The translations under genes were made by a program, and so were the position numbers. A stretch of DNA of 64,000 nt from Streptomyces sp. TS71-3. GTDB lineage: Bacteria; Actinomycetota; Actinomycetes; Streptomycetales; Streptomycetaceae. Below the pieces are notes generated by a model that saw only the letters and a list, made by a program, of their open reading frames with translations, was not told the origin of the DNA and made no database searches. This document shows positions 1-64,000 of this stretch, piece after piece; the first letter of the stretch is position 1, and every line of letters begins with the position of its first letter. Location: NCBI RefSeq assembly GCF_018327685.1, contig NZ_BNEL01000003.1, forward strand, positions 434,001 through 498,000. Direction: 5' to 3'.

Positions 1-1
1 C

Positions 2-865
2 GTCACGGGCGTGGAGGTCTCGCGCGTGGAGCGCACCGGCAGCGACGGCGGTGACCGGTGGCTGCTGCGGGCCAGCGGCGGCCGGGAGCTGGTGGCCAGC
101 GCCGTGGTGGTGGCGGCCGGCTACAACCACACGCCCAAGCTGCCCCGCTGGCCGGGCCTCGACGCGTGGCAGGGCACGTTGCTGCACGCGCGCGCGTACC
201 GCAACGCCGCTCCGTTCGCCGGCAAGGACGTGCTGGTCGTCGGGGTCGGGAACACGGGCGCCGAGATAGCCGTCGACCTGGCGGAGGGCGGCGCGGCACG
301 GGTACGGCTCGCCGTGCGCACGCCCCCGCACATCGTGCGGCGCACCACGGCGGGGTGGCCCGCGCAGGTGACGGGCATCCTGTGCCGGAGGCTGCCGGTG
401 CGGCTGGTCGACCGGCTGGCCCGGCGGATCGCCCGGATGGGCGTGCCCGATCTCACGGCACACGGCCTGCCGCGTCCCGAGACCGGCCTCTACACGCGCG
501 CCAAGCAGGGGGCGATCCCCGTGCAGGACGTGGGGCTGATCAACGCGGTGCGCAAGGGGCGGGTGGAACCGGTGGCCGCGGTGGCCTCCTTCGAGGACCA
601 CAAGGTGGTGCTCGCGGACGGCACGCTGATCGCCCCGGACGTGGTCATCGCGGCGACCGGCTACCGGCAGGCGCTGGAGGACCTGGTGGGCCACCTCGAC
701 GTGCTGGACGAGCGGGGCCTGCCCCGCACGAACGGCCCCCGCGCCCTGCGGCACACGCCCGGCCTGTTCTTCACCGGCTACGTGACGCCGATCAGCGGAA
801 CGCTCCGCGAGGTCGCCCGCGACGCCCGCCGGATCGCCCGCGCCATCACCCGGGCGGCGGGGTGA
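2..865 (+). CDS. Flavin-dependent monooxygenase (FMO/BVMO-like), 5' end outside window
   Basis: About 288 codons of the C-terminal part are visible; the reading frame is open to the window edge, so the start lies upstream. The motif VVAAGYNHTPKLP closes the FAD-binding half. VLVVGVGNTGAEIAVDLAEG is a second GxGxxG dinucleotide fold for NAD(P)H. DVVIAATGYR near the end is the conserved ATGY segment of class B flavin monooxygenases. Such proteins use FAD and NADPH in the cytosol to hydroxylate or Baeyer-Villiger-oxidise organic substrates. The substrate cannot be read from the sequence. A long repeat-rich gap follows the TGA. Confidence 0.85.
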   Translation, partial: VTGVEVSRVERTGSDGGDRWLLRASGGRELVASAVVVAAGYNHTPKLPRWPGLDAWQGTLLHARAYRNAAPFAGKDVLVVGVGNTGAEIAVDLAEGGAARVRLAVRTPPHIVRRTTAGWPAQVTGILCRRLPVRLVDRLARRIARMGVPDLTAHGLPRPETGLYTRAKQGAIPVQDVGLINAVRKGRVEPVAAVASFEDHKVVLADGTLIAPDVVIAATGYRQALEDLVGHLDVLDERGLPRTNGPRALRHTPGLFFTGYVTPISGTLREVARDARRIARAITRAAG

Positions 866-922
866 GCGGTACGCAGGGTGCGGGGAGCCGGTTTTTTGCG
901 CAGTTCCCCGCGCCCCCTGTCG

Positions 923-1066
923 GGGCCCAGCCCCTTGCGCCCGTCGGTCGGCTGTCGCCCCATCGCGGCTCCTCGCTCCCCCACTGCCTTGAGGGCGTGG
1001 GAGGCACCCCAGGGCCCAGCCCCTTGCGCCCGTCGGTCGGCTGTCGCCCCATCGCGGCTCCTCGCT
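923..1066. repeat. 55-bp perfect direct repeat flanking a REP-like half palindrome
   Basis: Positions 923-977 and 1012-1066 are identical 55-bp copies beginning GGGCCCAGCCCCTTGCGCCC. Between them (about 978-1011) is half of a palindrome, CCCCCACTGCC...GGGCGTGGGAGG, that recurs inside the inverted-repeat elements of this window. Just upstream (898-913) is GCGCAGTTCCCCGCGCCCC, a motif I recognise as common in Streptomyces intergenic DNA; its core recurs near 26487. No gene is seen in 866-1098. Confidence 0.85.
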
Positions 1067-1098
1067 AGCGCGGGATGTATCCCGAACCCGCGCCCCTT

Positions 1099-1330
1099 AG
1101 GTCGTGTCCGGCGGATCTTCGTGGGCCCGCGACTCCCCCACTGCCTGAAGGGCGTGGGTGGGGGTACCTCCCACGCCCGTTCAGGGCAGTGGGGGAGTGC
1201 CCCCAGTACCGCACCTCGCCGCGTTGTCGGAGTCATCCGAGTACGCCCCGTACGAGGACGATCCTCCGCCTTGCGATGCACGGCACCAGACGCCGCAGGC
1301 TGATCCACGAAGATCCGCCGGACACAACCT
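1099..1330. mobile_element. MITE-like element, family 1, copy A
   Basis: A 232-bp segment with terminal inverted repeats AGGTCGTGTCCGGCGGATCT at the left and its complement at the right (last bases ACAACCT, one mismatch). The interior holds a large palindrome (about 1133-1199, CCCCCACTGCC ... GGCAGTGGGGGA). It has no coding capacity. A copy of the same length in opposite orientation is at 10328-10559, so this is a dispersed non-autonomous element. The left flank reads TTAG; no clear target duplication is seen on the right. Confidence 0.8.
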
Positions 1331-1364
1331 CCCCGGACAGAACACCTAGCGGGCCCAGCCCCCG

Positions 1365-2705
1365 TCAGGCCGTCACCGCCGCCGTGGCGCTCCCGCGGCG
1401 GATCACCAGGGACATCAGCGCCGCCCCCGCGCACAGCGCCCCCGCCGCGTACCAGACCACGTCGTAGGAGCCGAAGGCATCGCGGGCGACGCCGCCGAGG
1501 AAGGCGACGAGGGCCGCACCGACCTGGTGGGACGCGAGGACCCAGCCGAAGACGATGGCGCTGTCGTCGCCGAAGTGCTCCCGGCACAGCGCCACGGTCG
1601 GCGGCACGGTGGCGACCCAGTCGAGGCCGTAGAAGACGATGAAGAACAGCATCGTCGGGTGCACGCTCGGCCCGAGCAGCACCGGCAGGAAGAGCAGCGA
1701 GACGCCCCGCAGCGCGTAGTAGACGGCCAGCAGGCGGCGCGCCTCGAAGCGGTCCGTGAACCAGCCGGAGGCGATCGTCCCGCCGACGTCGAAGACGCCG
1801 ACCACGGCGAGCAGCGACGCGGCGGCCGTGACGGGCATGCCGTGGTCGTGCGCGGCGGGCACGAAATGCGTCTGGATCAGCCCGTTCGTGGACGCGCCGC
1901 AGATCGCGAAGGTGCCGGCGAGCAGCCAGAACGTGCCGGTGCGCGCCGCCGTGGACAGCACTCCGAGGGTGCGCCGCGCGGCGCCCCGCACCGGCGGCGG
2001 CTTCGGCGCGAACTCCGCTGCCCCGTACGGCTTCAGGCCCACGTCCGCGGGGTGGTCGCGCAGCAGCAGCCACACGAACGGCACCACGGCCAGCGCCGCC
2101 AGCGCCACCGTCACCGCCGCGGGCCGCCAGCCGTGCCGCTCCACGAGCCAGGAGAGGATCGGCAGGAAGATCAGCTGGCCGGACGCGGAGGCGGCCGTGA
2201 GAATGCCGGTGACCAGGCCGCGCCGCTCGGTGAACCAGCGGTTGGTGACGGTGGCCGCGAACGCCAGCGCCATCGAGCCGGTGCCGAGGCCGACCAGCAG
2301 CCCCCAGCAGAGCAGCAGTTGCCAGGCCGACGTCATCCACACCGTCAGCCCAGAGCCCACCGCGATGACGGTGAGCGCGACGGCGACCACCTTGCGGATG
2401 CCGAAACGGTCCATCAGCGCCGCGGCGAACGGCGAGGTGAGCCCGTAGAGCGTGAGGTTGATGGAGACGGCGGCGCCGATGGTGCCGCGCGACCAGTGGA
2501 ACTCCTGGTGCAGCGGGTCGATGAGGAGGCCGGGCAGGGAGCGGAAGGCCGCCGCGCCGATGATGGTGACGAAGGTGACGGCCGCGACGAACCACGCGCG
2601 GTGCACCGTGATCACGCGGCGCGGGCGCCGGGAGCGCGCGCCCTCTGCCGCCGGATCGTCCTGAGGATCGTCCTGAGGGGCGGGAGCTTCGGTTGTCTGC
2701 GTCAC
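1365..2705 (-). CDS. MFS transporter
   Basis: 446 residues with about twelve hydrophobic segments in two halves, typical for the major facilitator superfamily. MDRFGIRKV after the second segment matches the loop 2-3 signature. It is an inner-membrane secondary transporter; the substrate is unknown. I chose the GTG at 2705 (VTQTTEAPAP). An ATG at 2759 would add 18 residues and leave only 16 bp to the divergent regulator at 2776, too little for two promoters. Divergence from a GlxA-type regulator suggests that regulator may control it. Confidence 0.8.
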   Translation of the reverse strand: MTQTTEAPAPQDDPQDDPAAEGARSRRPRRVITVHRAWFVAAVTFVTIIGAAAFRSLPGLLIDPLHQEFHWSRGTIGAAVSINLTLYGLTSPFAAALMDRFGIRKVVAVALTVIAVGSGLTVWMTSAWQLLLCWGLLVGLGTGSMALAFAATVTNRWFTERRGLVTGILTAASASGQLIFLPILSWLVERHGWRPAAVTVALAALAVVPFVWLLLRDHPADVGLKPYGAAEFAPKPPPVRGAARRTLGVLSTAARTGTFWLLAGTFAICGASTNGLIQTHFVPAAHDHGMPVTAAASLLAVVGVFDVGGTIASGWFTDRFEARRLLAVYYALRGVSLLFLPVLLGPSVHPTMLFFIVFYGLDWVATVPPTVALCREHFGDDSAIVFGWVLASHQVGAALVAFLGGVARDAFGSYDVVWYAAGALCAGAALMSLVIRRGSATAAVTA

Positions 2706-2763
2706 GCTCCCAGGCTGGCGGACAGGGAACAGCCGTACGAGTGGCCCGAGGGACAGCATTCGC

Positions 2764-2769
2764 TAGGAT
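2764..2769 (+). promoter_or_regulatory. TAGGAT -10 box; likely leaderless start for the GlxA-type gene
   Basis: TAGGAT ends 6 nt before the ATG at 2776, so transcription would begin at or next to the start codon. There is no Shine-Dalgarno sequence in between. No convincing -35 box is seen. Confidence 0.5.
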
Positions 2770-2775
2770 CGGGCC

Positions 2776-3870
2776 ATGACCCTGCCCCGCCCGCAGACGG
2801 CCCCCGTCCGCACCGCCTCCCGAGCCGCCGCCGCTGGGAAGCCCGCCGCGCTGCACCGCGTCGTGGTGCTGGCCCTGGACGGCCTGCTCCCGTTCGAGCT
2901 GGGCATCCCGCAGCGGATCTTCGGCAAGGCGCGGGACGCCGTGCGCCGCCCGCTGTACGAGGTGGTGACCTGCTCGGCCCGGGAGCCGGGCCCGGTGACC
3001 ACGGACGCCGACTTCGCGGTGCTGGTGGAGAACGGGCCGCAGGCGCTCGCGACCGCCGACACGGTCGTCATCCCCGCCTCGTACGAGCTGGGCCCGGTCT
3101 TCGAGGAGGGCCGGCTGACCCCGGAGCTGGCCGCCGCGCTGGAGTACGTCAGGCCGGGCACCCGGATGGTCTCCATCTGCACCGGCAGCTACGTGCTGGC
3201 CGCCGCCGGCCTCCTGGACGGCCGGCCGTCCACCACGCACTGGTCGCACGCCGAGCACTTCCAGCGGCTCTTCCCCTGCACGAAGGTCGACGCGGACGTC
3301 CTCTTCGTCGACGACGGGGACGTCCTCACGTCCGCGGGGGTGGCCGCCGGCATCGACCTCTGCCTGCACGTGGTCCGCCGCGACCACGGCACCGCCATCG
3401 CCAACGAGGTCGCACGCCGCACCGTCGTCCCGCCGCACCGCGACGGCGGGCAGGCCCAGTACATCCAGCGGCCGGTGCCCGAGGAGCAGCAGGCGACCAC
3501 CGCCGCCGCGCGCTCCTGGGCGCTCCAGCGGCTCCACGAACCGCTCCAGCTGCGGGACATGGCCGAGCGGGAGTCGATGTCGGTGCGCACCTTCACCCGG
3601 CGGTTCCGCGAGGAGGCCGGGATGAGCCCGGGGCAGTGGCTGACCCAGCAGCGCATCGAACGGGCCAGGCAGTTGCTGGAGTCCACCGACCTCTCCATCG
3701 ACCAGGTGGCACAGGACTGCGGGTTCGGCACCGCGCAGTCCATGCGCCAGCACCTCCAGGCGGCCCTGGGCGTCACCCCGAGCGCGTACCGGCGCACCTT
3801 CCGCACCGCCAACAGCCGTCCGGTGAACGGCGTTCCCGGGAGCGGCCTGACCGCCTCGGTGAACGCATAG
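2776..3870 (+). CDS. GlxA-family transcriptional regulator (DJ-1/PfpI + AraC HTH)
   Basis: 364 residues. Residues about 35-210 form a DJ-1/PfpI (class I amidotransferase-like) domain. It includes SICTGSYVLAAAGLLDG, where the Cys sits at the nucleophile-elbow position. Residues about 250-345 are an AraC/XylS double helix-turn-helix (MSVRTFTRRFREEAGMSPGQ and LSIDQVAQDCGFGTAQSMRQ). In this family the N-terminal domain is a sensor and not a proven enzyme. The regulator is divergent from the MFS gene and probably acts on the shared intergenic region. The N-terminal 30 residues are Ala/Arg rich and poorly conserved in character. Confidence 0.9.
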   Translation: MTLPRPQTAPVRTASRAAAAGKPAALHRVVVLALDGLLPFELGIPQRIFGKARDAVRRPLYEVVTCSAREPGPVTTDADFAVLVENGPQALATADTVVIPASYELGPVFEEGRLTPELAAALEYVRPGTRMVSICTGSYVLAAAGLLDGRPSTTHWSHAEHFQRLFPCTKVDADVLFVDDGDVLTSAGVAAGIDLCLHVVRRDHGTAIANEVARRTVVPPHRDGGQAQYIQRPVPEEQQATTAAARSWALQRLHEPLQLRDMAERESMSVRTFTRRFREEAGMSPGQWLTQQRIERARQLLESTDLSIDQVAQDCGFGTAQSMRQHLQAALGVTPSAYRRTFRTANSRPVNGVPGSGLTASVNA

Positions 3871-3958
3871 CGCCGGCAGAGGAAGGAACGGACAGCGCGC
3901 GGGCACCGCTCCCTTCGGGCCGTGAGCCGTTTCGGGCCGCGAGCCGTAGAGTGCCCCC

Positions 3959-4426
3959 GTGTACTCCACGCGGATCTCACGGCGCGTGAGCGCCCCCCGG
4001 GCGGCCGTCTACCGCGCCCTCGTCGACCCGGACGCGATCGCCGAGTGGCGGGTGCCGGACGGGATGAGCAGTCACGTGCACGAGTTCGACGCGCGCGAGG
4101 GCGGCGCGTTCCGGGTCTCGCTCACATACGACGCCGGGGACCAGGACGGCAAGTCCGGGGCGCACACGGACACCTACCACGGCCGCTTCCTGCGGATGGT
4201 GCCGGACGAGCAGGTGGTGGAGGTCTTCGCGTTCGAGTCGGCGGATCCGTCGATGCGCGGCGAGATGACGATGACGACGACCCTCGCCGACGCGGACGGC
4301 GGCACCGAGGTGGTCATCGTGCACGAGGGCATCCCCGACAGCGTGCCCGCCGCCGACAACGAGACCGGCACGCGGATGGCGCTGGAGAACCTCGCGAGGC
4401 TCGTCGAACGGGGCGAACAGGGCTGA
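3959..4426 (+). CDS. START/SRPBCC (AHSA1-like) domain protein
   Basis: 155 residues; begins with GTG (MYSTRISRRVSAPRAAVYRA). The pattern of an N-terminal strand, VSAPRAAVYRALVDPDAIAEW, a glycine-rich EGGAFRVSL segment and a C-terminal long helix (MALENLARLVERGEQG) is that of Activator-of-Hsp90-like SRPBCC proteins. These have a hydrophobic cavity and are cytosolic. Function is unassigned; they are often linked to stress or toxin responses. It follows the GlxA gene after 88 bp and may be co-transcribed. Confidence 0.8.
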   Translation: MYSTRISRRVSAPRAAVYRALVDPDAIAEWRVPDGMSSHVHEFDAREGGAFRVSLTYDAGDQDGKSGAHTDTYHGRFLRMVPDEQVVEVFAFESADPSMRGEMTMTTTLADADGGTEVVIVHEGIPDSVPAADNETGTRMALENLARLVERGEQG

Positions 4427-4775
4427 CCGGGGGGGCGGCCACCTCAGGCGAACAGGGCACGCAGGCACGGCCGTAGAGCGAGCGGAGGCGACGGCCGGAG
4501 GGACCGCGACGCGAGCGGCGGCGGGGCGGGCGGCCCCGGTCCCGGCGCCCGACCCGCGGCCCGGCTCCGGGCCCGGGGTGACCGACGCCGCGGCGACGAC
4601 GACCCGCACTCGTCAAGCACGTGCTCCCTGGGCACTCTCGACGTCCCCTCACAGCGAATCGCTGACCACAAGCGTGATCAAACGGACACGTCACGTCAAC
4701 ACCCGGTCGGGGGTTCCTGACGCTCTCCGCCGCACGAGGAGCACAAAGGCGCATCCGCCACGCGGGTACGCCTCC
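4427..4775. other. Intergenic region between convergent genes, no gene seen
   Basis: About 350 bp separate the convergent START-domain gene and the ATPase gene. The first 140 bp are extremely GC-rich and low complexity. 4620-4720 is less GC-rich. No convincing ORF, RNA or perfect hairpin was recognised. Confidence 0.5.
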
Positions 4776-5321
4776 TCAGACGGCCTCGTACGCCGCCACG
4801 CCCTGGTACGAGCGGTTGCAGCAGGCCGAAGGGCGGGATGCGGGCGAGGCGTCGAAGCGGTCCAGCTCGCACCAGATGCGCTTGCCCGCGCCGGACGGCT
4901 CCCAGCCCCAGCGGTCCGCGAGGCCGTCGACGAGCGCCAGGCCGCGGCCGCCCGTCTCCTCGCCGTCCGCGAGCCGGGGCCTCGGGGGACGCCGGGAGGC
5001 GTCGGCGACCTCCACCCGGACCGTGCGCACCGCGGCCTCCCGCCCGCCCGGTGCCGCGCCCGGGGGCGGGCTTCCGGAGGCGGTGGCCGCGTCGGGCGCG
5101 CCCTCGGGGCCGCCGTGCAGCAGGATGCTCAGCACCGCCGGGCAGCCGGTGTGCACCACCGCGTTCGTGACGAGTTCGGAGACGATCAGGATCAGCGTCT
5201 CCGCAATGGGTTCCTGGGCATCGATGCCCGACCTCTGGAGCCGGGCGCGGGCCCACCGTCTCGCCCGCCCCACCTCCGCGGGGTCGGGCCGGACCTCGAT
5301 CTGTAACTGAAGCACCTGCAC
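4776..5321 (-). CDS. ATP-binding protein, anti-sigma (RsbW/SpoIIAB-like) HATPase
   Basis: 181 residues with an isolated GHKL ATPase domain. The N box is LIVSELVTNAVVHTG (about residues 48-62) and the G1-like box is GRGLALVDGLADRWGW. There is no histidine phosphoacceptor. Streptomyces carry many such orphan serine-kinase/anti-sigma-type ATPases, which phosphorylate STAS antagonists or bind sigma factors. A STAS protein lies 1.6 kb away, but a partnership is only inference. Start GTG at 5321 has a weak ribosome-binding site. A strong hairpin lies 20 nt upstream in the presumed leader. The insertion GGPEGAPDAATASGSPPPGA in the middle is unusually long and low in complexity. Confidence 0.8.
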   Translation of the reverse strand: MQVLQLQIEVRPDPAEVGRARRWARARLQRSGIDAQEPIAETLILIVSELVTNAVVHTGCPAVLSILLHGGPEGAPDAATASGSPPPGAAPGGREAAVRTVRVEVADASRRPPRPRLADGEETGGRGLALVDGLADRWGWEPSGAGKRIWCELDRFDASPASRPSACCNRSYQGVAAYEAV

Positions 5322-5340
5322 CGCTCACACCATCCGAACC

Positions 5341-5363
5341 GGCCTGGGGGCACCGCCCAGGCC
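5341..5363. terminator. Hairpin in the leader of the anti-sigma-like ATPase gene
   Basis: GGCCTGGG (5341-5348) and CCCAGGCC (5356-5363) form a perfect 8-bp GC-rich stem with a 7-nt loop. It sits 20 nt upstream of the start at 5321. It could attenuate transcription or end a transcript from upstream; there is no U-tract, as is common in Streptomyces. Confidence 0.45.
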
Positions 5364-5504
5364 CTGCCAGCACTGGGGGAACATCCCTTGCGCCTCCGAT
5401 GAGCTACAGGGTTCACGGAACGTGACCCCCCTACGAGACAGCATGGTTGACGTACAGTCACCCCAACAAGCGCTTCGGGCATATTCCAGCGCGAAGGAGT
5501 ACGC

Positions 5505-5693
5505 GTGCGGCATACTGTGCGACGCGTACCGCGGGGAGTCGAACACGCGGGCACGGAACTCCGCCCTGCCCGTCGAACGGGGCACACCCCCAGGTCGGGG
5601 GCGCGCCCGGAAACGCCACCGGCGCACGGCAGCCTTGGAACCACGCGCATTTGCATCAAGGTACCCGAGCCGGACGCCGTCTCCATGACGTGA
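5505..5693 (+). CDS. Possible small protein (62 aa), unrecognised
   Basis: GTG at 5505 is preceded by AAGGAG (5494-5499) at a 5-nt spacing, a near-ideal ribosome-binding site. The product is basic and Arg/Pro rich (starts MRHTVRRVPRGVEHAG) and ends TRICIKVPEPDAVSMT. GC at third codon positions is clearly lower than in neighbouring genes, so coding status is uncertain. An overlapping frame from 5422 is also open. No family is recognised. Confidence 0.3.
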   Translation: MRHTVRRVPRGVEHAGTELRPARRTGHTPRSGARPETPPAHGSLGTTRICIKVPEPDAVSMT

Positions 5694-5877
5694 CGAGCCG
5701 TCCGGCGGGCCTAAGTCGTGATCAACGCTCCGTGATGGTGCTTCCCGACGCTCCGTCACCATCACAGCGCTGCTGGCCGCCCCCACTGCACCTCCATACC
5801 GTCTCCGGCACTCCGTGGTCCCAGGCCCCCGCGACCGCCCCGGAAGGGACGGCCGCTCCCGGCCACCGCCCGGACTC

Positions 5878-6146
5878 AGGGGTCCTTGCACTATGAGCGC
5901 CCGGCTCGCGCGGCCTGGCACCGCACCTCGCCGCGTTGCCGAAAAAGCCCTGGTAGCTCCTCCCCCACTCTCGGCTTCGCTCGCGCGGGGGGACCCCCAT
6001 CGAGGACTCTCCGGCGCCTTGCGATGCTCCCCCACAGCCTGAAAGGCGTGGGTGGGGGTACCTCCCACGCCCGTTCAGGGCAGTGGGGGAGTAACCCCAG
6101 CACCAGACCACGCGACCCATCGGACGCTCATAGTGCAAGGACCCCT
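5878..6146. mobile_element. MITE-like element, family 2, copy C (long form)
   Basis: 269 bp with perfect 22-bp terminal inverted repeats: 5878-5899 begins AGGGGTCCTTGCACTATG and 6125-6146 is its exact complement. Inside is the same REP-like palindrome found in family 1 (about 6030-6092). It has no ORF of its own. The last base of the element is also the first genomic base of the EF-hand gene's TAA stop. A shorter derivative is at 31072-31151. Confidence 0.85.
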
Positions 6147-6658
6147 TACTCGGGGACGGTGAAGTACTGCGCGAACGCCACCACGATCTCGTCCTCGGCG
6201 ACCCGTCCGTCCGCGTCCGCGTCGAGCGCGGCGGCCGCGGTGTCGGCGATCGAGGGGGTCGCGCCGAGAACGCGCAGCACCCTGCCGACCTCCTCGACGG
6301 TCACCGAGCCGTCCCCGTCGCCGTCCGCGATCTGGAGAGCCGCGTGCAGGAAGGGGCGGGCGATGGCCGCGAAGCGCTCCGGGTTGTCCCGCAGCCGCTT
6401 GACCGCGCCGTTCACGAACTCGTCCCGGTTGATGCGCTGGTCGCCGTCCCGGTCCGCGATGCCGGCCATGCCCTGCCAGAACGCCTCGGCACCGATGAAC
6501 AGGGCCTGCCCCTTGTCCGACCGGGCCGTGGTGCCGAATTCGGCCAGCAGCGCCTTGGCGGCGCCGCTGAAGTCCTGACGGTCGATATAGCCGTTGCCGT
6601 CCTGGTCGAAGCCGGCGAACCTGGTGGCGATCCTGCGTTCGTACTCGGAACTGACCAT
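6146..6658 (-). CDS. EF-hand calcium-binding protein (calerythrin-like)
   Basis: 170 residues with four EF-hand loops: DQDGNGYIDRQD (about 18-29), DRDGDQRINRDE (about 67-78), DGDGDGSVTVEE (about 110-121) and DADADGRVAEDE (about 144-155). All keep acidic residues at positions 1, 3 and 12. Length and four-hand layout match bacterial calerythrin-type sarcoplasmic calcium-binding proteins, which buffer cytosolic calcium. There is no signal peptide. The TAA stop overlaps the end of MITE copy C, so any native 3' terminator has been separated from the gene. Confidence 0.92.
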   Translation of the reverse strand: MVSSEYERRIATRFAGFDQDGNGYIDRQDFSGAAKALLAEFGTTARSDKGQALFIGAEAFWQGMAGIADRDGDQRINRDEFVNGAVKRLRDNPERFAAIARPFLHAALQIADGDGDGSVTVEEVGRVLRVLGATPSIADTAAAALDADADGRVAEDEIVVAFAQYFTVPE

Positions 6659-6973
6659 GTCGTGTCGGGCCGCCTCACATATCCGGTGGATAAATCTGCC
6701 GGGAGCGTACGTCCTCGGATCCTGGGGAGCCTACGTCCTTGTGCGGCGAGCGTACGGCCTCGTGCCCGGCTTGCGAACGGCCCTTGCGGAGGCGCGGGAG
6801 TTCGGGTAAGCGCGCCGGGGGCAGCGGGCGGCGCACGGGGGAGCGTACGGGGGGAAGCAGGCGCGCGGCGGGCGGTCGGCGGTGCCCCGGGCGGCGCACG
6901 GAGGGTGCCCAGGCATCCTCATCAGGCCAAGTGCGGCCCGGCGTCGGGCCGGCCCCTGCCACCGGGGCCATCG
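6659..6973. other. Intergenic region upstream of the EF-hand gene
   Basis: 315 bp. The EF-hand promoter should lie in the less GC-rich part around 6670-6710. Short dispersed GTACG-containing motifs occur (6706-6750). No gene, RNA or strong hairpin was recognised. Confidence 0.45.
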
Positions 6974-7348
6974 TCAGGCCGAGAGCGGCGCCACGGCGTC
7001 GTCGACGGCGCCGTCCGCGTCCGCGTAGACCTCGAACAGGCGGCGCACGCCGAGCGCGGCGAGCACGCGGTTCACGTGTGAGCCGTCCTCCGCGCCCTGT
7101 GCGGGCAGCACCACCCTCAGCCGGCCGTGGCACGAGCGCATCAGCCGGCGCGTGGCGACGAGCACACCAACCCCGCTGGAATCGCAGAACAGCACGTCGG
7201 ACAGGTCGAGTACGAGGCTGTGCCGGCCGTCGGCCACGGCGCGGTGCACCTGCTCGCGCAGCACGGGGGACGTCACCAGGTCCATTTCACCCGAGAGTCT
7301 CAGCACGGCCCAGTCGCCCTGCGCATCCTCGGTCACCCTGAGCGCCAC
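6974..7348 (-). CDS. STAS-domain anti-sigma factor antagonist
   Basis: 124 residues, a single STAS domain like SpoIIAA/RsbV. LRLSGEMDLVTSPVLREQ is the first strand and helix. VLFCDSSGVGVLVATRR carries the DSSG motif whose Ser is phosphorylated by an anti-sigma kinase in the family. GTG at 7348 is chosen because the conserved domain begins there (MALRVTEDAQGDWAV); an in-frame start at 7537 adds an unlike-protein extension. Its partner kinase may be any of the HATPase proteins, including that at 4776-5321. Confidence 0.85.
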   Translation of the reverse strand: MALRVTEDAQGDWAVLRLSGEMDLVTSPVLREQVHRAVADGRHSLVLDLSDVLFCDSSGVGVLVATRRLMRSCHGRLRVVLPAQGAEDGSHVNRVLAALGVRRLFEVYADADGAVDDAVAPLSA

Positions 7349-7986
7349 GGCCCTTCGCCTTTCGCTCGCCGTCCCGGAGTCTCCCGGCCTCGATCCTGTG
7401 TTGCGCGGCTGCCCTCTCCATCGCTCGGTGAAACACGTCCGTGAGAAACCCATCGGAACGGGAATCGGAAATGAGAAGTACGCGGTAGGACAGCAGCGAA
7501 CGTTTTCGGTCAGTATTGACCAGTAGACGGGCATCAACGATAAAGAGGTCCGGATGGCCAGGAGGGCCGGGGGCCGCGGGGGTTGGCGGTCGCCGATGCT
7601 CGTGCACGGTCTGCGTTCCGCTGCCGGCGGCCGGGAACTCGGCGGCCCGTACGGAACGTGAGCATCCCTCTACCATCTGTGGATCGCCCAGGGGCGCACA
7701 ATGCGGCAAAGAGGGGTGCGATTCGGGGAGCACCGCTACATTCGACCCGGTCCGTTCAGCCGGGGACCGGGGGCGGCCGGAGCGGGGAAAGGAACAGGCC
7801 AGGAAGGCGACCGGGCGAGGCGGCCCGGGGAACGGGCAACCGGGGCGGACGGACACGGCGGGCGCCTTGGACGGGACGGGTATCTCGGATGCGAAAGATG
7901 TCATGAATATTCCGGACGTTCCGAATGTGACGGGCATACCGGATGGCACGGACAGGCGCGGGCAGGACAGAGGCTGAGGGGGCCGC
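7349..7986. other. Divergent intergenic region, STAS and sigma-factor genes
   Basis: 638 bp. 7420-7560 is relatively AT-rich and is the likely promoter zone of the STAS gene. 7890-7950 has short imperfect repeats around ATTCCGGACGTTCCGAAT (7907-7924), an imperfect palindrome 60-80 bp before the sigma gene that could be an autoregulatory site. No supported ORF. Confidence 0.4.
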
Positions 7987-8715
7987 ATGACGGAGAGTGC
8001 ACAGCCCCGCTGGGACCACGTCATGCACCTGCGCCTGGCCCGGGGCGAGGCCGCCGCACTCGGCGAGCTGTACGACCGGTTCGCCCCGCTCGTGCACGGC
8101 CTCGCCCACCGCGTGCTCACCGAGGACGCCGCCGCCGACCAGGTCACCCGGGAGGTCTTCGCCCGCCTCTGGGAGCACCCGGACGCCTACGACCCCGAGC
8201 GCGGCCCCCTGCGCTCCTGGCTGGCGGAACTCGCCCACCTCCTGGCCGTGCGCCGACTGCGCGCCGCACGGAGCGCAGGCTACGGGGCGGTCGCGGGCGT
8301 GGGGGCGGAACCGGACGTGGCGGAGGGCGTGGGGGCGGACGTGGCGGAGGGCGTGGGGGTGGACGTGGCGGAGGGCACGGAGGTGAGGGCGGACGTGACG
8401 GAGGGCACGGGTAGGGCGGAGGAGCCGGAACGCGCCGTCCGCAGGGCGTCGGCGGCCGCCCGCGCCGACTACCTGGTGGAGTCCATGCCCGCCTCGCTGC
8501 GCGCCGCCCTCCACCTCGCCTACTTCCAGCGCCGGGACTGCCGCCAGACCGCCGCGGACCTCGGCATCACCGAGGAGGAGGCGCACCGCAGGCTCCGCCT
8601 CGGCCTGCAACTGCTCGCCACCGCGCACAACTCGGGCCCGCTCGACCCGCCGCTCGGTTACGACACCCCACCGGACCCGTCCGGCCCGCCGCCAGGCCCC
8701 GGGAGCACGACGTGA
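7987..8715 (+). CDS. ECF-like RNA polymerase sigma factor
   Basis: 242 residues. Region 2 spans about 12-90 (ELYDRFAPLVHGLAHRV ... DQVTREVFARLWEHPDAYD ... LRSWLAELAHLLAVRRLRA). Region 4 spans about 165-215 (SMPASLRAALHLAYFQRRDC, QTAADLGITEEEAHRRLRLG). The linker holds a tandem peptide repeat, VAEGVGADVAEGVGVDVAEG, encoded by a 24-bp near-perfect DNA repeat (about 8317-8385); long linkers are unusual for ECF factors. The stop overlaps the next gene's GTG by 4 nt (GTGA), so the factor is translationally coupled to its presumed anti-sigma factor. Confidence 0.88.
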   Translation: MTESAQPRWDHVMHLRLARGEAAALGELYDRFAPLVHGLAHRVLTEDAAADQVTREVFARLWEHPDAYDPERGPLRSWLAELAHLLAVRRLRAARSAGYGAVAGVGAEPDVAEGVGADVAEGVGVDVAEGTEVRADVTEGTGRAEEPERAVRRASAAARADYLVESMPASLRAALHLAYFQRRDCRQTAADLGITEEEAHRRLRLGLQLLATAHNSGPLDPPLGYDTPPDPSGPPPGPGSTT

Positions 8716-10271
8716 CCGACGCCGAACACCCGGAGCAGCCCGAACACCCCGAGGATCCCGAGCAGCCGCTGGACCCCGAGCACTCGCAGGATCCCGAGCA
8801 CTCTGACGACACCGATCGCCGGGAGGACGCCGGCCGCCCGGAGGACACCGGTCCCTCCGAGGACCCTGCTCGCTCGGACGACCCCCGCCCCTCCGACGAC
8901 CCCCGCCCCTCGGACGCCCCCGGCCGCTTGCAGACCCCCCGCCCGGAGAGCGCGGAGTACCCCGCGGGCGGCGTGCGCATCCCCGCGCAGCGCGGCCCCA
9001 TGGAGGACGGCGGCCCGCTGCCGGCCGCCTCCCCGCTGCCCGGCATGCGCCGTCCCGGCGACGGGCGGCCGGTGGGGCGCAGGACCCGCGGGTTCACGCA
9101 CGCCGCGCTCCGCTCGCTGCTCGGCGCCTGGGCGCTGGCCGCGCTCTCCCCCGGCGAGACGGCGTCGGTCGAGCACCATCTGAACGGCTGCGGGCCCTGT
9201 GCCGAGGAGGCGTTGCGGCTGCGCGACGCGGTGGGCCTGCTGCACCCGGCGGAGAACCTGGATCTCGCCCCCGAGTTGCGCGCCCGGGTGCTGGAGCACT
9301 GCCTCGCCCGCCGCGCGCCGCGCGTCCCGGTGCCGGACTGGGCCGCGCCGTACGAGGCGGAGACCGCGCGGCTGGACGCGCTGCTCCAGGACATCGGCGA
9401 CGCCGAGTGGCACGCCCCGGTGCGGTTGCGCTGGTACGAGGACGGCAGGCAGGTCCGGCGCCGGACCACCGTCGCCGGCACGCTCGCCCACCTGCTCTGC
9501 GTGGACGGCCTGGTCTCCGTGGCACTGAACCTGCCGGATCCCGTGGGCGCCGTCGCCCCGGGCGGCCTCGACCCGACCAAGCGGACCGAGGCGTACTGGG
9601 ACGCCGCGCGGGTGCCGCCGACCGGCGCCGTCCGGGCGCCCTGGCGCGAGCAGAGCCGGGGCCTGGTGCGCAACGCCTCGTTCCTCGCCGAGGAGACGGC
9701 GGGCGCCGGGGCGCGGGAGGTGCGGGTGCCGTACGGCGACACCGCCCTGCCGCTGCCCGACGCCCTGCTGGAGCGCGCCTTCGAGTGCTGGATCCACGCG
9801 GGCGACATCGCGGAGGCGGTCGCCTACCCCTACGGCCCGCCCGCCGCGGCGCACCTGCACCGCCTGATCGACCTCGCCGCCCGGCTGCTGCCCGCCGCCC
9901 TGGCCCGGCGGCGCGAGGGCTCCGGGAACGCCGGCGGGGGCGCCGCGGGGGCGGTCGAGCGCACCGTGCGCCTGGAGATCGAGGGCGCGGGCGGCGGCGT
10001 GTGGCAGGTCCCGCTGGACCGTCCCGCCCCGCCGGCCGCGCCCCGGCCGCCCGCGGCCCGGTCGAGCAGCAGGGACACCGCCGCGGACACGGGCTGCGGC
10101 ACGGGCACCGGCAGCGGCGAAGAAGTCGCGCACCTGGCCCTGGACGGCCTTGAGTTCTGCCGGCTGGCCGCGGGCCGGATCGCCCCCGAGGACGCCGTGG
10201 CGGGCAGCACGGGTGACCGCGCCGCGGTCACCGAGCTCCTGACGGCGACGGCGTCGCTCAGCCGCCTGTGA
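8712..10271 (+). CDS. Anti-sigma factor: zinc finger fused to maleylpyruvate isomerase-like domain
   Basis: 519 residues. Residues 1-85 are acidic and repetitive (HPEQPEHPEDPEQPLDPEH). Residues about 120-175 hold an anti-sigma zinc finger, SVEHHLNGCGPCAEEA, with the H-x3-C-x2-C pattern and preceding helix. From about 210 comes a mycothiol-dependent maleylpyruvate isomerase N-like (DinB-type) four-helix domain (ETARLDALLQDIGDAEWHAP, TVAGTLAHLLCVDG), then a C-terminal domain. It is probably a cytosolic anti-sigma factor for the upstream sigma, sensing thiol or metal state; the fusion is seen in actinobacteria. GTGA overlap with the sigma gene supports the pairing. Confidence 0.82.
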   Translation: MTDAEHPEQPEHPEDPEQPLDPEHSQDPEHSDDTDRREDAGRPEDTGPSEDPARSDDPRPSDDPRPSDAPGRLQTPRPESAEYPAGGVRIPAQRGPMEDGGPLPAASPLPGMRRPGDGRPVGRRTRGFTHAALRSLLGAWALAALSPGETASVEHHLNGCGPCAEEALRLRDAVGLLHPAENLDLAPELRARVLEHCLARRAPRVPVPDWAAPYEAETARLDALLQDIGDAEWHAPVRLRWYEDGRQVRRRTTVAGTLAHLLCVDGLVSVALNLPDPVGAVAPGGLDPTKRTEAYWDAARVPPTGAVRAPWREQSRGLVRNASFLAEETAGAGAREVRVPYGDTALPLPDALLERAFECWIHAGDIAEAVAYPYGPPAAAHLHRLIDLAARLLPAALARRREGSGNAGGGAAGAVERTVRLEIEGAGGGVWQVPLDRPAPPAAPRPPAARSSSRDTAADTGCGTGTGSGEEVAHLALDGLEFCRLAAGRIAPEDAVAGSTGDRAAVTELLTATASLSRL

Positions 10272-10327
10272 CGCACACCGCGCCGGCGGTGGAGGACCAC
10301 GCCGCCGCCCGAGGCGCCGGCGCGGCT

Positions 10328-10559
10328 AGGTCGTGTCCGGCGGATCTTCGTGGATCAGCCCGCGGCGTCTGGTGCCGTGCATCGCAAGGCGGAGGATCAT
10401 CCTCGTACGGGGCGTACCCGGATGACTCCGGCAACGCGGCGAGGTGCGGTACTGGGGGCACTCCCCCACTGCCCTGAACCGGCGTGGGAGGTACCCCCAC
10501 CCACGCCCTTCAGGCAGTGGGGGAGTCGCGGGCCCACGAAGATCCGCCGGACACGACCT
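10328..10559. mobile_element. MITE-like element, family 1, copy B
   Basis: 232 bp, the same length as copy A and closely similar to it, in reverse orientation. Terminal inverted repeats begin AGGTCGTGTCCGGCGGATCT (10328-) and end with the complement (to 10559). Both ends sit in CTAG (10326-10329 and 10558-10561), consistent with insertion at a CTAG or TA target. The right-hand CTA supplies the TAG stop of purU. It encodes no transposase. Confidence 0.85.
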
Positions 10560-11499
10560 AGCCGAACACCACCGTCCGGGCGCCGTTCAGCATGATCCGC
10601 CGTTCCGCATGCCAGGCGACGGCCCTGGCCAGCGCCCGGCACTCCACGTCCCGGCCGATGGCGACGAGCTGCTGCGGCGTGACCTGGTGGCCGACCCGCT
10701 GGACCTCCTGCTCGATGATCGGCCCCTCGTCCAGGTCGGCCGTCACGTAGTGCGCCGTCGCGCCGATCAGCTTCACGCCACGCGCGTGTGCCTGGTGGTA
10801 CGGCTTGGCGCCCTTGAAGCTCGGCAGGAAGGAGTGGTGGATGTTGATGATCCGGCCGCTGAGCTGCTTGCAGAAGTCGTCGGAGAGCACCTGCATGTAG
10901 CGGGCGAGCACGACCAGCTCCACGCGCTCCTCCCGCACCAGGTCGAGCAGCTCGGCCTCGGCCTCCGCCTTGGTGTCCGCAGTGACCGGAATGTGGCGGA
11001 ACGGAATGCCGTACGACTCCACGAGACCGGCGAACTCCCCGTGGTTGGAGACCACCGCGGCGATCTCCACCGGCAGCGCGCCGGTGTGCGCGCGGAACAG
11101 CAGGTCGTTGAGGCAGTGCCCGAACTTGGACACCATCAGCACGATCCGCATGCGGTGGTCGGCGCGGTGGATCTGCCAGTCCATGTGGAAGGCGTCCCCG
11201 ACGGCCGCGAAGCCGTCCCGCAGCTTCTCCAGGGTCACCGGGGGCACCTCCCGCGCGTCCCCCGGCGAAGGCGAGGAGGGCGGGGAGGGCTCGGCCGAGA
11301 AGTGCACCCGCATGAAGAAGAGACCGGTGTCGCGGTCGCCGAACTGCTGGCTGTCCTCGATGTTGCAGCCGGCCGTGAACAGATGGCTCGACACGGCGTG
11401 CACGATGCCCCGCCGGTCGGGACAGGACAGGGTCAGCACGAACTGCTCGGCGGACGCGGCCCCGGCGGGCACGGTCTCGTGGACGGACTCCTCGCTCAT
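10558..11499 (-). CDS. purU: Formyltetrahydrofolate deformylase
   Basis: 313 residues. The N-terminal ACT domain (LTLSCPDRRGIVHAVSSHLF, about 20-100) is followed by a formyltransferase-fold catalytic domain (MVSKFGHCLNDLLFR, ELVVLARYMQVLSDDF, GRIINIHHSFLPSFKGAKPY, GVKLIGATAHYVTADLDEGP). HHSFLPSF and the late Asp match PurU. It hydrolyses 10-formyl-THF to THF and formate, balancing one-carbon pools. An insert of about 20 residues (PSPPSSPSPGDAREVPP) extends the ACT/catalytic linker. TAG stop coincides with the end of MITE copy B. Confidence 0.96.
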   Translation of the reverse strand: MSEESVHETVPAGAASAEQFVLTLSCPDRRGIVHAVSSHLFTAGCNIEDSQQFGDRDTGLFFMRVHFSAEPSPPSSPSPGDAREVPPVTLEKLRDGFAAVGDAFHMDWQIHRADHRMRIVLMVSKFGHCLNDLLFRAHTGALPVEIAAVVSNHGEFAGLVESYGIPFRHIPVTADTKAEAEAELLDLVREERVELVVLARYMQVLSDDFCKQLSGRIINIHHSFLPSFKGAKPYHQAHARGVKLIGATAHYVTADLDEGPIIEQEVQRVGHQVTPQQLVAIGRDVECRALARAVAWHAERRIMLNGARTVVFG

Positions 11500-11674
11500 C
11501 CCGCAAGAATCGCACAGACGGGCCCGGGATCAGACGGACGACCCGGAGGTCGGGACGACGACCAGGAAGGGCACGCGGACGAACCGGAGGCCAGGCGGAC
11601 GAACCCGAGGCCGGCACGAACCGCGCGGACGGCGCCCCGGAGGCCGGGCGCACGACCCGCTCGGACTCCTGAGG

Positions 11675-12169
11675 TCAGGCGGACCTCGTCATGATCTCCA
11701 GCACCTCAAGGGACCGGGGCGGCTGGTCCGGGTCGTCGCCGTCGCTGGTCGCCAGGCGTACGTGCGCGTCCCGCGCGGCCCGTACCGCCTCCGGCCACCC
11801 GTGGTGGTTCATGTAGGCGGCGACCTGGGCGTCCGGTCCGACCTGGTGCATGATCCGCAGCACCCGCAGGACGGCGACGTCCACGAGGGACGCCTCCTGC
11901 GAGTCGCGGAATATCGTGCCCACGTACTTCTCGGCGGACCAGTTGTCCAGCCAGGTGTCCTCCACCAGGCGGTAGACGGCGTCCGTCACGTCACCGTACT
12001 CGGTGCGGCCGGCCAGCCAGCACTCCTGCTGGAACTGTGGATCGGAGAGCATGTGCAGCGCGGAGCGCACATTGCTGCGCCAGCGCCACCACGGCATGTC
12101 GTTCAGCGGCATGCGACCCATGGTGGAGGAGGCCGGACCGCGACGGGAAGACTTCTCCGAACTCTGCAC
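11675..12169 (-). CDS. Conserved Streptomyces hypothetical protein
   Basis: 164 residues, no domain I can name. The sequence is Trp-rich near the N-terminus (MPWWRWRSNVRSALHMLSD) and highly ordered, and resembles a protein widely annotated as hypothetical in Streptomyces. GTG at 12169 lies 8 nt after TATGAT (minus strand, 12183-12178), so a leaderless start is plausible. An internal ATG (MGRMPLND, residue 17) has no ribosome-binding site. No membrane segment or signal peptide. Divergent from the solute-binding lipoprotein. Confidence 0.72.
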   Translation of the reverse strand: MQSSEKSSRRGPASSTMGRMPLNDMPWWRWRSNVRSALHMLSDPQFQQECWLAGRTEYGDVTDAVYRLVEDTWLDNWSAEKYVGTIFRDSQEASLVDVAVLRVLRIMHQVGPDAQVAAYMNHHGWPEAVRAARDAHVRLATSDGDDPDQPPRSLEVLEIMTRSA

Positions 12170-12324
12170 GGTGAGTGATCATACGTTTCTCCCACAGACG
12201 ATCACCGGGCACCCCGTGCGTATCGTCATGCACACACCATATCCCCCGCAATTCACCGCAACGTCACCTGTCGTTAGCCGACTCGCACTCGAAGATTAGG
12301 GAGACGAAGGAATCGTGCGGGAGC

Positions 12325-13620
12325 ATGACCGCCCGGCGACTCAGGCGCACCGCCGTCTCCACCGTTACCCCCCACCGGCCTCGCCGTTTCACACTCCGGG
12401 CCGGAGCCCTCGCGCTCTGTGCGGCGCTCAGCGCCGCCTGCGGGGTGCTGCCGGGCACCTCTGGGGGTTCGGGAGCACCGATCACGGTCATGACCTGGGC
12501 GCCTGAGGATACCAAGGCCACGAACAAGCCCGGCATGCCCGCGATGGCCCAGGCCTACGCCCGCTGGGCCAACGCGACCGGCGGCCTCGGCGGCCACCAC
12601 CTCAACGTGCTCACCTGCAACGAGCACAACACCACGGTGGGCGCCGCGGAGTGCGCACGCCGCGCGGTCGCCGCGAAGGCGGTCGCGGTCGTCGGCTCCT
12701 ACAGCCAGTACAGCCGCTCGTTCCTCGGCCCGCTGGAGGCGGCCGGCATCCCCTACGTCGGCGGCTACGGCCTCACCGACGAGGAGTTCTCCAGCCCGCT
12801 GTCGTACCCCGTCAACGGCGGCCAGCCCGCGCTGATGGCCGGCAACGGGCGCCAGCTCGCCGCCACGTGCGCCCGAATAGCCCTGGTGCGCCCCGACACC
12901 ATCGCGGGCGACAACCTCCCGCAGCTGCTCGACGCGGGCCTGCACGCCGGCGGGCACACGGCGGCCACCGACATCCGCACCGCCGAGGACGCCACCTCGT
13001 ACGACACCCAGGCCGACCACGCGCTCGAAGTGGCCAGCGGCACCGGCGGCACCGGGTGCGTGAGCACCGTGCTCGGCGACCGCACGGACACCTTCGCCGA
13101 CTCCTTCCGCCGCGCCCGCGACGACTACCCGAAGGTCAAGGTCTCGTCGGTGCTCGGCAGCGTCGACCAGTCCGCCGTGGACCGCACCGGCGGCGCCACC
13201 AGCCCCTACGAGGGCGCCTACGTCACCGGCTGGTACCCCGTCCTCACCGACGCCCGCTGGAACCCCATGCGCGACGTCATCAGCAAGTACGCCTTCGGCG
13301 ACAACCGCATCGACGCCGCGGACGCGGGCGTCCAGACCACCTGGATCGCCTACACCGTGCTCCGGAAGGCCGTGGAGTCCCTCGGCAACGAGAACGTCAC
13401 CGCCAACACCCTCCGCCACGCGTTCGACAACGGCCTGAAGGTCGAGACCGGCGGCCTCACCCCGCCGCTGCGGTGGGACTTCTCGGACCTCCTGGCCGCA
13501 CCCGACTTCCCCCGCCTCGTCAACGCCGACGTCACCTTCCAGCAGGTGCGCGACGGCAGGCTGGTCGCGGAGCGGAAGGGCTTCGTGAACGTGTCGAACA
13601 CGCTGGAGAGCGCGTCGTAG
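12325..13620 (+). CDS. ABC-type solute-binding lipoprotein (branched-chain amino-acid/Leu-Ile-Val type)
   Basis: 431 residues. A twin-Arg-rich n-region (MTARRLRRTAV), hydrophobic core (LRAGALALCAALSAAC) and lipobox LSAAC indicate a lipoprotein anchored outside the membrane. The mature part has the type 1 periplasmic-binding fold (APEDTKATNKPG, ECARRAVAAKAVAVVGSYSQ, AAGIPYVGGYGL, AYVTGWYPVLTD). No permease or ATPase gene adjoins it, so it may be an orphan sensor or use a distant transporter. ATG 12325 is chosen to place the signal peptide; a spaced GAAGGA lies 13 nt upstream. Confidence 0.85.
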   Translation: MTARRLRRTAVSTVTPHRPRRFTLRAGALALCAALSAACGVLPGTSGGSGAPITVMTWAPEDTKATNKPGMPAMAQAYARWANATGGLGGHHLNVLTCNEHNTTVGAAECARRAVAAKAVAVVGSYSQYSRSFLGPLEAAGIPYVGGYGLTDEEFSSPLSYPVNGGQPALMAGNGRQLAATCARIALVRPDTIAGDNLPQLLDAGLHAGGHTAATDIRTAEDATSYDTQADHALEVASGTGGTGCVSTVLGDRTDTFADSFRRARDDYPKVKVSSVLGSVDQSAVDRTGGATSPYEGAYVTGWYPVLTDARWNPMRDVISKYAFGDNRIDAADAGVQTTWIAYTVLRKAVESLGNENVTANTLRHAFDNGLKVETGGLTPPLRWDFSDLLAAPDFPRLVNADVTFQQVRDGRLVAERKGFVNVSNTLESAS

Positions 13621-13639
13621 ACGCGTACGGGACCCGCGC

Positions 13640-13899
13640 CGGGCGACGCACACCGGCTCAGAGAGCCGCGCCGAGTGGCGCACGGCTCAGACCCGCACCA
13701 GCGCCTCACGCCGCCTGAACCGATCCCGAGTGAGGTGCGGCTGAGACCCGCACCAGTGACTCACGGCTGAACCGGTCCCGAGTGACGCGCGGGTGAGACC
13801 CGCCCGCCCCGGGCCCCGGGTGGCCGACGCCTGGGGCCCGTCCCGGCCGGCTCGCGACCGGGACCCGCCCCGGGTGGGACCGGGCCCGCCCCGGGTGGC
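13640..13899. repeat. Decayed tandem repeats at the 3' end of the low-complexity membrane protein gene
   Basis: Units near 13687-13741 and 13742-13795 (about 54 bp, each with AGACCCGCACCAG ... CTCACG ... GAACCG.TCCCGAGTGA) are imperfect copies. They also resemble the terminal coding bases of the neighbouring minus-strand gene (TCACAGCTGGGACTTGTCCC, from 13900). The region looks like repeated duplication of a stop-codon segment. Confidence 0.55.
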
Positions 13900-15861
13900 T
13901 CACAGCTGGGACTTGTCCCGCGTGGTCAGCCCGTACTTCGAGGCGATGGCGTTCCAGAGGCCCGCCGCGGTCTGCTTCGCGGTCGTCGCGTCCCCGCTCG
14001 ACTTGTTGCCCGCCGCGGTCTCGCCGGTGTTCCGGGCGTGCCCCTTGCGGCAGCCGTGCTTGCCGGAGACCTGGTCGGCCCAGGACGCGTAGTGGTTGTC
14101 GGCGGCCGCGGACGCCTTCCATGCCTCGTTCAGCGCGGAGGTCAGCGCGGCGTGGTTCGGCAGCTTGTCCACGCTCAGCCCGGACAGCCGGGTCACGAGG
14201 CCGTCCCGCTGGTTCGCGGCCTTGCGCAGATCGGTCGCGGCCGGCCCGAGGTTCTTGCAACCCTTGATGTTGCTGACGGCCCCGATCACGGCCTCGCGGC
14301 TGTTGTTGCTGTCGTCGAGCAGCTTGTCGAGCTCGACGGCCTGCGCCTTCACCTGGTCGGCCGCCGGGGACTGCCCGCCCGCCGGAGCCGTCGCGGAGAC
14401 GGGCTTCTTGTTGCCGTCGTCGCCTCCGCCGCCGCTGAGCAGCGTGCCCGCGCCCACGCCGAGCACCACGATGCCGATGCCCACGACCGCGATCAGCGGC
14501 CCCTTGGATCTGCCGCCGCGGCGGCCCGCGCTCCGGCCGCCCGTGTCGCCGTACCCGCCGCCGTAGCCGGCGTGGCCGGGGCCCTGCGCGGCGGCCCCGG
14601 CGGGGCCCTGACCCTGGTGGTCGAACCGGGGAAGCTGCTGGGTGGCGCCCGCGGCCTCCGGCCCGGGCTGGGTGCGGAAGAGGCTGTCGAACTCGGAGGG
14701 CGGCTGCCGGTCGGGAGCGGGCCCGTCAGCGGGCGTGCCGGGGCGGATCCCGTAGGGGGCGCCGGGCGGCTGACCGGGCACCGGACCGCCGGAGGGCGAG
14801 CCGGATATGGGCGCGATGTACTGCGTCGCCTGGTTGTCGGCGTCCTGGGCGGCCGGCTGCGGCTGCTGGGCCTGAGGCTGCTGCCCCTGCCGCCGGTGGC
14901 TGCGCACCCGTCCCAGCCGCTGCGTCGACTCGGCGGGTCGCTCGGGCGGCAGCGCCCCGGACCCGCCGGCGGCAGCGGCGTCCGTGACCGGCGCGATGTA
15001 CTGCGTGGCGGCATCGTCCCCGGCGGCGTGCGCGCCGCCGGCTCCGGGGCCGGGGGGCGCGGCGTGCGCCGGGCCGCCGTGCGCTGGCGGCGCGGCCTGT
15101 GAACCGGGGCCCGCGTGCGCTCCGGGTGCGCCATGCGAACCGGGCGCGGCGTGTGGATCAGGCACGGGGTACGCGGGGGCCGCGTGCGCTCCGGGCGCGG
15201 CGTGGGCCGGGCCCGCGTGGGCGCCGCCGGGGGCGGTGTATGCGGCGTCTCCTCCGTACGCACCGGGTGCCGCGTGCGTCGGGCCCTCATGGGCGCCGGG
15301 CGCGGCGTATGCGGGACCTCCGTACGCTCCCGGTGCGGCGTGCGCCGGGCCACCGTGCGCCCCGGGCTGCTCGCCGGGGCCGGCCTGGGGCAGCGGTGCG
15401 CCGTGCTGGGCCGTGGGAGGCAGGGGCGCCCCGAACGCCCCGTGCTGCGCGGGCGCGGCCGGCGGCAGCGGTGCCGACTCGTGCGCGGCGGGCGGCAACG
15501 GGCCCGCGTAGGGCCCGGGGTCGGGGGCCTGCGGGGGCAGGGCGCCGCCATCGTAGGCGCCGTAGGACTCGTACGTCTGCTGGGGATACCCCTCCGCGGG
15601 CGGCTGCTGGGCTCCGGCGCCCCACGCGCCGGGCGCTTCCGGCAGCCCGGGGCCGCTCCCCCACGTCCCGCCCTGCGCCGGGGGCCCGGCGGAGTCCGGC
15701 CCCCACGGCTGCCCCCAGGGGCTGCCGCCGGCCGGTGCCGCCTGGTCTCCGGTGGTGCCCGGCATCAACGGTTCGCTTCCGTCGGCTGGCAGCACGATCC
15801 CTTCACGCGGCTGTCGAGCCGCGGGAAGGCGAGAATCCTCGCCGTGTCCGCTCTGCGTCAC
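13900..15861 (-). CDS. Low-complexity membrane-anchored protein with extracytoplasmic C-terminal domain
   Basis: 653 residues. Residues 1-440 are Pro/Gly/Ala-rich with repeats such as AHAAPGAYGGPAYAAPGAHE and two ATQYIAP motifs (about 295 and 350). One transmembrane helix (LIAVVGIGIVVLGVGAGTLL, about 462-481) follows RRGGRSKG. About 170 residues lie outside, with two Cys (KGCKNLGPAATDLRKAAN and SGKHGCRKGHARN) that could pair. GTG start with GTAGGAG upstream. It may bind cell-envelope or signalling partners through its cytosolic tail; function is unknown. Confidence 0.75.
   Translation of the reverse strand: MTQSGHGEDSRLPAARQPREGIVLPADGSEPLMPGTTGDQAAPAGGSPWGQPWGPDSAGPPAQGGTWGSGPGLPEAPGAWGAGAQQPPAEGYPQQTYESYGAYDGGALPPQAPDPGPYAGPLPPAAHESAPLPPAAPAQHGAFGAPLPPTAQHGAPLPQAGPGEQPGAHGGPAHAAPGAYGGPAYAAPGAHEGPTHAAPGAYGGDAAYTAPGGAHAGPAHAAPGAHAAPAYPVPDPHAAPGSHGAPGAHAGPGSQAAPPAHGGPAHAAPPGPGAGGAHAAGDDAATQYIAPVTDAAAAGGSGALPPERPAESTQRLGRVRSHRRQGQQPQAQQPQPAAQDADNQATQYIAPISGSPSGGPVPGQPPGAPYGIRPGTPADGPAPDRQPPSEFDSLFRTQPGPEAAGATQQLPRFDHQGQGPAGAAAQGPGHAGYGGGYGDTGGRSAGRRGGRSKGPLIAVVGIGIVVLGVGAGTLLSGGGGDDGNKKPVSATAPAGGQSPAADQVKAQAVELDKLLDDSNNSREAVIGAVSNIKGCKNLGPAATDLRKAANQRDGLVTRLSGLSVDKLPNHAALTSALNEAWKASAAADNHYASWADQVSGKHGCRKGHARNTGETAAGNKSSGDATTAKQTAAGLWNAIASKYGLTTRDKSQL
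15055..15400. repeat. Degenerate GC-rich coding repeats (Ala-Pro-Gly-His)
   Basis: About ten imperfect units around CGTGCGCTCCGGGCGCGGCG encode AHAAPGAYGGP-like peptides in the gene at 13900-15861. Such arrays change length easily. Confidence 0.7.
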
Positions 15862-16189
15862 CGGGACTCCTACATATGGGGGATCATCGGAATCGTCGGA
15901 TTACGCTACCGGCTGCCCGCACCGGGGTGCCACGCACGGCGGCCCCCGCGTACCGCGGGACGGTGCCGCGGCACGGAGAAATCGGACACGGGGCGGTGCG
16001 TGGTAACGCGTGCGGCCCCTACGACGCTGTTCAGGGCCCTGCTTCTCGACGGCCGCGTTGTGAATGTTCTGCGTCACATTCACCCGCGCATCGGCGCGGT
16101 GGCTTCCGTAAGGCGGCCCGCGCCCCTCCCCGTGGGGCGCGGACCCCGTTCATGCGGCCCCTCTCGTACCGCTCGTCTCGCACGGCCGG
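15862..16189. promoter_or_regulatory. Upstream region with 24-bp dyad at 16060-16083
   Basis: No gene. GTGAATGT (16060-16067) and ACATTCAC (16076-16083) are perfect 8-bp inverted arms around an 8-nt centre, operator-like or hairpin-forming. It lies about 200 bp upstream of the start at 15861. The immediate upstream part (15870-15910) is AT-richer and probably holds the core promoter of the low-complexity gene. Confidence 0.45.
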
Positions 16190-16421
16190 TCTCATCCGGC
16201 CGGTCTCATCCGGCCTGTCTCACATGACCCCTCTCATACGTCCCGCCTCACAAGGGGCGTCCGTACAGGCCGCCTCACACGGCCCGTCCGTACTGGCCGC
16301 CTCAGACTTCCCGTCCGTACTGGCCGCCTCACACGGCCCGTCCGTACAGGCCGCCTCACACGACCCATCCCATCGGCCGCCCCACACGCCCCGCCCCTAC
16401 CGGCCGTCTCACGCGGCCTGG
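16190..16421. repeat. 27-bp tandem repeat spanning the stop codon of the HTH/TPR regulator
   Basis: From 16259 four good 27-bp copies (GTCCGTACTGGCCGCCTCAC plus 7 bases) and two decayed ones run into the end of the minus-strand gene. The last unit contains its TGA (16411-16409). Shorter related pieces extend back to about 16190. Each unit carries TCA, i.e. a further TGA in gene direction. Confidence 0.85.
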
Positions 16422-17797
16422 AGTTCCAGGCGCGCCCCGAACTCGCGCACCACCGGCTCGTCCCGGTACGGCTCCAGGCGTTCCTGGAGGTCCTCCAGGT
16501 ACTCCGTGCCCCGGTTGGAGCGGAGCGAGCCCAGCAGCTCGACGGCCTGGAGGCCGGTGTGGCAGGCCTGTTCCACCTCGCGCTGCTGCACCTGGGCGGT
16601 GGCCAGCAGCACGTATCCGATGGCGCGCCGCCTGGCACGGGACTCCGGCAGGCCCGCGAGCGCCTCCTGCGCGCGCTTGGCCGCGCCCTCGGCCTGCCCC
16701 AGGTCGCGGTGGCAGTGCGCGAGTTCGTCGGCGAGATAGGCCTCGTCGAAGTAGGTGATCCACACCGGGTCGTCGCCCGAGTCGGGCTTGCCGACCGCGC
16801 GTTCCATCGCCGCGACCGCCCGGGCCACCACCTCCTGTGTCTGGCGGGCGTCCCCGAGCAGGGCGTGGCCGCGGGCCTCGGCGGCGTGGAACATCGCCTC
16901 CGCACGCGGCGTGACCCGGCCCCGGGTGCCCTCCTGGGCGGCCCGCGCGAGCTGCGCGATCTCCCGCGGGTTGCCGAGCTGCGCGGCCAGGTGGCTCATC
17001 GACGCCGCCAGGACGTACCCGCCGTAGCCGCGGTCCCCCGCCGCCTGCGACAGGCGCAGGGCCTGGATGTAGTACCGCTGGGCGAGGCCCGGCTGGCCGG
17101 TGTCGACGGCCATGTACCCGGCCAGTTCGGTGAGGCGGGCCGCCGCCGCGAAGAGCTCGCGGCCCACCGCCTCCCGGTAGGAGCCGGCCAGCAGTCCGGA
17201 GACGACGCTGTTGAGGTAGTGGACGACGACGGGGCGGACCTGGCCGCTGCCGTACTGGTGGTCGAGGGCCACCAGCGAGTCCGTCATCGCGCGCAGCGCG
17301 GCGACGTCCGACAGGCCCACGCGGGGCCCCGCCGTCCGGGCCACCTGGGCGTCCGGGGTGGAGATCAGCCAGTCGCGGCTGGGCTCCACCAGCGCGGACG
17401 CCGCCACCGCCGAGCCGGTGAGGAAGTCCCGCCGGCCGACGTCGCTGCGCCACAGCTCGGAGACCTGCTCGATGGCGCCGAGCACGGTCGGCGAGAACAT
17501 CAGGCCGACGCCGGAGGCGAGGTTCTTGCCGTTGGCCATGCCGATCTCGTCGATCGTGACCGTGCGGCCCAGCTTGCGGCCGAGTGCCTCGGCGATGATG
17601 GCCGGGGCCCTGCCACGCGGCTGCTGGCCGCGTAGCCAGCGGGCCACGGATGTCTTGTCGTAGCGCAGATCGAGACCGTGCTCGGCCCCGCAGAGATTGA
17701 CCCTTCGGGCCAGTCCGGCGTTGGAGCACGAGGCTTCCTGGATGAGCGCCTGCAACCGTTCGTTCGGCTGCCGCGCGACGAGTGGCCGTGCGGCCAT
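16409..17797 (-). CDS. NsdA-like transcriptional regulator (HTH + TPR)
   Basis: 462 residues. The N-terminal part (ASCSNAGLARRVNLCGAEHG ... KTSVARWLRGQQPRGRAP, about 20-80) is a helix-turn-helix-like region, then RRDFLTGSAVAASALVEPSR. From about 170 come helical TPR-like repeats (LTELAGYMAVDTGQPGLAQR, LAAQLGNPREIAQLARAAQE, ADELAHCHRDLGQAEGAAKR). Proteins of this type, such as NsdA of S. coelicolor, repress differentiation or antibiotic production; the exact orthology is not settled from sequence alone. ATG 17797. The stop lies within a 27-bp tandem repeat. Confidence 0.78.
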   Translation of the reverse strand: MAARPLVARQPNERLQALIQEASCSNAGLARRVNLCGAEHGLDLRYDKTSVARWLRGQQPRGRAPAIIAEALGRKLGRTVTIDEIGMANGKNLASGVGLMFSPTVLGAIEQVSELWRSDVGRRDFLTGSAVAASALVEPSRDWLISTPDAQVARTAGPRVGLSDVAALRAMTDSLVALDHQYGSGQVRPVVVHYLNSVVSGLLAGSYREAVGRELFAAAARLTELAGYMAVDTGQPGLAQRYYIQALRLSQAAGDRGYGGYVLAASMSHLAAQLGNPREIAQLARAAQEGTRGRVTPRAEAMFHAAEARGHALLGDARQTQEVVARAVAAMERAVGKPDSGDDPVWITYFDEAYLADELAHCHRDLGQAEGAAKRAQEALAGLPESRARRRAIGYVLLATAQVQQREVEQACHTGLQAVELLGSLRSNRGTEYLEDLQERLEPYRDEPVVREFGARLELQAA

Positions 17798-18430
17798 GGC
17801 GTCGTACCCCCTGTGGCTACGGTGGTGCCTGCCCGTGCACCTGTCGGATGGTCCTGTGTCGTACGGATGCGTTCGCCTGGGCGCGGGCCGGGGACCCGTC
17901 CGGCGGCTCCCCTGCGAGGGCGCGCGCCTTCCGGCGCCGGCGGGGGCCTCTCCTGCTCAAGCTCGGGGCCCAGGGGCCCCTCACCGCTGATCGATGCCCA
18001 GCTAACAAAGGGTCAATGCGGGACATACAAGGAATGCCCGGTAAGAGATTTTTCGCACTGATGCCCGAGCCTGGTATAGCCTCAGCTCACCCGCGTCGCA
18101 CTGGCCGGGAGCCGCCCCCGTTCCCGCTCTCCGCCCCTTTCCTGGGCTACCCGGCGCCCGGTCGCACTGCTCGTGCGCGCCCCCGGGTGTGCATCCGTGC
18201 GCCCCGCGCAGGGGAAGGTGCTCCCTCCCGGGCGTCGACGCTCCCCCCTGTACGCGAACCCGGCGCGGCCGGAGCGGACGGCTCGCCTCGGCTCGGCTGA
18301 GCCGCGCTGGGCTCGACTCCGGACGAAAGCCCCTGGAAGACGGCGGTGCCGGACGAATCGGCCGCCGCACGAAACTGATCCAATTAAGTGATCACCAGGG
18401 CGTAACCCGGTGTGACAAAACGACGTTGGG
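17798..18430. other. Divergent intergenic region, regulator and prim-pol genes
   Basis: 633 bp without a credible gene. 17990-18080 and 18370-18425 are AT-richer. GGTATAGCCT near 18072 could be a -10 box on the plus strand; no matching -35 was fixed. Promoters of both divergent genes must lie here. Confidence 0.45.
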
Positions 18431-19447
18431 ATGGTTGTGGAAGAGACCATCGGAGTGACCTCAGCTATCCCCTCGGCCCGCGCCACCGTTTCCCCGGGCC
18501 GCGCCACCACCCCCGCGACACGCACCACCTCCCCCTCGGGCCGCACCGCGGACCCGTCGGCCCGCGCGGCCGGGGCGTCGGCCCGCACCGGCACGCTCTC
18601 GGCTCCCGCCGGCACCTCACCTGCCCGTACCGGCACCCCCTCGGGCGCTCCCGGCAGCGCCTTCCCCGGCCGGCCTTCCGGCTCCGCGGGCCAGGCGGAC
18701 GCCTTCGGCGGGGGCGTCGCGGACGGTTCCGCGCGCGCCGGCACCCCGGCGAGCGGTGGGCGGGGGCCGGCCGCGGGCGGGGCCCGCACGCGCCGTACGG
18801 ACCAGCGCAAGGCCCCCCGGACGGTGCAGCGGTACGAGAACGAGGTGCTGCTCGACGCCGCCGTGCGGTACGCGGAGGAGCGGCACTGGGAGGTCTTCCC
18901 CGGCGCATGGCTGGAGGTGGCCGCCGGGGAGCAGAAGTGCTCGTGCCGCGTGCCGGCGTGCGCCATGCCCGGTGCACACGCGCTGGGGGCGGACTGGCGC
19001 ACGGTGGCGACCGAGAGCGCGACGGCCGTCCGGCGGATGTGGGAGGAGCACCCCACGGCCGCCGTCCTGCTGCCCACGGGGCAGGCGTTCGACGTGCTCG
19101 ACGTGCCGGAGTCGGCGGGGTTCCTGGCACTGGCGCGGATGGAGCGGATGCAGGTGCCGGTGGGGCCGGTGACGCAGGTGCCCACGGGACGCATGCAGTT
19201 CTTCGTGCTGGCCGGGGGCGCGGCCAAGGTCCCCGGGCTGCTGCGGAAGCTCGGTTGGTCGCCTTCGGGGCTCGACCTGGCGGCACTGGGCGAGGGCGAC
19301 TACGTGGTGGCGCCGCCGACCCGGATCGGCGGGCGGGGGGTCGTGCAGTGGGCCAGGCGCCCCACCACCGCGAACCGCTGGCTGCCGGACGTGGCGGAGC
19401 TGGTGGCCGCGGTGGCGTACGCGTGCGGGCGGGAGGCGGCGGTGTAG
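18431..19447 (+). CDS. Bifunctional primase/polymerase (prim-pol) N-terminal domain protein
   Basis: 338 residues. Residues 1-115 are Ala/Thr/Gly/Pro-rich and probably disordered. Residues about 120-330 form a prim-pol-like domain: AVRYAEERHWEVFPG, CSCRVPACAMPGAHALGADW (a Cys-containing segment usual in this family), LLPTGQAFDVLDVPESAG (the DxD-like position) and a GDYVVAPPTRIGGRG strand. In phage and plasmid proteins this domain primes DNA synthesis. The stand-alone chromosomal Streptomyces proteins have no known role and lack a helicase partner here. The start used is ATG at 18431; GGAAGAG downstream suggests that the true start could be slightly different. Confidence 0.75.
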   Translation: MVVEETIGVTSAIPSARATVSPGRATTPATRTTSPSGRTADPSARAAGASARTGTLSAPAGTSPARTGTPSGAPGSAFPGRPSGSAGQADAFGGGVADGSARAGTPASGGRGPAAGGARTRRTDQRKAPRTVQRYENEVLLDAAVRYAEERHWEVFPGAWLEVAAGEQKCSCRVPACAMPGAHALGADWRTVATESATAVRRMWEEHPTAAVLLPTGQAFDVLDVPESAGFLALARMERMQVPVGPVTQVPTGRMQFFVLAGGAAKVPGLLRKLGWSPSGLDLAALGEGDYVVAPPTRIGGRGVVQWARRPTTANRWLPDVAELVAAVAYACGREAAV

Positions 19448-19690
19448 GGGCCGGCACGGGGAGCGTTCGAGCTCCAGGTCCTCCGGGCGGTCCAAGCGGC
19501 GGTGCCCGGGACGGCGGTTCGGAACGGCGGCCCGGGACGGGGGTTCGGAACGGCGGTTGGGGACAGCGGCCCGGGATGGCGGTCCGGGGGGGGCGGGCCG
19601 GGGCCCCGTTTTCAGGGGAGCGGGAGGGGAGATCCGGGGTAGCCGTAGGCTGCCAGCGAGGACCTGACACATCACGGGGAGGGCGGACCG
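19448..19690. other. Intergenic region with short GC-rich direct repeats
   Basis: 19500-19590 has repeats of GGCGGTTCGGAACGGCGG and GGCCCGGGA-type blocks. The ABC operon promoter should lie between 19600 and 19680; GGTAGCCGTAGGCTGCCAGC (19638-19657) contains TAGGCT, a good -10 box. Confidence 0.4.
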
Positions 19691-20644
19691 GTGAGCGGAA
19701 CAGAACCGGCAAAAGCCGTAGAGAGCATGGACGTAGAGAAAGCGGCCGCGGGCCGGGAGCCGGACGCGGAGGCGGGCCCAGAGACGGCGGCGGGCGGGAA
19801 GCCGGAGGCGGGCGCGCGCCCGGAGCAGGAGGCGACCGAGGCCGCGGGGGCGGGCGCGGGCGCGGCCGACGAGCCGGACGCGGCCGTGCGGATCCGTTCC
19901 CTGTGGAAACGCTTCGGCCAGCAGATCGCCGTGGCCGGCATCGATCTCACCTTCCCCGCCGGCCGCTTCATCGGCCTCGTCGGCCCCAACGGCGCCGGGA
20001 AGACCACCACCCTCTCCATGATCACCGGCCTGCTCCGCCCGGACCAGGGCACCGTGGAGGTCGTCGGCCGGGACGTCTGGCACGACCCGGTCGACGTCAA
20101 GTCCCGTATCGGCGTGCTCCCCGAGGGCCTGCGGATGTTCGAGCGGCTCTCCGGCCGCGAACTGCTCACCTACACGGGCCGCCTGCGCGGGATGCCCGCC
20201 GCGGAGGTCGACAAGCGCGCCACCCAGCTCCTGGACGTGCTGAGCCTGGCCGGCTCCCAGCACAAGCTGGTCGTCGACTACTCCACCGGCATGCGCAAGA
20301 AGATCGGCCTGGCCTGCGCGCTGCTGCACAACCCCGAAGTGCTCTTCCTGGACGAGCCGTTCGAGGGCGTCGACCCGGTCTCGGCGCAGACGATCCGCGG
20401 CGTGCTGGAGCGGTACACGGGCTCCGGCGCGACCGTCGTGTTCTCCAGCCATGTGATGGAGCTGGTGGAGTCGCTGTGCGACTGGGTCGCGGTGATGGCC
20501 GCGGGGCGGATCCGCGCGCAGGGCCCGCTCGCCGAGGTGCGCGGTGACGCGCCCTCCCTCCAGGCCGCGTTCCTGGAACTGGTCGGCGCCCGGGCCGGCG
20601 ACACCGGCTCCTCCCTCGACTGGCTGGGAGGTGGCGCGCGATGA
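19691..20644 (+). CDS. ABC transporter ATP-binding protein
   Basis: 317 residues. An acidic Ala-rich extension of about 65 residues precedes the ATPase. Walker A is GPNGAGKTTT, the signature is STGMRKK (in place of LSGGQ), Walker B is VLFLDEP, and the switch His is in SSHVMELVE. This is the export-type (DrrA/CcmA-like) subfamily. It powers the permease encoded just downstream; ATGA overlap means translational coupling. Substrate unknown. Confidence 0.93.
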   Translation: MSGTEPAKAVESMDVEKAAAGREPDAEAGPETAAGGKPEAGARPEQEATEAAGAGAGAADEPDAAVRIRSLWKRFGQQIAVAGIDLTFPAGRFIGLVGPNGAGKTTTLSMITGLLRPDQGTVEVVGRDVWHDPVDVKSRIGVLPEGLRMFERLSGRELLTYTGRLRGMPAAEVDKRATQLLDVLSLAGSQHKLVVDYSTGMRKKIGLACALLHNPEVLFLDEPFEGVDPVSAQTIRGVLERYTGSGATVVFSSHVMELVESLCDWVAVMAAGRIRAQGPLAEVRGDAPSLQAAFLELVGARAGDTGSSLDWLGGGAR

Positions 20645-22311
20645 GCGCCCCCGCGCGCGCCTCCGCATCCGTGTCCGCGGACGTCCTCACGCCGGGCGCG
20701 GCGCCGGCCGGCGCCCCCACCGGGCCGATCACGCCCGTGATGGTCCGCCTGAAGCTCTCGCTGCTCAGGAACGGTCTCAGGCAGTCGAGCACGCGCCGCG
20801 CGGCGTACATCGCCTCCGTCGTGGTCGTGCTGCTCTTCGCGGCCCTGCAGCTCCTGGGGCTCATCGCCCTGCGCGGCACCGCGCACGCGCCGACGGTGGC
20901 CGTGCTGCTGGTGGCCGTGCTCGCGCTCGGCTGGGCGGTGCTGCCGCTGTTCTTCCCGAGCGGCGACGAGACGCTCGACCCGACCCGTCTGGTGATGCTG
21001 CCACTGCACCCGCAGCCGCTGGTCAGAGCGCTGCTAGCCGCTTCCCTGGTGGGCATCGGACCGCTGTTCACGCTCTGCCTGGTGGTCGGGGCCTCGATCG
21101 CGACGGCCCACAGCGCGGCCGCGGTGGTCGTCGCGGTGCCCGCCGTCGCACTGGCCCTGCTGACCTGCGTGGCGCTGGCGCGCACGGTCGCCGCCGCCAA
21201 CATCAGGCTGCTGACCTCCCGCAGGGGCCGCGACCTCGCGGTGCTCAGCGGCCTGTTCATCGCCGTCGGCGCGCAGGTCGTGAACTTCAGCGCGCAGAAG
21301 CTCGGGACGGCCGGCCTCGGCAAGCTCGACCCGGTGGGCGACGTGGTCCGCTGGATCCCGCCCGCGTCGGCGCTGGGCGCGGTCGACTCGGTGAGCAGCG
21401 GCGCGTACCTCCGTGCGGGCGCCCAGCTGGTGCTGGCCGTGGCCGCGCTGGGGGTGCTGCTCTACCTGTGGCAGCGCAGCATGACCCAGCTGATGACCTC
21501 CCCGGACGGCTCCACCCTGGACGCCTCGGCGGACGGCGGCCGCCAGCGCGCGAGCCGTGGCTCGGGGCTGGCCCGGCTGCTGCCGGCGGGGCGCGTCGGC
21601 ATGGTGATGGAGCGCACCCTGCGCTACGTCTGGCGCGACCCGAAGACCAAGGCGGCCTGGGTGACGTCGCTGGCCGTCGGCCTGATCGTGCCCGTCTTCA
21701 ACGCCCTCCAGCAGTCCGGCTCGGTGTACCTCGCCTGCTTCGCCTCCGGCATGCTCGGCATCCAGATGTACAACCAGTTCGGGCAGGACGGCTCGGCGTT
21801 CTGGATGATCGCCATGACGGTGTCCTCGCCGCGGGACGCCCTGCTGGAGCTGCGCGGCCGGGCGGCGGCACTGGTCCTCATCACGGTGCCGCACGCGACG
21901 CTGGTGACGGTCATCACGACCGCGCTGGTGGGCGGCGGCTGGCAGAGGTTCCCCGAGGTGCTCGGGCTCTCCTACGCCCTGCTCGGCGCGCTGCTGGCCA
22001 CCGGCGCCTGGGCATCGGCCCGCTTCCCGTACTCGATCCCGCGCCAGGGCTACAAGAACGTCGCCCCCGGCCAGGGCGGGCTCGCGGGCATCTCCATCCT
22101 CGGCGGCATGGTGGCCTCGGCGGTGATCTGCGCGCCCCTGCTGGCCCTCACCATCTGGCTCCACATCGCCGACCACACCGGCATCACCTGGATCCTGCTC
22201 CCCCTCGGCGCCCTCTACGGCACGGCGGCCTCCGTCGTCGGCCTCCGCGCAGGCGCCCGGTGCATGACGCGCCGCCTACCGGAAATCCTGACGGCGGTCA
22301 CGGTCGGCTAA
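20641..22311 (+). CDS. ABC transporter permease
   Basis: 556 residues with about 12 hydrophobic segments (for example YIASVVVVLLFAALQLLGLI, AVLALGWAVLPLFF, AVICAPLLALTIWL). It is an ABC-2-like exporter membrane subunit that pairs with the preceding ATPase. Its start overlaps that gene by 4 nt. A hairpin terminator follows 8 nt after the stop. Confidence 0.85.
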   Translation: MSAPARASASVSADVLTPGAAPAGAPTGPITPVMVRLKLSLLRNGLRQSSTRRAAYIASVVVVLLFAALQLLGLIALRGTAHAPTVAVLLVAVLALGWAVLPLFFPSGDETLDPTRLVMLPLHPQPLVRALLAASLVGIGPLFTLCLVVGASIATAHSAAAVVVAVPAVALALLTCVALARTVAAANIRLLTSRRGRDLAVLSGLFIAVGAQVVNFSAQKLGTAGLGKLDPVGDVVRWIPPASALGAVDSVSSGAYLRAGAQLVLAVAALGVLLYLWQRSMTQLMTSPDGSTLDASADGGRQRASRGSGLARLLPAGRVGMVMERTLRYVWRDPKTKAAWVTSLAVGLIVPVFNALQQSGSVYLACFASGMLGIQMYNQFGQDGSAFWMIAMTVSSPRDALLELRGRAAALVLITVPHATLVTVITTALVGGGWQRFPEVLGLSYALLGALLATGAWASARFPYSIPRQGYKNVAPGQGGLAGISILGGMVASAVICAPLLALTIWLHIADHTGITWILLPLGALYGTAASVVGLRAGARCMTRRLPEILTAVTVG

Positions 22312-22318
22312 GCGGCAC

Positions 22319-22354
22319 GGGGTGCCGGACAGCCGACATACTGCCCGGCACCCC
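22319..22354 (+). terminator. Hairpin terminator of the ABC operon
   Basis: GGGGTGCCGG (22319-22328) pairs with CCGGCACCCC (22345-22354) across a 16-nt loop, directly after the permease stop at 22311. No U-tract follows. Confidence 0.6.
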
Positions 22355-22369
22355 GCCAGCAGCAACCCG

Positions 22370-22660
22370 TCCGCGGCCACCACGTGGGGCCTCCCGGACG
22401 ATCATCATGGATTGCCTGACGGCCGGCACCGACTGCTCGTCCGGGTCCCACTGCGGACTCCCTGTTCGCAGGCCCCACGGACTGCTCGTCCGCAGGCACC
22501 ACAGACGCCTGTCCTCGGCCACCACAGACTGCTCGTCCACAGCCACCACAAACGCCAGTCCGCGCGGGCACCACGGACTCCTCGTCCACGGCCACCACGG
22601 ACTCCTCGTCCGCAAGCACCGCCAACAGCCGGTCAACGGCCACCATTACCAGCCCGTCCG
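22370..22660. repeat. Imperfect tandem repeats between convergent genes
   Basis: About ten units of 20-30 bp around GCCACCACGGACTCCTCGTC, with variable spacing. They give spurious ORFs on the minus strand with DEQSVV-like peptides; no real gene is supported. Confidence 0.75.
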
Positions 22661-22693
22661 GCGCTTGAGGACGAGCCCGCAGGGTGAAAAGGG

Positions 22694-22717
22694 GGCCTGG
22701 GGGAACACCCCCAGGCC
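22694..22717. terminator. Bidirectional-type hairpin before the hydrolase stop
   Basis: GGCCTGGGGG (22694-22703) and CCCCCAGGCC (22708-22717) form a perfect 10-bp stem with AACA loop, 22 bp beyond the stop of the minus-strand hydrolase. It is preceded by GAAAAG on the plus strand. Confidence 0.65.
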
Positions 22718-22738
22718 GGTACCGGGGGCAACCCCGGA

Positions 22739-23599
22739 TCAGAGAGCCAGTGCCCCGTCGAGGAACGGCTGCACCACGGCCCGCCACGCCTCCGGCTGGT
22801 CATAGTGGACGAGATGCCCGGCATCGGCCACCTCCGCGTACTGACCCCGCGGAAGCACCCGCACCATCTCCTGGGCCTCCGCACGCCCGAGATCCCCGTC
22901 CAGCGCGCGGACGACGAGGGTGGGGCACTGCACCTGGGCCAGCTCCTCCCAGTGCGCGTCGTAGACCCACGTCGCCCGGGTCTCGAGCATCTGCCGGGGG
23001 TCGAAGACCGGACGCCAGCCGTCGGCGCCCTCGGTCATCACCTCGGCGTAGAAGGCGCCGCGCGCCTGGCTGGGGTGCTCCGCCCAGGGGTCGTCCTCGC
23101 CGAACCACTTGCGTACGTCGGCGAGCGTCGCGAACGGCACCGGCCAGGATCTGAACCAGTCCTCGTACTCGCGCTGGGAGGCGACCCCGAGCGCGGACGC
23201 GCGCATGTCGCAGATGACGAGGCCGCGCACCAGGTCGGGGCGGCGGGCGGCGAGCTGCCACGCGGTCAGGGCACCCATCGAGTGGCCGATGAGCACGGCG
23301 GGGGCGAGGCCGAGCTGGACGATGGCCGCCTCGGCGTCCGCGATGAAGGCCTCGCGGTCGTAGGGGCCGGATGCGGGCTTGGCGCTGTGGCCGTGCCCGC
23401 GCTGGTCGAGTGCGACCGCGCGGTGCCGCTCGGAGAGCCAGCGTGCCGCGCCCGCCCAGTGCGAGGCGCGTCCCATCAGGCCGTGCAGCAACAGCACGCC
23501 GGACTGGCGCGCGCCCTCACCGCCCTTCGGCGGATCGGCGAACTCCCAGGCGGCGAGGCGGAGGCCCCCCGCACCCGTCACCTCGATGCGCCGCGCCAT
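22739..23599 (-). CDS. Alpha/beta hydrolase
   Basis: 286 residues. LLLHGLMGRASHW is the oxyanion-hole strand. The nucleophile elbow is LIGHSMGAL (Ser about residue 110). DGDLGRAEAQ carries a late acid, and VADAGHLVHYDQP the catalytic His. It is a cytosolic esterase or hydrolase of unknown substrate. ATG 23599 (MARRIEVTGAGG) is chosen: AGGGGG lies upstream at proper distance, and the upstream extension to 23689 looks non-protein-like. Confidence 0.88.
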   Translation of the reverse strand: MARRIEVTGAGGLRLAAWEFADPPKGGEGARQSGVLLLHGLMGRASHWAGAARWLSERHRAVALDQRGHGHSAKPASGPYDREAFIADAEAAIVQLGLAPAVLIGHSMGALTAWQLAARRPDLVRGLVICDMRASALGVASQREYEDWFRSWPVPFATLADVRKWFGEDDPWAEHPSQARGAFYAEVMTEGADGWRPVFDPRQMLETRATWVYDAHWEELAQVQCPTLVVRALDGDLGRAEAQEMVRVLPRGQYAEVADAGHLVHYDQPEAWRAVVQPFLDGALAL

Positions 23600-23636
23600 G
23601 TATGGACACCCCCTGCGTCTTCGGCTGGCCTGACCT

Positions 23637-23676
23637 GGTACGTGCGGTTCGTCACCCGGTACGTGCGATTCGTCCC
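23637..23676. promoter_or_regulatory. Two direct repeats of 21-bp period upstream of the hydrolase
   Basis: GGTACGTGCGGTTCGTC (23637-) and GGTACGTGCGATTCGTC (23658-) are 21 bp apart, two helical turns, 38 bp upstream of the hydrolase start. This suggests a repressor or activator site. Confidence 0.4.
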
Positions 23677-24245
23677 AGAGCACCTGCACGCTATCGAACC
23701 CATATTCGAGAATGCTGATTCCGGTGCCAACACCGCTCGTTCGAGTGACCGGACGCGGGGATTGATCGTCGCGGTCCCGGGGAGATCTTCAGCGGGAGGC
23801 GGACCGCTCGGGGACATCGGTCCGAGGGGAGTGACCTTGAGAGCTCGGGGCTCCGGGTCACCGCAGGGGAGGACGGGTCCCGGCGCCGCCCGGCGCCGGG
23901 ACCTCTGCTCTGCCCGCGCCGGCGCGAGACTCGCGCACGCGCGCGGCGCACATCCGCACGCCACATCGCACTGCCCCCTCTCCCGGCCGAGTGTCCGGCC
24001 CGGCAGCGGAGCCGCCGAGCCCGGTGCCGGGCCCGCAACAGGTCATGGAAAAGCCGAGGACAGCCCCTCGCAGGTCATATGCCTCTGGGCACAGCCTCGC
24101 ACGCAAAGCGTCCGGGCGCTGCCGTTCCGCACACAGAATCCGGTTAATTTTGCATCCCGGCGCGCGACGACCTCAACACAACCTCCCCTGATGCCACATA
24201 ACTTGACATCCAGGAGCGGCAGGCGCACGCCGGCGCGACGGTGTC
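23677..24245. other. Intergenic region downstream of dmdR1, no gene seen
   Basis: 570 bp. 23690-23730 is AT-richer and may hold the hydrolase promoter. The rest is GC-rich. No ORF with a ribosome-binding site and credible composition, and no iron-box-like sequence, was found. Confidence 0.4.
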
Positions 24246-24938
24246 TCAGCGCTTTGCCACGAAGACGTGGGAAGCGGTGTCGGAGCCCAGCTCGGCGGCC
24301 TCCCCGCCGCTGCCCACGAGCACCCCGGCCGGCGACTGAGTGACGCTCACCACCGAACCCGGCTGCACTCCGGCGCGGCGCAATGTATACATCAGCTGCG
24401 CATCGGTCTGGATCGGCTCGCCGATGCGGCGCACCACGACCGTCTTGCCGTCGAGGCCGGGGTCGAGGTCGGCCAGCGAGACCATGCCCTCGTCGAGGAA
24501 CGGGTCGGGCTGCTCCGGCTGGCCGAGCTCGTCGAGGCCGGGGATGGGGTTGCCGTAAGGCGACTCCGAGGGGTGCCGCAGCAGCTCCATGACGCGGCGC
24601 TCCACGGCCTCGCTCATCACGTGCTCCCACCGGCAGGCCTCCGCGTGCACCTGCTCCCACTCCAGGCCGATCACGTCGACGAGGAGGCACTCGGCGAGGC
24701 GGTGCTTGCGCATCACGCGGGTCGCGAGCCGGCGGCCCTCCTCGGTCAGCTCCAGGTGGCGGTCGGTGGCGACGCCCACCAGGCCGTCCCGCTCCATGCG
24801 GGCGACGGTCTGGCTGACCGTGGGGCCGCTCTGGTCCAGCCGCTCGGCGATCCGGGCCCGCATGGGAACCACACCTTCCTCTTCCAGCTCGAGGATGGTG
24901 CGGAGATACATCTCCGTGGTGTCGATCAGTCCGGACAT
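24246..24938 (-). CDS. dmdR1: Iron-dependent repressor, DtxR/IdeR family
   Basis: 230 residues. The winged helix is at 1-60 (DTTEMYLRTILELEEEGV, SGPTVSQTVARMERDGLV). Metal-binding/dimerisation residues lie at about 76-106: VMRKHRLAECLL (His, Glu) and VHAEACRWEHVMSEAVERRV (His, Cys, Glu, His), as in DtxR. A C-terminal SH3-like FeoA domain (about 150-230) follows a Pro/Gly linker. It binds Fe(II) and represses siderophore and iron-uptake genes. Its position beside a divergent SIS-domain gene matches the dmdR1 locus of S. coelicolor as I remember it. A promoter is visible at 25012-25040. A long antiparallel frame overlaps the gene. Confidence 0.93.
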   Translation of the reverse strand: MSGLIDTTEMYLRTILELEEEGVVPMRARIAERLDQSGPTVSQTVARMERDGLVGVATDRHLELTEEGRRLATRVMRKHRLAECLLVDVIGLEWEQVHAEACRWEHVMSEAVERRVMELLRHPSESPYGNPIPGLDELGQPEQPDPFLDEGMVSLADLDPGLDGKTVVVRRIGEPIQTDAQLMYTLRRAGVQPGSVVSVTQSPAGVLVGSGGEAAELGSDTASHVFVAKR

Positions 24939-25037
24939 TTACGTGCCCCTCGCTTGGCTGTGCTGGCTCTGCTTCCGCTCCGGCGGCGATCGCCGCGGCG
25001 CGCATGGCCCTCACATAATTCTGACGCATTCCGCTGA
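24267..25037 (+). other. Long open frame antisense to dmdR1 (adm-like candidate)
   Basis: A 256-codon frame runs antiparallel across almost the whole of dmdR1. Long antisense frames are common at this GC content. However, an antisense gene to dmdR1 named adm, with effects on siderophore and antibiotic production, has been described in S. coelicolor, so this copy deserves a comparison. A second antisense frame, 24589-25161, is also open. I see no clear ribosome-binding site. Confidence 0.25.
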
Positions 25038-25040
25038 CAA
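25012..25040 (-). promoter_or_regulatory. Promoter of dmdR1
   Basis: On the minus strand TTGTCA (25040-25035) and TATGTG (25017-25012) are 17 bp apart, matching the HrdB-type -35 and -10. The start would be near 25005, giving a leader of about 67 nt to the ATG at 24938. GAGGGG precedes the ATG. Confidence 0.6.
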
Positions 25041-25435
25041 CCGAGCCCGCCGGAAATGCGCACCGCTTGCGGGGGCGGGCGGCACACCCCGGCGACCGCC
25101 GGGCAGCGCCCGGGCCCGCGGCGAACCGGTTGACAGCGCACTGGTCCAGACCGCACCGTGATCCGCGGCACAGCCACGGGATGCGCCCCGGGGCGCGGAC
25201 ATGCACACGGGACCGCTCGCGGGCCCCGCACCCGGACCGACCCGGGTGCAAAGGAGTGTGCCAGGGGATCGAGGCACGTGGCCAGGGAGCGTCGCGCGCG
25301 AACCGCCCTCCGGGCGCACCGCCGCACCCCCGGCTCGGCGCGGCATCCCGCACGGGGACGCGCGCGCCCGCCCGCGTCCGGTTACGGCAGGGCCGCGGGG
25401 ACCAGCCCGCGGCCGGTTACGAGAGGACTCCCCGG
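25041..25435. other. Divergent region between dmdR1 and the SIS gene
   Basis: 395 bp of very GC-rich DNA. The SIS promoter is not identified. GAGAGGA (25421-25427) is the ribosome-binding site of the SIS gene. No iron-box-like palindrome was seen. Confidence 0.4.
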
Positions 25436-26191
25436 ATGAGCGACAGGGACCTGGCCGGTCGGTACTTCGACGCCGCGATCACGCTGCTGGAGCGGGTGCG
25501 CGACGAGGAGGCGGACGGCATCCGGGAGGCCGGCGCCCTGCTCGCCGACACCGTCGAGGCGGGCGGCCGGCTGTTCGCGTTCGGGGCGGGCCACTCGTCG
25601 CTGGCCGCCCAGGACCTCGTCTACCGGGCGGGCGGCCTGGCGCTGGTGAACCTGCTCGCCGTGCCCGGCACGCTGGGCGTGGACGTGATGCCCGCGACGC
25701 TCGGCTCGGCCCTGGAGCACGTGGGCGGGCTGGCCCAGGCGGTGCTGGGGGCGAGCCCCGCGCGGGCCGGCGACGTGCTGGTGGTCATCTCGCTGTCCGG
25801 GCGGAACGCGCTGCCCGTGGAGATGGCGCTCGCGGCCCGGGAGCACGGGCTGAAGGTGATCGGCGTGACCTCCGTCGGCTACACCGCCGCGACCGTCTCG
25901 CGGCACGCCTCGGGCACGTTCCTCAAGGACCACTGCGACGTCGTGCTGGACAGCAGGATCCCGGTCGGCGACGCGGAGCTGTCGGTCGAGGGCATCGGGG
26001 CGCCGTTCGCTCCGGCGTCCACCGTCGTCACCAGCGCGCTGCTCCAGGCCACGGTGGCGACCGCGGCGGGCCTGCTCGCCGAGCGCGGCACCGAGCCGCC
26101 ACTGCTGCGGTCCGCCAACGTGGACGGCGGGAAGGCGTGGAACGAGAAGGTGTTCTCGGAGTACGGGGACCGCATCTTCTACCAGCACTGA
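25436..26191 (+). CDS. SIS-domain protein (phosphosugar isomerase/binding type)
   Basis: 251 residues. FGAGHSSLAAQDLVYRAGG and VISLSGRNALPVEMALAA are the two phosphosugar-binding loops of the sugar isomerase domain. The C-terminal LRSANVDGGKAWNEKVFSEY supplies the family's conserved His/Glu-like end. Such proteins act on or sense amino-sugar phosphates in the cytosol, for example in GlcNAc or MurNAc-6P metabolism. Divergent from dmdR1. ATG with GAGAGGA at 9 nt. Confidence 0.88.
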   Translation: MSDRDLAGRYFDAAITLLERVRDEEADGIREAGALLADTVEAGGRLFAFGAGHSSLAAQDLVYRAGGLALVNLLAVPGTLGVDVMPATLGSALEHVGGLAQAVLGASPARAGDVLVVISLSGRNALPVEMALAAREHGLKVIGVTSVGYTAATVSRHASGTFLKDHCDVVLDSRIPVGDAELSVEGIGAPFAPASTVVTSALLQATVATAAGLLAERGTEPPLLRSANVDGGKAWNEKVFSEYGDRIFYQH

Positions 26192-26218
26192 GGCCTCCGA
26201 GGGCGGCACCCGAACGCC

Positions 26219-26390
26219 GGGGTGGCCCCGGTCCCTCACGCGGTGAACGTGTGGGGGACCCCAGTTCCGTCCGGGTCACGGGAACGTCCGGGGAACCCCG
26301 GTTCTCCTTGGGGCGCGGGAACGTCCGGGGGACACCCCGGTCCCCTCAGGGGCGCAGTGAACGTCCGGGTGACCCCGGTTCCCTCAAGGG
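26219..26390. repeat. Tandem repeats of about 42 bp between convergent genes
   Basis: Four imperfect units around GAACGTCCGGGG.ACCCCGGTT with CTC..GGGGCGC spacers. Each unit contains an internal inverted repeat (CCGGGG/CCCCGG), so the array could form several hairpins. A CTGGTCGCGCAGTTCCCCGCG dispersed repeat follows near 26482-26502. No gene is seen in 26192-26623. Confidence 0.75.
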
Positions 26391-26623
26391 AACTGCGCGA
26401 GCAACCACCCACCCGCCGGTGGTCGGGAAACGACAGAGCCAGCCCCTTCAGGCCGGTGACGATCCGGCGGTCGCGTGGTGGCTGGTCGCGCAGTTCCCCG
26501 CGTTATAGGGCGCTGCGCGCCCCACGCGGCGGCGGAACCGCACATGTCTAAGCCCCGCGGGGCTTATAGGCGCTCCGCGCCCCCGCGGCGGCCCGGCACC
26601 ACGGTCCAGGGCCGAGCCCTGGG

Positions 26624-28063
26624 TCACGACAAGCCGGTGAGCCCCCCGCCGTCGAGGACCTGCGACAGGTCCAACGCCGCGGCTATGCGTACGGCCACGC
26701 TCTCCGCGTAGGAGGCGTCGGCCCGGTCGAACCCCGTACGGCTCGTGCCCCGCAGGAACGTCACCACGCCAAGCGTCCGCCCCCGGCTGCGCAGCACCGT
26801 GCAGAGCGCGTGCACCGCGTCGTCGGGCCACTGCCGCTCCGCCGCCCACGCCGGATCGGGGACCCGGGCCGCCGCGGCCCGCCCCGCGCCGTCCCCCGAG
26901 CCCGGCAGGCCGGACGCCGTGGCCGCGCTGGCGCGTACCGACCCCTCGCGTTCCACGCACTGGAGCGCCGGGTGCCCCGCCCCGTACCGCATGGGCAGGC
27001 CGACGCAGCCGGCGGGGACCGTGGGCCCCGAGGCGCCGGAGGGCGTGGTGACCGCGCGGACCAGGCGCACCGGACCGCCGTCGGGAGCCGTGCCGGGCGT
27101 GATCAGGTCTATCAGGGCGTGGTCGGCGAAGCCGGCGAGGGCGAAGTCGAGCTGGACGGCCGCGGCCTCGGCGGGGTCCTCGCACTCCGCGGCGGCGCGG
27201 GCGGCGCGGTGCAGCTGGTTGGCGCGGAACCTCAGCAGGGCCGCCTCCTGGGTGGCCTGCTTGCTGTCGGTGATGTCCGTGAACAGCCATCCGACGCCGA
27301 GCGGCACCGGCTCCTCGGCGAGCGGCGAGGCGAGGCGCACGAAGCCGCTGCGCAGGCAGCGGCGCCGCTCCCCCTCGGTCGAGCGCAGGGTGACCCACAA
27401 CTCGGCCGGCCCGGGCGGCGCGCCCTCGGCGAGGACGTGCGTGAGGGCGCTCTCCAGCTCCTCCACACCCTGCACGATCAGCTCTCCCAGGGGGCGGCCC
27501 AGCAGGGCGGTCCGGCCGCTGCCCAGGGCACGCGCCGCGTGGCGGTTGACGACGGCGGGGCGGAGGTCGGCGTCGACCAGGACGACGCCCCAGGCGGCGT
27601 CCTCGAACAGCGCCTCGCTGAGCGCGATCGAGCGCTCCAGGTCTATCTGGGCGTGCACCTCGCTGAAGGCGCAGTACACCCCGGCGGGCTCGCCGTCGGG
27701 GCCGCGCACGGAGGCGGACTGGGTGCGCACGAGGACCCGGCCGCCGTCCTTGGTCAGCAGCGCGAACTCGTGCACCTGGCGGCCGGGCGCGCGCATCGCG
27801 GACAGCAGCCGGGCCTGGACCTCCTCGGCGTCCGCGGGGCGCACCGCCCATCCCGCGAAGCCCTGCTTGCCGACCGCCTCGGCGGCACTCCAGCCGAGGA
27901 TCCGCTCGGCTTCGCGGTTCCAGTGGGTCACCACGCCGTCGGCGTCGAACGCGCACAGGGCGGCGTCCATGCCGTCGAGCAGCGCGGCGAGCAGGTCCGC
28001 GCCGTCCCGCCCCGGGTCGGGCGAGCGCTCGTCGGTGGTTCCGCTGCGCCGGGAAGCACTCAC
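26624..28063 (-). CDS. PAS-PAS-GAF sensory protein
   Basis: 479 residues. PAS 1 (about 30-130) contains DGVVTHWNREAERILGWSAA; PAS 2 (about 150-265) contains LRPAVVNRHAARALGSGRTA and ends DITDSKQATQEAALLRF. A GAF-like domain (about 300-470) follows. Unlike many Streptomyces relatives there is no SpoIIE phosphatase or kinase domain, so it must signal through a partner. GTG 28063 is chosen for its AGGGGGTG ribosome-binding site; the extension to 28114 has none. Confidence 0.8.
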   Translation of the reverse strand: MSASRRSGTTDERSPDPGRDGADLLAALLDGMDAALCAFDADGVVTHWNREAERILGWSAAEAVGKQGFAGWAVRPADAEEVQARLLSAMRAPGRQVHEFALLTKDGGRVLVRTQSASVRGPDGEPAGVYCAFSEVHAQIDLERSIALSEALFEDAAWGVVLVDADLRPAVVNRHAARALGSGRTALLGRPLGELIVQGVEELESALTHVLAEGAPPGPAELWVTLRSTEGERRRCLRSGFVRLASPLAEEPVPLGVGWLFTDITDSKQATQEAALLRFRANQLHRAARAAAECEDPAEAAAVQLDFALAGFADHALIDLITPGTAPDGGPVRLVRAVTTPSGASGPTVPAGCVGLPMRYGAGHPALQCVEREGSVRASAATASGLPGSGDGAGRAAAARVPDPAWAAERQWPDDAVHALCTVLRSRGRTLGVVTFLRGTSRTGFDRADASYAESVAVRIAAALDLSQVLDGGGLTGLS

Positions 28064-28332
28064 CGAGGCACCCCCTGCCGGCCGTTTCGTGTGGAGTGCA
28101 CGTGGTGACGGCACTCCAGATCATTCAACTCGAACGTGACGGAGCCCACACACCGTTCCGCGAAAATCGTGGTGCCGTGAATTTCCGGCGGCACGGAGAT
28201 GACGTCCACGTTTACGTCCCACCTTTGCGTCCGTCATTGATGATGACCCTCTTCCCGCCCCACGAACAACTGCCCGCTCCGTGAAAAACACCGCTCGATC
28301 CCAGCCGTGTCGCGTGCCCCGGAGAAATCCCC
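28064..28332. other. Intergenic region upstream of the PAS/GAF gene
   Basis: 270 bp, clearly AT-richer than average (28120-28290). It contains the promoter of the PAS/GAF gene on the minus strand. No gene supported. Confidence 0.4.
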
Positions 28333-28362
28333 TTGAGCATGGGGCACGGGCGTGCCTAGGCT
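28333..28362 (+). promoter_or_regulatory. Strong HrdB-type promoter of a micro-transcript
   Basis: TTGAGC (28333-28338), an 18-bp spacer, then TAGGCT (28357-28362). Both boxes match the Streptomyces consensus. The expected start is about 28369, just before a strong ribosome-binding site. Confidence 0.65.
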
Positions 28363-28395
28363 TGGGGTCACTCGGGAAAGGAGGTGGTTCGGCAG

Positions 28396-28434
28396 ATGTA
28401 CACATACCGGACGCGAGAGGTGACTGCGGGCTAG
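28396..28434 (+). CDS. 12-codon micro-ORF with a strong Shine-Dalgarno sequence
   Basis: AAAGGAGGTG (28377-28386) precedes ATG 28396 by 9 nt. The frame MYTYRTREVTAG ends at TAG 28434. A hairpin, GTGGGT-ATC-ACCCAC (28475-28489), lies 40 nt further on. No larger gene follows on this strand. Promoter, ribosome-binding site, short frame and hairpin together suggest a translated leader peptide or dual-function small RNA; no family is recognised. Confidence 0.45.
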   Translation: MYTYRTREVTAG

Positions 28435-28474
28435 GGCCCGTCATCACACTCAGTGCGGTGCCGGACCAGCGCGT

Positions 28475-28489
28475 GTGGGTATCACCCAC
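28475..28489 (+). terminator. Short hairpin after the micro-ORF
   Basis: GTGGGT and ACCCAC pair perfectly around ATC (with one further G-C/T-G pair possible at the base). It could end or stabilise the short transcript starting near 28369. Confidence 0.4.
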
Positions 28490-28784
28490 GTCCTCGGGTC
28501 AACCGGGGAGCGCGTAGCCGGCCAATTCCACACAGTCACCCGACCCGCGGGCCGCCGGTACGTCCGGCCGGCTTCCTCCGCTCCGGCGGCAGGAACCATG
28601 GCCCGCGGGTTGTCCGTTTTCCAGGGCCTCGTTCACGGGCTGCCCAGGGCCTTGTCCCGGGCTGCTCCAGGGCCTCCGTCCCGGGGCGCGGGTCCGGACC
28701 GGTACCGGCCGGGTGGGGGCCCGGCGCGGCGCGGGAAGGGCAGGCAACGCCTCGGGGAGAAACAGGCACTGCCTCCGGGACGGA

Positions 28785-28819
28785 TCAGGGACAGATCAGG
28801 ACAGATCAGGGACGGATCA
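28785..28819. repeat. 11-bp tandem repeat containing the pdxH stop codon
   Basis: GATCAGGGACA-type units repeat with periods of 11, 10 and 11 bp. TCA (TGA in gene direction) falls at 28817-28819 (the true stop), 28806, 28796 and 28785. Confidence 0.85.
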
Positions 28820-29608
28820 GGGATAGAGCCGTTCGATGCGCCACGCGCCCGCGGGGGTGCGGATGTAGCGCAGCCGGTCGTGCAGGCGGTTCTCCCGGCC
28901 CTGCCAGAACTCCACCGTCTCCGGCGCGATCCGGAAACCGCCCCAGTGCGGCGGCGCGGGCACGGACTCGCCCTCCGGGTAGCGGGTGACCAGCTCCTCG
29001 TAGGCGCGGTCCAGCTCCGCGCGCGAGGCGACCTCCGAGGACTGCTCGCTGGCCCAGGCGCCGAGCTGGGAGCCGTGCGGCCGGGTGCGGAAGTAGGCGG
29101 CGGTCTCGTCGCGGCCGGTGCGGGACACGGTGCCCGTGACGACCACCTGGCGGGCCATCGGGTGCCAGGGGAAGACCAGCCCGACACGGGGGTTCTCGGC
29201 GAGGTCCCGGGCCTTGCGGGAGGTGTAGTTCGTGTAGAAGACGAAGCCCCGCTCGTCGTACTGCTTGAGCAGCACCGTCCGGGAGCTGGGGCGCCCCTCG
29301 GCGTCCGCGGTGGAGACGATCATGGCGTTGGGCTCGTACAGGCCGCCCTGCTCCGCGGCGCGTACGGCCTCCTCGAACCACCGCGCGAACTGCTCCATGG
29401 GCGCCGTTGCGAGATCGGCCTCGGACAGGCCCTCGGCGCGGTAGTGGGCGCGCATCTCGGCAGGATCGGCCGCGCCGGGCGGCACCGCCACCGGGGGGTG
29501 GGCTGCGGCGTCGATGGCGGCGGCGTCGGCCGCGGCGGCTGCGGCGGCAGCCGTGTCCGCGGCGAGGTCGGCTGGGGTGGCGTCGGCTGGGTGCGCACGG
29601 TCTGTCAC
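28817..29608 (-). CDS. pdxH: Pyridoxamine 5'-phosphate oxidase
   Basis: 263 residues. After an Ala-rich N-terminal tail of about 45 residues comes the FMN split-barrel domain: [52 protein letters not shown]. The C-terminal PdxH region is [20 protein letters not shown] and LHDRLRYIR. It oxidises PNP/PMP to PLP with FMN in the cytosol. Divergent from citrate synthase. The Ala tail is encoded by GCG/GCC runs and is absent from the catalytic core. The stop is embedded in an 11-bp tandem repeat. Confidence 0.96.
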
Positions 29609-29713
29609 GCAGTCATCTTGCCGTACGGACTGCCTCGGGCGGTGGTGAGGGCCCGTACGCGTTTCCGGTTCGGTGCGGGGGTGAACGGCGGGCGACGAGG
29701 GTGACGGACGCAG

Positions 29714-29742
29714 TTCAATGACTACTCATAACTTCGTAGCCT
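29714..29742 (+). promoter_or_regulatory. Possible promoter of the citrate synthase gene
   Basis: TTCAAT (29714-29719), 17 bp, TAGCCT (29737-29742), in an AT-rich patch of the divergent region. It would give a leader of about 135 nt that contains the 24-bp repeats. Confidence 0.4.
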
Positions 29743-29803
29743 GCATGTGGACCGTTCGCGGTACCGACCGCCGTTTCCGGCGCATCGACCGCACCATCGG
29801 CCG

Positions 29804-29867
29804 ACTCACCACCGCACCATCGACCGCACTCACCACCGCACCATCGACCGCACTCACCATCGACCGC
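29804..29867. repeat. 24-bp tandem repeats in the leader of the citrate synthase gene
   Basis: ACTCACCACCGCACCATCGA plus 4 bases occurs twice perfectly (29804-29827, 29828-29851) and once in a shortened form (29852-29867). ACTAAGGAG, the ribosome-binding site, follows directly. The repeat number sets the leader length. Confidence 0.85.
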
Positions 29868-29883
29868 ACTAAGGAGCCCGCCC

Positions 29884-30999
29884 GTGTCCGACTTCATACC
29901 GGGTCTCGAAGGGGTCGTCGCCTTCGAGACGGAGATCGCCGAACCCGACAAGGAAGGCGGCGCCCTGCGCTATCGCGGCGTCGACATCGAGGACCTGGTG
30001 GGCAACGTCACCTTCGGCCACGTGTGGGGGCTCCTCGTCGACGGGTCCTTCGACCCGGGCCTGCCGCCCGCCGAGCCGTTCCCGATCCCCGTGCACTCCG
30101 GCGACGTACGCGTGGACGTCCAGGCCGCCCTCGCGCTGCTGTCGCCCGTGTGGGGCCTGAAGCCGCTGCTCGACATCGACGCGGAGCAGGCCCGCGCCGA
30201 CCTGGCGCGGGCCGCCGTGATGGCGCTGTCGTACGTGGCCCAGTCGGCGCGCGGGCAGGGGATGCCGATGGTGCCGCAGCGGGAGATCGACAAGGCAGGC
30301 AGCATCACGGAGCGGTTCATGACCCGCTGGCGGGGCGAGCCGGACCCGCGGCACGTGGCCGCCGTCGACGCGTACTGGACGTCGGCCGCGGAGCACGGCA
30401 TGAACGCGTCCACGTTCACCGCGCGCGTCATCGCCTCCACGGGCGCGGACGTCTCCGCGGCGCTGTCCGGGGCGGTGGGCGCCATGTCCGGGCCGCTGCA
30501 CGGCGGCGCGCCGTCGCGGGTGCTCGGCATGATCGAGGAGATCGAGCGCACGGGCGACGCGGAGGCCTACGTGCGCGGGGCGCTGGACCGCGGTGAGCGG
30601 CTGATGGGCTTCGGCCACCGGGTCTACCGGGCCGAGGACCCGCGCGCGCGGGTGCTGCGGCGCACGGCGAGGGAGCTGGGCGCGCCGCGGTTCGAGGTGG
30701 CCGAGGCCCTGGAGCGTGCGGCACTCGCGGAACTGCACGCGCGCCGGCCGGATCGGGTGCTGGCGACGAACGTGGAGTTCTGGGCGGCGATCGTGCTGGA
30801 CTTCGCGGAGGTGCCGGCGAACATGTTCACGTCGATGTTCACGTGCGCGCGCACGGCGGGGTGGGCGGCGCACATCCTGGAACAGAAACGGACCGGCCGC
30901 CTGGTCCGTCCGACGGCCCGGTACGTGGGCCCCGGCCCCCGGGCGGTGGCCGACGTCCCCGGCTTCTCCGGGACGGCGGCTCCGCAGCCCGGCGACTGA
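29884..30999 (+). CDS. Citrate synthase, type 2/short form
   Basis: 371 residues. GALRYRGVDIEDLV is the N-terminal family signature. SGPLHGGAPSRV carries an active-site His, MGFGHRVYRAEDPRARVL the second His, and VLATNVEFWAAIVLD the catalytic region. The chain is shorter than hexameric GltA (about 430), as in the citrate synthase/2-methylcitrate synthase group. It condenses acetyl-CoA (or propionyl-CoA) with oxaloacetate. GTG 29884 with AAGGAG. The gene is not in the downstream catabolic operon, but could use its acetyl-CoA. Confidence 0.92.
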   Translation: MSDFIPGLEGVVAFETEIAEPDKEGGALRYRGVDIEDLVGNVTFGHVWGLLVDGSFDPGLPPAEPFPIPVHSGDVRVDVQAALALLSPVWGLKPLLDIDAEQARADLARAAVMALSYVAQSARGQGMPMVPQREIDKAGSITERFMTRWRGEPDPRHVAAVDAYWTSAAEHGMNASTFTARVIASTGADVSAALSGAVGAMSGPLHGGAPSRVLGMIEEIERTGDAEAYVRGALDRGERLMGFGHRVYRAEDPRARVLRRTARELGAPRFEVAEALERAALAELHARRPDRVLATNVEFWAAIVLDFAEVPANMFTSMFTCARTAGWAAHILEQKRTGRLVRPTARYVGPGPRAVADVPGFSGTAAPQPGD

Positions 31000-31071
31000 G
31001 GCTGTCCGCGGGACGGGCGCGGGGCCGGTCGCGAGGGGGCCGGCCGCTTCGGGGCGTCCCCCACTGCCTGA

Positions 31072-31151
31072 AGGGGTCCTTGCACCATGCCCGCCCGGGT
31101 CGCGTGGCCTGGCACCGCGCCCTATCGGACGCTCATGGTGCAAGGACCCCT
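31072..31151. mobile_element. MITE-like element, family 2, copy D (internally deleted)
   Basis: 80 bp with 18-bp perfect terminal inverted repeats (AGGGGTCCTTGCACCATG). The interior keeps both subterminal parts of copy C (GGCCTGGCACCGC and ATCGGACGCTCAT) but lacks its middle. It splits a REP-like palindrome: CCCCCACTGCCTGA on the left and AGGGCGTGGGAGGTGCCCCC on the right. Confidence 0.85.
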
Positions 31152-31273
31152 AAGGGCGTGGGAGGTGCCCCCAGACCTGACGGTCTCGTCGCGGCTGGTC
31201 GCGCCCACCCGGGGGAGCCACACAATGTCAGGGCCCCGCGCCCCTCGGTGGACCGGGGCGAAGCCCCGCGTGC

Positions 31274-31873
31274 TCACCCCAAAGCCTCGTCCAGCAGTGC
31301 CGCCCACTGCCTCACCACCCGCTCCCTGCGCGGGGTGTCGTCCGTGAGGAGTGCCGCGAGGCCCAGGCCGCGGGCCATGTCCAGGAGGCCCTGGACGGTC
31401 TCCCTGGCGCCGGGTACGGACTCGTCGACCCCGAGCAGTTCCACGGCGATGCGGTGAGTGTCGCGGCCGACCCTGGCCTCCAGCTCGGTGACCCGCACGC
31501 GGAGCAGGTCCTCGTGGGCGGCGGCCGTCCAGAGCTGGAGTGCGGCCTTGAACAGCGGGCCGGTGAAGAGGTCGACGAGGGCGGCGACGACGGCCCTGCG
31601 GTCGTGCGTGCCGTCCGGGAACAGTGCGCGCAGTGCGCTGGAGCGCTGCTCGGCCACGTACTCGACGGCCGCCGTGAAGAGGTCCTCGCGGGTCGGGAAG
31701 TGGTGCTGGGCGGCGCCCCGGGAGACGCCCGCGCGCTCGGCGACCACGGCGACGGTGGAGCCCGCCCAGCCGTGCGCGGCGAGGCAGGTCACGGCGGCCT
31801 CCAGGAGCCGCTGCCGGGTCAGCCGGCTGCGGTCCTGCTTCGGCGTGCGGTCCGCCGCGGTCACCGTGCCCAT
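31274..31873 (-). CDS. TetR-family repressor, likely of the acyl-CoA operon
   Basis: 199 residues. The HTH is at about 15-60 (TRQRLLEAAVTCLAAHGWAG, VAERAGVSRGAAQHHFPTRE). The C-terminal ligand domain is divergent. It is the last gene of the minus-strand operon, 4 bp after the hydratase. TetR proteins of acyl-CoA operons usually bind an acyl-CoA and autoregulate; the palindrome at 42837-42854 is a candidate operator. Confidence 0.92.
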   Translation of the reverse strand: MGTVTAADRTPKQDRSRLTRQRLLEAAVTCLAAHGWAGSTVAVVAERAGVSRGAAQHHFPTREDLFTAAVEYVAEQRSSALRALFPDGTHDRRAVVAALVDLFTGPLFKAALQLWTAAAHEDLLRVRVTELEARVGRDTHRIAVELLGVDESVPGARETVQGLLDMARGLGLAALLTDDTPRRERVVRQWAALLDEALG

Positions 31874-31877
31874 GCCG

Positions 31878-32615
31878 TCACCGTACCCACGCCGGATCCC
31901 GCCGCTCCATGAACGCCGCCATCCCCTCGCGGGCCTCCGCGGAGCCGAACAGGCGGGCCGTGAGCGCCGCCATCGCGTCGCCGCCCGACCCGAAGGCCTC
32001 CAGCACGCGCGCGTTGACGAGCTGCTTGGTGGCCCGCAGCGCCTGAGGCGCGGCCTTGCGCAGACCGTCGAGGACGGGGGCGAGCGCGGCGTCGACGTCC
32101 TGTGCGGCGGCCGTCAGCAGCCCGATCCTGGCCGCCTCCGGGGCGTCGAAGCGCTCGCCCGTCAGCCAGTAGCGGCTCGCGGCCCGCGCGTCGAGGCGTG
32201 GCAGCAGCGGCAGGCTGATGAGCGCGGGGGCCACCCCGAGGCGCACCTCCGTGAACGCGAACGTGGCCTCCGGGCCCGCCACGGCGATGTCGCACGCGCC
32301 GAGCAGCCCGAGCCCTCCCGCGCGCGCGTGCCCGGTGACCCGGGCGACGACGGGCTTGTCCAGCTCCAGCAGCAGCCGCAGCAGCGCGAGGACCGCGTCC
32401 GGGGCCGGCGGGTCCTTCAGGTCGGCGCCCGCGCTGAACGTGGACCCGGAGTGCGTGAGCACGACCGCGCGCACGTCGCCGTCCCCGTCGGCCTTGTGCA
32501 GTGCCTCCGTCAGGGCGCTCACCAGGGACCTGGACAGGGCGTTGCGCCGCGGGTGGTCGTCGAGGGTGAGGACGGCGACACCGCGCTCGTGCGCCGTCCT
32601 GAGGGGTTCGGTCAC
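31878..32615 (-). CDS. Enoyl-CoA hydratase/isomerase (crotonase family)
   Basis: 245 residues. GSTFSAGADLKDP is the first oxyanion-hole segment, ARAGGLGLLGACDIAVAG the second, and FTEVRLGVAP holds a conserved catalytic Glu. The other usual Glu of the GGG-x-E-L motif is replaced (GLGLLG), so the activity may be altered. It should hydrate the enoyl-CoA or glutaconyl-CoA intermediate of the operon's pathway. GTG 32615 is chosen for GAGGAG upstream; longer frames to 32720 are not protein-like. Confidence 0.88.
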   Translation of the reverse strand: MTEPLRTAHERGVAVLTLDDHPRRNALSRSLVSALTEALHKADGDGDVRAVVLTHSGSTFSAGADLKDPPAPDAVLALLRLLLELDKPVVARVTGHARAGGLGLLGACDIAVAGPEATFAFTEVRLGVAPALISLPLLPRLDARAASRYWLTGERFDAPEAARIGLLTAAAQDVDAALAPVLDGLRKAAPQALRATKQLVNARVLEAFGSGGDAMAALTARLFGSAEAREGMAAFMERRDPAWVR

Positions 32616-32724
32616 GGGCGGCTCCTCACATCGGTGCGGGCGGTGCGGGGCGGGGCGGCGCACGGCCGCTGGGCCCGCCCGGGGGCGACGCCACGCGCGC
32701 GTGGCGTCGCCGTGCGGCACGCGG

Positions 32725-34362
32725 TCACGGCAGGCTCCTCAGTTCCCGGCGGAGGATCTTCCCCGACGCCGCGCGGGGTATCTCGCCGATGAACTCCACC
32801 CTCCTGATCTTCTTGTACGGCGCGACGCGCTCGGCCGCCCAGGCCATCACGGAGTCCGCGGTGAGAGCGGACTCGGCGGACCCGGCGGACCCGGCGGACC
32901 CGGCGGCGGGCACGACGTACGCCTTGGGGATCTCGTTGCCGTCGTCGTCCACGACGCCGACGACCGCCGCGTCCGCGATCCCGGGGTGGCCGAGGAGCAG
33001 CGCCTCCAGCTCCGCGGGCGCGACCTGGTAGCCCTTGTACTTGATCAGCTCCTTGACGCGGTCCACCACGTACAGCCAGCCCTGCCCGTCGGCGTACCCG
33101 ACGTCCCCGGTGTGCAGCCAGCCCGCCTCGTCGATCATGGCGGCGGTGGCGTCGGGCCTGCCCAGGTAGCCCTTCATCACCTGCGGGCCCCGGAAGGCGA
33201 GTTCCCCGGGGACCCCGGCCGGGACGTCCGCCGCCGGGTCGTCGAGCGACAGGACGCGCATCTCGGTGCTCGGCAGCAGCCGGCCGACGGTGCCCGCGGG
33301 CACGTCCCGCGCGTCCAGCGGGACGACGTGCGTGCCGGGCGACAGCTCCGTCATCCCGTAGGCCTGGGCCAGGTGCGGCAGCCCGAGCCGCTGCGCGCAC
33401 TCCTGGGCGAGCGCGCCGTCCAGGGGCGCGGCGGCGCTCAGCACGAACCGCAGCGACGACAGGTCGTAGCGGTCCACCGCCGGGTGCCTGGCGAGCGCCA
33501 GGACGATAGGCGGGGCGACGTACAGGCCCGTGACGCGGTGCCGTTCGATGGCGCCGAGGAAGGCCTCCAGGTCGAAGCGGGGCAGGACGACGACGGTGGC
33601 GCCGCGCCGCAGAGGGTGGTTCATCAGCGCCGTCAGGCCGTAGATGTGGAAGAACGGCAGCACCGCCAGGATCCGCTGGCCGGGGCCGAGCGGCATCACC
33701 GGGTCGAGCTGGGCCAGGTTGGTGGCGATGGAGCGGTGCGTGAGCATCACTCCCTTCGGGGTGCCGGTGGTGCCCGAGGAGTAGGGCAGCGCGGCGATGT
33801 CCTCACAGGGGTCGACGGCCGGCAGCGCGGGACCGGGCGGGGTGCCGGGCGCGTCGCGGTCCGCGTCACCGGGATCCGCCGCGCCGAGGTCGCGCAGCGA
33901 GCGGTGGCCCTCGGCGCGGTCGGTGACGAAGACCTCCCGGATGCCGCCGGCCCGTTCCGCCGCGGCCCGTGCGACGGGCGCGAGCGCGCCCACGGTGACG
34001 ATCCACCGTGCGCCGCTGTCGGCGAGCTGCCGGGCGAACTCCTCGGCGGTGGAGAGCGGATGGATCAGGGTGACCGGTGCGCCGGCGCGCGCGGCGCCGT
34101 AGAAGGCGGCCGGGTAGTCGATGGTGTTGGGGCTGTGCAGGGCCAGCACGTCGCCCTTGCGGACCCCCGCGGCGGCCAGTCCCGCGGCGATCCTGCGGTG
34201 GTCGGCGTCGAGTTGCGCGTAGCCGACGGTGGTGCCGTCGGTGCCGTCGATCAGCGCGGGGGCGTCGCCCCGGGCCGCGGCGCCGCCCAGGACGGCTTCG
34301 TGGATGGGCAGTTCGACGGCCGGAACGTCTGTGTAGTGGCTGTAGCGGCTGGACAGGACCAC
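32725..34362 (-). CDS. Acyl-CoA synthetase (4-coumarate-CoA ligase-like)
   Basis: 545 residues. The AMP-binding P-loop is YSSGTTGTPKGVMLTH. Further motifs are QAYGMTELSPGTH, LHTGDVGYADGQGWLYVVDR, KELIKYKGYQVAPAELE and RAASGKILRREL with the catalytic Lys. It activates a carboxylic acid as its CoA thioester through an acyl-AMP. A Gly/Ser/Ala repeat, AGSAGSAGSAESA, near 505-520 is a local expansion. GTG with GAGGAG. It provides the entry step of the operon. Confidence 0.94.
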   Translation of the reverse strand: MVLSSRYSHYTDVPAVELPIHEAVLGGAAARGDAPALIDGTDGTTVGYAQLDADHRRIAAGLAAAGVRKGDVLALHSPNTIDYPAAFYGAARAGAPVTLIHPLSTAEEFARQLADSGARWIVTVGALAPVARAAAERAGGIREVFVTDRAEGHRSLRDLGAADPGDADRDAPGTPPGPALPAVDPCEDIAALPYSSGTTGTPKGVMLTHRSIATNLAQLDPVMPLGPGQRILAVLPFFHIYGLTALMNHPLRRGATVVVLPRFDLEAFLGAIERHRVTGLYVAPPIVLALARHPAVDRYDLSSLRFVLSAAAPLDGALAQECAQRLGLPHLAQAYGMTELSPGTHVVPLDARDVPAGTVGRLLPSTEMRVLSLDDPAADVPAGVPGELAFRGPQVMKGYLGRPDATAAMIDEAGWLHTGDVGYADGQGWLYVVDRVKELIKYKGYQVAPAELEALLLGHPGIADAAVVGVVDDDGNEIPKAYVVPAAGSAGSAGSAESALTADSVMAWAAERVAPYKKIRRVEFIGEIPRAASGKILRRELRSLP

Positions 34363-34399
34363 GGCGGCTCCTCACGGCCAGACGGTGGGCGTGGCGGGC

Positions 34400-35587
34400 T
34401 CAGTAGGACTTGGGCAGGCCGAGGCTCTGGTGGGACACGTAGTTGAGGATCATCTCCCTGCTGACCGGCGCGATCCTGGCCACCCGGGCCGCGGTGATCA
34501 GCGACGCGATGCCGAACTCGCTGGTCAGGCCGTTGCCTCCGAGGGTGTGCACCGCCTGGTCGACGGCGCGCACGCACGCCTCCCCCGCGGCGTACTTGGC
34601 CATGTTCGCGGCCTCTCCCGCGCCGGCGTCGTCGCCCGCGTCGTACAGGCGGGCCGCCTTCTGCATCATCAGGCGGGCGAGCTCCAGCTCGATGTGGGCC
34701 TGCGCCAGGGGATGCGCGATGGCCTGGTGGGCTCCGATGGGAGCCTGCCAGACGGAGCGCTCCTTGGCGTACGCCACGGCCCGGTCGAGCGCGTAGCGGC
34801 CCATGCCGATCGCGAACGCGGCGGTCATGATGCGCTCGGGGTTGAGCCCGGCGAAGAGCTGGAGCAGGCCGGCGTCCTCGTCCCCGACGAGCGCGTCCGC
34901 GGGCAGCCGCACGTCGTCCAGGACCAGCTCGAACTGCTTCTCCGCGGCGTTCAGTTCCATGTCTATCCGCCGCCGCGAGAAGCCCTCGGCGTCCCTCGGG
35001 ACGACGAACAGGCACGGCTTGAGCTTGCCGGTGCGGGCGTCCTCGGTGCGGCCGACGATCAGCGTGGCGTCCGCGATGTCGACCCCGGAGACGAACACCT
35101 TGCGGCCGGTCAGCAGCCAGTCGCCGGTGGCCTCGTCGCGGCGGGCGGTGGTGGTGATGCGGTGCGAGTTGGAGCCCGCGTCGGGCTCCGTGATGCCGAA
35201 CGCCATGGTGCGGCTGCCGTCGGCGAGCGCCGGCAGCCACTCCGCCTTCTGGGCGCCGGTGCCGAAGCGGGCGATGACGGTTCCGCAGATGGCGGGCGAC
35301 ACGACCATCATCAGCAGGGGGCAGCCCGCGGCGCCGAGTTCCTCCAGCACGAGGGAGAGCTCCTGGATGCCGCCGCCCCCGCCGCCGTACTCCTCGGGGA
35401 GGTTGACGCCGAGGTAGCCGAGCTTCGCCGTCTCGCGCCACAGTTCGTCCGGGTGTCCGCCGGCGCCCACCACGGACGTCATGTAGGCGCGGCCGTAGCG
35501 CCTGCCGAGCGCGGCGACGGCGGCGCGCAGGTCCCGGTGTTCCGCGCTTTCGTCGCTTTCCTGAGCCGTGCTGCGAGCGGTGCTCAT
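34400..35587 (-). CDS. Acyl-CoA dehydrogenase
   Basis: 395 residues. N-terminal helical domain (LGYLGVNLPEEYGGGGGGIQ), beta domain (MAFGITEPDAGSNSHRITTT, DWLLTGRKVFVSGVDIADA), and C-terminal helical domain (TLGGNGLTSEFGIASLITAA). It is an FAD enzyme that forms an alpha-beta double bond in the acyl-CoA, probably citronellyl- or isovaleryl-like from context. Its ATG overlaps the stop of a 24-codon mini-ORF (ATGA), with GGAGGAG inside that mini-ORF. Confidence 0.94.
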   Translation of the reverse strand: MSTARSTAQESDESAEHRDLRAAVAALGRRYGRAYMTSVVGAGGHPDELWRETAKLGYLGVNLPEEYGGGGGGIQELSLVLEELGAAGCPLLMMVVSPAICGTVIARFGTGAQKAEWLPALADGSRTMAFGITEPDAGSNSHRITTTARRDEATGDWLLTGRKVFVSGVDIADATLIVGRTEDARTGKLKPCLFVVPRDAEGFSRRRIDMELNAAEKQFELVLDDVRLPADALVGDEDAGLLQLFAGLNPERIMTAAFAIGMGRYALDRAVAYAKERSVWQAPIGAHQAIAHPLAQAHIELELARLMMQKAARLYDAGDDAGAGEAANMAKYAAGEACVRAVDQAVHTLGGNGLTSEFGIASLITAARVARIAPVSREMILNYVSHQSLGLPKSY

Positions 35588-35658
35588 CGGGGCATCTCCT
35601 CCGTGCTCTTCGCGGGCAGGTCTTCCGTGCTCTTCGCGGGCAGGTCTTCCGTGCTCAT
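35584..35658 (-). CDS. 24-codon mini-ORF bridging carboxylase and dehydrogenase genes
   Basis: Reads MSTEDLPAK, then STEDLPAK, then STEEMPR, stop. Its ATG overlaps the carboxylase stop (TGATG) and its TGA overlaps the dehydrogenase ATG (ATGA), so a ribosome could pass through all three. The 24-bp repeat (35600-35647) makes the peptide repetitive. Its first residues mimic the MST start of the next protein, suggesting it arose by duplication of that start region. Translation is unproven. Confidence 0.5.
   Translation of the reverse strand: MSTEDLPAKSTEDLPAKSTEEMPR
35600..35656. repeat. 24-bp tandem repeat between carboxylase and dehydrogenase genes
   Basis: TCCGTGCTCTTCGCGGGCAG plus GTCT at 35600-35623 and 35624-35647 are perfect copies, followed by a partial third. 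Weaker related pieces (CCGTGCTCTTCACGGGC, CCGTGCTCTCCGCGGGC) continue into the end of the carboxylase coding sequence to about 35710. Confidence 0.88.
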
Positions 35659-37943
35659 CAGGGCGTCTGGTCCGTGCTCTTCACGGGCGCCCCCGTGCTC
35701 TCCGCGGGCGACTCCTCCGTGACGACGGCGAGGAGCGTGCCGGACTCGACCTGGTGGCCCAGGGCGGCGTGCAGGGCGGTGAGGGTGCCGGTGGCCGGCG
35801 CGGTGACGGTGTGCTCCATCTTCATCGCCTCCAGCCACAGCAGGGGCGCTCCCGCGGTCACCCGGGCCCCTTCCGCGACGCCCTCCGCGAGGCGGACGAC
35901 GGTGCCCGGCATCGGGGCGAGCAGCGATCCCGGCGGGCGTTCCTCCGCGGCCGGCAGCGGCAGGCGGGGCAGCGCGGTGAGGGCGGTGTCGCCGACCCAC
36001 ACCCGCGCGCCGCGCACCGTGACGTCGAACGTGCGCCGCACGCCGCCGGCTTCGAGCACGACGCGGTCCGCGGCGGCGCGCAGGACGCGGATGTCGTGGG
36101 CGGGGGCGGTGCCCTGGGCCGCACCTGGGGCCGCACCCTGGGCTGTGCGTCCCTCCGGTTCGGTACGCAGGACGTCCTCGACCACGAGCCCGTCGCGGGT
36201 GTGCCGGTAGCGGACCTCGTACTCGGTGCCGTCCGGCTCGCCGCGGTACCGCCTGGCCTGCGGCTGCGAGGGGACGTTGCGGAAGCCGCCGAAGCGCGAG
36301 CGGCCCTGGGCCGCGGCCACCGCGGCGGCCACCGGGGCGAGCGGGTCGGGGGCGGCGGCGGTCAGCTCGCCCAGGTGGCGTTCGTAGAAGCCGGTGTCCA
36401 TGCGGCCGGCGGCGAACTCCGGGTGCCGCAGCGACCGCAGAAGCAACTCCCTGTTGGTGACGAGGCCCTGCACGCGTGCGTGCTCCAGCGCCCCGGCGAG
36501 CCTGCGCACCGCCTCCGCGCGCGTGGGCGCCCACGCGACCACCTTGGCGAGCAGCGGGTCGTAGTGCATGCCGACGCGGTCGCCGTCCTCGTACCCGGTG
36601 TCGAGCCGCAGGCCCCGTCCGCCCGCTCCCGCTCCCGTGCTCCCTAGGGCGAACGGTCCGGTGGTGCTCCCTAGGGCGAACGGTCCCGGGGTGCTCCCCG
36701 TGGCACCGGCACCGGCACCGGCACCGGGGGCGCCCTGGGTGGCCGTCCCCGGCACGGCGCCCGGGACGTGCAGGCGGTGCAGGACGCCGGTGGACGGGGC
36801 CCAGCCCCGGGCCGGGTCCTCGGCGTAGAGGCGGGCCTCGACGGCGTGGCCGCGCGGGGCCGGCGGGGCGCCGGCCCCGGGGACGGCGGCACGGTCGGCA
36901 ACGTCAGCGTCAGCATGGTCGGCAGCAGCGGACGAGTCCGCGCCCTCGTACAGGCGCCGGCCCTCGGCGATCCGGATCTGCCAGGCGACCAGGTCGAGCC
37001 CGAACACGGCCTCGGTGACCGGGTGTTCCACCTGGAGGCGGGTGTTCATCTCCAGGAAGTGCACGCGCGCGTCCGCGCCGCCGTCGTCCCCATCAGCCGG
37101 AGCCACGGCCCCTTCTCCCCCAGCGCCTTCCCCGATCCCGGCCCCTTCGTCGATCAGGAACTCGACCGTGCCCGCGCCGACGTACCCGGTGGCCCGCACC
37201 GCGCGCTCGGCGGCCTCGGTGAGGCGCCGCACGAGGCCCGGGGCGAGACCGGGTGCCGGGGCCTCCTCGATCACCTTCTGGTGGCGGCGCTGGAGGGAGC
37301 AGTCGCGGGTGCCGAGGGTCCACACGGTGCCGTGCGCGTCGGCCAGCACCTGCACCTCGACGTGCCGGCCGCCCTCGATGTACGGCTCGACGAACACCTC
37401 GCCGTCCCCGAACGCGCTCGCCGCCTCGGCGCGCGCGGCGGCCAGCTCCGCGTCCAGCGCGGCCAGGTCCCGGACCACCCGCATCCCGCGCCCGCCGCCG
37501 CCCGCAGCGGCCTTCACCAGCACCGGCAGGTCGTCCTCGGTGAGTGCGGCGGGGTCGGTCACCACGGGGACGCCCATGAGCTTCTTGGCGACCGTCTTGG
37601 ACGCCATCGCCTCGATGGCCTCCGGCGGCGGGCCGACCCACACCAGGCCGGCGCCGGTGACCGCGCGCGCGAAGTCCGCGTTCTCGGAGAGGAAGCCGTA
37701 TCCGGGGTGCACGGCGTCCGCGCCCGCCGCGAGGGCGGCCTTCACGACGAGGTCGCCGCGCAGGTAGGTGTCCGCGGGGGCCTCCCCCGGCAGGCGTACC
37801 GCGGAGTCGGCCACGCGCGCGTGCAGCGCGTCGGCGTCCGCGTCCGAGTACACCGCCACGGTGGCGATGCCCAGGTCGCGGCAGGTGCGCACGATCCGGC
37901 AGGCGATCTCGCCGCGGTTGGCGACGAGCAGGGAGGTGATCAC
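35658..37943 (-). CDS. Acyl-CoA carboxylase alpha subunit (biotin carboxylase + BCCP)
   Basis: 761 residues. Biotin carboxylase is at about 1-500 (LLVANRGEIACRIVRTCRDL, KAAAGGGGRGMRVVRDLAAL as the ATP-grasp loop, FLEMNTRLQVEHPVTE). The biotinyl domain is at the end (LWLEAMKMEHTVTAPATGTL, Lys biotinylated). It resembles MccA/AtuF. Three low-complexity inserts interrupt the biotin carboxylase: about 278-300 (EGAGGEGAVAPADG), 340-365 (SSAAADHADADVADRAA) and 400-450 with a 27-bp DNA repeat giving TGPFALGST twice. It works with the beta subunit encoded just upstream in the operon. Confidence 0.94.
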   Translation of the reverse strand: MITSLLVANRGEIACRIVRTCRDLGIATVAVYSDADADALHARVADSAVRLPGEAPADTYLRGDLVVKAALAAGADAVHPGYGFLSENADFARAVTGAGLVWVGPPPEAIEAMASKTVAKKLMGVPVVTDPAALTEDDLPVLVKAAAGGGGRGMRVVRDLAALDAELAAARAEAASAFGDGEVFVEPYIEGGRHVEVQVLADAHGTVWTLGTRDCSLQRRHQKVIEEAPAPGLAPGLVRRLTEAAERAVRATGYVGAGTVEFLIDEGAGIGEGAGGEGAVAPADGDDGGADARVHFLEMNTRLQVEHPVTEAVFGLDLVAWQIRIAEGRRLYEGADSSAAADHADADVADRAAVPGAGAPPAPRGHAVEARLYAEDPARGWAPSTGVLHRLHVPGAVPGTATQGAPGAGAGAGATGSTPGPFALGSTTGPFALGSTGAGAGGRGLRLDTGYEDGDRVGMHYDPLLAKVVAWAPTRAEAVRRLAGALEHARVQGLVTNRELLLRSLRHPEFAAGRMDTGFYERHLGELTAAAPDPLAPVAAAVAAAQGRSRFGGFRNVPSQPQARRYRGEPDGTEYEVRYRHTRDGLVVEDVLRTEPEGRTAQGAAPGAAQGTAPAHDIRVLRAAADRVVLEAGGVRRTFDVTVRGARVWVGDTALTALPRLPLPAAEERPPGSLLAPMPGTVVRLAEGVAEGARVTAGAPLLWLEAMKMEHTVTAPATGTLTALHAALGHQVESGTLLAVVTEESPAESTGAPVKSTDQTP
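36628..36702. repeat. 27-bp tandem repeat inside the biotin carboxylase gene
   Basis: GTGCTCCCTAGGGCGAACGG occurs twice with a 27-bp period and partially before and after. It keeps the frame and encodes TGPFALGST repeats in a surface-loop insert. CCTAGG is a rare AT-step site here. Confidence 0.75.
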
Positions 37944-38031
37944 CGTTGGCTTACCGTCCGTTCGTCCGACATACCGTCCGTCCCGTCCCGATACCGCTGT
38001 CGTGTCGTGTCCTGTTCTCTGTCCTGTCGCG

Positions 38032-38078
38032 TCACGGCGCCGTCCTCCCCGTCGCTCACGGCGCCGTCCTCCCCGTCA
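38032..38078. repeat. 24-bp tandem repeat containing the beta-subunit stop codon
   Basis: TCACGGCGCCGTCCTCCCCG occurs at 38032 and 38056 (24-bp period), then TCA at 38076-38078 is the gene's stop. Each copy thus starts with another TGA in gene direction. The remaining spacer to the alpha subunit (37944-38031) consists of GTCCGT/GTCCTGT-like short repeats. Confidence 0.85.
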
Positions 38079-39680
38079 CATCCGGAAGACGCCGAAGCCG
38101 CCGCGCACGCCCTCGTAGGGCGCCGTGTGAATGGCGGAGAGGCACAGGCCGAGCACGGTGCGGGTGTCGCGGGGGTCGATCACCGCGTCGTCGTACAGCC
38201 GGCCCGACAGGAACATCGGCAGCGACTCCGACTCGATCTGCTGCTCCACCATCGCCCGCAGCCCCGCGTCGGCCTCCTCGTCGTACGGCTTCCCGCGGGC
38301 GACGGCGGACTGCCGGGCGACGATCGACAGCACCCCGGCGAGCTGCTGGGGCCCCATCACGGCGGACTTGGCGCTCGGCCAGGCGAAGAGGAACCTGGGG
38401 TCGTAGGCCCGGCCGCACATGCCGTAGTGCCCGGCGCCGTACGAGGCGCCCATGAGCACGGACAGGTGCGGCACCCGGGAGTTGGAGACGGCGTTGATCA
38501 TCATCGCGCCGTGCTTGATGATGCCGCCCTGCTCGTAGCTGCTGCCCACCATGTAGCCGGTGGTGTTGTGCAGGAACACGAGCGGGATGTCCCGCTGGTT
38601 GGCCAACTGGATGAACTGCGCCGCCTTCTGCGACTCCGCGCTGAACAGCACGCCCTGGGCGTTCGCCAGGACGCCGACGGGGTAGCCGTGCAGCCGCGCC
38701 CAGCCGGTGGCGAGACTGGGCCCGTAGAGCGGCTTGAACTCGTCGAAGTCCGAGCCGTCGACGACCCGGGCGACCACCTCGCGCGGGTCGAACGGGACCT
38801 TCAGGTCGCCCGGGACGACGCCGAGGAGCTCGTCGGCGTCGTAGGCGGGCGGCTCGACCCCGTCCGGTGCCGGATCCGGGTACGCCTTGCGGTGGTTGAG
38901 GCGGGCCACGACCCGGCGGGCCTGGCGCAGGGCGTCGTGCTCGTCGACGGCGAAGTGGTCGGCGAGGCCGGACACGCGCGCGTGCATCTCGGCGCCGCCC
39001 AGGGACTCGTCGTCGCTCTCCTCGCCGGTGGCCATCCTCACCAGCGGCGGGCCGCCGAGGAACACCTTGGAGCGCTCCTTGACCATGATCACGTGGTCGG
39101 ACATGCCCGGCACGTAGGCGCCGCCCGCGGTGGAGTTGCCGAAGACCACGGCCAGGGTGGGGATGCCGGCCGCGGAGAGCCGGGTGAGGTCGCGGAAGAG
39201 CGCGCCGCCCGGGATGAAGATCTCCTTCTGGGACGGCAGGTCGGCGCCGCCCGACTCGACGAGGCTGATGGTGGGCAGCCGGTTGGCGAGCGCTATCTCG
39301 TTGGCGCGCAGGGCCTTCTTCAGCGTCCACGGATTGCTGGCGCCGCCGCGCACGGTGGGGTCGTTCGCGGTGATCAGGCACTCGACGCCCTCGACGACGC
39401 CGATGCCGGTCACCAGGGAGGCGCCCACGGTGTAGTCGCTGCCCCAGCCCGCGAGCGGGGACAGTTCGAGGAAGGGCGTGTCCGGGTCCAGCAGCAGCTC
39501 GATGCGCTCGCGGGCGAGCAGCTTGCCGCGGCCGCGGTGCCGCTCGACGTACTTCTCGCCGCCGCCCGCGAGGGCCTGGGCGTGCTCTGCCTCCAGCTCG
39601 GCGAGCTTGCCGAGCATGGCCTCACGGTTGGCCGCGTAGCCGGGCGCGGTGGTGTCCAGGGCGGACGCGAGCAGGGTCAC
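38076..39680 (-). CDS. Acyl-CoA carboxylase beta subunit (carboxyl transferase)
   Basis: 534 residues. N-CT: GRGKLLARERIELLLDPDTP, AYVPGMSDHVIMVKERSKVF, GGPPLVRMATGEE. C-CT: PLVFLHNTTGYMVGSSYEQG, SVLMGASYGAGHYGMCGRAY. Closest in layout to methylcrotonyl- or geranyl-CoA carboxylase beta (MccB/AtuC). It transfers the carboxyl group from biotin to a gamma carbon of an enoyl-CoA. GTG 39680 with GAGGAG; GTGA overlap with the AtuA-like gene. Confidence 0.94.
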   Translation of the reverse strand: MTLLASALDTTAPGYAANREAMLGKLAELEAEHAQALAGGGEKYVERHRGRGKLLARERIELLLDPDTPFLELSPLAGWGSDYTVGASLVTGIGVVEGVECLITANDPTVRGGASNPWTLKKALRANEIALANRLPTISLVESGGADLPSQKEIFIPGGALFRDLTRLSAAGIPTLAVVFGNSTAGGAYVPGMSDHVIMVKERSKVFLGGPPLVRMATGEESDDESLGGAEMHARVSGLADHFAVDEHDALRQARRVVARLNHRKAYPDPAPDGVEPPAYDADELLGVVPGDLKVPFDPREVVARVVDGSDFDEFKPLYGPSLATGWARLHGYPVGVLANAQGVLFSAESQKAAQFIQLANQRDIPLVFLHNTTGYMVGSSYEQGGIIKHGAMMINAVSNSRVPHLSVLMGASYGAGHYGMCGRAYDPRFLFAWPSAKSAVMGPQQLAGVLSIVARQSAVARGKPYDEEADAGLRAMVEQQIESESLPMFLSGRLYDDAVIDPRDTRTVLGLCLSAIHTAPYEGVRGGFGVFRM

Positions 39681-41803
39681 TGGGGCTCCTCGGAGCGGGG
39701 CGTGCGGGGGGTGCGAGGGGTGGGGGGCGCGGGGGTTTGCGTCTCGGTGCCCGCGGTAGGGCCCCCGGAGGGGTCCGTGGAGGGGCCTGTGGCATGGCCT
39801 GTGGGGGGATCCGTGAAGGGATCCGTGAAGGTATCCGTGGAGGGATCCGCGGCCGCCAGCAGGTCTTCCGGGATGTCCACGTGGCGGGCGCGCAGCCACT
39901 CGCCGAGCGCCTTGGCCTGCGGGTCGAAACGGTGCCGGGCGGCGACTCCCTCGCCGAGCAGCCCCTCGACCACGAAGTTCAGGGCCCGCAGGTTGGGCAG
40001 CACATGGCGGGTGACCGGCAGGTCCGCGCACTCCGGCAGGAGGGTGCGCAGGCGGTCGGTGGTGAGGGTGCGCAGGAGCCAGTCCCAGACGGGGTCCGCG
40101 GGGTCCGTGGGGCTCGTGGGGTCCGTGTCCGTGGGGTTCGCCACCGCCCTTTGCGCGGGGCCCTGCGCGAGGCCGGGGCCCCGCGCGAGACCCTGGCGGG
40201 CCCAGACACCGATGTTGGCGTCCCCGCCCTTGTCGCCACTGCGGGCGCCCGCGAGGAGGCCGAGCGGCGCGCGGCGCGTACGAACGGCGGGCGCCCCCTC
40301 CCCACCCGCCCCCGGCGAGGTCTGCCGGACGTCCGCCTCCAACGGCTCCTGAACGGGCCGCAGTTCCCGGGTGCGGCCGGGTCCCGGTACGTGCTGCCGC
40401 CGCCCGTCCGGGAGAACGGCGACGTGCTCGACGGCGCCCTGCGCGACGTACGCCGTCTCGAACACCCCGTAGGGTGTGCCCTTCCCGGGCGGCGCGGTCA
40501 CGTGGAAGCCCGGGTACGAGGCGAGCGCCAGCTCCACCGCGGCGGCGCCGAGCGCGCGCCCCACCGCCTGCTCGTCGCGGTCGCGCGCGACCAGCCGCAG
40601 GACGGCGCTCGCGGCCTCCTCGGTGCCGGCGTCCGGGTGGTCGGTACGGGCGAGTTCCCAGCGCAGTTCGGCGGGCCGCCGCTTGCTCAGGGCGTCCTCC
40701 ATCTGCGCGCGCACCAGGTCCGCCTTGGCGTCGATGTCGAGCCCGGTCAGCACGAAGACGACCTCGCCGCGGAAGCCGCCGAGCCGGTTCAGGCCGACCT
40801 TCAGCGACGGGGGCGGGGGCTCGCCCCGGACGCCGTCGATCGCGACCCGGTCGGGCCCCTGCCGGGTGAGCCGGACGGTGTCGAGGCGTGCGGTGACGTC
40901 GGGGCCCGCGTACCGGGCGCCGGAGGTCTCGTAGAGGAGTTGCGCGGTGACGGTTCCGGTGTCGACGAAGCCGCCGGTGCCGTCCTGCTTGGTGATGACG
41001 CAGGAGCCGTCCTCGTGGAGCTCGGCGAGCGGGAAGCCGGGGTGGTGGGCGGCGCCGGGACGGTGCGACGCGAAGAACGCGTAGTTGCCGCCGGTGGCCT
41101 GGGTGCCGCACTCCAGGACGTGCCCGGCGACCACGGCGCCCGCCAGCTTGTCGTACTCCTCTGGCCGCCACCCGAAGTGCGCGGTGGCGGGCCCCGTGAC
41201 GAGGGCGGCGTCGGTGACGCGGCCGGTGACCACGATGTCCGCGCCGGCGCGCAGGCAGGCGGCGATGCCGTGGCCGCCGAGATAGGCGTTGGCGGTGACG
41301 ACGCCCTCGGGCCAGCCGCCTCGGCCGATCAGGTCGTCGCCGGTGACGTGGGCGACGCGCGCGGGTATGCCGAGGCGGTCGGCGAGCTCGCCGAGCCTCT
41401 CGGCGAGGGAGGCCGGGTTGACGCCGCCCGCGTTGGCCACGATCCGCACCCCGCGCTCGTGGGCGAGGCCGAGGCACTGCTCCAGCTGGCCGAGGAACGT
41501 CTTCGCGTAGCCCAGTGCGGCATCCCGCAGGCGGTCCCGGCCGAGGATCAGCATGGTCAGCTCGGCGAGGTAGTCGCCGGTGAGGACGTCGAGGGCGCCG
41601 CCGGTGAGCATCTCGGTCAGGGCGGCGGAACGGTCGCCGTAGAAGCCGGAGAAGTTGCCTATGCGCAGCGGTGGGGGCGGTGGGTGCTGTGAGGCCGTCG
41701 AGGGTTGCGAGGCCGTCGAGGGTTGCGAGGCCGACGAGGGTTGCGAGGCCGACGAGGGTTGCGAGGCCGACGAGGGCTGTGCGGGCGGCGGGGCCGGGCT
41801 CAC
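39677..41803 (-). CDS. AtuA-like acyclic terpene utilisation protein (DUF1446)
   Basis: 708 residues. After the start come about five PSSASQ/PSTASQ hexapeptides and a proline run, then the DUF1446 core: LRIGNFSGFYGDRSAALTEM, VRIVANAGGVNPASLAERLG, GADIVVTGRVTDAALVTGPA, FASHRPG. A C-terminal AtuA part follows (GARSGDKGGDANIGVWARQG, LNFVVEGLLGEGVAARHRFD). It is essential for citronellol/geraniol use in Pseudomonas, though its reaction is unclear. GTG 41803 overlaps the preceding stop (GTGA). The tail (DPSTDTFTDPFTDPP...) is low in complexity. Confidence 0.88.
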   Translation of the reverse strand: MSPAPPPAQPSSASQPSSASQPSSASQPSTASQPSTASQHPPPPPLRIGNFSGFYGDRSAALTEMLTGGALDVLTGDYLAELTMLILGRDRLRDAALGYAKTFLGQLEQCLGLAHERGVRIVANAGGVNPASLAERLGELADRLGIPARVAHVTGDDLIGRGGWPEGVVTANAYLGGHGIAACLRAGADIVVTGRVTDAALVTGPATAHFGWRPEEYDKLAGAVVAGHVLECGTQATGGNYAFFASHRPGAAHHPGFPLAELHEDGSCVITKQDGTGGFVDTGTVTAQLLYETSGARYAGPDVTARLDTVRLTRQGPDRVAIDGVRGEPPPPSLKVGLNRLGGFRGEVVFVLTGLDIDAKADLVRAQMEDALSKRRPAELRWELARTDHPDAGTEEAASAVLRLVARDRDEQAVGRALGAAAVELALASYPGFHVTAPPGKGTPYGVFETAYVAQGAVEHVAVLPDGRRQHVPGPGRTRELRPVQEPLEADVRQTSPGAGGEGAPAVRTRRAPLGLLAGARSGDKGGDANIGVWARQGLARGPGLAQGPAQRAVANPTDTDPTSPTDPADPVWDWLLRTLTTDRLRTLLPECADLPVTRHVLPNLRALNFVVEGLLGEGVAARHRFDPQAKALGEWLRARHVDIPEDLLAAADPSTDTFTDPFTDPPTGHATGPSTDPSGGPTAGTETQTPAPPTPRTPRTPRSEEPQ
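41691..41790. repeat. 18-bp tandem repeat at the start of the AtuA-like gene
   Basis: GAGGCCGACGAGGGTTGC and GAGGCCGTCGAGGGTTGC, about five copies. Frame is preserved; it encodes QPSSAS-type repeats directly after the start codon. Confidence 0.88.
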
Positions 41804-42612
41804 CGGGGGCCGTCCGTCCCGTCGGAGGGCGTTCCCGGCGCGCGGCCCTCCCCCGGGGGACCCGCGAAGGCCTGGGCGATGTCGAGCCACTCGTCGGCGT
41901 CGGGGCCGTCCGCGTGCACGTCCACGTCCGAGCGGTGCGCGCGCTGGGTGACGAGCAGGCAGAAGTCGACGGCGGAGCCGGTGACGCGCTGGGCGGCGTC
42001 CTCGGGGCCGTGGGCCCAGACCTCGCCCGAGGCGGCGGTCAGCTCCACCCTGAACTCCTCCTCGGGTGGCCGCAGTCCGTGCACCAGGTAGGCGAAATCC
42101 CGTGCCCTGACGCCGATCCGCACCACGTGCCGCAGCCGATCGGTGGGCTCCCGGACCACGCCGAGGGTGTCGGCGACGTCCTTGCCGTGCGCCCACGTCT
42201 CCATGATCCGCCCGGTGGCCACGCCCGCGGGGGACATCGGCGGCCCGTACCAGGGAAACCGCGTCCCGTCCGGCGCCGCCCGCAGCAACCGCTGGAGCTC
42301 CTCGCGGCCGGCGCGCCAGCGGGCCATCAACTCGGAGGGGAGCAGCACCGCGCCGGCCTGTGCGGCGTCGTCTATGTACGTGTCCGGGGCCGCGGCGGCC
42401 TCCTCGATCTGGGCCGCGAAGGCGTCCGTGTCGGTGGCGGCGAGCAGCGCGGCCCGGTCGGTCCAGGCGAGGTGGGCGATCTGGTGGGCCACGGTCCAGC
42501 CGGGTGCGGGGGTCTCCGCGGCCCACTCGCGCGCGGAGAGCCCGCTCACCAGCTGGTCGAGCTCCTCGCTCTCGGCACGCAGGTCGTCGAGCACGGGGCG
42601 GGGGTCGGACAC
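41800..42612 (-). CDS. TIGR03084-family protein (DinB/MDMPI-like)
   Basis: 270 residues. LDDLRAESEELDQLVSGLSA, TPAPGWTVAHQIAHLAWTDR and GRIMETWAHGKDVADTLG place the His residues of the DinB/maleylpyruvate isomerase N-like metal site. It is the first gene of the operon and typically adjoins AtuA-like genes in actinobacteria as I recall. It may be a mycothiol-dependent enzyme. GTG 42612 with AAGGAG; the upstream frame to 42840 is not credible. Confidence 0.88.
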   Translation of the reverse strand: MSDPRPVLDDLRAESEELDQLVSGLSAREWAAETPAPGWTVAHQIAHLAWTDRAALLAATDTDAFAAQIEEAAAAPDTYIDDAAQAGAVLLPSELMARWRAGREELQRLLRAAPDGTRFPWYGPPMSPAGVATGRIMETWAHGKDVADTLGVVREPTDRLRHVVRIGVRARDFAYLVHGLRPPEEEFRVELTAASGEVWAHGPEDAAQRVTGSAVDFCLLVTQRAHRSDVDVHADGPDADEWLDIAQAFAGPPGEGRAPGTPSDGTDGPR

Positions 42613-42997
42613 GGCGCGCTCCTTACGGTGCGGTGTCCCTGTGCGGGACGACGGTTCCTTGTGCGCCCGGCAGCGCTCGGCCTGGTTCCGGGTGCCTCCG
42701 GAAGTGGGCCCGGTCCCGGGGCTTGGGCGGGTCCGGATTCGGTGCCTTGGGCAGGTTCGGGGCGCGGTCCCGGGGCCGTTCCGGGGGCGGGGCAGGGCGG
42801 TATGTGCGGTGAGCATGGCACGGGGCCGGAACCAAAACAAGCATGCGTGCTTGTATTTTCACGTTGTGGTGGCGTTCCGGAAGAGGCCCCCTCTCCCTCG
42901 GCCGCTGGCGCGGAGCCACAGCCGGAAAATCCATCGAAGGCGGTGGCAAGGGGCACCTACGCTGCCGCCTTCGACGAACAGGATGTGTCAGTCGGTG
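42613..42997. promoter_or_regulatory. Operon promoter region with TetR-like palindrome at 42837-42854
   Basis: ACAAGCA-TGCG-TGCTTGT (42837-42854) is a perfect 7-bp inverted repeat with 4-bp centre inside an AT-rich patch, typical of TetR operators. It lies 225 bp upstream of the operon's first start (42612). The stretch between is filled by low-complexity GGTTCCGGG/GGGGC repeats. No gene. Confidence 0.6.
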
Positions 42998-43000
42998 TCA
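42988..43000. repeat. 10-bp tandem duplication of the GNAT stop codon
   Basis: TCAGTCGGTG at 42988 and 42998 are perfect copies. TCA 42998-43000 is the true TGA, and the copy at 42988 gives a second TGA 10 nt later. Confidence 0.85.
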
Positions 43001-43564
43001 GTCGGTGCTGCTCGGGGCCACCCTGGACGGGCCCGCGAAGTCCTCGGGCAAGGCGTCCATCAGGAGTTCATCGACGGATCGGCCGAGCCAGTACCCGGCC
43101 TTACGGAGGCGCCCGGCCTGCCGGAAGCCCGCCTTCTCGTAGGCGACGATGCCGGCCCTGTTGGGTTCCAGGACCTTGAGCCAGACGCCGCGCAGGGCGG
43201 CCAGGTTGAACGCCCAGTCGAGCGTCAGGGTGGTCGCCTCGGTGGCGTAGTGGTTCCCGCGCGCCTCCGGGGCCAGAAGAATGATGTACTCGGCTCGTTG
43301 TACAGCCTGATCGACGTAGAGCACGGTCATTCCGATGGCTTGTTCGTCCTCCAGCCGCACGACTTCGAAAGAGCGGCGCATCTCGCTCCTCGCCTGGGCC
43401 TCCCAACCGGCGGCGCGGACCTCCCAGGCCGTCGGCATCTGGGTGCCGTATCCCAGGATCGTCCCGGGATCGTTCTCCCAACGGTGGTATTCGGGCAACA
43501 GCTCCTGCCGCGGCAGGCCCAGGGCGAGCCGGTCGCCGCGCAAGAGAATGTGAGGCTGGCTCAC
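42998..43564 (-). CDS. GNAT-family N-acetyltransferase
   Basis: 188 residues. The domain resembles RimJ/RimL: LLRGDRLALGLPRQELLPEY, EYIILLAPEARGNHYATEAT (acetyl-CoA loop), TLDWAFNLAALRGVWLKVLE, NRAGIVAYEKAGFRQAGRLR. It transfers acetyl from acetyl-CoA to an amine, either a protein N-terminus or a small molecule. GTG 43564 with GAGAGGAG. It lies next to the cyclase remnant and is probably a separate unit. Confidence 0.9.
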   Translation of the reverse strand: MSQPHILLRGDRLALGLPRQELLPEYHRWENDPGTILGYGTQMPTAWEVRAAGWEAQARSEMRRSFEVVRLEDEQAIGMTVLYVDQAVQRAEYIILLAPEARGNHYATEATTLTLDWAFNLAALRGVWLKVLEPNRAGIVAYEKAGFRQAGRLRKAGYWLGRSVDELLMDALPEDFAGPSRVAPSSTD

Positions 43565-43639
43565 GGGATGGCTCCTCTCGAACCCCGGTGTCGTGGTCCG
43601 GGGCCGTCCGGTGTGCAGATCGTTGTGTACAGGGAGGTC

Positions 43640-44163
43640 TCAGGCGGCTCTTCGATCGGCCGTTCCTCCTGATCGGCAATCCATCAGCACAAGGCGGTGC
43701 CCTGCGGGCACGAGGTCGACGCCCGCCCATGCGCTCCGCCCCCGCGTCTGCCACTGGACGTCGACCAGGTACGAAGCGAGCCAGTCGACGTTGACCTGTC
43801 CTCCCACCAGACCGGAGATCGCCTGCGAACTCGCCCCCCACACCCCCCATCGGCGTGGGAAACCGTATACACCGGACAGGCCCCCGCCGCGTCTGTGATC
43901 ACTGCGACCGTGCCCATCGCGCGAGCACGTACGATCGTGAACGAGCCCGCCCACGCGTGCGCGTAGGCAGAGATGTCCGAGCAGGTCAAGGCCCCTGCAG
44001 GGGTTGCGGGGCTCGCCGGCGGCGGACCGGTCGTACGCGACTCCAAAGACCCGACGGGACCGGTGCTCGGGTTCGGTACTGCTGTGTGGTCCTCGTTCAT
44101 CCAGAGTGCAAAGGACGGTGGCTTCGGCCGCTGTCCGAAACCGTGAACAATGACGGCGCGCAC
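43640..44163 (-). pseudogene. Frameshifted, truncated lasso/albusnodin-type macrolactam cyclase (Asn synthetase-like) N-terminal domain
   Basis: Two frames join at a run of six C (43843-43848). The upstream frame gives VIVHGFGQRPKPPSF ... AWAGSFTIVRARAMGTVAVI ... DAAGACPVYTVSHADG. The downstream frame gives WGASSQAISGLVGGQVNVDW and GRSAWAGVDLVPAGHRLVL. One added G restores a continuous protein. Both parts match the glutaminase-like N-terminal domain of lasso-peptide/ikarugamycin-type cyclases. The synthetase domain (several hundred residues) is missing and homology ends near 43685. No precursor or protease gene is near. A sequencing error could explain the shift but not the truncation. Confidence 0.7.
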
Positions 44164-44268
44164 CACCCGGAGGTGACTCCGGGTGGCGACTGAGCGATTC
44201 GAGATCACCCCAGCCCGGGGGCTGGGCACTGGTGGTCCGGAACCGATACTCGCCTACCCGACCGGCGC

Positions 44269-44274
44269 TAGGCT
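44269..44274 (+). promoter_or_regulatory. TAGGCT -10 box; leaderless start
   Basis: TAGGCT ends 6 nt before the ATG at 44281 with no ribosome-binding site between, so the transcript should start at the ATG. Confidence 0.55.
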
Positions 44275-44280
44275 CGCGCA

Positions 44281-44838
44281 ATGCGACCTCTCAGATATTC
44301 CATCAACGTCACACTGGACGGCTGCTGCGACCATCGCGAAATCCTCCCGGACGAGGAATTGCACCGCCACGCGACCGAGAACATCGCCCAAGCCGATGCC
44401 CTGCTCTTCGGCCGGGTTACCTACGACATGATGGAGGCGGCCTGGCGGCCGTCGGCGCGCGCGGGAGCAACGACCGACTGGCCCGACTGGATGGAACCCT
44501 TCGCCCGGACCATCGACGCGGCGAAGAAGTACGTCGTGTCGAGCAGCCTGGAACGGGTCGACTGGAACGCGGAGTTCGTACGCGGGGACTTGCGAAATGC
44601 CGTTCAGCAGCTCAAGCAGGAGCCAGGTAACGGTCTGTTCGTGGGCGGAGTGAAGCTCCCGCTGGCCCTCGCGGAAATGGGATTGATCGATGAGTACGAG
44701 TTCGTGGTGCAGCCCAGGCTGGTAGGACATGGGCCGACGCTGTTCGCGGGGCTGTCCAAGCAGGTCGACTTGAGGCTCGTGGGCCGGTGGGAGTTCGGCT
44801 CGGGGGCCGTCGCGATGCGGTACGAACCGAAAGGGTGA
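44281..44838 (+). CDS. Dihydrofolate reductase-family (RibD C-terminal-like) protein
   Basis: 185 residues. LRYSINVTLDGCCDHREILP, ADALLFGRVTYDMMEAAW, KKYVVSSSLERVDWNAEFV, GLFVGGVKLPLALAEMGLID and EYEFVVQPRLVGHGPTLFAG are the signature blocks of the YwjB/YyaP-like RibD-C group. Members bind NADPH; physiological reactions are mostly unknown. Probably leaderless. Confidence 0.9.
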   Translation: MRPLRYSINVTLDGCCDHREILPDEELHRHATENIAQADALLFGRVTYDMMEAAWRPSARAGATTDWPDWMEPFARTIDAAKKYVVSSSLERVDWNAEFVRGDLRNAVQQLKQEPGNGLFVGGVKLPLALAEMGLIDEYEFVVQPRLVGHGPTLFAGLSKQVDLRLVGRWEFGSGAVAMRYEPKG

Positions 44839-44956
44839 CGCCGGGGAGGCCGTGAGCGGCGTTCCCGGACTCCCCCGGTTTCCGTACGCCCCCGTGCCCT
44901 TTGAGTGCCCGGATGAGTACCCGTACGGATAGCAGCAGCCCATCCGCTGGAAAACG

Positions 44957-45697
44957 ATGGCCGCCATGACCACCACCTCGCGGGTCGCCATGCCGGTCGC
45001 GGCCGTTCTGCTGCTGGTCCCCGCGCTCGCCGCCTGCGGGGGCGCGACCGACGGGAAGACCGTGCGCGAACTCGCCGCCGGCCCCGACGCCGTGAAGGCA
45101 CGTCAGCAGGCCGAGTCGGCCATCCGCGACACCGTCGCCGCCTGGGACACCGGCACCCCGCTCACGCTCGGCCTCCTCGCCCTGGAGGACACGTGCGCCG
45201 GCGGGACGGCGAAGGAGTGGTTCTACTCCACCGGCGACGACCGGTACAAAATCCGCTGCACCCTGTACGCCACCGCCTATTTCGGCGCCGATCCCCGCCA
45301 TATGGCCGACACGATCGACGGGATCCTCACCGCGGGGGACCGCACGGGGTCCCCCATTCCCTTCGCCCACGACTTCCAGTACGCGCGCACGGTCGTGGAC
45401 TACTACCGGGGCAGGACCGGCGACCCGCAAGGGCCGGGGACCGGCGAACCGACGCTGCTCAGCGCGGCTCCGGTCACGCTCCGATGGGACCAGGTGAAGA
45501 GCGAGGGGAACGAGGAGAGCAGGGGCAAGCGCGAACTGATCGGCGAACCCCGCCCGTGCGCACCCAGGGGCCCGCCGACGCTGCGGCGCTGCCTGCGCGA
45601 GCCGGCCTCCACCAGCGTGGCCGATCTGCGCCGCACGTACGGGATGGTGTTCGAGCTTCCCTTCGTCGCCGACGATTACTTCGTCGTCTGGAAGTGA
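44957..45697 (+). CDS. Putative lipoprotein
   Basis: 246 residues. Signal peptide RVAMPVAAVLLLVPALAAC with lipobox LAAC, so lipid-anchored at about residue 27. The mature part shows no family I recognise (VAAWDTGTPLTLGLLALEDT, EWFYSTGDDRYKIRCTLYAT). The start may instead be the ATG at 44966 (MTTTSRV). The stop is followed by two 14-bp copies of itself. Confidence 0.8.
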   Translation: MAAMTTTSRVAMPVAAVLLLVPALAACGGATDGKTVRELAAGPDAVKARQQAESAIRDTVAAWDTGTPLTLGLLALEDTCAGGTAKEWFYSTGDDRYKIRCTLYATAYFGADPRHMADTIDGILTAGDRTGSPIPFAHDFQYARTVVDYYRGRTGDPQGPGTGEPTLLSAAPVTLRWDQVKSEGNEESRGKRELIGEPRPCAPRGPPTLRRCLREPASTSVADLRRTYGMVFELPFVADDYFVVWK

Positions 45698-45728
45698 CCC
45701 CCGCGAAGTGACCCCCTGGAAGTGACCC
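45691..45728. repeat. 14-bp tandem repeat duplicating the lipoprotein stop codon
   Basis: GAAGTGACCCC occurs at 45691, 45705 and 45719, an exact 14-bp period. The first TGA (45695-45697) is the gene's stop. The array fills the 30-bp gap to the convergent SpoIIE-type gene. Confidence 0.88.
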
Positions 45729-47677
45729 TACGCCCCCCGACGCCCACCCCCCGGCGGCGTCGCGTGAAGGACTACGACCGCCAGGTCGTCCTCCACCGGC
45801 TCGGGGCTGAAGTCGTGCGTCGCCTGGCGGACGCGTTCCGCGATCGCCATCGCGCCCATGCCCGCGCAGCCGGCGAGGATCCGGGCCAGGCCGTCCCCGT
45901 CGTCCAGCTGCCGCTGGCCGTCGCGGCGCTCGGTGACGCCGTCGGTGACGCACAGCAGGGTCTCGCCGGGTGCGAGGAGGAAGGACTCCGCGGTGAAGTC
46001 GGTGTCCTCGTCGATGCCGAGCAGCATCTGCGACTCGGCGACGGACTGGACCTTTCCGCCGGCGGTCATCCGCAGGGGCAGCGGGTGGCCCGCGCTGGCC
46101 AGGGTGCACTGGGCGCCGCCGGCGTGCGGGTCGGGGGTCAGTTCGCCGTAGACCATGCTCAGGAACCTCGGCTGGGCGCCCTCGACGGCGACGCTCACCG
46201 CCTCCGCCGCGTCCTCCGCCATGACCGCGTTCAGCCAGCCGAGCACCGCCTCGACGCCGTGTCCCTCGCGGGCCAGCAACCGCACCATGTGGCGGGTGAG
46301 GCCGGTCACCGACATCGCCTCCGCGTCCTTGCCCTGGACGTCGCCGAGCAGGAAGCACCAGCGGCCGTCACCGGTGGGGAACAGGTCGTAGAAGTCGCCG
46401 CCGACGGTCAGGCCGCTGGCGTGCGGCTCGTAGACGATCGCGGACTCCACGCCGGGCAGGCTGCCGAGCGAGGCGGGGAGCTGGCGGCGTTGCAGGGCCG
46501 TGCTGATGCTGGTCTGGCGGGCGTACCGGCGGGCCGTGTCCAGGGCCTGGGCGATCCTGCGTGCCACGTCCTCCGTGGTGCGTGCGGCGGAGTCGGTGAT
46601 CTCGGCGGGTGCGGCGCGGCCGATCACCAGCGAGCCGCGGCACTCGCCGCCGGACACCATGGAGAAGGCCAGCGCCGAGCCTCCGGGGTCGCCGTCGGCG
46701 GCCTCCGGCCACGGCCAGGCCAGGCCCGCGGTCCACAGCTCGCAGGGCGGCGGGTCGGGCTCCAGCTGGCGGCGGAGGGGGGCGATGCGGCGCTCGTCCA
46801 TGTGCCAGACGCTGGCGAGCCGCATGTCGCCGGCCTCGGTGGCGAGCCAGACCGCGCACCAGTCGGCGAGCCTCGGCACCATGAGCTGGCCGGCCAGGGC
46901 GGCGACCATGCCCTCGTCGAGCTGGCCGGAGAGGAGCTCGCTGGCCTCCGCGAGGAACGTCCCGCCGTGCGCGGCGGGCCCGGCGGCACCGTGGTACTCG
47001 ACCTGGGCGGACGGATGCGCCACCTCGCTGGCCTCCAGCTGCCGGTACAGGGCCGTGTTCAGCGGGCCGACGGGGGCTTCGGACTCGTCGGAGTCGGCGA
47101 TCCGCAGCCGGCACCAGACGGCCTTCTCCTTGCGCCGGTAGGTCACCCCCCACGACTCCGCGAGCGCGCCGACGATCTGGAGGCCGAGGCCCCGCCCGCT
47201 GCCGCGCGTGGCGGAGGCGCCGGGCACCGTGCCCGAGGGCTGCCGGTCGACGACCTCGATCCTGGCGCCCGTCAGCTCGCCGTCCCGGTCCCACGCCGTC
47301 TCCACCTGGCAGATCACGTCCATCGTGGTGCCCGCGTGGATCAGGGCGTTCGTCGTCAGCTCGCCGACGAGCAGCGCGGCGTCGTCCGCGAGGCGCTCGG
47401 CGGGGCGGCCGAGGGAGGACGTCGACAGGGCCCGCTCGGTGATCACCGCCCGTACGAAGGCGCGGGCCCGGGAGGGCGCCACCTGGCTCGCGGGCAGCCG
47501 CGTTCCCGCGCCGGAGCCGGGACGGTCCGGGACCGGGCCGACGCCCACCCGGCTCTCCCTACCGGGTGCCGGCCCGTTCGCGGCGGGGCCGGCACCCGCT
47601 CGCTGCGTACCCGCACCGGATCCCGGCCCCTCGGGTACCGGACCGGAATCCGCCCGGGAGAGGGGTGGCTCCTGCAC
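45728..47677 (-). CDS. SpoIIE-type serine phosphatase with N-terminal HATPase and GAF domains
   Basis: 649 residues. After a 65-residue low-complexity tail comes an anti-sigma-like ATPase: ALLVGELTTNALIHAGTTMD (N box) and GSGRGLGLQIVGALAESWGV. A GAF-like region lies at about 230-390. The PP2C/SpoIIE domain (about 400-645) contains VGGDFYDLFPTGDGRWCFLL, GDVQGKDAEAMSVTGLTRHM, LLCVTDGVTERRD and VEDDLAVVVL with the metal-binding Asp residues. It likely both phosphorylates and dephosphorylates STAS antagonists. Divergent from the poly-HAMP kinase. Confidence 0.92.
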   Translation of the reverse strand: MQEPPLSRADSGPVPEGPGSGAGTQRAGAGPAANGPAPGRESRVGVGPVPDRPGSGAGTRLPASQVAPSRARAFVRAVITERALSTSSLGRPAERLADDAALLVGELTTNALIHAGTTMDVICQVETAWDRDGELTGARIEVVDRQPSGTVPGASATRGSGRGLGLQIVGALAESWGVTYRRKEKAVWCRLRIADSDESEAPVGPLNTALYRQLEASEVAHPSAQVEYHGAAGPAAHGGTFLAEASELLSGQLDEGMVAALAGQLMVPRLADWCAVWLATEAGDMRLASVWHMDERRIAPLRRQLEPDPPPCELWTAGLAWPWPEAADGDPGGSALAFSMVSGGECRGSLVIGRAAPAEITDSAARTTEDVARRIAQALDTARRYARQTSISTALQRRQLPASLGSLPGVESAIVYEPHASGLTVGGDFYDLFPTGDGRWCFLLGDVQGKDAEAMSVTGLTRHMVRLLAREGHGVEAVLGWLNAVMAEDAAEAVSVAVEGAQPRFLSMVYGELTPDPHAGGAQCTLASAGHPLPLRMTAGGKVQSVAESQMLLGIDEDTDFTAESFLLAPGETLLCVTDGVTERRDGQRQLDDGDGLARILAGCAGMGAMAIAERVRQATHDFSPEPVEDDLAVVVLHATPPGGGRRGA

Positions 47678-47820
47678 AGAGCCCTCCTGACTCGAACGGT
47701 TGCCCTAAAAGACACTATAGTGACGTAGATAACCCTTCTCATCCGGAGTGCCTGGATTGCCGAGTAGGGCAGTCACTCTTGGCCGATCCGGCGCCCCGGG
47801 CCACGACCCCAGGGAACGGC

Positions 47821-52526
<4,706 letters not shown>

Positions 52527-52530
<4 letters not shown>

Positions 52531-53381
52531 GCACACCAGCATCCACATCAGCATCCGCATCACCCGTCGCCACCACGCCCGAGAGGTCCAGCATCCTCAT
52601 CGTCGACGACATGGAGGAGAACCTGGTCGCGCTGGCGGCGGTGCTCGGACCGCTCGGCCAGCGAGTGGTCTTCGCCCACTCCGGCGAAGAGGCGCTCAAG
52701 GCGATGCTGCGGCAGCAGTTCGCCGTCGTCCTCCTCGACATCCTGATGCCGGGCATGGACGGCTTCGAGACGGCGGGGAACATCAAGCGGCTCGACCAGA
52801 CCAAGGACGTGCCGATCATCCTCCTCACCGGCACCGACGTGGACCCCGACTACGCCTACCGCGGCTACGCCGTGGGCGCCGCCGACTTCCTGGCGAAGCC
52901 CATCGACCCCTGGGTGCTGCGCACGAAGGTCAGCGTGTTCCTGGAACTGCACCGCAAGAACCGCCAGCTCGCCGTCCAGACCGAGCAGCTGCGCCGGCTC
53001 CTGATCGCCGACCAGGGCGAGGACGCGGGCTACACGGAACGGCTCACGGAGATCACCTGGCGCCTGATGCAGATCGAGTCACTCCTCCGCGAGGGCGACA
53101 GCCCGACGACGACGGCCCTGGCCGACCAGATCGGAGAGCTTGAGGCCGTGGTCAAGGACCTGAGGCAGGGCGCGTCCACGGGCGCGTCGGCATCCGGCGG
53201 GCCGGCATCCGGCGGGCCGGCATCCGGCGGGCCGGCATCCGGCGGGCCGGCATCCGGCGGGCCGGCATCCGGCGGGCCGGCATCCGGCGGGCCGGCATCC
53301 GGCGGGCCGGCATCCGGCGGGCCGGCATCCGGCGGGCCGGCGTCCGGCGGGCCGGCTGGGGGGTCGGCCACGGGCGGGTGA
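52527..53381 (+). CDS. Response regulator with repeat tail
   Basis: 284 residues. The REC domain is at about 20-140: ILIVDDMEENLVALAAVLGP, VVLLDILMPGMDGFETAGNI (phosphoacceptor Asp about 70), IILLTGTDVDPDYAY, DFLAKPIDPWVLRTKV. A coiled-coil-like segment follows (HRKNRQLAVQTEQLRRLL), then eleven SGGPA pentapeptides. There is no DNA-binding or enzymatic output domain. It probably relays phosphate from the hybrid kinase. Translationally coupled to it. Confidence 0.92.
53190..53355. repeat. 15-bp perfect tandem repeat (11 copies)
   Basis: GCATCCGGCGGGCCG repeats almost without change and encodes SGGPA in the response regulator's C-terminus. Near-identity of copies indicates very recent expansion. 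Confidence 0.97.
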
Positions 53382-53561
53382 GAGCAGGGGCGAGTCGTCA
53401 AGGGCGGCTCGTACCCTTTGCCCGCGCCGGGCCCCAGCTAGCGGTCCGCCCATCTCGGGACTCGGGCACTTCGGGTTGACCTCGCACATCACCTTTCACG
53501 AAAACCAGTAAGGCAACGTGTTCAGGCGATAAGGAGAGCCACCCGCGGGAAGGACACCTCC
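53382..53561. promoter_or_regulatory. Promoter region of the UTRA/GntR pair
   Basis: TTGACC (53476-53481) is a good -35 box, but no canonical -10 was found at 16-18 bp. AAGGAG (53532-53537) and AAGGA (53550-53554) lie before the ATG at 53562. Confidence 0.35.
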
Positions 53562-54107
53562 ATGAGCCACGCCCCATGGGTCGGCAGCTCGCTGCCCTAC
53601 CTGACGCCGCGCACGGCGGACGGGCCGTCCGACGCCTGGAGTGCCGAGGCCGCCGCGCGCGGAGGCAAGGGCGGGCAGCGGATTGTCGAGGCCGGAGAGG
53701 TGGCGGCCGATGGCGAAGTGGCCGTGCTGCTGGGGGTGTCGGAGGGCGAGATCGTGATCGTACGCCGCCGCGTCATGGAACTCGACGGCGTGCCCTGCGA
53801 GCTGACGGACACGTACTACCCGGCCGACATCGCCCGTGGCACGCCGCTCGCCAGGACCGGCAAGATCCGCGGCGGCGCGGTCTCCCTGCTCGCCGAGCTG
53901 GGGCACGTCGGCGTCCTCGTCCGTGAAGACGTGACGGCCCGCATGCCGGACCCCGCCGAGCGGGAACTGCTCCGGCTCAGCCCCGACGAACCGGTGCTGA
54001 GGCTGGTCCGACGCACATCCGACGCCACGGGGCGCCCCATCCAGGCGGACAGGATGACGATGCCGGCCGCGCGGCAGCGGCTGCGCTACGAGATGCGGAT
54101 CGGCTGA
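53562..54107 (+). CDS. UTRA-domain protein lacking the GntR HTH
   Basis: 181 residues. It matches only the effector (UTRA) half of HutC-type GntR regulators: VAVLLGVSEGEIVIVRRRVM, ELTDTYYPADIARGTPLART, LSPDEPVLRLVRRTSDATGR. The N-terminal 30 residues do not form a winged helix. A full GntR+UTRA gene starts 2 bp after its stop. It could be an antagonist that forms mixed dimers with that repressor, or a gene that lost its HTH. Confidence 0.82.
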   Translation: MSHAPWVGSSLPYLTPRTADGPSDAWSAEAAARGGKGGQRIVEAGEVAADGEVAVLLGVSEGEIVIVRRRVMELDGVPCELTDTYYPADIARGTPLARTGKIRGGAVSLLAELGHVGVLVREDVTARMPDPAERELLRLSPDEPVLRLVRRTSDATGRPIQADRMTMPAARQRLRYEMRIG

Positions 54108-54109
54108 GG

Positions 54110-54916
54110 ATGCCCCACAACGACACCGGCCCGACCGGCGAAGCAGACGACCGCCGCTCCCTGCACGCGCGTATCGCGGCCGACCTCCGGGACGAGATCA
54201 TGAGCGGCGATCTGCCGCCCGGCGCGAAGGTGCCGTCCACGGCGCAGCTCAAGGCCCGCTTCGACGCCTCCAACGCCACCGTGCAGAAGGCGCTCCAGCT
54301 CCTCAAGGATGAACGGCTCGTGGTGGGCCGGGCGGGTGCGGCCGTCACGGTACGCGAACACCGCCAGCGCACCGTCCATCCGGCGTCCTCCCTGACTCCC
54401 TCGCCTCCCGGCGAGCCCTACGGATGGCTCGGGCGGCTCGGCGAGACCGACGAACGGGGCAGGCAGGCCCAGAGCACACTGCTCGGGGTCGCCCGGGAGA
54501 CGCCCCCGGCCGACGTGGCGTCGGCTCTCGGCCTCACCCGGGACGGAGCAGCGCCCGAGCGTGCCCTGCTGAGGTTCCAGCTCCTGTCCTTCGCCGACGA
54601 GCCCGTGGAACTCGTCTGGTCCTACTACCCCCTGGACATCGCCGAGGGCACCGCCCTGGCCGTGAAGCGGAAGATCAAGGGCGGCACACCGACCCTCCTC
54701 ACCACCCTCGGCCACCCGCCCCGCCGCAGCGTCGACCGCGTCTCCGCCCGTGTACCGACCCAGGAGCAGTACCGCCTGCTGCGCCTCCCCGGCGACCTCC
54801 CCGTCCTGCGGACCCTCCGCACCGTCCACAGCGACGGCAACCGTCCGGTGGAGGCCACCGTGATGGTGAAGGCGGGGCATCTTTACGAGCTGGAGTACGA
54901 CTTCGTGCCCGAGTGA
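54110..54916 (+). CDS. GntR-family regulator, HutC subfamily
   Basis: 268 residues. Winged HTH at about 15-80: LHARIAADLRDEIMSGDLPP, GAKVPSTAQLKARFDASNAT, VQKALQLLKDERLVVGRAGA. A Pro-rich linker follows, then UTRA (LLRFQLLSFADEPVELVWSY, YYPLDIAEGTALAVKRKIKG, VLRTLRTVHSDGNRPVEATV). It should bind a small-molecule effector and repress, at least, its own operon with the UTRA-only protein. Confidence 0.93.
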   Translation: MPHNDTGPTGEADDRRSLHARIAADLRDEIMSGDLPPGAKVPSTAQLKARFDASNATVQKALQLLKDERLVVGRAGAAVTVREHRQRTVHPASSLTPSPPGEPYGWLGRLGETDERGRQAQSTLLGVARETPPADVASALGLTRDGAAPERALLRFQLLSFADEPVELVWSYYPLDIAEGTALAVKRKIKGGTPTLLTTLGHPPRRSVDRVSARVPTQEQYRLLRLPGDLPVLRTLRTVHSDGNRPVEATVMVKAGHLYELEYDFVPE

Positions 54917-55242
54917 GCGGGGCAGGCGGGTCGTGGGCTTCGGTGCCCTCGGGACCCGCAGTGGTGTCGGCCCGGCACCCGCGGACCGTGCCCCCCAAGC
55001 CCACCCGGGCTCGGACACCTCGGCATGCCCTGGTCCGTTGTCGCGCACCTCGACACGGCGACCTCCCTGTCCTGCGGAGCGGGTCGAGCGGGTCGCGGGC
55101 TTCGGTGTCCTCGGAACCCGCCGCGGTGTCGGCCTGCCCCCACGACCAGGTGGGGCCAGCCCCACTCCCCGGCCTTTCCGGGCGGAGCCGGGCTCCGTGC
55201 GGTGCACAGTGGGGGCACCGAGCGGAAGGCGGAGGAAGAGTC
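54917..55242. repeat. Intergenic region with 45-bp direct repeats
   Basis: 54929-54973 and 55092-55136 are near-identical copies beginning GGGTCGTGGGCTTCGGTG / GGGTCGCGGGCTTCGGTG, 163 bp apart. No gene is seen. GGAGGAAGAG (55231-55240) is the ribosome-binding site of the kinase. Confidence 0.7.
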
Positions 55243-56502
55243 ATGCGACAGGTGGGGGCGTGGGCGGCGCGGGCCGGGGTGGGGTTCGTGCGGGCGTGTG
55301 TCGTGGTGGGGGTCTGCGTGCCGGTGCCGGCCGTGTGGGGCGGTGCCGTGGCGCTGGGGGTCTGGTGGGGGGCGGGGAACCCGTGGTCGTGGGTGGCCCC
55401 GGTGGTGTGGGGGTGCGTCGGGACGCTCGCCCTCGTCCGGCCGGTGAGCCGGATGGTCCGGTTCCTCGTCGCGCGGTGGACCGGCACCGTCATAGCGCCC
55501 GGATACCGGCAGGCCGGGCCGGTGACGCGGATGTCCACCGGTTACTGGTGGAACGGCTTCGGCTACGAGCGCAGCCGCCGCGACGCGCTCATGGACCAGA
55601 GGATGCGGGTCCGGTGGCGTGATCCCGCCAACTGGCGCGATCTGAGGTTCACGGCGGTCCTGCCGCTCACCGCCGGCGTCGTCGCGTGCCTGCCGCCGGC
55701 CGGCGTGGCCGCGGCGGTCCTCGGGCTCGGGCAGCAGGCGCCCGCCGCGCGCCTCGCAGGCGTGCTCGGCCTGGTCGTGGCCGTCGCCGGCGCCCCGTAC
55801 GCCTGGCGGACCCTGGAACCGGTGGCCGTCCGCTTCCTGCGCCCGTCGCCCTCGATGGCGCTGGCCGACCGGGTGGACGAGCTGACCGCCCAGCGCGCGG
55901 ACACTACGGTCGCGCAGGCCGCCGAGATCCGCCGGATCGAACGGGACCTGCACGACGGGGCGCAGGCCCGCCTGATCTCGCTCGGACTCTCCCTCGCGAC
56001 CGCCGAGAAGCTGATGGACAGCGACCCCGAGCGCGCCAGGGCGCTGATGCGCGAGGCACAGGTCGGCGCCACCGCCTCGCTGGCCGAGCTCCGCGAGCTG
56101 GTCCGCGGGATCAGCCCGCCGGTGCTCACCGAGCGGGGGCTCGTCGACGCCGTCCGCGCGCTGGCCCTGGACGTCCCCCTCGACGTGGCCGTCAGCGCAG
56201 GCGCCGGGGTGCGCCTGGACGCCCCGGTCGAGTCCGCCGTCTACTTCGGCGTCGCCGAACTGCTGACCAACGCGGTCAGGCACGCCCATGCGACCCGGGC
56301 GCACGTCCGCCTCGCCCGCGACGAGGCCGGCATCGTCGTCGAGGTCGAGGACGACGGCCGGGGCGGGGCCGGTGCCGAGGCCGGCGGAGGGCTCGCGGGC
56401 CTGCGCCGCCGGCTCGCGGTCTTCGACGGCAGCCTGGAGATCACCAGCCCGGCGGGCGGCCCGACCCGTGTCAGGATGGCGGTGCCATGCGAATCGTCGT
56501 AG
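55243..56502 (+). CDS. Two-component sensor histidine kinase (NarL-partner type)
   Basis: 419 residues. About four hydrophobic segments in the first 210 residues (VGVCVPVPAVWGGAVALGVW, VVWGCVGTLALV, TAVLPLTAGVVACLP, LAGVLGLVVAVAGAPYA). HisKA_3: EIRRIERDLHDGAQARLISL with the phospho-His. HATPase: VAELLTNAVRHAHATRAHVR and EVEDDGRGG. ATG 55243 with GGAGGAAGAG. It overlaps the response-regulator gene by 16 nt. The signal is unknown. Confidence 0.93.
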   Translation: MRQVGAWAARAGVGFVRACVVVGVCVPVPAVWGGAVALGVWWGAGNPWSWVAPVVWGCVGTLALVRPVSRMVRFLVARWTGTVIAPGYRQAGPVTRMSTGYWWNGFGYERSRRDALMDQRMRVRWRDPANWRDLRFTAVLPLTAGVVACLPPAGVAAAVLGLGQQAPAARLAGVLGLVVAVAGAPYAWRTLEPVAVRFLRPSPSMALADRVDELTAQRADTTVAQAAEIRRIERDLHDGAQARLISLGLSLATAEKLMDSDPERARALMREAQVGATASLAELRELVRGISPPVLTERGLVDAVRALALDVPLDVAVSAGAGVRLDAPVESAVYFGVAELLTNAVRHAHATRAHVRLARDEAGIVVEVEDDGRGGAGAEAGGGLAGLRRRLAVFDGSLEITSPAGGPTRVRMAVPCESS

Positions 56503-57134
56503 CCGAAGACCTGTACCTGCTGCGTGACGGGATGGTCCGCCTGATCGAGGCGTGCGGCCACGAGGTGGTGGCGACGGCGGCCACCGGACCCGAGACGCTC
56601 GACGCGCTGCGGACCTGGCGCCCGGACGTGTCCGTCATCGACGTCCGCATGCCGCCGAGCCAGTCGGACGAGGGCCTGCGGGCCGCCATCGCCGCGCGGG
56701 ACGAGATGCCCGGCCTGCCGGTCCTGATCCTGTCCCAGCACGTCGAGCAGTTCTACGCCCGGGAGCTGCTGGCCGACGGCTCCGGCGGCGTCGGCTACCT
56801 CCTGAAGGAGAGCGTGTTCGACGCCGACCAGTTCATCGGCGCGCTGGAACGCGTCGCGGGCGGCGGAACGGCCATGGACCCGGCCGTCATCGCCAGACTG
56901 CTGTCCGGGGGAGCGCCGGGCCGGGGGCTCGACCGGCTCACCGAACGCGAGCACTCCGTGCTGGGCCTCATGGCGGAGGGGCTGTCCAACCAGGCCATCG
57001 GCCGCCGCCTCTTCCTCAGCGAGAGCGCCATCGGCAAGCACACGACCTCCCTGTTCGGCAAGCTCGGCATCACCGACGACGGGGACGGCAACCGCCGGGT
57101 CCTCGCGGTCCTCGCCTACCTGAACGGGTCCTAG
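56487..57134 (+). CDS. LuxR/NarL-type response regulator
   Basis: 215 residues. REC: MRIVVAEDLYLLRDGMVRLI, RPDVSVIDVRMPPSQSDEGL (Asp about 54), VGYLLKESVFDADQFI (Lys). LuxR HTH: LTEREHSVLGLMAEGLSNQA and SESAIGKHTTSLFGKLGI. Partner of the overlapping kinase; it activates unknown targets. A perfect hairpin follows the stop. Confidence 0.94.
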   Translation: MRIVVAEDLYLLRDGMVRLIEACGHEVVATAATGPETLDALRTWRPDVSVIDVRMPPSQSDEGLRAAIAARDEMPGLPVLILSQHVEQFYARELLADGSGGVGYLLKESVFDADQFIGALERVAGGGTAMDPAVIARLLSGGAPGRGLDRLTEREHSVLGLMAEGLSNQAIGRRLFLSESAIGKHTTSLFGKLGITDDGDGNRRVLAVLAYLNGS

Positions 57135-57150
57135 GCGCCCCCAGGCGGTG

Positions 57151-57169
57151 TCGCGCCGGCACGGCGCGA
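57151..57169. terminator. Bidirectional hairpin terminator
   Basis: TCGCGCCG-GCA-CGGCGCGA is a perfect 8-bp stem with a 3-nt loop, placed between the convergent response-regulator and F420-oxidoreductase genes. Confidence 0.7.
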
Positions 57170-57175
57170 GGTACC

Positions 57176-58045
57176 TCACAGCACCAGGTCCGCCAGCCGG
57201 TCCACCTCCTCAAGCCGCGCCACCGTCGGCGTGAAGGTGATCTCCGTCATGCCGACGGACGCGAAGTCGTCGATGATGGCGCGGATGGCGGCGGGGGTGC
57301 GGACGACGCCCTCCGCGATGGTGTTCGCGTGGTCGCCGGCGTAGGCGTAGTAGCCGCGGATGTAGCGGTCGGACTCGGCCTCGTGGCGGAGGTCGGCGGC
57401 GAAGTACGCGAGGCCGAGGAGGCGGGGCTCGCCCTCGCGGCCCGCCTCCCGCCAGGCGTCCCGGATCTCGCGGATCGTCGGCTCGGCACGGCGCGGGCCG
57501 CCGCCGGCGCCGGTCCAGCCGGCGCCCCAGCGGACGGTGCGGCGCACGGCGCGCTTGCTGTGCCCGCCGATCAGGACCGGAACCGCGTTGCCCGCGGGCG
57601 CGACGGCCCGGTGCTCGCCGGGGAAGTCCCCGGGCTCGACGGGCTCACCGCGCCAGGCCCGGTGCAGGTACTCCAGCTGGCGGTCGAAGGCGGCGCCCCG
57701 GCCGTCGAAGTCGCGCTCGGAGGCGCGGTAGTCCGACTCGCGGGCGCCCACGCCGAGCCCCAGCGTGAGCCGGTCGCCGGTGAGCTGGGCCAGCGTGGAC
57801 GTGATCTTCGCCAGCACCGCGTCCGGGTACGTCGGCCCCAGCACCGCGTTCGTGAGCAGGCCGATGCGCGAGGTCGCGCCGCCGACCGCGGCGAGCGACG
57901 TGAGCGAGTCGAACGACGGGTACGGCACCCGCCCGATGGTGGAGAGGAACGCGAACCCGCGCTCCTCGGCGCGGCGCGCCCAGTCCATCATCAGCGGGCC
58001 GTCGGTGCCTGTGGTGGTGTTCGGAAGGGCTATGCCGATCCGCAT
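57176..58045 (-). CDS. LLM-class (F420-dependent-type) oxidoreductase
   Basis: 289 residues with a TIM-barrel of the luciferase-like monooxygenase group: RIGIALPNTTTGTDGPLMMD, LAAVGGATSRIGLLTNAVLG, RLTLGLGVGARESDYRA, VPVLIGGHSKRAVRRTVRWG. Such actinobacterial proteins use F420 or FMN; the substrate is unknown. Downstream in orientation of the APC permease, separated by a repeat array. Confidence 0.9.
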   Translation of the reverse strand: MRIGIALPNTTTGTDGPLMMDWARRAEERGFAFLSTIGRVPYPSFDSLTSLAAVGGATSRIGLLTNAVLGPTYPDAVLAKITSTLAQLTGDRLTLGLGVGARESDYRASERDFDGRGAAFDRQLEYLHRAWRGEPVEPGDFPGEHRAVAPAGNAVPVLIGGHSKRAVRRTVRWGAGWTGAGGGPRRAEPTIREIRDAWREAGREGEPRLLGLAYFAADLRHEAESDRYIRGYYAYAGDHANTIAEGVVRTPAAIRAIIDDFASVGMTEITFTPTVARLEEVDRLADLVL

Positions 58046-58059
58046 GGTGGTTCCGTTCC

Positions 58060-58156
58060 TCTCGTCGTACCGATCCCCGTCATGCCGATCCCGGTCGTAC
58101 CGATCCCGGCCGTCCCCGTCCCCGTCGTACCCGTCTCCGTCATGCCGATCCCGTCC
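58060..58156. repeat. Short tandem repeats between oxidoreductase and permease
   Basis: Units of 15 bp around CGTCGTACCGATCCC and CGTCATGCCGATCCC, about six copies. They fill the whole gap up to the permease stop. Confidence 0.8.
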
Positions 58157-59851
58157 TCACGCCTCCGCGCCCACCCCCACCGGCGGCGGCGACGTCCTCA
58201 GGTGCCCGGCACCGGACCGTACCGCCCACGCGAACACCCCGAGCGCGACCACCCCGACCGTCACGCTGTCCCAGGGAGCGGGCAGGTGGCCCGATCCGCC
58301 GAACGTGCCCAGCCAGGACAGCAGCGTGAGGACCGCCAGGTGCACCACCAGCCACGCGCCCCGGCGCACCTCCTCCAGGGGGCTCCGGACCGGGGCGGCG
58401 TCCGGGCCGTCCGCCTCGCCGCCGCGTGCCGCGGTCCGCCGGTCCCCGTACCGCAGGCCCAGGTAGAGCGGCACGCCGACCAGGACCAGCGGCAGCGCGA
58501 GCCGCAGGTCGTGCCAGCCGGACCAGTAGACGAACTCGCTGGCCACGACGTAGCTGAGCGGGGCTATCCAGCGCATCCCCGGCACCTGCCCCGCCGTCCG
58601 CGGCAGGCCCCGGTCCCGGTCGTGGGCGCGGAACGCCGCGGCGGCCACCGCGGAGGCCGCGTATATCAGCAGGTACATGTCGCCCATCACGCTGACGATG
58701 TCCTGCCAGCCGCCGAACGGCAGCATGAAGACGACGATCACGGCCAGGTTGAGCACCAGCGCCCGGTGCGGCATGCCGTGCCGCGGGTCGATCCGCATGA
58801 ACCAGCGCGGCAGCAGGCGGTTCTTGGCGAGCGCGTAGGTGTGCCGGGCGTCGATCGCGACCCCCACGTACGCGGAGCCGCCGGGGGACAGCACGGCGTC
58901 CGCGTACAGCAGGGTGGCCAGCCAGTGCAGGTTGAGGATCAGGGCGAGCTGCCCGAACGGCGAGTCGAAGTCGACGCCGTGCCAGCCGTGGCCGAGGACC
59001 GAGTCGGGCACCGTGTACAGGAACGCGAGCTGCAACGCCAGGTACACGACCACCGCGAGGCCGATGCCGGCGAGCACGGCCGCGGGGACGGTGCGGCGCG
59101 GGTTGCGGGCCTCGCCGGAGAAGTCCAGCGGGGCCTGGAAGCCGTTCACCGAGTAGACGATGCCGCCGCTCGCCAGCGCGGTCAGGCAGGCCGCGTAGCC
59201 GTAGGGCGCGAAGCCGCCGTGGTCGGTCAGCCGGCCGCCGTGCGTGCCGGAGAGGAAGAGCGCCACCACGGTGACCACGGGGATGGCGACCTTGAGCACG
59301 GACACCAGGTTGTTCATCCGCGCGAAGAGGCGGACCGCGAACCAGTTGAGCACCGTCAGCACCACGCTGAGCGCGGCGGCCACGGCGAGGCCGGCGCCGG
59401 TGATGCTGTCGCCGGAGTACAGGCCGGGCACGTAGTGCGCCGCGTACTGCATGATCGCCGCGATCTCGGCGGCGGTGCCGCCGACGGACAGCAGCACCGA
59501 CCATCCGATGACCGTGCCCACCAGCCGGCCGCTGGCGTACAGCGGCCAGCGGACCGTGCCGCCGCCCTCCGGTCTGGTGGCGCCCAGCTCCACCATGACG
59601 AGCGCCACGAGCGCGCACAGGATGCCCGCGGCGACCCAGGACAGCAGGGCCGCGGGCCCGGCTATCTGCGCGGCGTAGAGGGCGGCGAAGAGCCAGCCGG
59701 AGCCGACGATGTTGGAGAAGCCGATGGCCGTGAGGCCCCAGAAGCCGAGGTCCTTGCGGAGCCTCCGCTCCTGGGCCAGGACCTCGCCGGGCGCGGCCTC
59801 CGTGTCCTGCGCCGGCCTCGGCGCCCCTGGCACCTGTGCCTGTTCCGTCAC
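58157..59851 (-). CDS. APC-family amino-acid permease
   Basis: 564 residues, about 12-14 transmembrane segments. LGFWGLTAIGFSNIVGSGWL is the first helix with the GxG-like substrate motif of APC carriers. NGFQAPLDFSGEARNPRRTV is the conserved loop. GTG 59851 with AAGGAGG is chosen; the frame extends to 60058 without protein-like character. Probably a proton-coupled importer of amino acids or related compounds. Confidence 0.9.
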   Translation of the reverse strand: MTEQAQVPGAPRPAQDTEAAPGEVLAQERRLRKDLGFWGLTAIGFSNIVGSGWLFAALYAAQIAGPAALLSWVAAGILCALVALVMVELGATRPEGGGTVRWPLYASGRLVGTVIGWSVLLSVGGTAAEIAAIMQYAAHYVPGLYSGDSITGAGLAVAAALSVVLTVLNWFAVRLFARMNNLVSVLKVAIPVVTVVALFLSGTHGGRLTDHGGFAPYGYAACLTALASGGIVYSVNGFQAPLDFSGEARNPRRTVPAAVLAGIGLAVVVYLALQLAFLYTVPDSVLGHGWHGVDFDSPFGQLALILNLHWLATLLYADAVLSPGGSAYVGVAIDARHTYALAKNRLLPRWFMRIDPRHGMPHRALVLNLAVIVVFMLPFGGWQDIVSVMGDMYLLIYAASAVAAAAFRAHDRDRGLPRTAGQVPGMRWIAPLSYVVASEFVYWSGWHDLRLALPLVLVGVPLYLGLRYGDRRTAARGGEADGPDAAPVRSPLEEVRRGAWLVVHLAVLTLLSWLGTFGGSGHLPAPWDSVTVGVVALGVFAWAVRSGAGHLRTSPPPVGVGAEA

Positions 59852-60071
59852 GTGTGCGGCCTCCTTGAGCGAACGGCGTCGGACGGCGGCGCCCCTTGAC
59901 GGCGCCCCCGTCGGGGCCGCGCCCCTCGGCGGCACCCTTGGGCACCCGTCTCCCCAGGCGAACGGCTGGGAACACCCCCTCCGAACCGCTTCAGCCAGAA
60001 CTTTCTTCCGGCGGAGACGTGACAGCGACGATCTGACCGTTTCGTTCTGGCTGGTCACGCCCGTGCGGCGA

Positions 60072-60848
60072 TCACATTCCGCCGGCGACCCTCACCACCG
60101 TGCCCGTCGCGTACGACGCGTCCGAGGAGAGCAGCCAGGCCACCGCGCCCGCTATCTCCTCCGCCTCCCCGGGCCGGGCCATCGGCAGGTGTGCCGTCGC
60201 CGTGGTCGGCCGGTCGGGGGCGCCCATGGCCGCGTGGATGTCGGTCTTGATGATGCCGGGGGCGACGGCGTTGACGCGGATGCCGTCCGGGCCGAGCTCC
60301 TTGGAGAGGCCGACGGTGAGGGTGTCGACGGCGCCCTTGGACGCGGCGTAGTGGACGTACGTGCCGGGGCTGCCGAGGGTGGCGGCGGCCGAGGAGATGT
60401 TCACGATGGCGCCACCGCCGGACACCGCCATGTCGCGGGCGGCCCGGCGGCAGCAGAGCAGGCAGCCCAGGACGTTCACGTCGAGCACACGCCGCAGCAC
60501 GTCCGTCCCGGCGTCGGCGAGGCGGGTGATCGGGCCGGTCACGCCGGCGTTGTTCACCAGGCCGGTGACCGTCCCCAGCTCGGCCGCCGCGGTGTCGAAG
60601 AGCCGCTCCACGTCCGCCTCGCTCGCCGTGTCCCCGCGCACGGCGACACAGCGCGCGCCCGCCGCCCGCACCCTCGCCGCGGTGTCCTCGGCGGCAAGGA
60701 TGTCGTTCAGGTAGCTGAACGCGATGTCGTGCCCCTCGACGGCGAGCCGGACGCACGTGGCGGCACCGATGCCGCGGCTGCCACCGGTGACGACGGTGAT
60801 CGGGCGTGACGGATCTGATCGTTCCGACGGCTCTGACGGACGTGACAC
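60072..60848 (-). CDS. SDR-family NAD(P)-dependent oxidoreductase
   Basis: 258 residues, classical SDR: TVVTGGSRGIGAATCVRLAV (TGxxxGIG), GLVNNAGVTG (NNAG), active-site Ser in IVNISSAAATLGSPGTY, YxxxK as YAASKGAVD. Close to FabG or glucose dehydrogenase-like reductases. GTG 60848 with GGGAGGGAG; the extension to 60890 is Arg-rich noise. Confidence 0.93.
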   Translation of the reverse strand: MSRPSEPSERSDPSRPITVVTGGSRGIGAATCVRLAVEGHDIAFSYLNDILAAEDTAARVRAAGARCVAVRGDTASEADVERLFDTAAAELGTVTGLVNNAGVTGPITRLADAGTDVLRRVLDVNVLGCLLCCRRAARDMAVSGGGAIVNISSAAATLGSPGTYVHYAASKGAVDTLTVGLSKELGPDGIRVNAVAPGIIKTDIHAAMGAPDRPTTATAHLPMARPGEAEEIAGAVAWLLSSDASYATGTVVRVAGGM

Positions 60849-60996
60849 GTGGGGGCTCCCTCCCGCCCGGCGCTCGCGGCGCCGGCCCATACGACGTGGC
60901 GCTCTCGCGACGCCGGCCCTTCCGGGGTGGCCTTCACGCGGCGCGGCCCCTCACGGCCCGGTGCCCGAAGCGCCCGAGCAGTCCCTCAAGCGTCGC

Positions 60997-62184
60997 TCAT
61001 GCCCCGCCGCCGCCCGCGCCCGGGTATCCCCCGCCGCGCCGGACCCCGTCCCGAGGCGGCCGGCGCCACCGCGGCACCCGCCAGACCCCCTTCGGCCGGG
61101 GCGACCGCAGCCGCCCCGCGCGCGTGCGCACCGCCCCCATGCTGGCCGCGATCACCATGGCCACGGCGAGCGCGTCGGTGGCCGAGAGCGCCTGGTGCAG
61201 CACGAGGAAGCCGGCCACCGCGGCGATGGCGGGCTCCAGGCTCATCAGGACGGCGACGGTGGGGGCGGGCAGCCGGCGCAGCGCCATCAGTTCCAGCGTG
61301 TACGGCAGGACGGTCGCCATCAGGGCGACGCCCGCGCCGAGCGCGATGGTGCTGGGCACCAGGAGCCGGTGCCCTGCCGTCGCGACGCCCACCGGCAGCG
61401 ACAGCACGGCGGCGACGCCCATCGCGAGGGCGAGCCCGTCCGCCTGCGGGAAGCGCTGGCCGGTACGGGCGCTGAAGAGTATGTAGAACGCCCACAGCGC
61501 ACCGGCGCCGAGCGCGCACGCCATGCCCACCGGGTCGATCGTCCCGAAGCCCCCCTCGCTGAGCAGGAACACGCCGCTGAGGGCGAGCAGCGCCCAGAGG
61601 ACGTTGATCAGCCGCCGGGAGGCGATCACCGACAGGGCCAGCGGGCCGAGCACCTCCAGGGTGACCGCGATGCCCAGCGGGATGCGGGCGGCGGCCTGGT
61701 AGAAGACGTTGTTCATCGTGCCGGTGACCACGCCGAAGACGATGACGGTTCCCCAGTCGGCACGCGTGTACCCGCGCATCCGGGGGCGGCAGACGGCCAG
61801 CAGCACGACGGCCGAGGCGAGCAGCCGCAGGGACACCACTCCGGCCGGACCGGTGCGCGGCATCAGCCAGACGGCGACCGCCCCGCCGAACTGCACGGAG
61901 ACCCCGGCGCCGACGAGCATCGTGATGGCGGGCAGCGCCGAGGCGACGTGGTGGTGGCCGGGCGCACCGCCGGGCGCACCGCGGCCCGCGCCGAGCGGGG
62001 CGCCCTCCGGGTGCGGGGCCCCGCCGTGCGGCTGCGGGGCCCCGCCCGCGTGGGGTCCGCTCGCGGCGCGGGTGCCCGCCGCCGATCCGGCGACCCCGGT
62101 GCCCGCGGCGCCCGGCCCGGGGGCCGCCCCGCCGCCCGTACGCGTGGCTCCCGCGCCGGTCCCGCCCGCCCTGCCGTCCGTCAT
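60997..62184 (-). CDS. EamA/DMT-family transporter
   Basis: 395 residues. About 80 residues of Gly/Ala/Pro-rich leader precede ten hydrophobic segments arranged as two EamA repeats (AITMLVGAGVSVQFGGAVAV, VTLEVLGPLALSVIASRRLI, VAVLMSLEPAIAAVAGFLVL). RhtA-like exporters of amino acids or metabolites have this layout. The leader is unusually long; a later internal start cannot be excluded. Confidence 0.88.
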   Translation of the reverse strand: MTDGRAGGTGAGATRTGGGAAPGPGAAGTGVAGSAAGTRAASGPHAGGAPQPHGGAPHPEGAPLGAGRGAPGGAPGHHHVASALPAITMLVGAGVSVQFGGAVAVWLMPRTGPAGVVSLRLLASAVVLLAVCRPRMRGYTRADWGTVIVFGVVTGTMNNVFYQAAARIPLGIAVTLEVLGPLALSVIASRRLINVLWALLALSGVFLLSEGGFGTIDPVGMACALGAGALWAFYILFSARTGQRFPQADGLALAMGVAAVLSLPVGVATAGHRLLVPSTIALGAGVALMATVLPYTLELMALRRLPAPTVAVLMSLEPAIAAVAGFLVLHQALSATDALAVAMVIAASMGAVRTRAGRLRSPRPKGVWRVPRWRRPPRDGVRRGGGYPGAGGGGA

Positions 62185-62321
62185 CGCTGTCCCGTCCCGT
62201 CGACTCGACGTCCACGGTACGGAACGGGCAAGCCTCCGGCGCGCCGGTATTCAGGTGCCGGTGGCCGGATCGCTTCCCCGGGGACGCGAGGGACGGCGGG
62301 GCCGCGCCCACGGTCCCGTCG

Positions 62322-64000
62322 TCACATGGGATCGGTGGGAGGGGCGGGATCAGCAGGGCCGGCGCGATCAGCAGCGTCGGCGGGATCGGCAGGGGCGACG
62401 GGATCAGCAGGGCCGACGGGATCGGCGGGATCGTCAGCGTCCCGGTCCCGCACCTCGCCGTCCCCGCGCACCGCGAGCCCCTCCGCGAGCACCTCCGCGA
62501 GGTGCCGGCCGCGGACGCCGGACAGCTGCTGGAGCTGGGTGCGGCAGGAGTAGCCGTCGGCGAGGACCGCGGCGCCGGGCGGGGCCTGCCGCACGGACGG
62601 CAGGAGCTGTTCCTCGGCGCAGGCCACGGACACGTCGTAGTGGCCGCGTTCGAAGCCGAAGTTGCCCGCGAGGCCGCAGCAGCCGCCGCTGAGGGCGCCG
62701 GTCAGGCCGGCGCGCTCGCGCAGCCGCTGCTCGGCGGCGTCGCCGAGGACCGCGTGCTGGTGGCAGTGGGTCTGGCCGACGGCCGCCCGGTCCAGACGGG
62801 GCGGGAGCCAGTCGGGGGCCTGCTCCTCCAGGGCCTGGGCGAAGGTCCGTACCGAGTCGGCGAGCCTACGCGCGCGTGGGTCGTCGGCCAGCAGCTCCGG
62901 CAGGTCCGTCTTGAGCGCCCCCGCGCAGCTCGGCTCCAGGACCACCACGGGGGTGTCCAGGCCGGCGGGCTCCAGCAGGTCGAGGGTGCGCCGCATCACG
63001 GCACGCGCGCGGTCGAGCTGGCCGGTCGACACGTACGTGATGCCGCAGCACACGCCCTTGGGCGGCAGGGCGACCCGGCGGCCCGCGTCGTGCAGGACCC
63101 GCACGGCCGCCTTGCCGACCTCCGGGGAGAGGTGGTCCGTGAAGGTGTCCGGCCACAGCACGGTGACGTCGTCGCCGGGCGCCCCCGCGCGGCGGCCCGC
63201 CCCGCTGTCCGTCGCCAGCGACCCGCCGCGGGACGTCTCCGGCCGGCGCCCGAACCACTCCCGGAACGTCTCCGGGGCCAGCCGCGGGATGTCCCGCTCG
63301 GGAGCCAGGCCGCCGAGCCGCTTGGCGACGGCGGCCAGCGGCCGGACGCGGGACGCGGCGTTCGCCGGCCCCGCGAGCCGCAGCGCCGCCGCGGCGCGCA
63401 GCCAGCGCGGCAGCCACCCCAGCGCGTAGTGCGCCGCCGGCCGCCGTTTGCCCTCGTAGTGGTGGTGCAGGAACTCCGCCTTGTAGGTGGCCATGTCCAC
63501 GCCCACCGGGCAGTCGCTGCGGCATCCCTTGCAGGACAGGCAGAGGTCGAGCGCCTCCATGACCTCGGAGGAGTCCCAGCCGTCGCTGATGACGACGTCC
63601 ACGGGACCCGTGCCGCCGCCCGGCGCGCCCGCAGCGCCCGGGGCGCCGGCCCCGTTCCTGCTGTCGCCCGCGGTGCCCCCGCCCGCCAGCATCTCGTGGA
63701 GCAGCCGGGCACGCCCGCGCGTGGAGTGCTTCTCGTCGCCGGTGACCCGGTACGACGGGCACATGACGGCGGTGCCGCCCGGGGTGACCGTCGTCTCGCG
63801 GCACTTCGCGACGCCCACGCAGCGCCGCACCGCGGCCGAGAAGTCGCCGCCGTCATGCGGGTAGCCGAAGGCCACCGGGACCTTCTCGCGGGGCAGCGGC
63901 GCGAAGCGGAGGTTGTCGTCGAGCCGGGCGGGGCGGACCAGGACGCCGGGGTTGAGCCCGTCGTCCGGGTCCCAGACGGCCTTGACCCGCTCGAAGAGCC
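62322..64000 (-). CDS. FAD-linked oxidase/Fe-S oxidoreductase, C-terminal part, 5' end outside window
   Basis: 559 codons are visible and the frame continues beyond 64000. The first part (NPGVLVRPARLDDNLRFAP) is the end of a GlcD-type FAD domain. Two ferredoxin-like motifs follow, CVGVAKCRETTVTPGGTAVM with a later C-P, and CLSCKGCRSDCPVGVD. Two CCG domains come next (GVCCGITYVSTGQLD, GGCCGLAGNFGFE). This is the fused GlcD-GlcF type, oxidising D-lactate or another 2-hydroxy acid and passing electrons to the membrane. The last 35 residues are PADP repeats from an 18-bp array. Confidence 0.9.
   Translation of the reverse strand, partial: LFERVKAVWDPDDGLNPGVLVRPARLDDNLRFAPLPREKVPVAFGYPHDGGDFSAAVRRCVGVAKCRETTVTPGGTAVMCPSYRVTGDEKHSTRGRARLLHEMLAGGGTAGDSRNGAGAPGAAGAPGGGTGPVDVVISDGWDSSEVMEALDLCLSCKGCRSDCPVGVDMATYKAEFLHHHYEGKRRPAAHYALGWLPRWLRAAAALRLAGPANAASRVRPLAAVAKRLGGLAPERDIPRLAPETFREWFGRRPETSRGGSLATDSGAGRRAGAPGDDVTVLWPDTFTDHLSPEVGKAAVRVLHDAGRRVALPPKGVCCGITYVSTGQLDRARAVMRRTLDLLEPAGLDTPVVVLEPSCAGALKTDLPELLADDPRARRLADSVRTFAQALEEQAPDWLPPRLDRAAVGQTHCHQHAVLGDAAEQRLRERAGLTGALSGGCCGLAGNFGFERGHYDVSVACAEEQLLPSVRQAPPGAAVLADGYSCRTQLQQLSGVRGRHLAEVLAEGLAVRGDGEVRDRDADDPADPVGPADPVAPADPADAADRAGPADPAPPTDPM
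62326..62440. repeat. 18-bp tandem repeats at the C-terminus of the Fe-S oxidoreductase gene
   Basis: GGGATCAGCAGGGCCGAC-type units, six or so with substitutions. In frame they give VGPADP/VAPADP repeats ending just before the stop. Confidence 0.82.

Follow-up and report, generated by a model that had tools for sequence, protein, structure and literature searches.

Tandem repeats over Streptomyces stop codons look like part of a general crop of intergenic minisatellites

Why should the stop codons of several neighbouring genes lie inside short tandem repeats? The question is raised by a window of 64,000 nucleotides from Streptomyces sp. TS71-3 (contig NZ_BNEL01000003.1, positions 434,001 to 498,000; "the window" denotes this whole stretch), in which an earlier note had listed five genes with a tandem repeat at the stop. 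The observation itself holds, since a TRF array overlaps the stop codon in all five, marginally so at the GNAT gene (score 46). The arrays and associated features are collected in the Table.

Table. Tandem arrays and associated features of the window (arrays called by TRF)
Feature	Position	Strand	Unit and copies	Remark
pdxH array	28777..28827	-	11 bp x 4.7	covers stop 28817-28819
Carboxyltransferase array	38026..38077	-	24 bp x 2.1	stop 38076-38078 at array edge
GNAT repeat	42985..43007	-	10 bp x 2.3	over stop 42998-43000; TRF score only 46, marginal
Lipoprotein array	45691..45728	+	14 bp x 2.7	over stop 45695-45697
Regulator array	16243..16418	-	27 bp x 6.6	last unit covers stop 16409-16411
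Separate array beside regulator array	16175..16224	-	14 bp	
Biotin carboxylase stop array	35580..35721	-	24 bp x 6.1	absent from the earlier list
Further stop-spanning array	31856-31894			TRF score >=40
Example of a wholly intergenic array	13671..13803	.	52 bp x 2.5	away from any stop
Ms_IGR-5 match (Rfam)	28370-28618	+		
Array abutting the Ms_IGR-5 match	28620-28685		23 bp	
39-aa reading frame	37940-38059	-		
Predicted hairpin and U run, GNAT gene end	42925-43003	-		

The PdxH protein matches the Pfam families PNPOx_N and PNP_phzG_C, and the identities of the carboxyltransferase and GNAT proteins are also backed by Pfam; a Pfam search with the regulator and lipoprotein proteins was without match, and their names are those of the earlier note. 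Comparison with orthologues bears out the ends of the PdxH, carboxyltransferase and regulator proteins. Downstream of the pdxH stop, TGA triplets repeat every 10-11 nt. The carboxyltransferase array sits within the 132-nt gap ahead of the biotin carboxylase gene, and the lipoprotein array fills the 30-nt convergent gap up to the neighbouring gene. At a TRF score of at least 40 the window contains 21 wholly intergenic and 7 stop-spanning arrays, and 7 of its 46 stops are covered, compared with 48/870 in the other 59 stretches scanned (Fisher p=0.016), an excess that fits with the pattern having been noticed here. Separately, the gap after pdxH is occupied, on the strand opposite to that gene, by a match to the actinobacterial sRNA Ms_IGR-5 (RF02471; 79.3 bits, cut-off 45), which a 23-bp array directly abuts.

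The scanned DNA comprised the window and 59 spaced 20-kb stretches, 1.24 Mb in total, from a source genome of 9.79 Mb in 3 contigs. Our own gene caller, run at a lowered threshold, gave 954 genes (79% coding), with errors and omissions among the starts and small genes; stops truncated by stretch ends were left out of the counts. Arrays were accepted in the main analysis at a TRF score of at least 50 and a period of at least 7, and the main stop profile rests on the 667 of 916 stops followed by a gap of at least 60 nt (of the 249 with shorter gaps, 9 are covered by arrays). Other stop sets were those with a gap of at least 100 nt (n=563) and those for which +100 nt still lies within the stretch (n=555). 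Stop-spanning arrays number 33 when counted as non-overlapping arrays for the null model described below, and 37 stops lie under any TRF row. Gap-type figures refer to 602 gaps of 40-600 nt.

The distribution of arrays can be read directly from this sample. Coding DNA lies under arrays for 2.2% of its length and noncoding DNA for 9.1% (score at least 50; 1.24 Mb). Along gene ends, coverage is 1.5-3.9% within the last 150 nt of genes, 6.6% at the stop (44/667), 10% at +20 nt and 15-17% from +50 to +100 nt; a peak at the stop was sought along these 667 gene ends and is absent, the profile being a smooth rise downstream. Its shape is unchanged at TRF thresholds of 40, 60 and 80, and an independent self-match scan, which misses the 27-bp regulator array, gives 3.9% at the stop against 11-12% downstream (n=563). 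Pooling six congeners yields 4.2% at stops (8/191) and 8.9% from +50 to +100 nt, and two genomes from another family yield 0/58 and 3.4%; single genomes are noisy, and in G009 the stop value (1/34), contrary to the trend, exceeds a plateau of 1.5%. Arrays are thus rarer at stops than 30-100 nt downstream across the 1.24 Mb, which contradicts the suggestion that tandem repeats are targeted to stops. The earlier note had called for a scan of repeats at stops against other positions and had named what would refute it; in the sampled 1.24 Mb that outcome is what was found, such repeats being no commoner at stops than elsewhere in intergenic DNA. In this sample stop codons are no favoured site, and the arrays over them are members of a general intergenic repeat crop.

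Are the covered stops as frequent as indifference would predict? If stop-covering duplications are neutral, stop coverage is predicted as the plateau multiplied by unit over span, because an array can cover the stop through its first unit alone. The 247 intergenic arrays give a predicted stop/plateau ratio of 0.338, and the observed ratio of 0.423 is slightly higher, yet this value lies within a bootstrap interval that includes the prediction (0.303-0.558; n=555). As the null model also predicts, 29 of the 33 stop-spanning arrays intrude into the gene by at most one unit; the other 4 go further, against the null, and the biotin carboxylase array is an exception of this kind, running about 2.5 units into its gene. 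The positions of array edges, likewise observed directly, show no spike at the stop: between -20 and +100 each 10 nt hold 7-18 of the 5' edges, as against 1-4 deeper in the gene.

Arrays are in fact a common component of intergenic DNA in this genome. In the 602 gaps they extend over 11.0% of bases, compared with 0.29% in dinucleotide shuffles, and 159/602 gaps hold an array (score at least 50) against 46/3010 shuffles. Chance composition as the source of arrays is ruled out for these gaps by the same shuffles. The array share is 16.6% in convergent, 11.8% in tandem and 7.2% in divergent gaps; convergent gaps differ from divergent (p=4e-4) and from tandem ones (p=0.002), and the difference between tandem and divergent gaps is not significant (p=0.25). 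This ranking would track the constraint expected on promoters and ribosome-binding sites. In samples of 100 kb from each of eight other genomes, arrays cover between 0.2% and 8.7% of noncoding DNA, so that the source genome tops this small sample. Within genes, arrays keep the reading frame, with 284/306 periods divisible by three. Among intergenic arrays, multiples of three also lie above one third (115/247 here and 30/56 in the six congeners), a surplus that missed coding ends may explain.

Comparison with relatives, for which one genome per species was used, indicates how quickly these arrays change. Among the best 80 of 576 PdxH relatives from named genomes, all of them Streptomyces, the closest is that of S. 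sulfonofaciens, records of near-identical genomes being possibly absent. The pdxH ends comprised 110 loci, 80 of them from these relatives and one from the source genome, and removal of one (a duplicate or short end) left 109. Stop-spanning duplications occur at 9/109 of these ends, with nine different periods, and the 11-bp unit of the window was found at none of the other 108. Downstream control positions give 9-14/109 from +15 to +60, 5/109 at +80 and 3/109 at +100; the two far controls fall below the value at the stop, which runs counter to the explanation we prefer. A control inside the gene (-60) is an outlier at 43/109, taken for a self-similar stretch of conserved coding sequence. The pdxH stop of S. 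sulfonofaciens is without a spanning duplication and has a short 8-bp array immediately adjacent. At its regulator end the same species carries a 21-bp array of unrelated unit, and inspection by eye of the first 120 nt past the regulator stop in other genomes revealed no array like that of the window. Orthologues of the lipoprotein occur in 3/41 genomes and of the GNAT protein in 6/41 (own genome included; E 1e-40), genomes G053 and G054 lacking a lipoprotein match; no like repeat over the stop was seen by eye at 2 other lipoprotein and 7 other GNAT loci.

The same turnover is apparent in whole gaps. Of the 26 gaps syntenic with S. sulfonofaciens, 16 hold arrays here and 12 in the sister species; arrays occur on both sides in 7 gaps, on our side alone in 9 and in S. 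sulfonofaciens alone in 5. About 7.4 shared gaps are expected under independence, so no positional conservation is seen in these 26 gaps. One window unit per shared gap was compared with the units of S. sulfonofaciens; the lowest shuffle p among the 11 comparisons was 0.045, with two more below 0.1, so that common descent of the units is unsupported. Proteins common to both species are about 86% identical (median). Tandem copies of a unit beyond chance, together with differences between species at one locus, are both observed, and the arrays are lineage-specific intergenic minisatellites across the genome. The view of the earlier note that the repeats reflect a recurrent process, as opposed to a single mobile element, is borne out, units differing both between loci and between species at one gene end.

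Spacing at the junction between carboxyltransferase and biotin carboxylase was measured from the carboxyltransferase stop to the VANRG motif of the protein that follows. Of 29 relatives, 17 have 23-44 nt between the two, and the remaining 12, which include paralogues (48-59% identity), have 55-117 nt. The window has 150 nt, strain ODS25 121 nt and S. sulfonofaciens 193 nt; in the last species this gap contains a separate 20-bp array, with a unit whose similarity to ours is no better than that of shuffles. In the window, a 39-aa frame starts with GTG inside the 24-bp repeat, behind a GGGGAGG stretch, and its TGA and the GTG with which the biotin carboxylase gene begins run together as GTGA (a 4-nt overlap). 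This frame may keep translational coupling over the enlarged gap, or may be due to chance. In two relatives (L140 and L160), ATGAC-type repeats were seen by eye past the carboxyltransferase stop; these may extend the following protein at its N terminus.

Several other explanations deserve to be weighed. The enlarged carboxylase gap, with a small frame that ends across the start of the following gene, recalls the mycobacterial MIRUs, mobile and dispersed repeats that insert where two genes meet. Such a repeat should recur, and no further copies of the units turned up in the 1.24 Mb: a blastn search with six window arrays returned, outside those arrays, only three 15-nt matches (E 0.039). One dispersed unit is ruled out for this sample by that result, and the unlike 20-bp unit of the sister species points the same way, so that we can hardly give this reading any credence. 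A mutational hotspot, in which stops or gene ends attract tandem duplication, for instance via termination-linked breaks, would account for the greater number of arrays in 3' than in 5' gene flanks, for their abundance in convergent gaps and for the higher coverage of stops (55/916) than of start codons (15/919; score at least 40). However, coverage climbs on beyond the stop as far as +50 to +100 nt, the 5' edges of arrays do not cluster at the stop, no significant difference separates tandem from divergent gaps, and a contrast between 3' and 5' flanks would equally be expected if promoters and ribosome-binding sites are constrained; a hotspot is very unlikely.

Selection is invoked by two further readings. 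The extra stops could be a fail-safe against leaky TGA readthrough, as the earlier note had suggested, and in-frame extra stops within 20 codons are indeed commoner at array-covered stops (13/41) than at others (78/522; p=0.013). Yet in the two other frames taken together the increase is no smaller (35/82 compared with 187/1044), as copying a TGA at arbitrary spacing would give, and an in-frame excess over off-frame stops was not found at the array-covered stops. The absence of a frame preference is a direct observation, and it extends to the periods: 16/33 stop-spanning arrays have periods divisible by three, much like the 115/247 of intergenic arrays. It agrees with Ho and Hurst (2019), who, in the part of their paper available to us, report no evidence of selection for fail-safe extra stops in eubacteria (PMC6764699). 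Units are also not conserved among pdxH ends; protection against readthrough is not supported as an explanation of the arrays, and we regard it as highly improbable. Alternatively, 3' arrays might be kept as hairpins that end transcription or protect the mRNA 3' end, especially between convergent genes, where arrays are most abundant. The stable folds of the regulator (z -5.1 against shuffles) and carboxyltransferase ends (z -2.7) do lie in the array. The other three of the five folds make no strong use of it: at pdxH (z -2.1) the main hairpin is beyond the array, the lipoprotein end has z -0.9, and at the GNAT gene (z -3.7) a strong hairpin with a U run, about 20 nt past the stop, is predicted and likely represents an intrinsic terminator outside the repeat. 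Moreover, a scan for the terminator consensus across positions 28400-46000 found 2 sites, compared with 2.7 in shuffles, and units are not conserved between sister species. A general role of this kind is very unlikely, though some arrays may act in termination.

The explanation we favour, and consider probable, is that the arrays are young ordinary minisatellites that arose by slippage-type tandem duplication and are tolerated where the protein and the start region stay intact. Intergenic stretches of about 8-60 bp would be duplicated in tandem and the copies duplicated again, for which the most likely route is replication slippage or some comparable local error of copying; slippage, already proposed in the earlier note, is the kind of cause that we infer to be likely. 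The duplications would be blind to gene ends, and selection would purge those that alter a protein or interfere with a start region. When the duplicated segment includes a stop, translation still ends in the first copy and the protein stays as it was; later copies with their own stop triplet land in the 3' untranslated region, and extra TGAs follow automatically. Stop-spanning arrays would thus persist neutrally, like other intergenic arrays, and the additional downstream TGAs look like a by-product of duplication and not a selected device.

Traces of the molecular step were also sought. A loose test for microhomology on 78 duplications gave a mean excess of 5.4 compared with 1.0, suggestive but confounded by multi-copy arrays, and a strict test on 6 cases gave p=0.14. 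Regarding mismatch repair, the source genome has a NucS match and, in a profile search, no MutS_V match; among 14 control genomes the NucS search was positive in 7 and the MutS_V search in 11. The action of MutS on loops of at least 10 nt is itself doubtful, so that this gene content is background and does not prove slippage. NucS reportedly cannot correct indels (PMC8228993), and in S. ambofaciens its loss is described as having no considerable effect on the indel rate; wild-type mutation-accumulation lines of that species acquired 9 indels of 1-4 bp, and the accessible part of the report does not mention minisatellite-sized ones (PMC11109965).

A tolerated mutation can therefore mimic design, since a duplicated stop spares the protein and adds stops automatically, and a claim of stop targeting would have implied selection on gene ends. 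Intergenic minisatellites as dense and changeable as those of this genome could be of use in strain typing, and their turnover could help to explain the variable spacing of operon genes. We would tentatively go further and suggest, as a possibility that we hold for somewhat less than probable, that the continual birth and death of minisatellites is a leading remaker of Streptomyces intergenic DNA, given about one tenth of intergenic bases in this genome, stretched operon junctions and near-complete turnover between sister species. No title on tandem repeats at Streptomyces stop codons was found in a literature search from which subscription journals were mostly absent.

How do these arrays compare with known systems? 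With fail-safe stops, in the part of that study consulted (PMC6764699), they share the presence of further stop triplets behind the first, and they differ in showing neither in-frame preference nor unit conservation. MIRU elements (PMC12548453) are likewise repeats at gene junctions, and at one junction here a small bridging frame with a 4-nt overlap, perhaps by chance, recalls them; however, they form one dispersed family described as mobile, whereas the units here are unrelated between loci. A closer parallel in habit is found in the Borg archaeal elements, for which the portion of the source at hand (PMC9879509) reports pervasive, recent and independently arisen repeats, both intergenic and genic, with coding repeats that keep frame as they do here. 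Those repeats are A-rich and perfect and occur on large extrachromosomal elements, in contrast to imperfect ones on a GC-rich chromosome, and only 14-38% of the intergenic Borg units are divisible by three, compared with 115/247 here. Bacterial minisatellites, or VNTRs, have in common with our arrays imperfect head-to-tail copies of units of about 8-60 bp, a mainly intergenic location, and presence and copy number that vary between lineages, which in the present case are species, a VNTR proper being defined by variation inside one species; the density here, at 9.1% of noncoding bases in the sample, is high.
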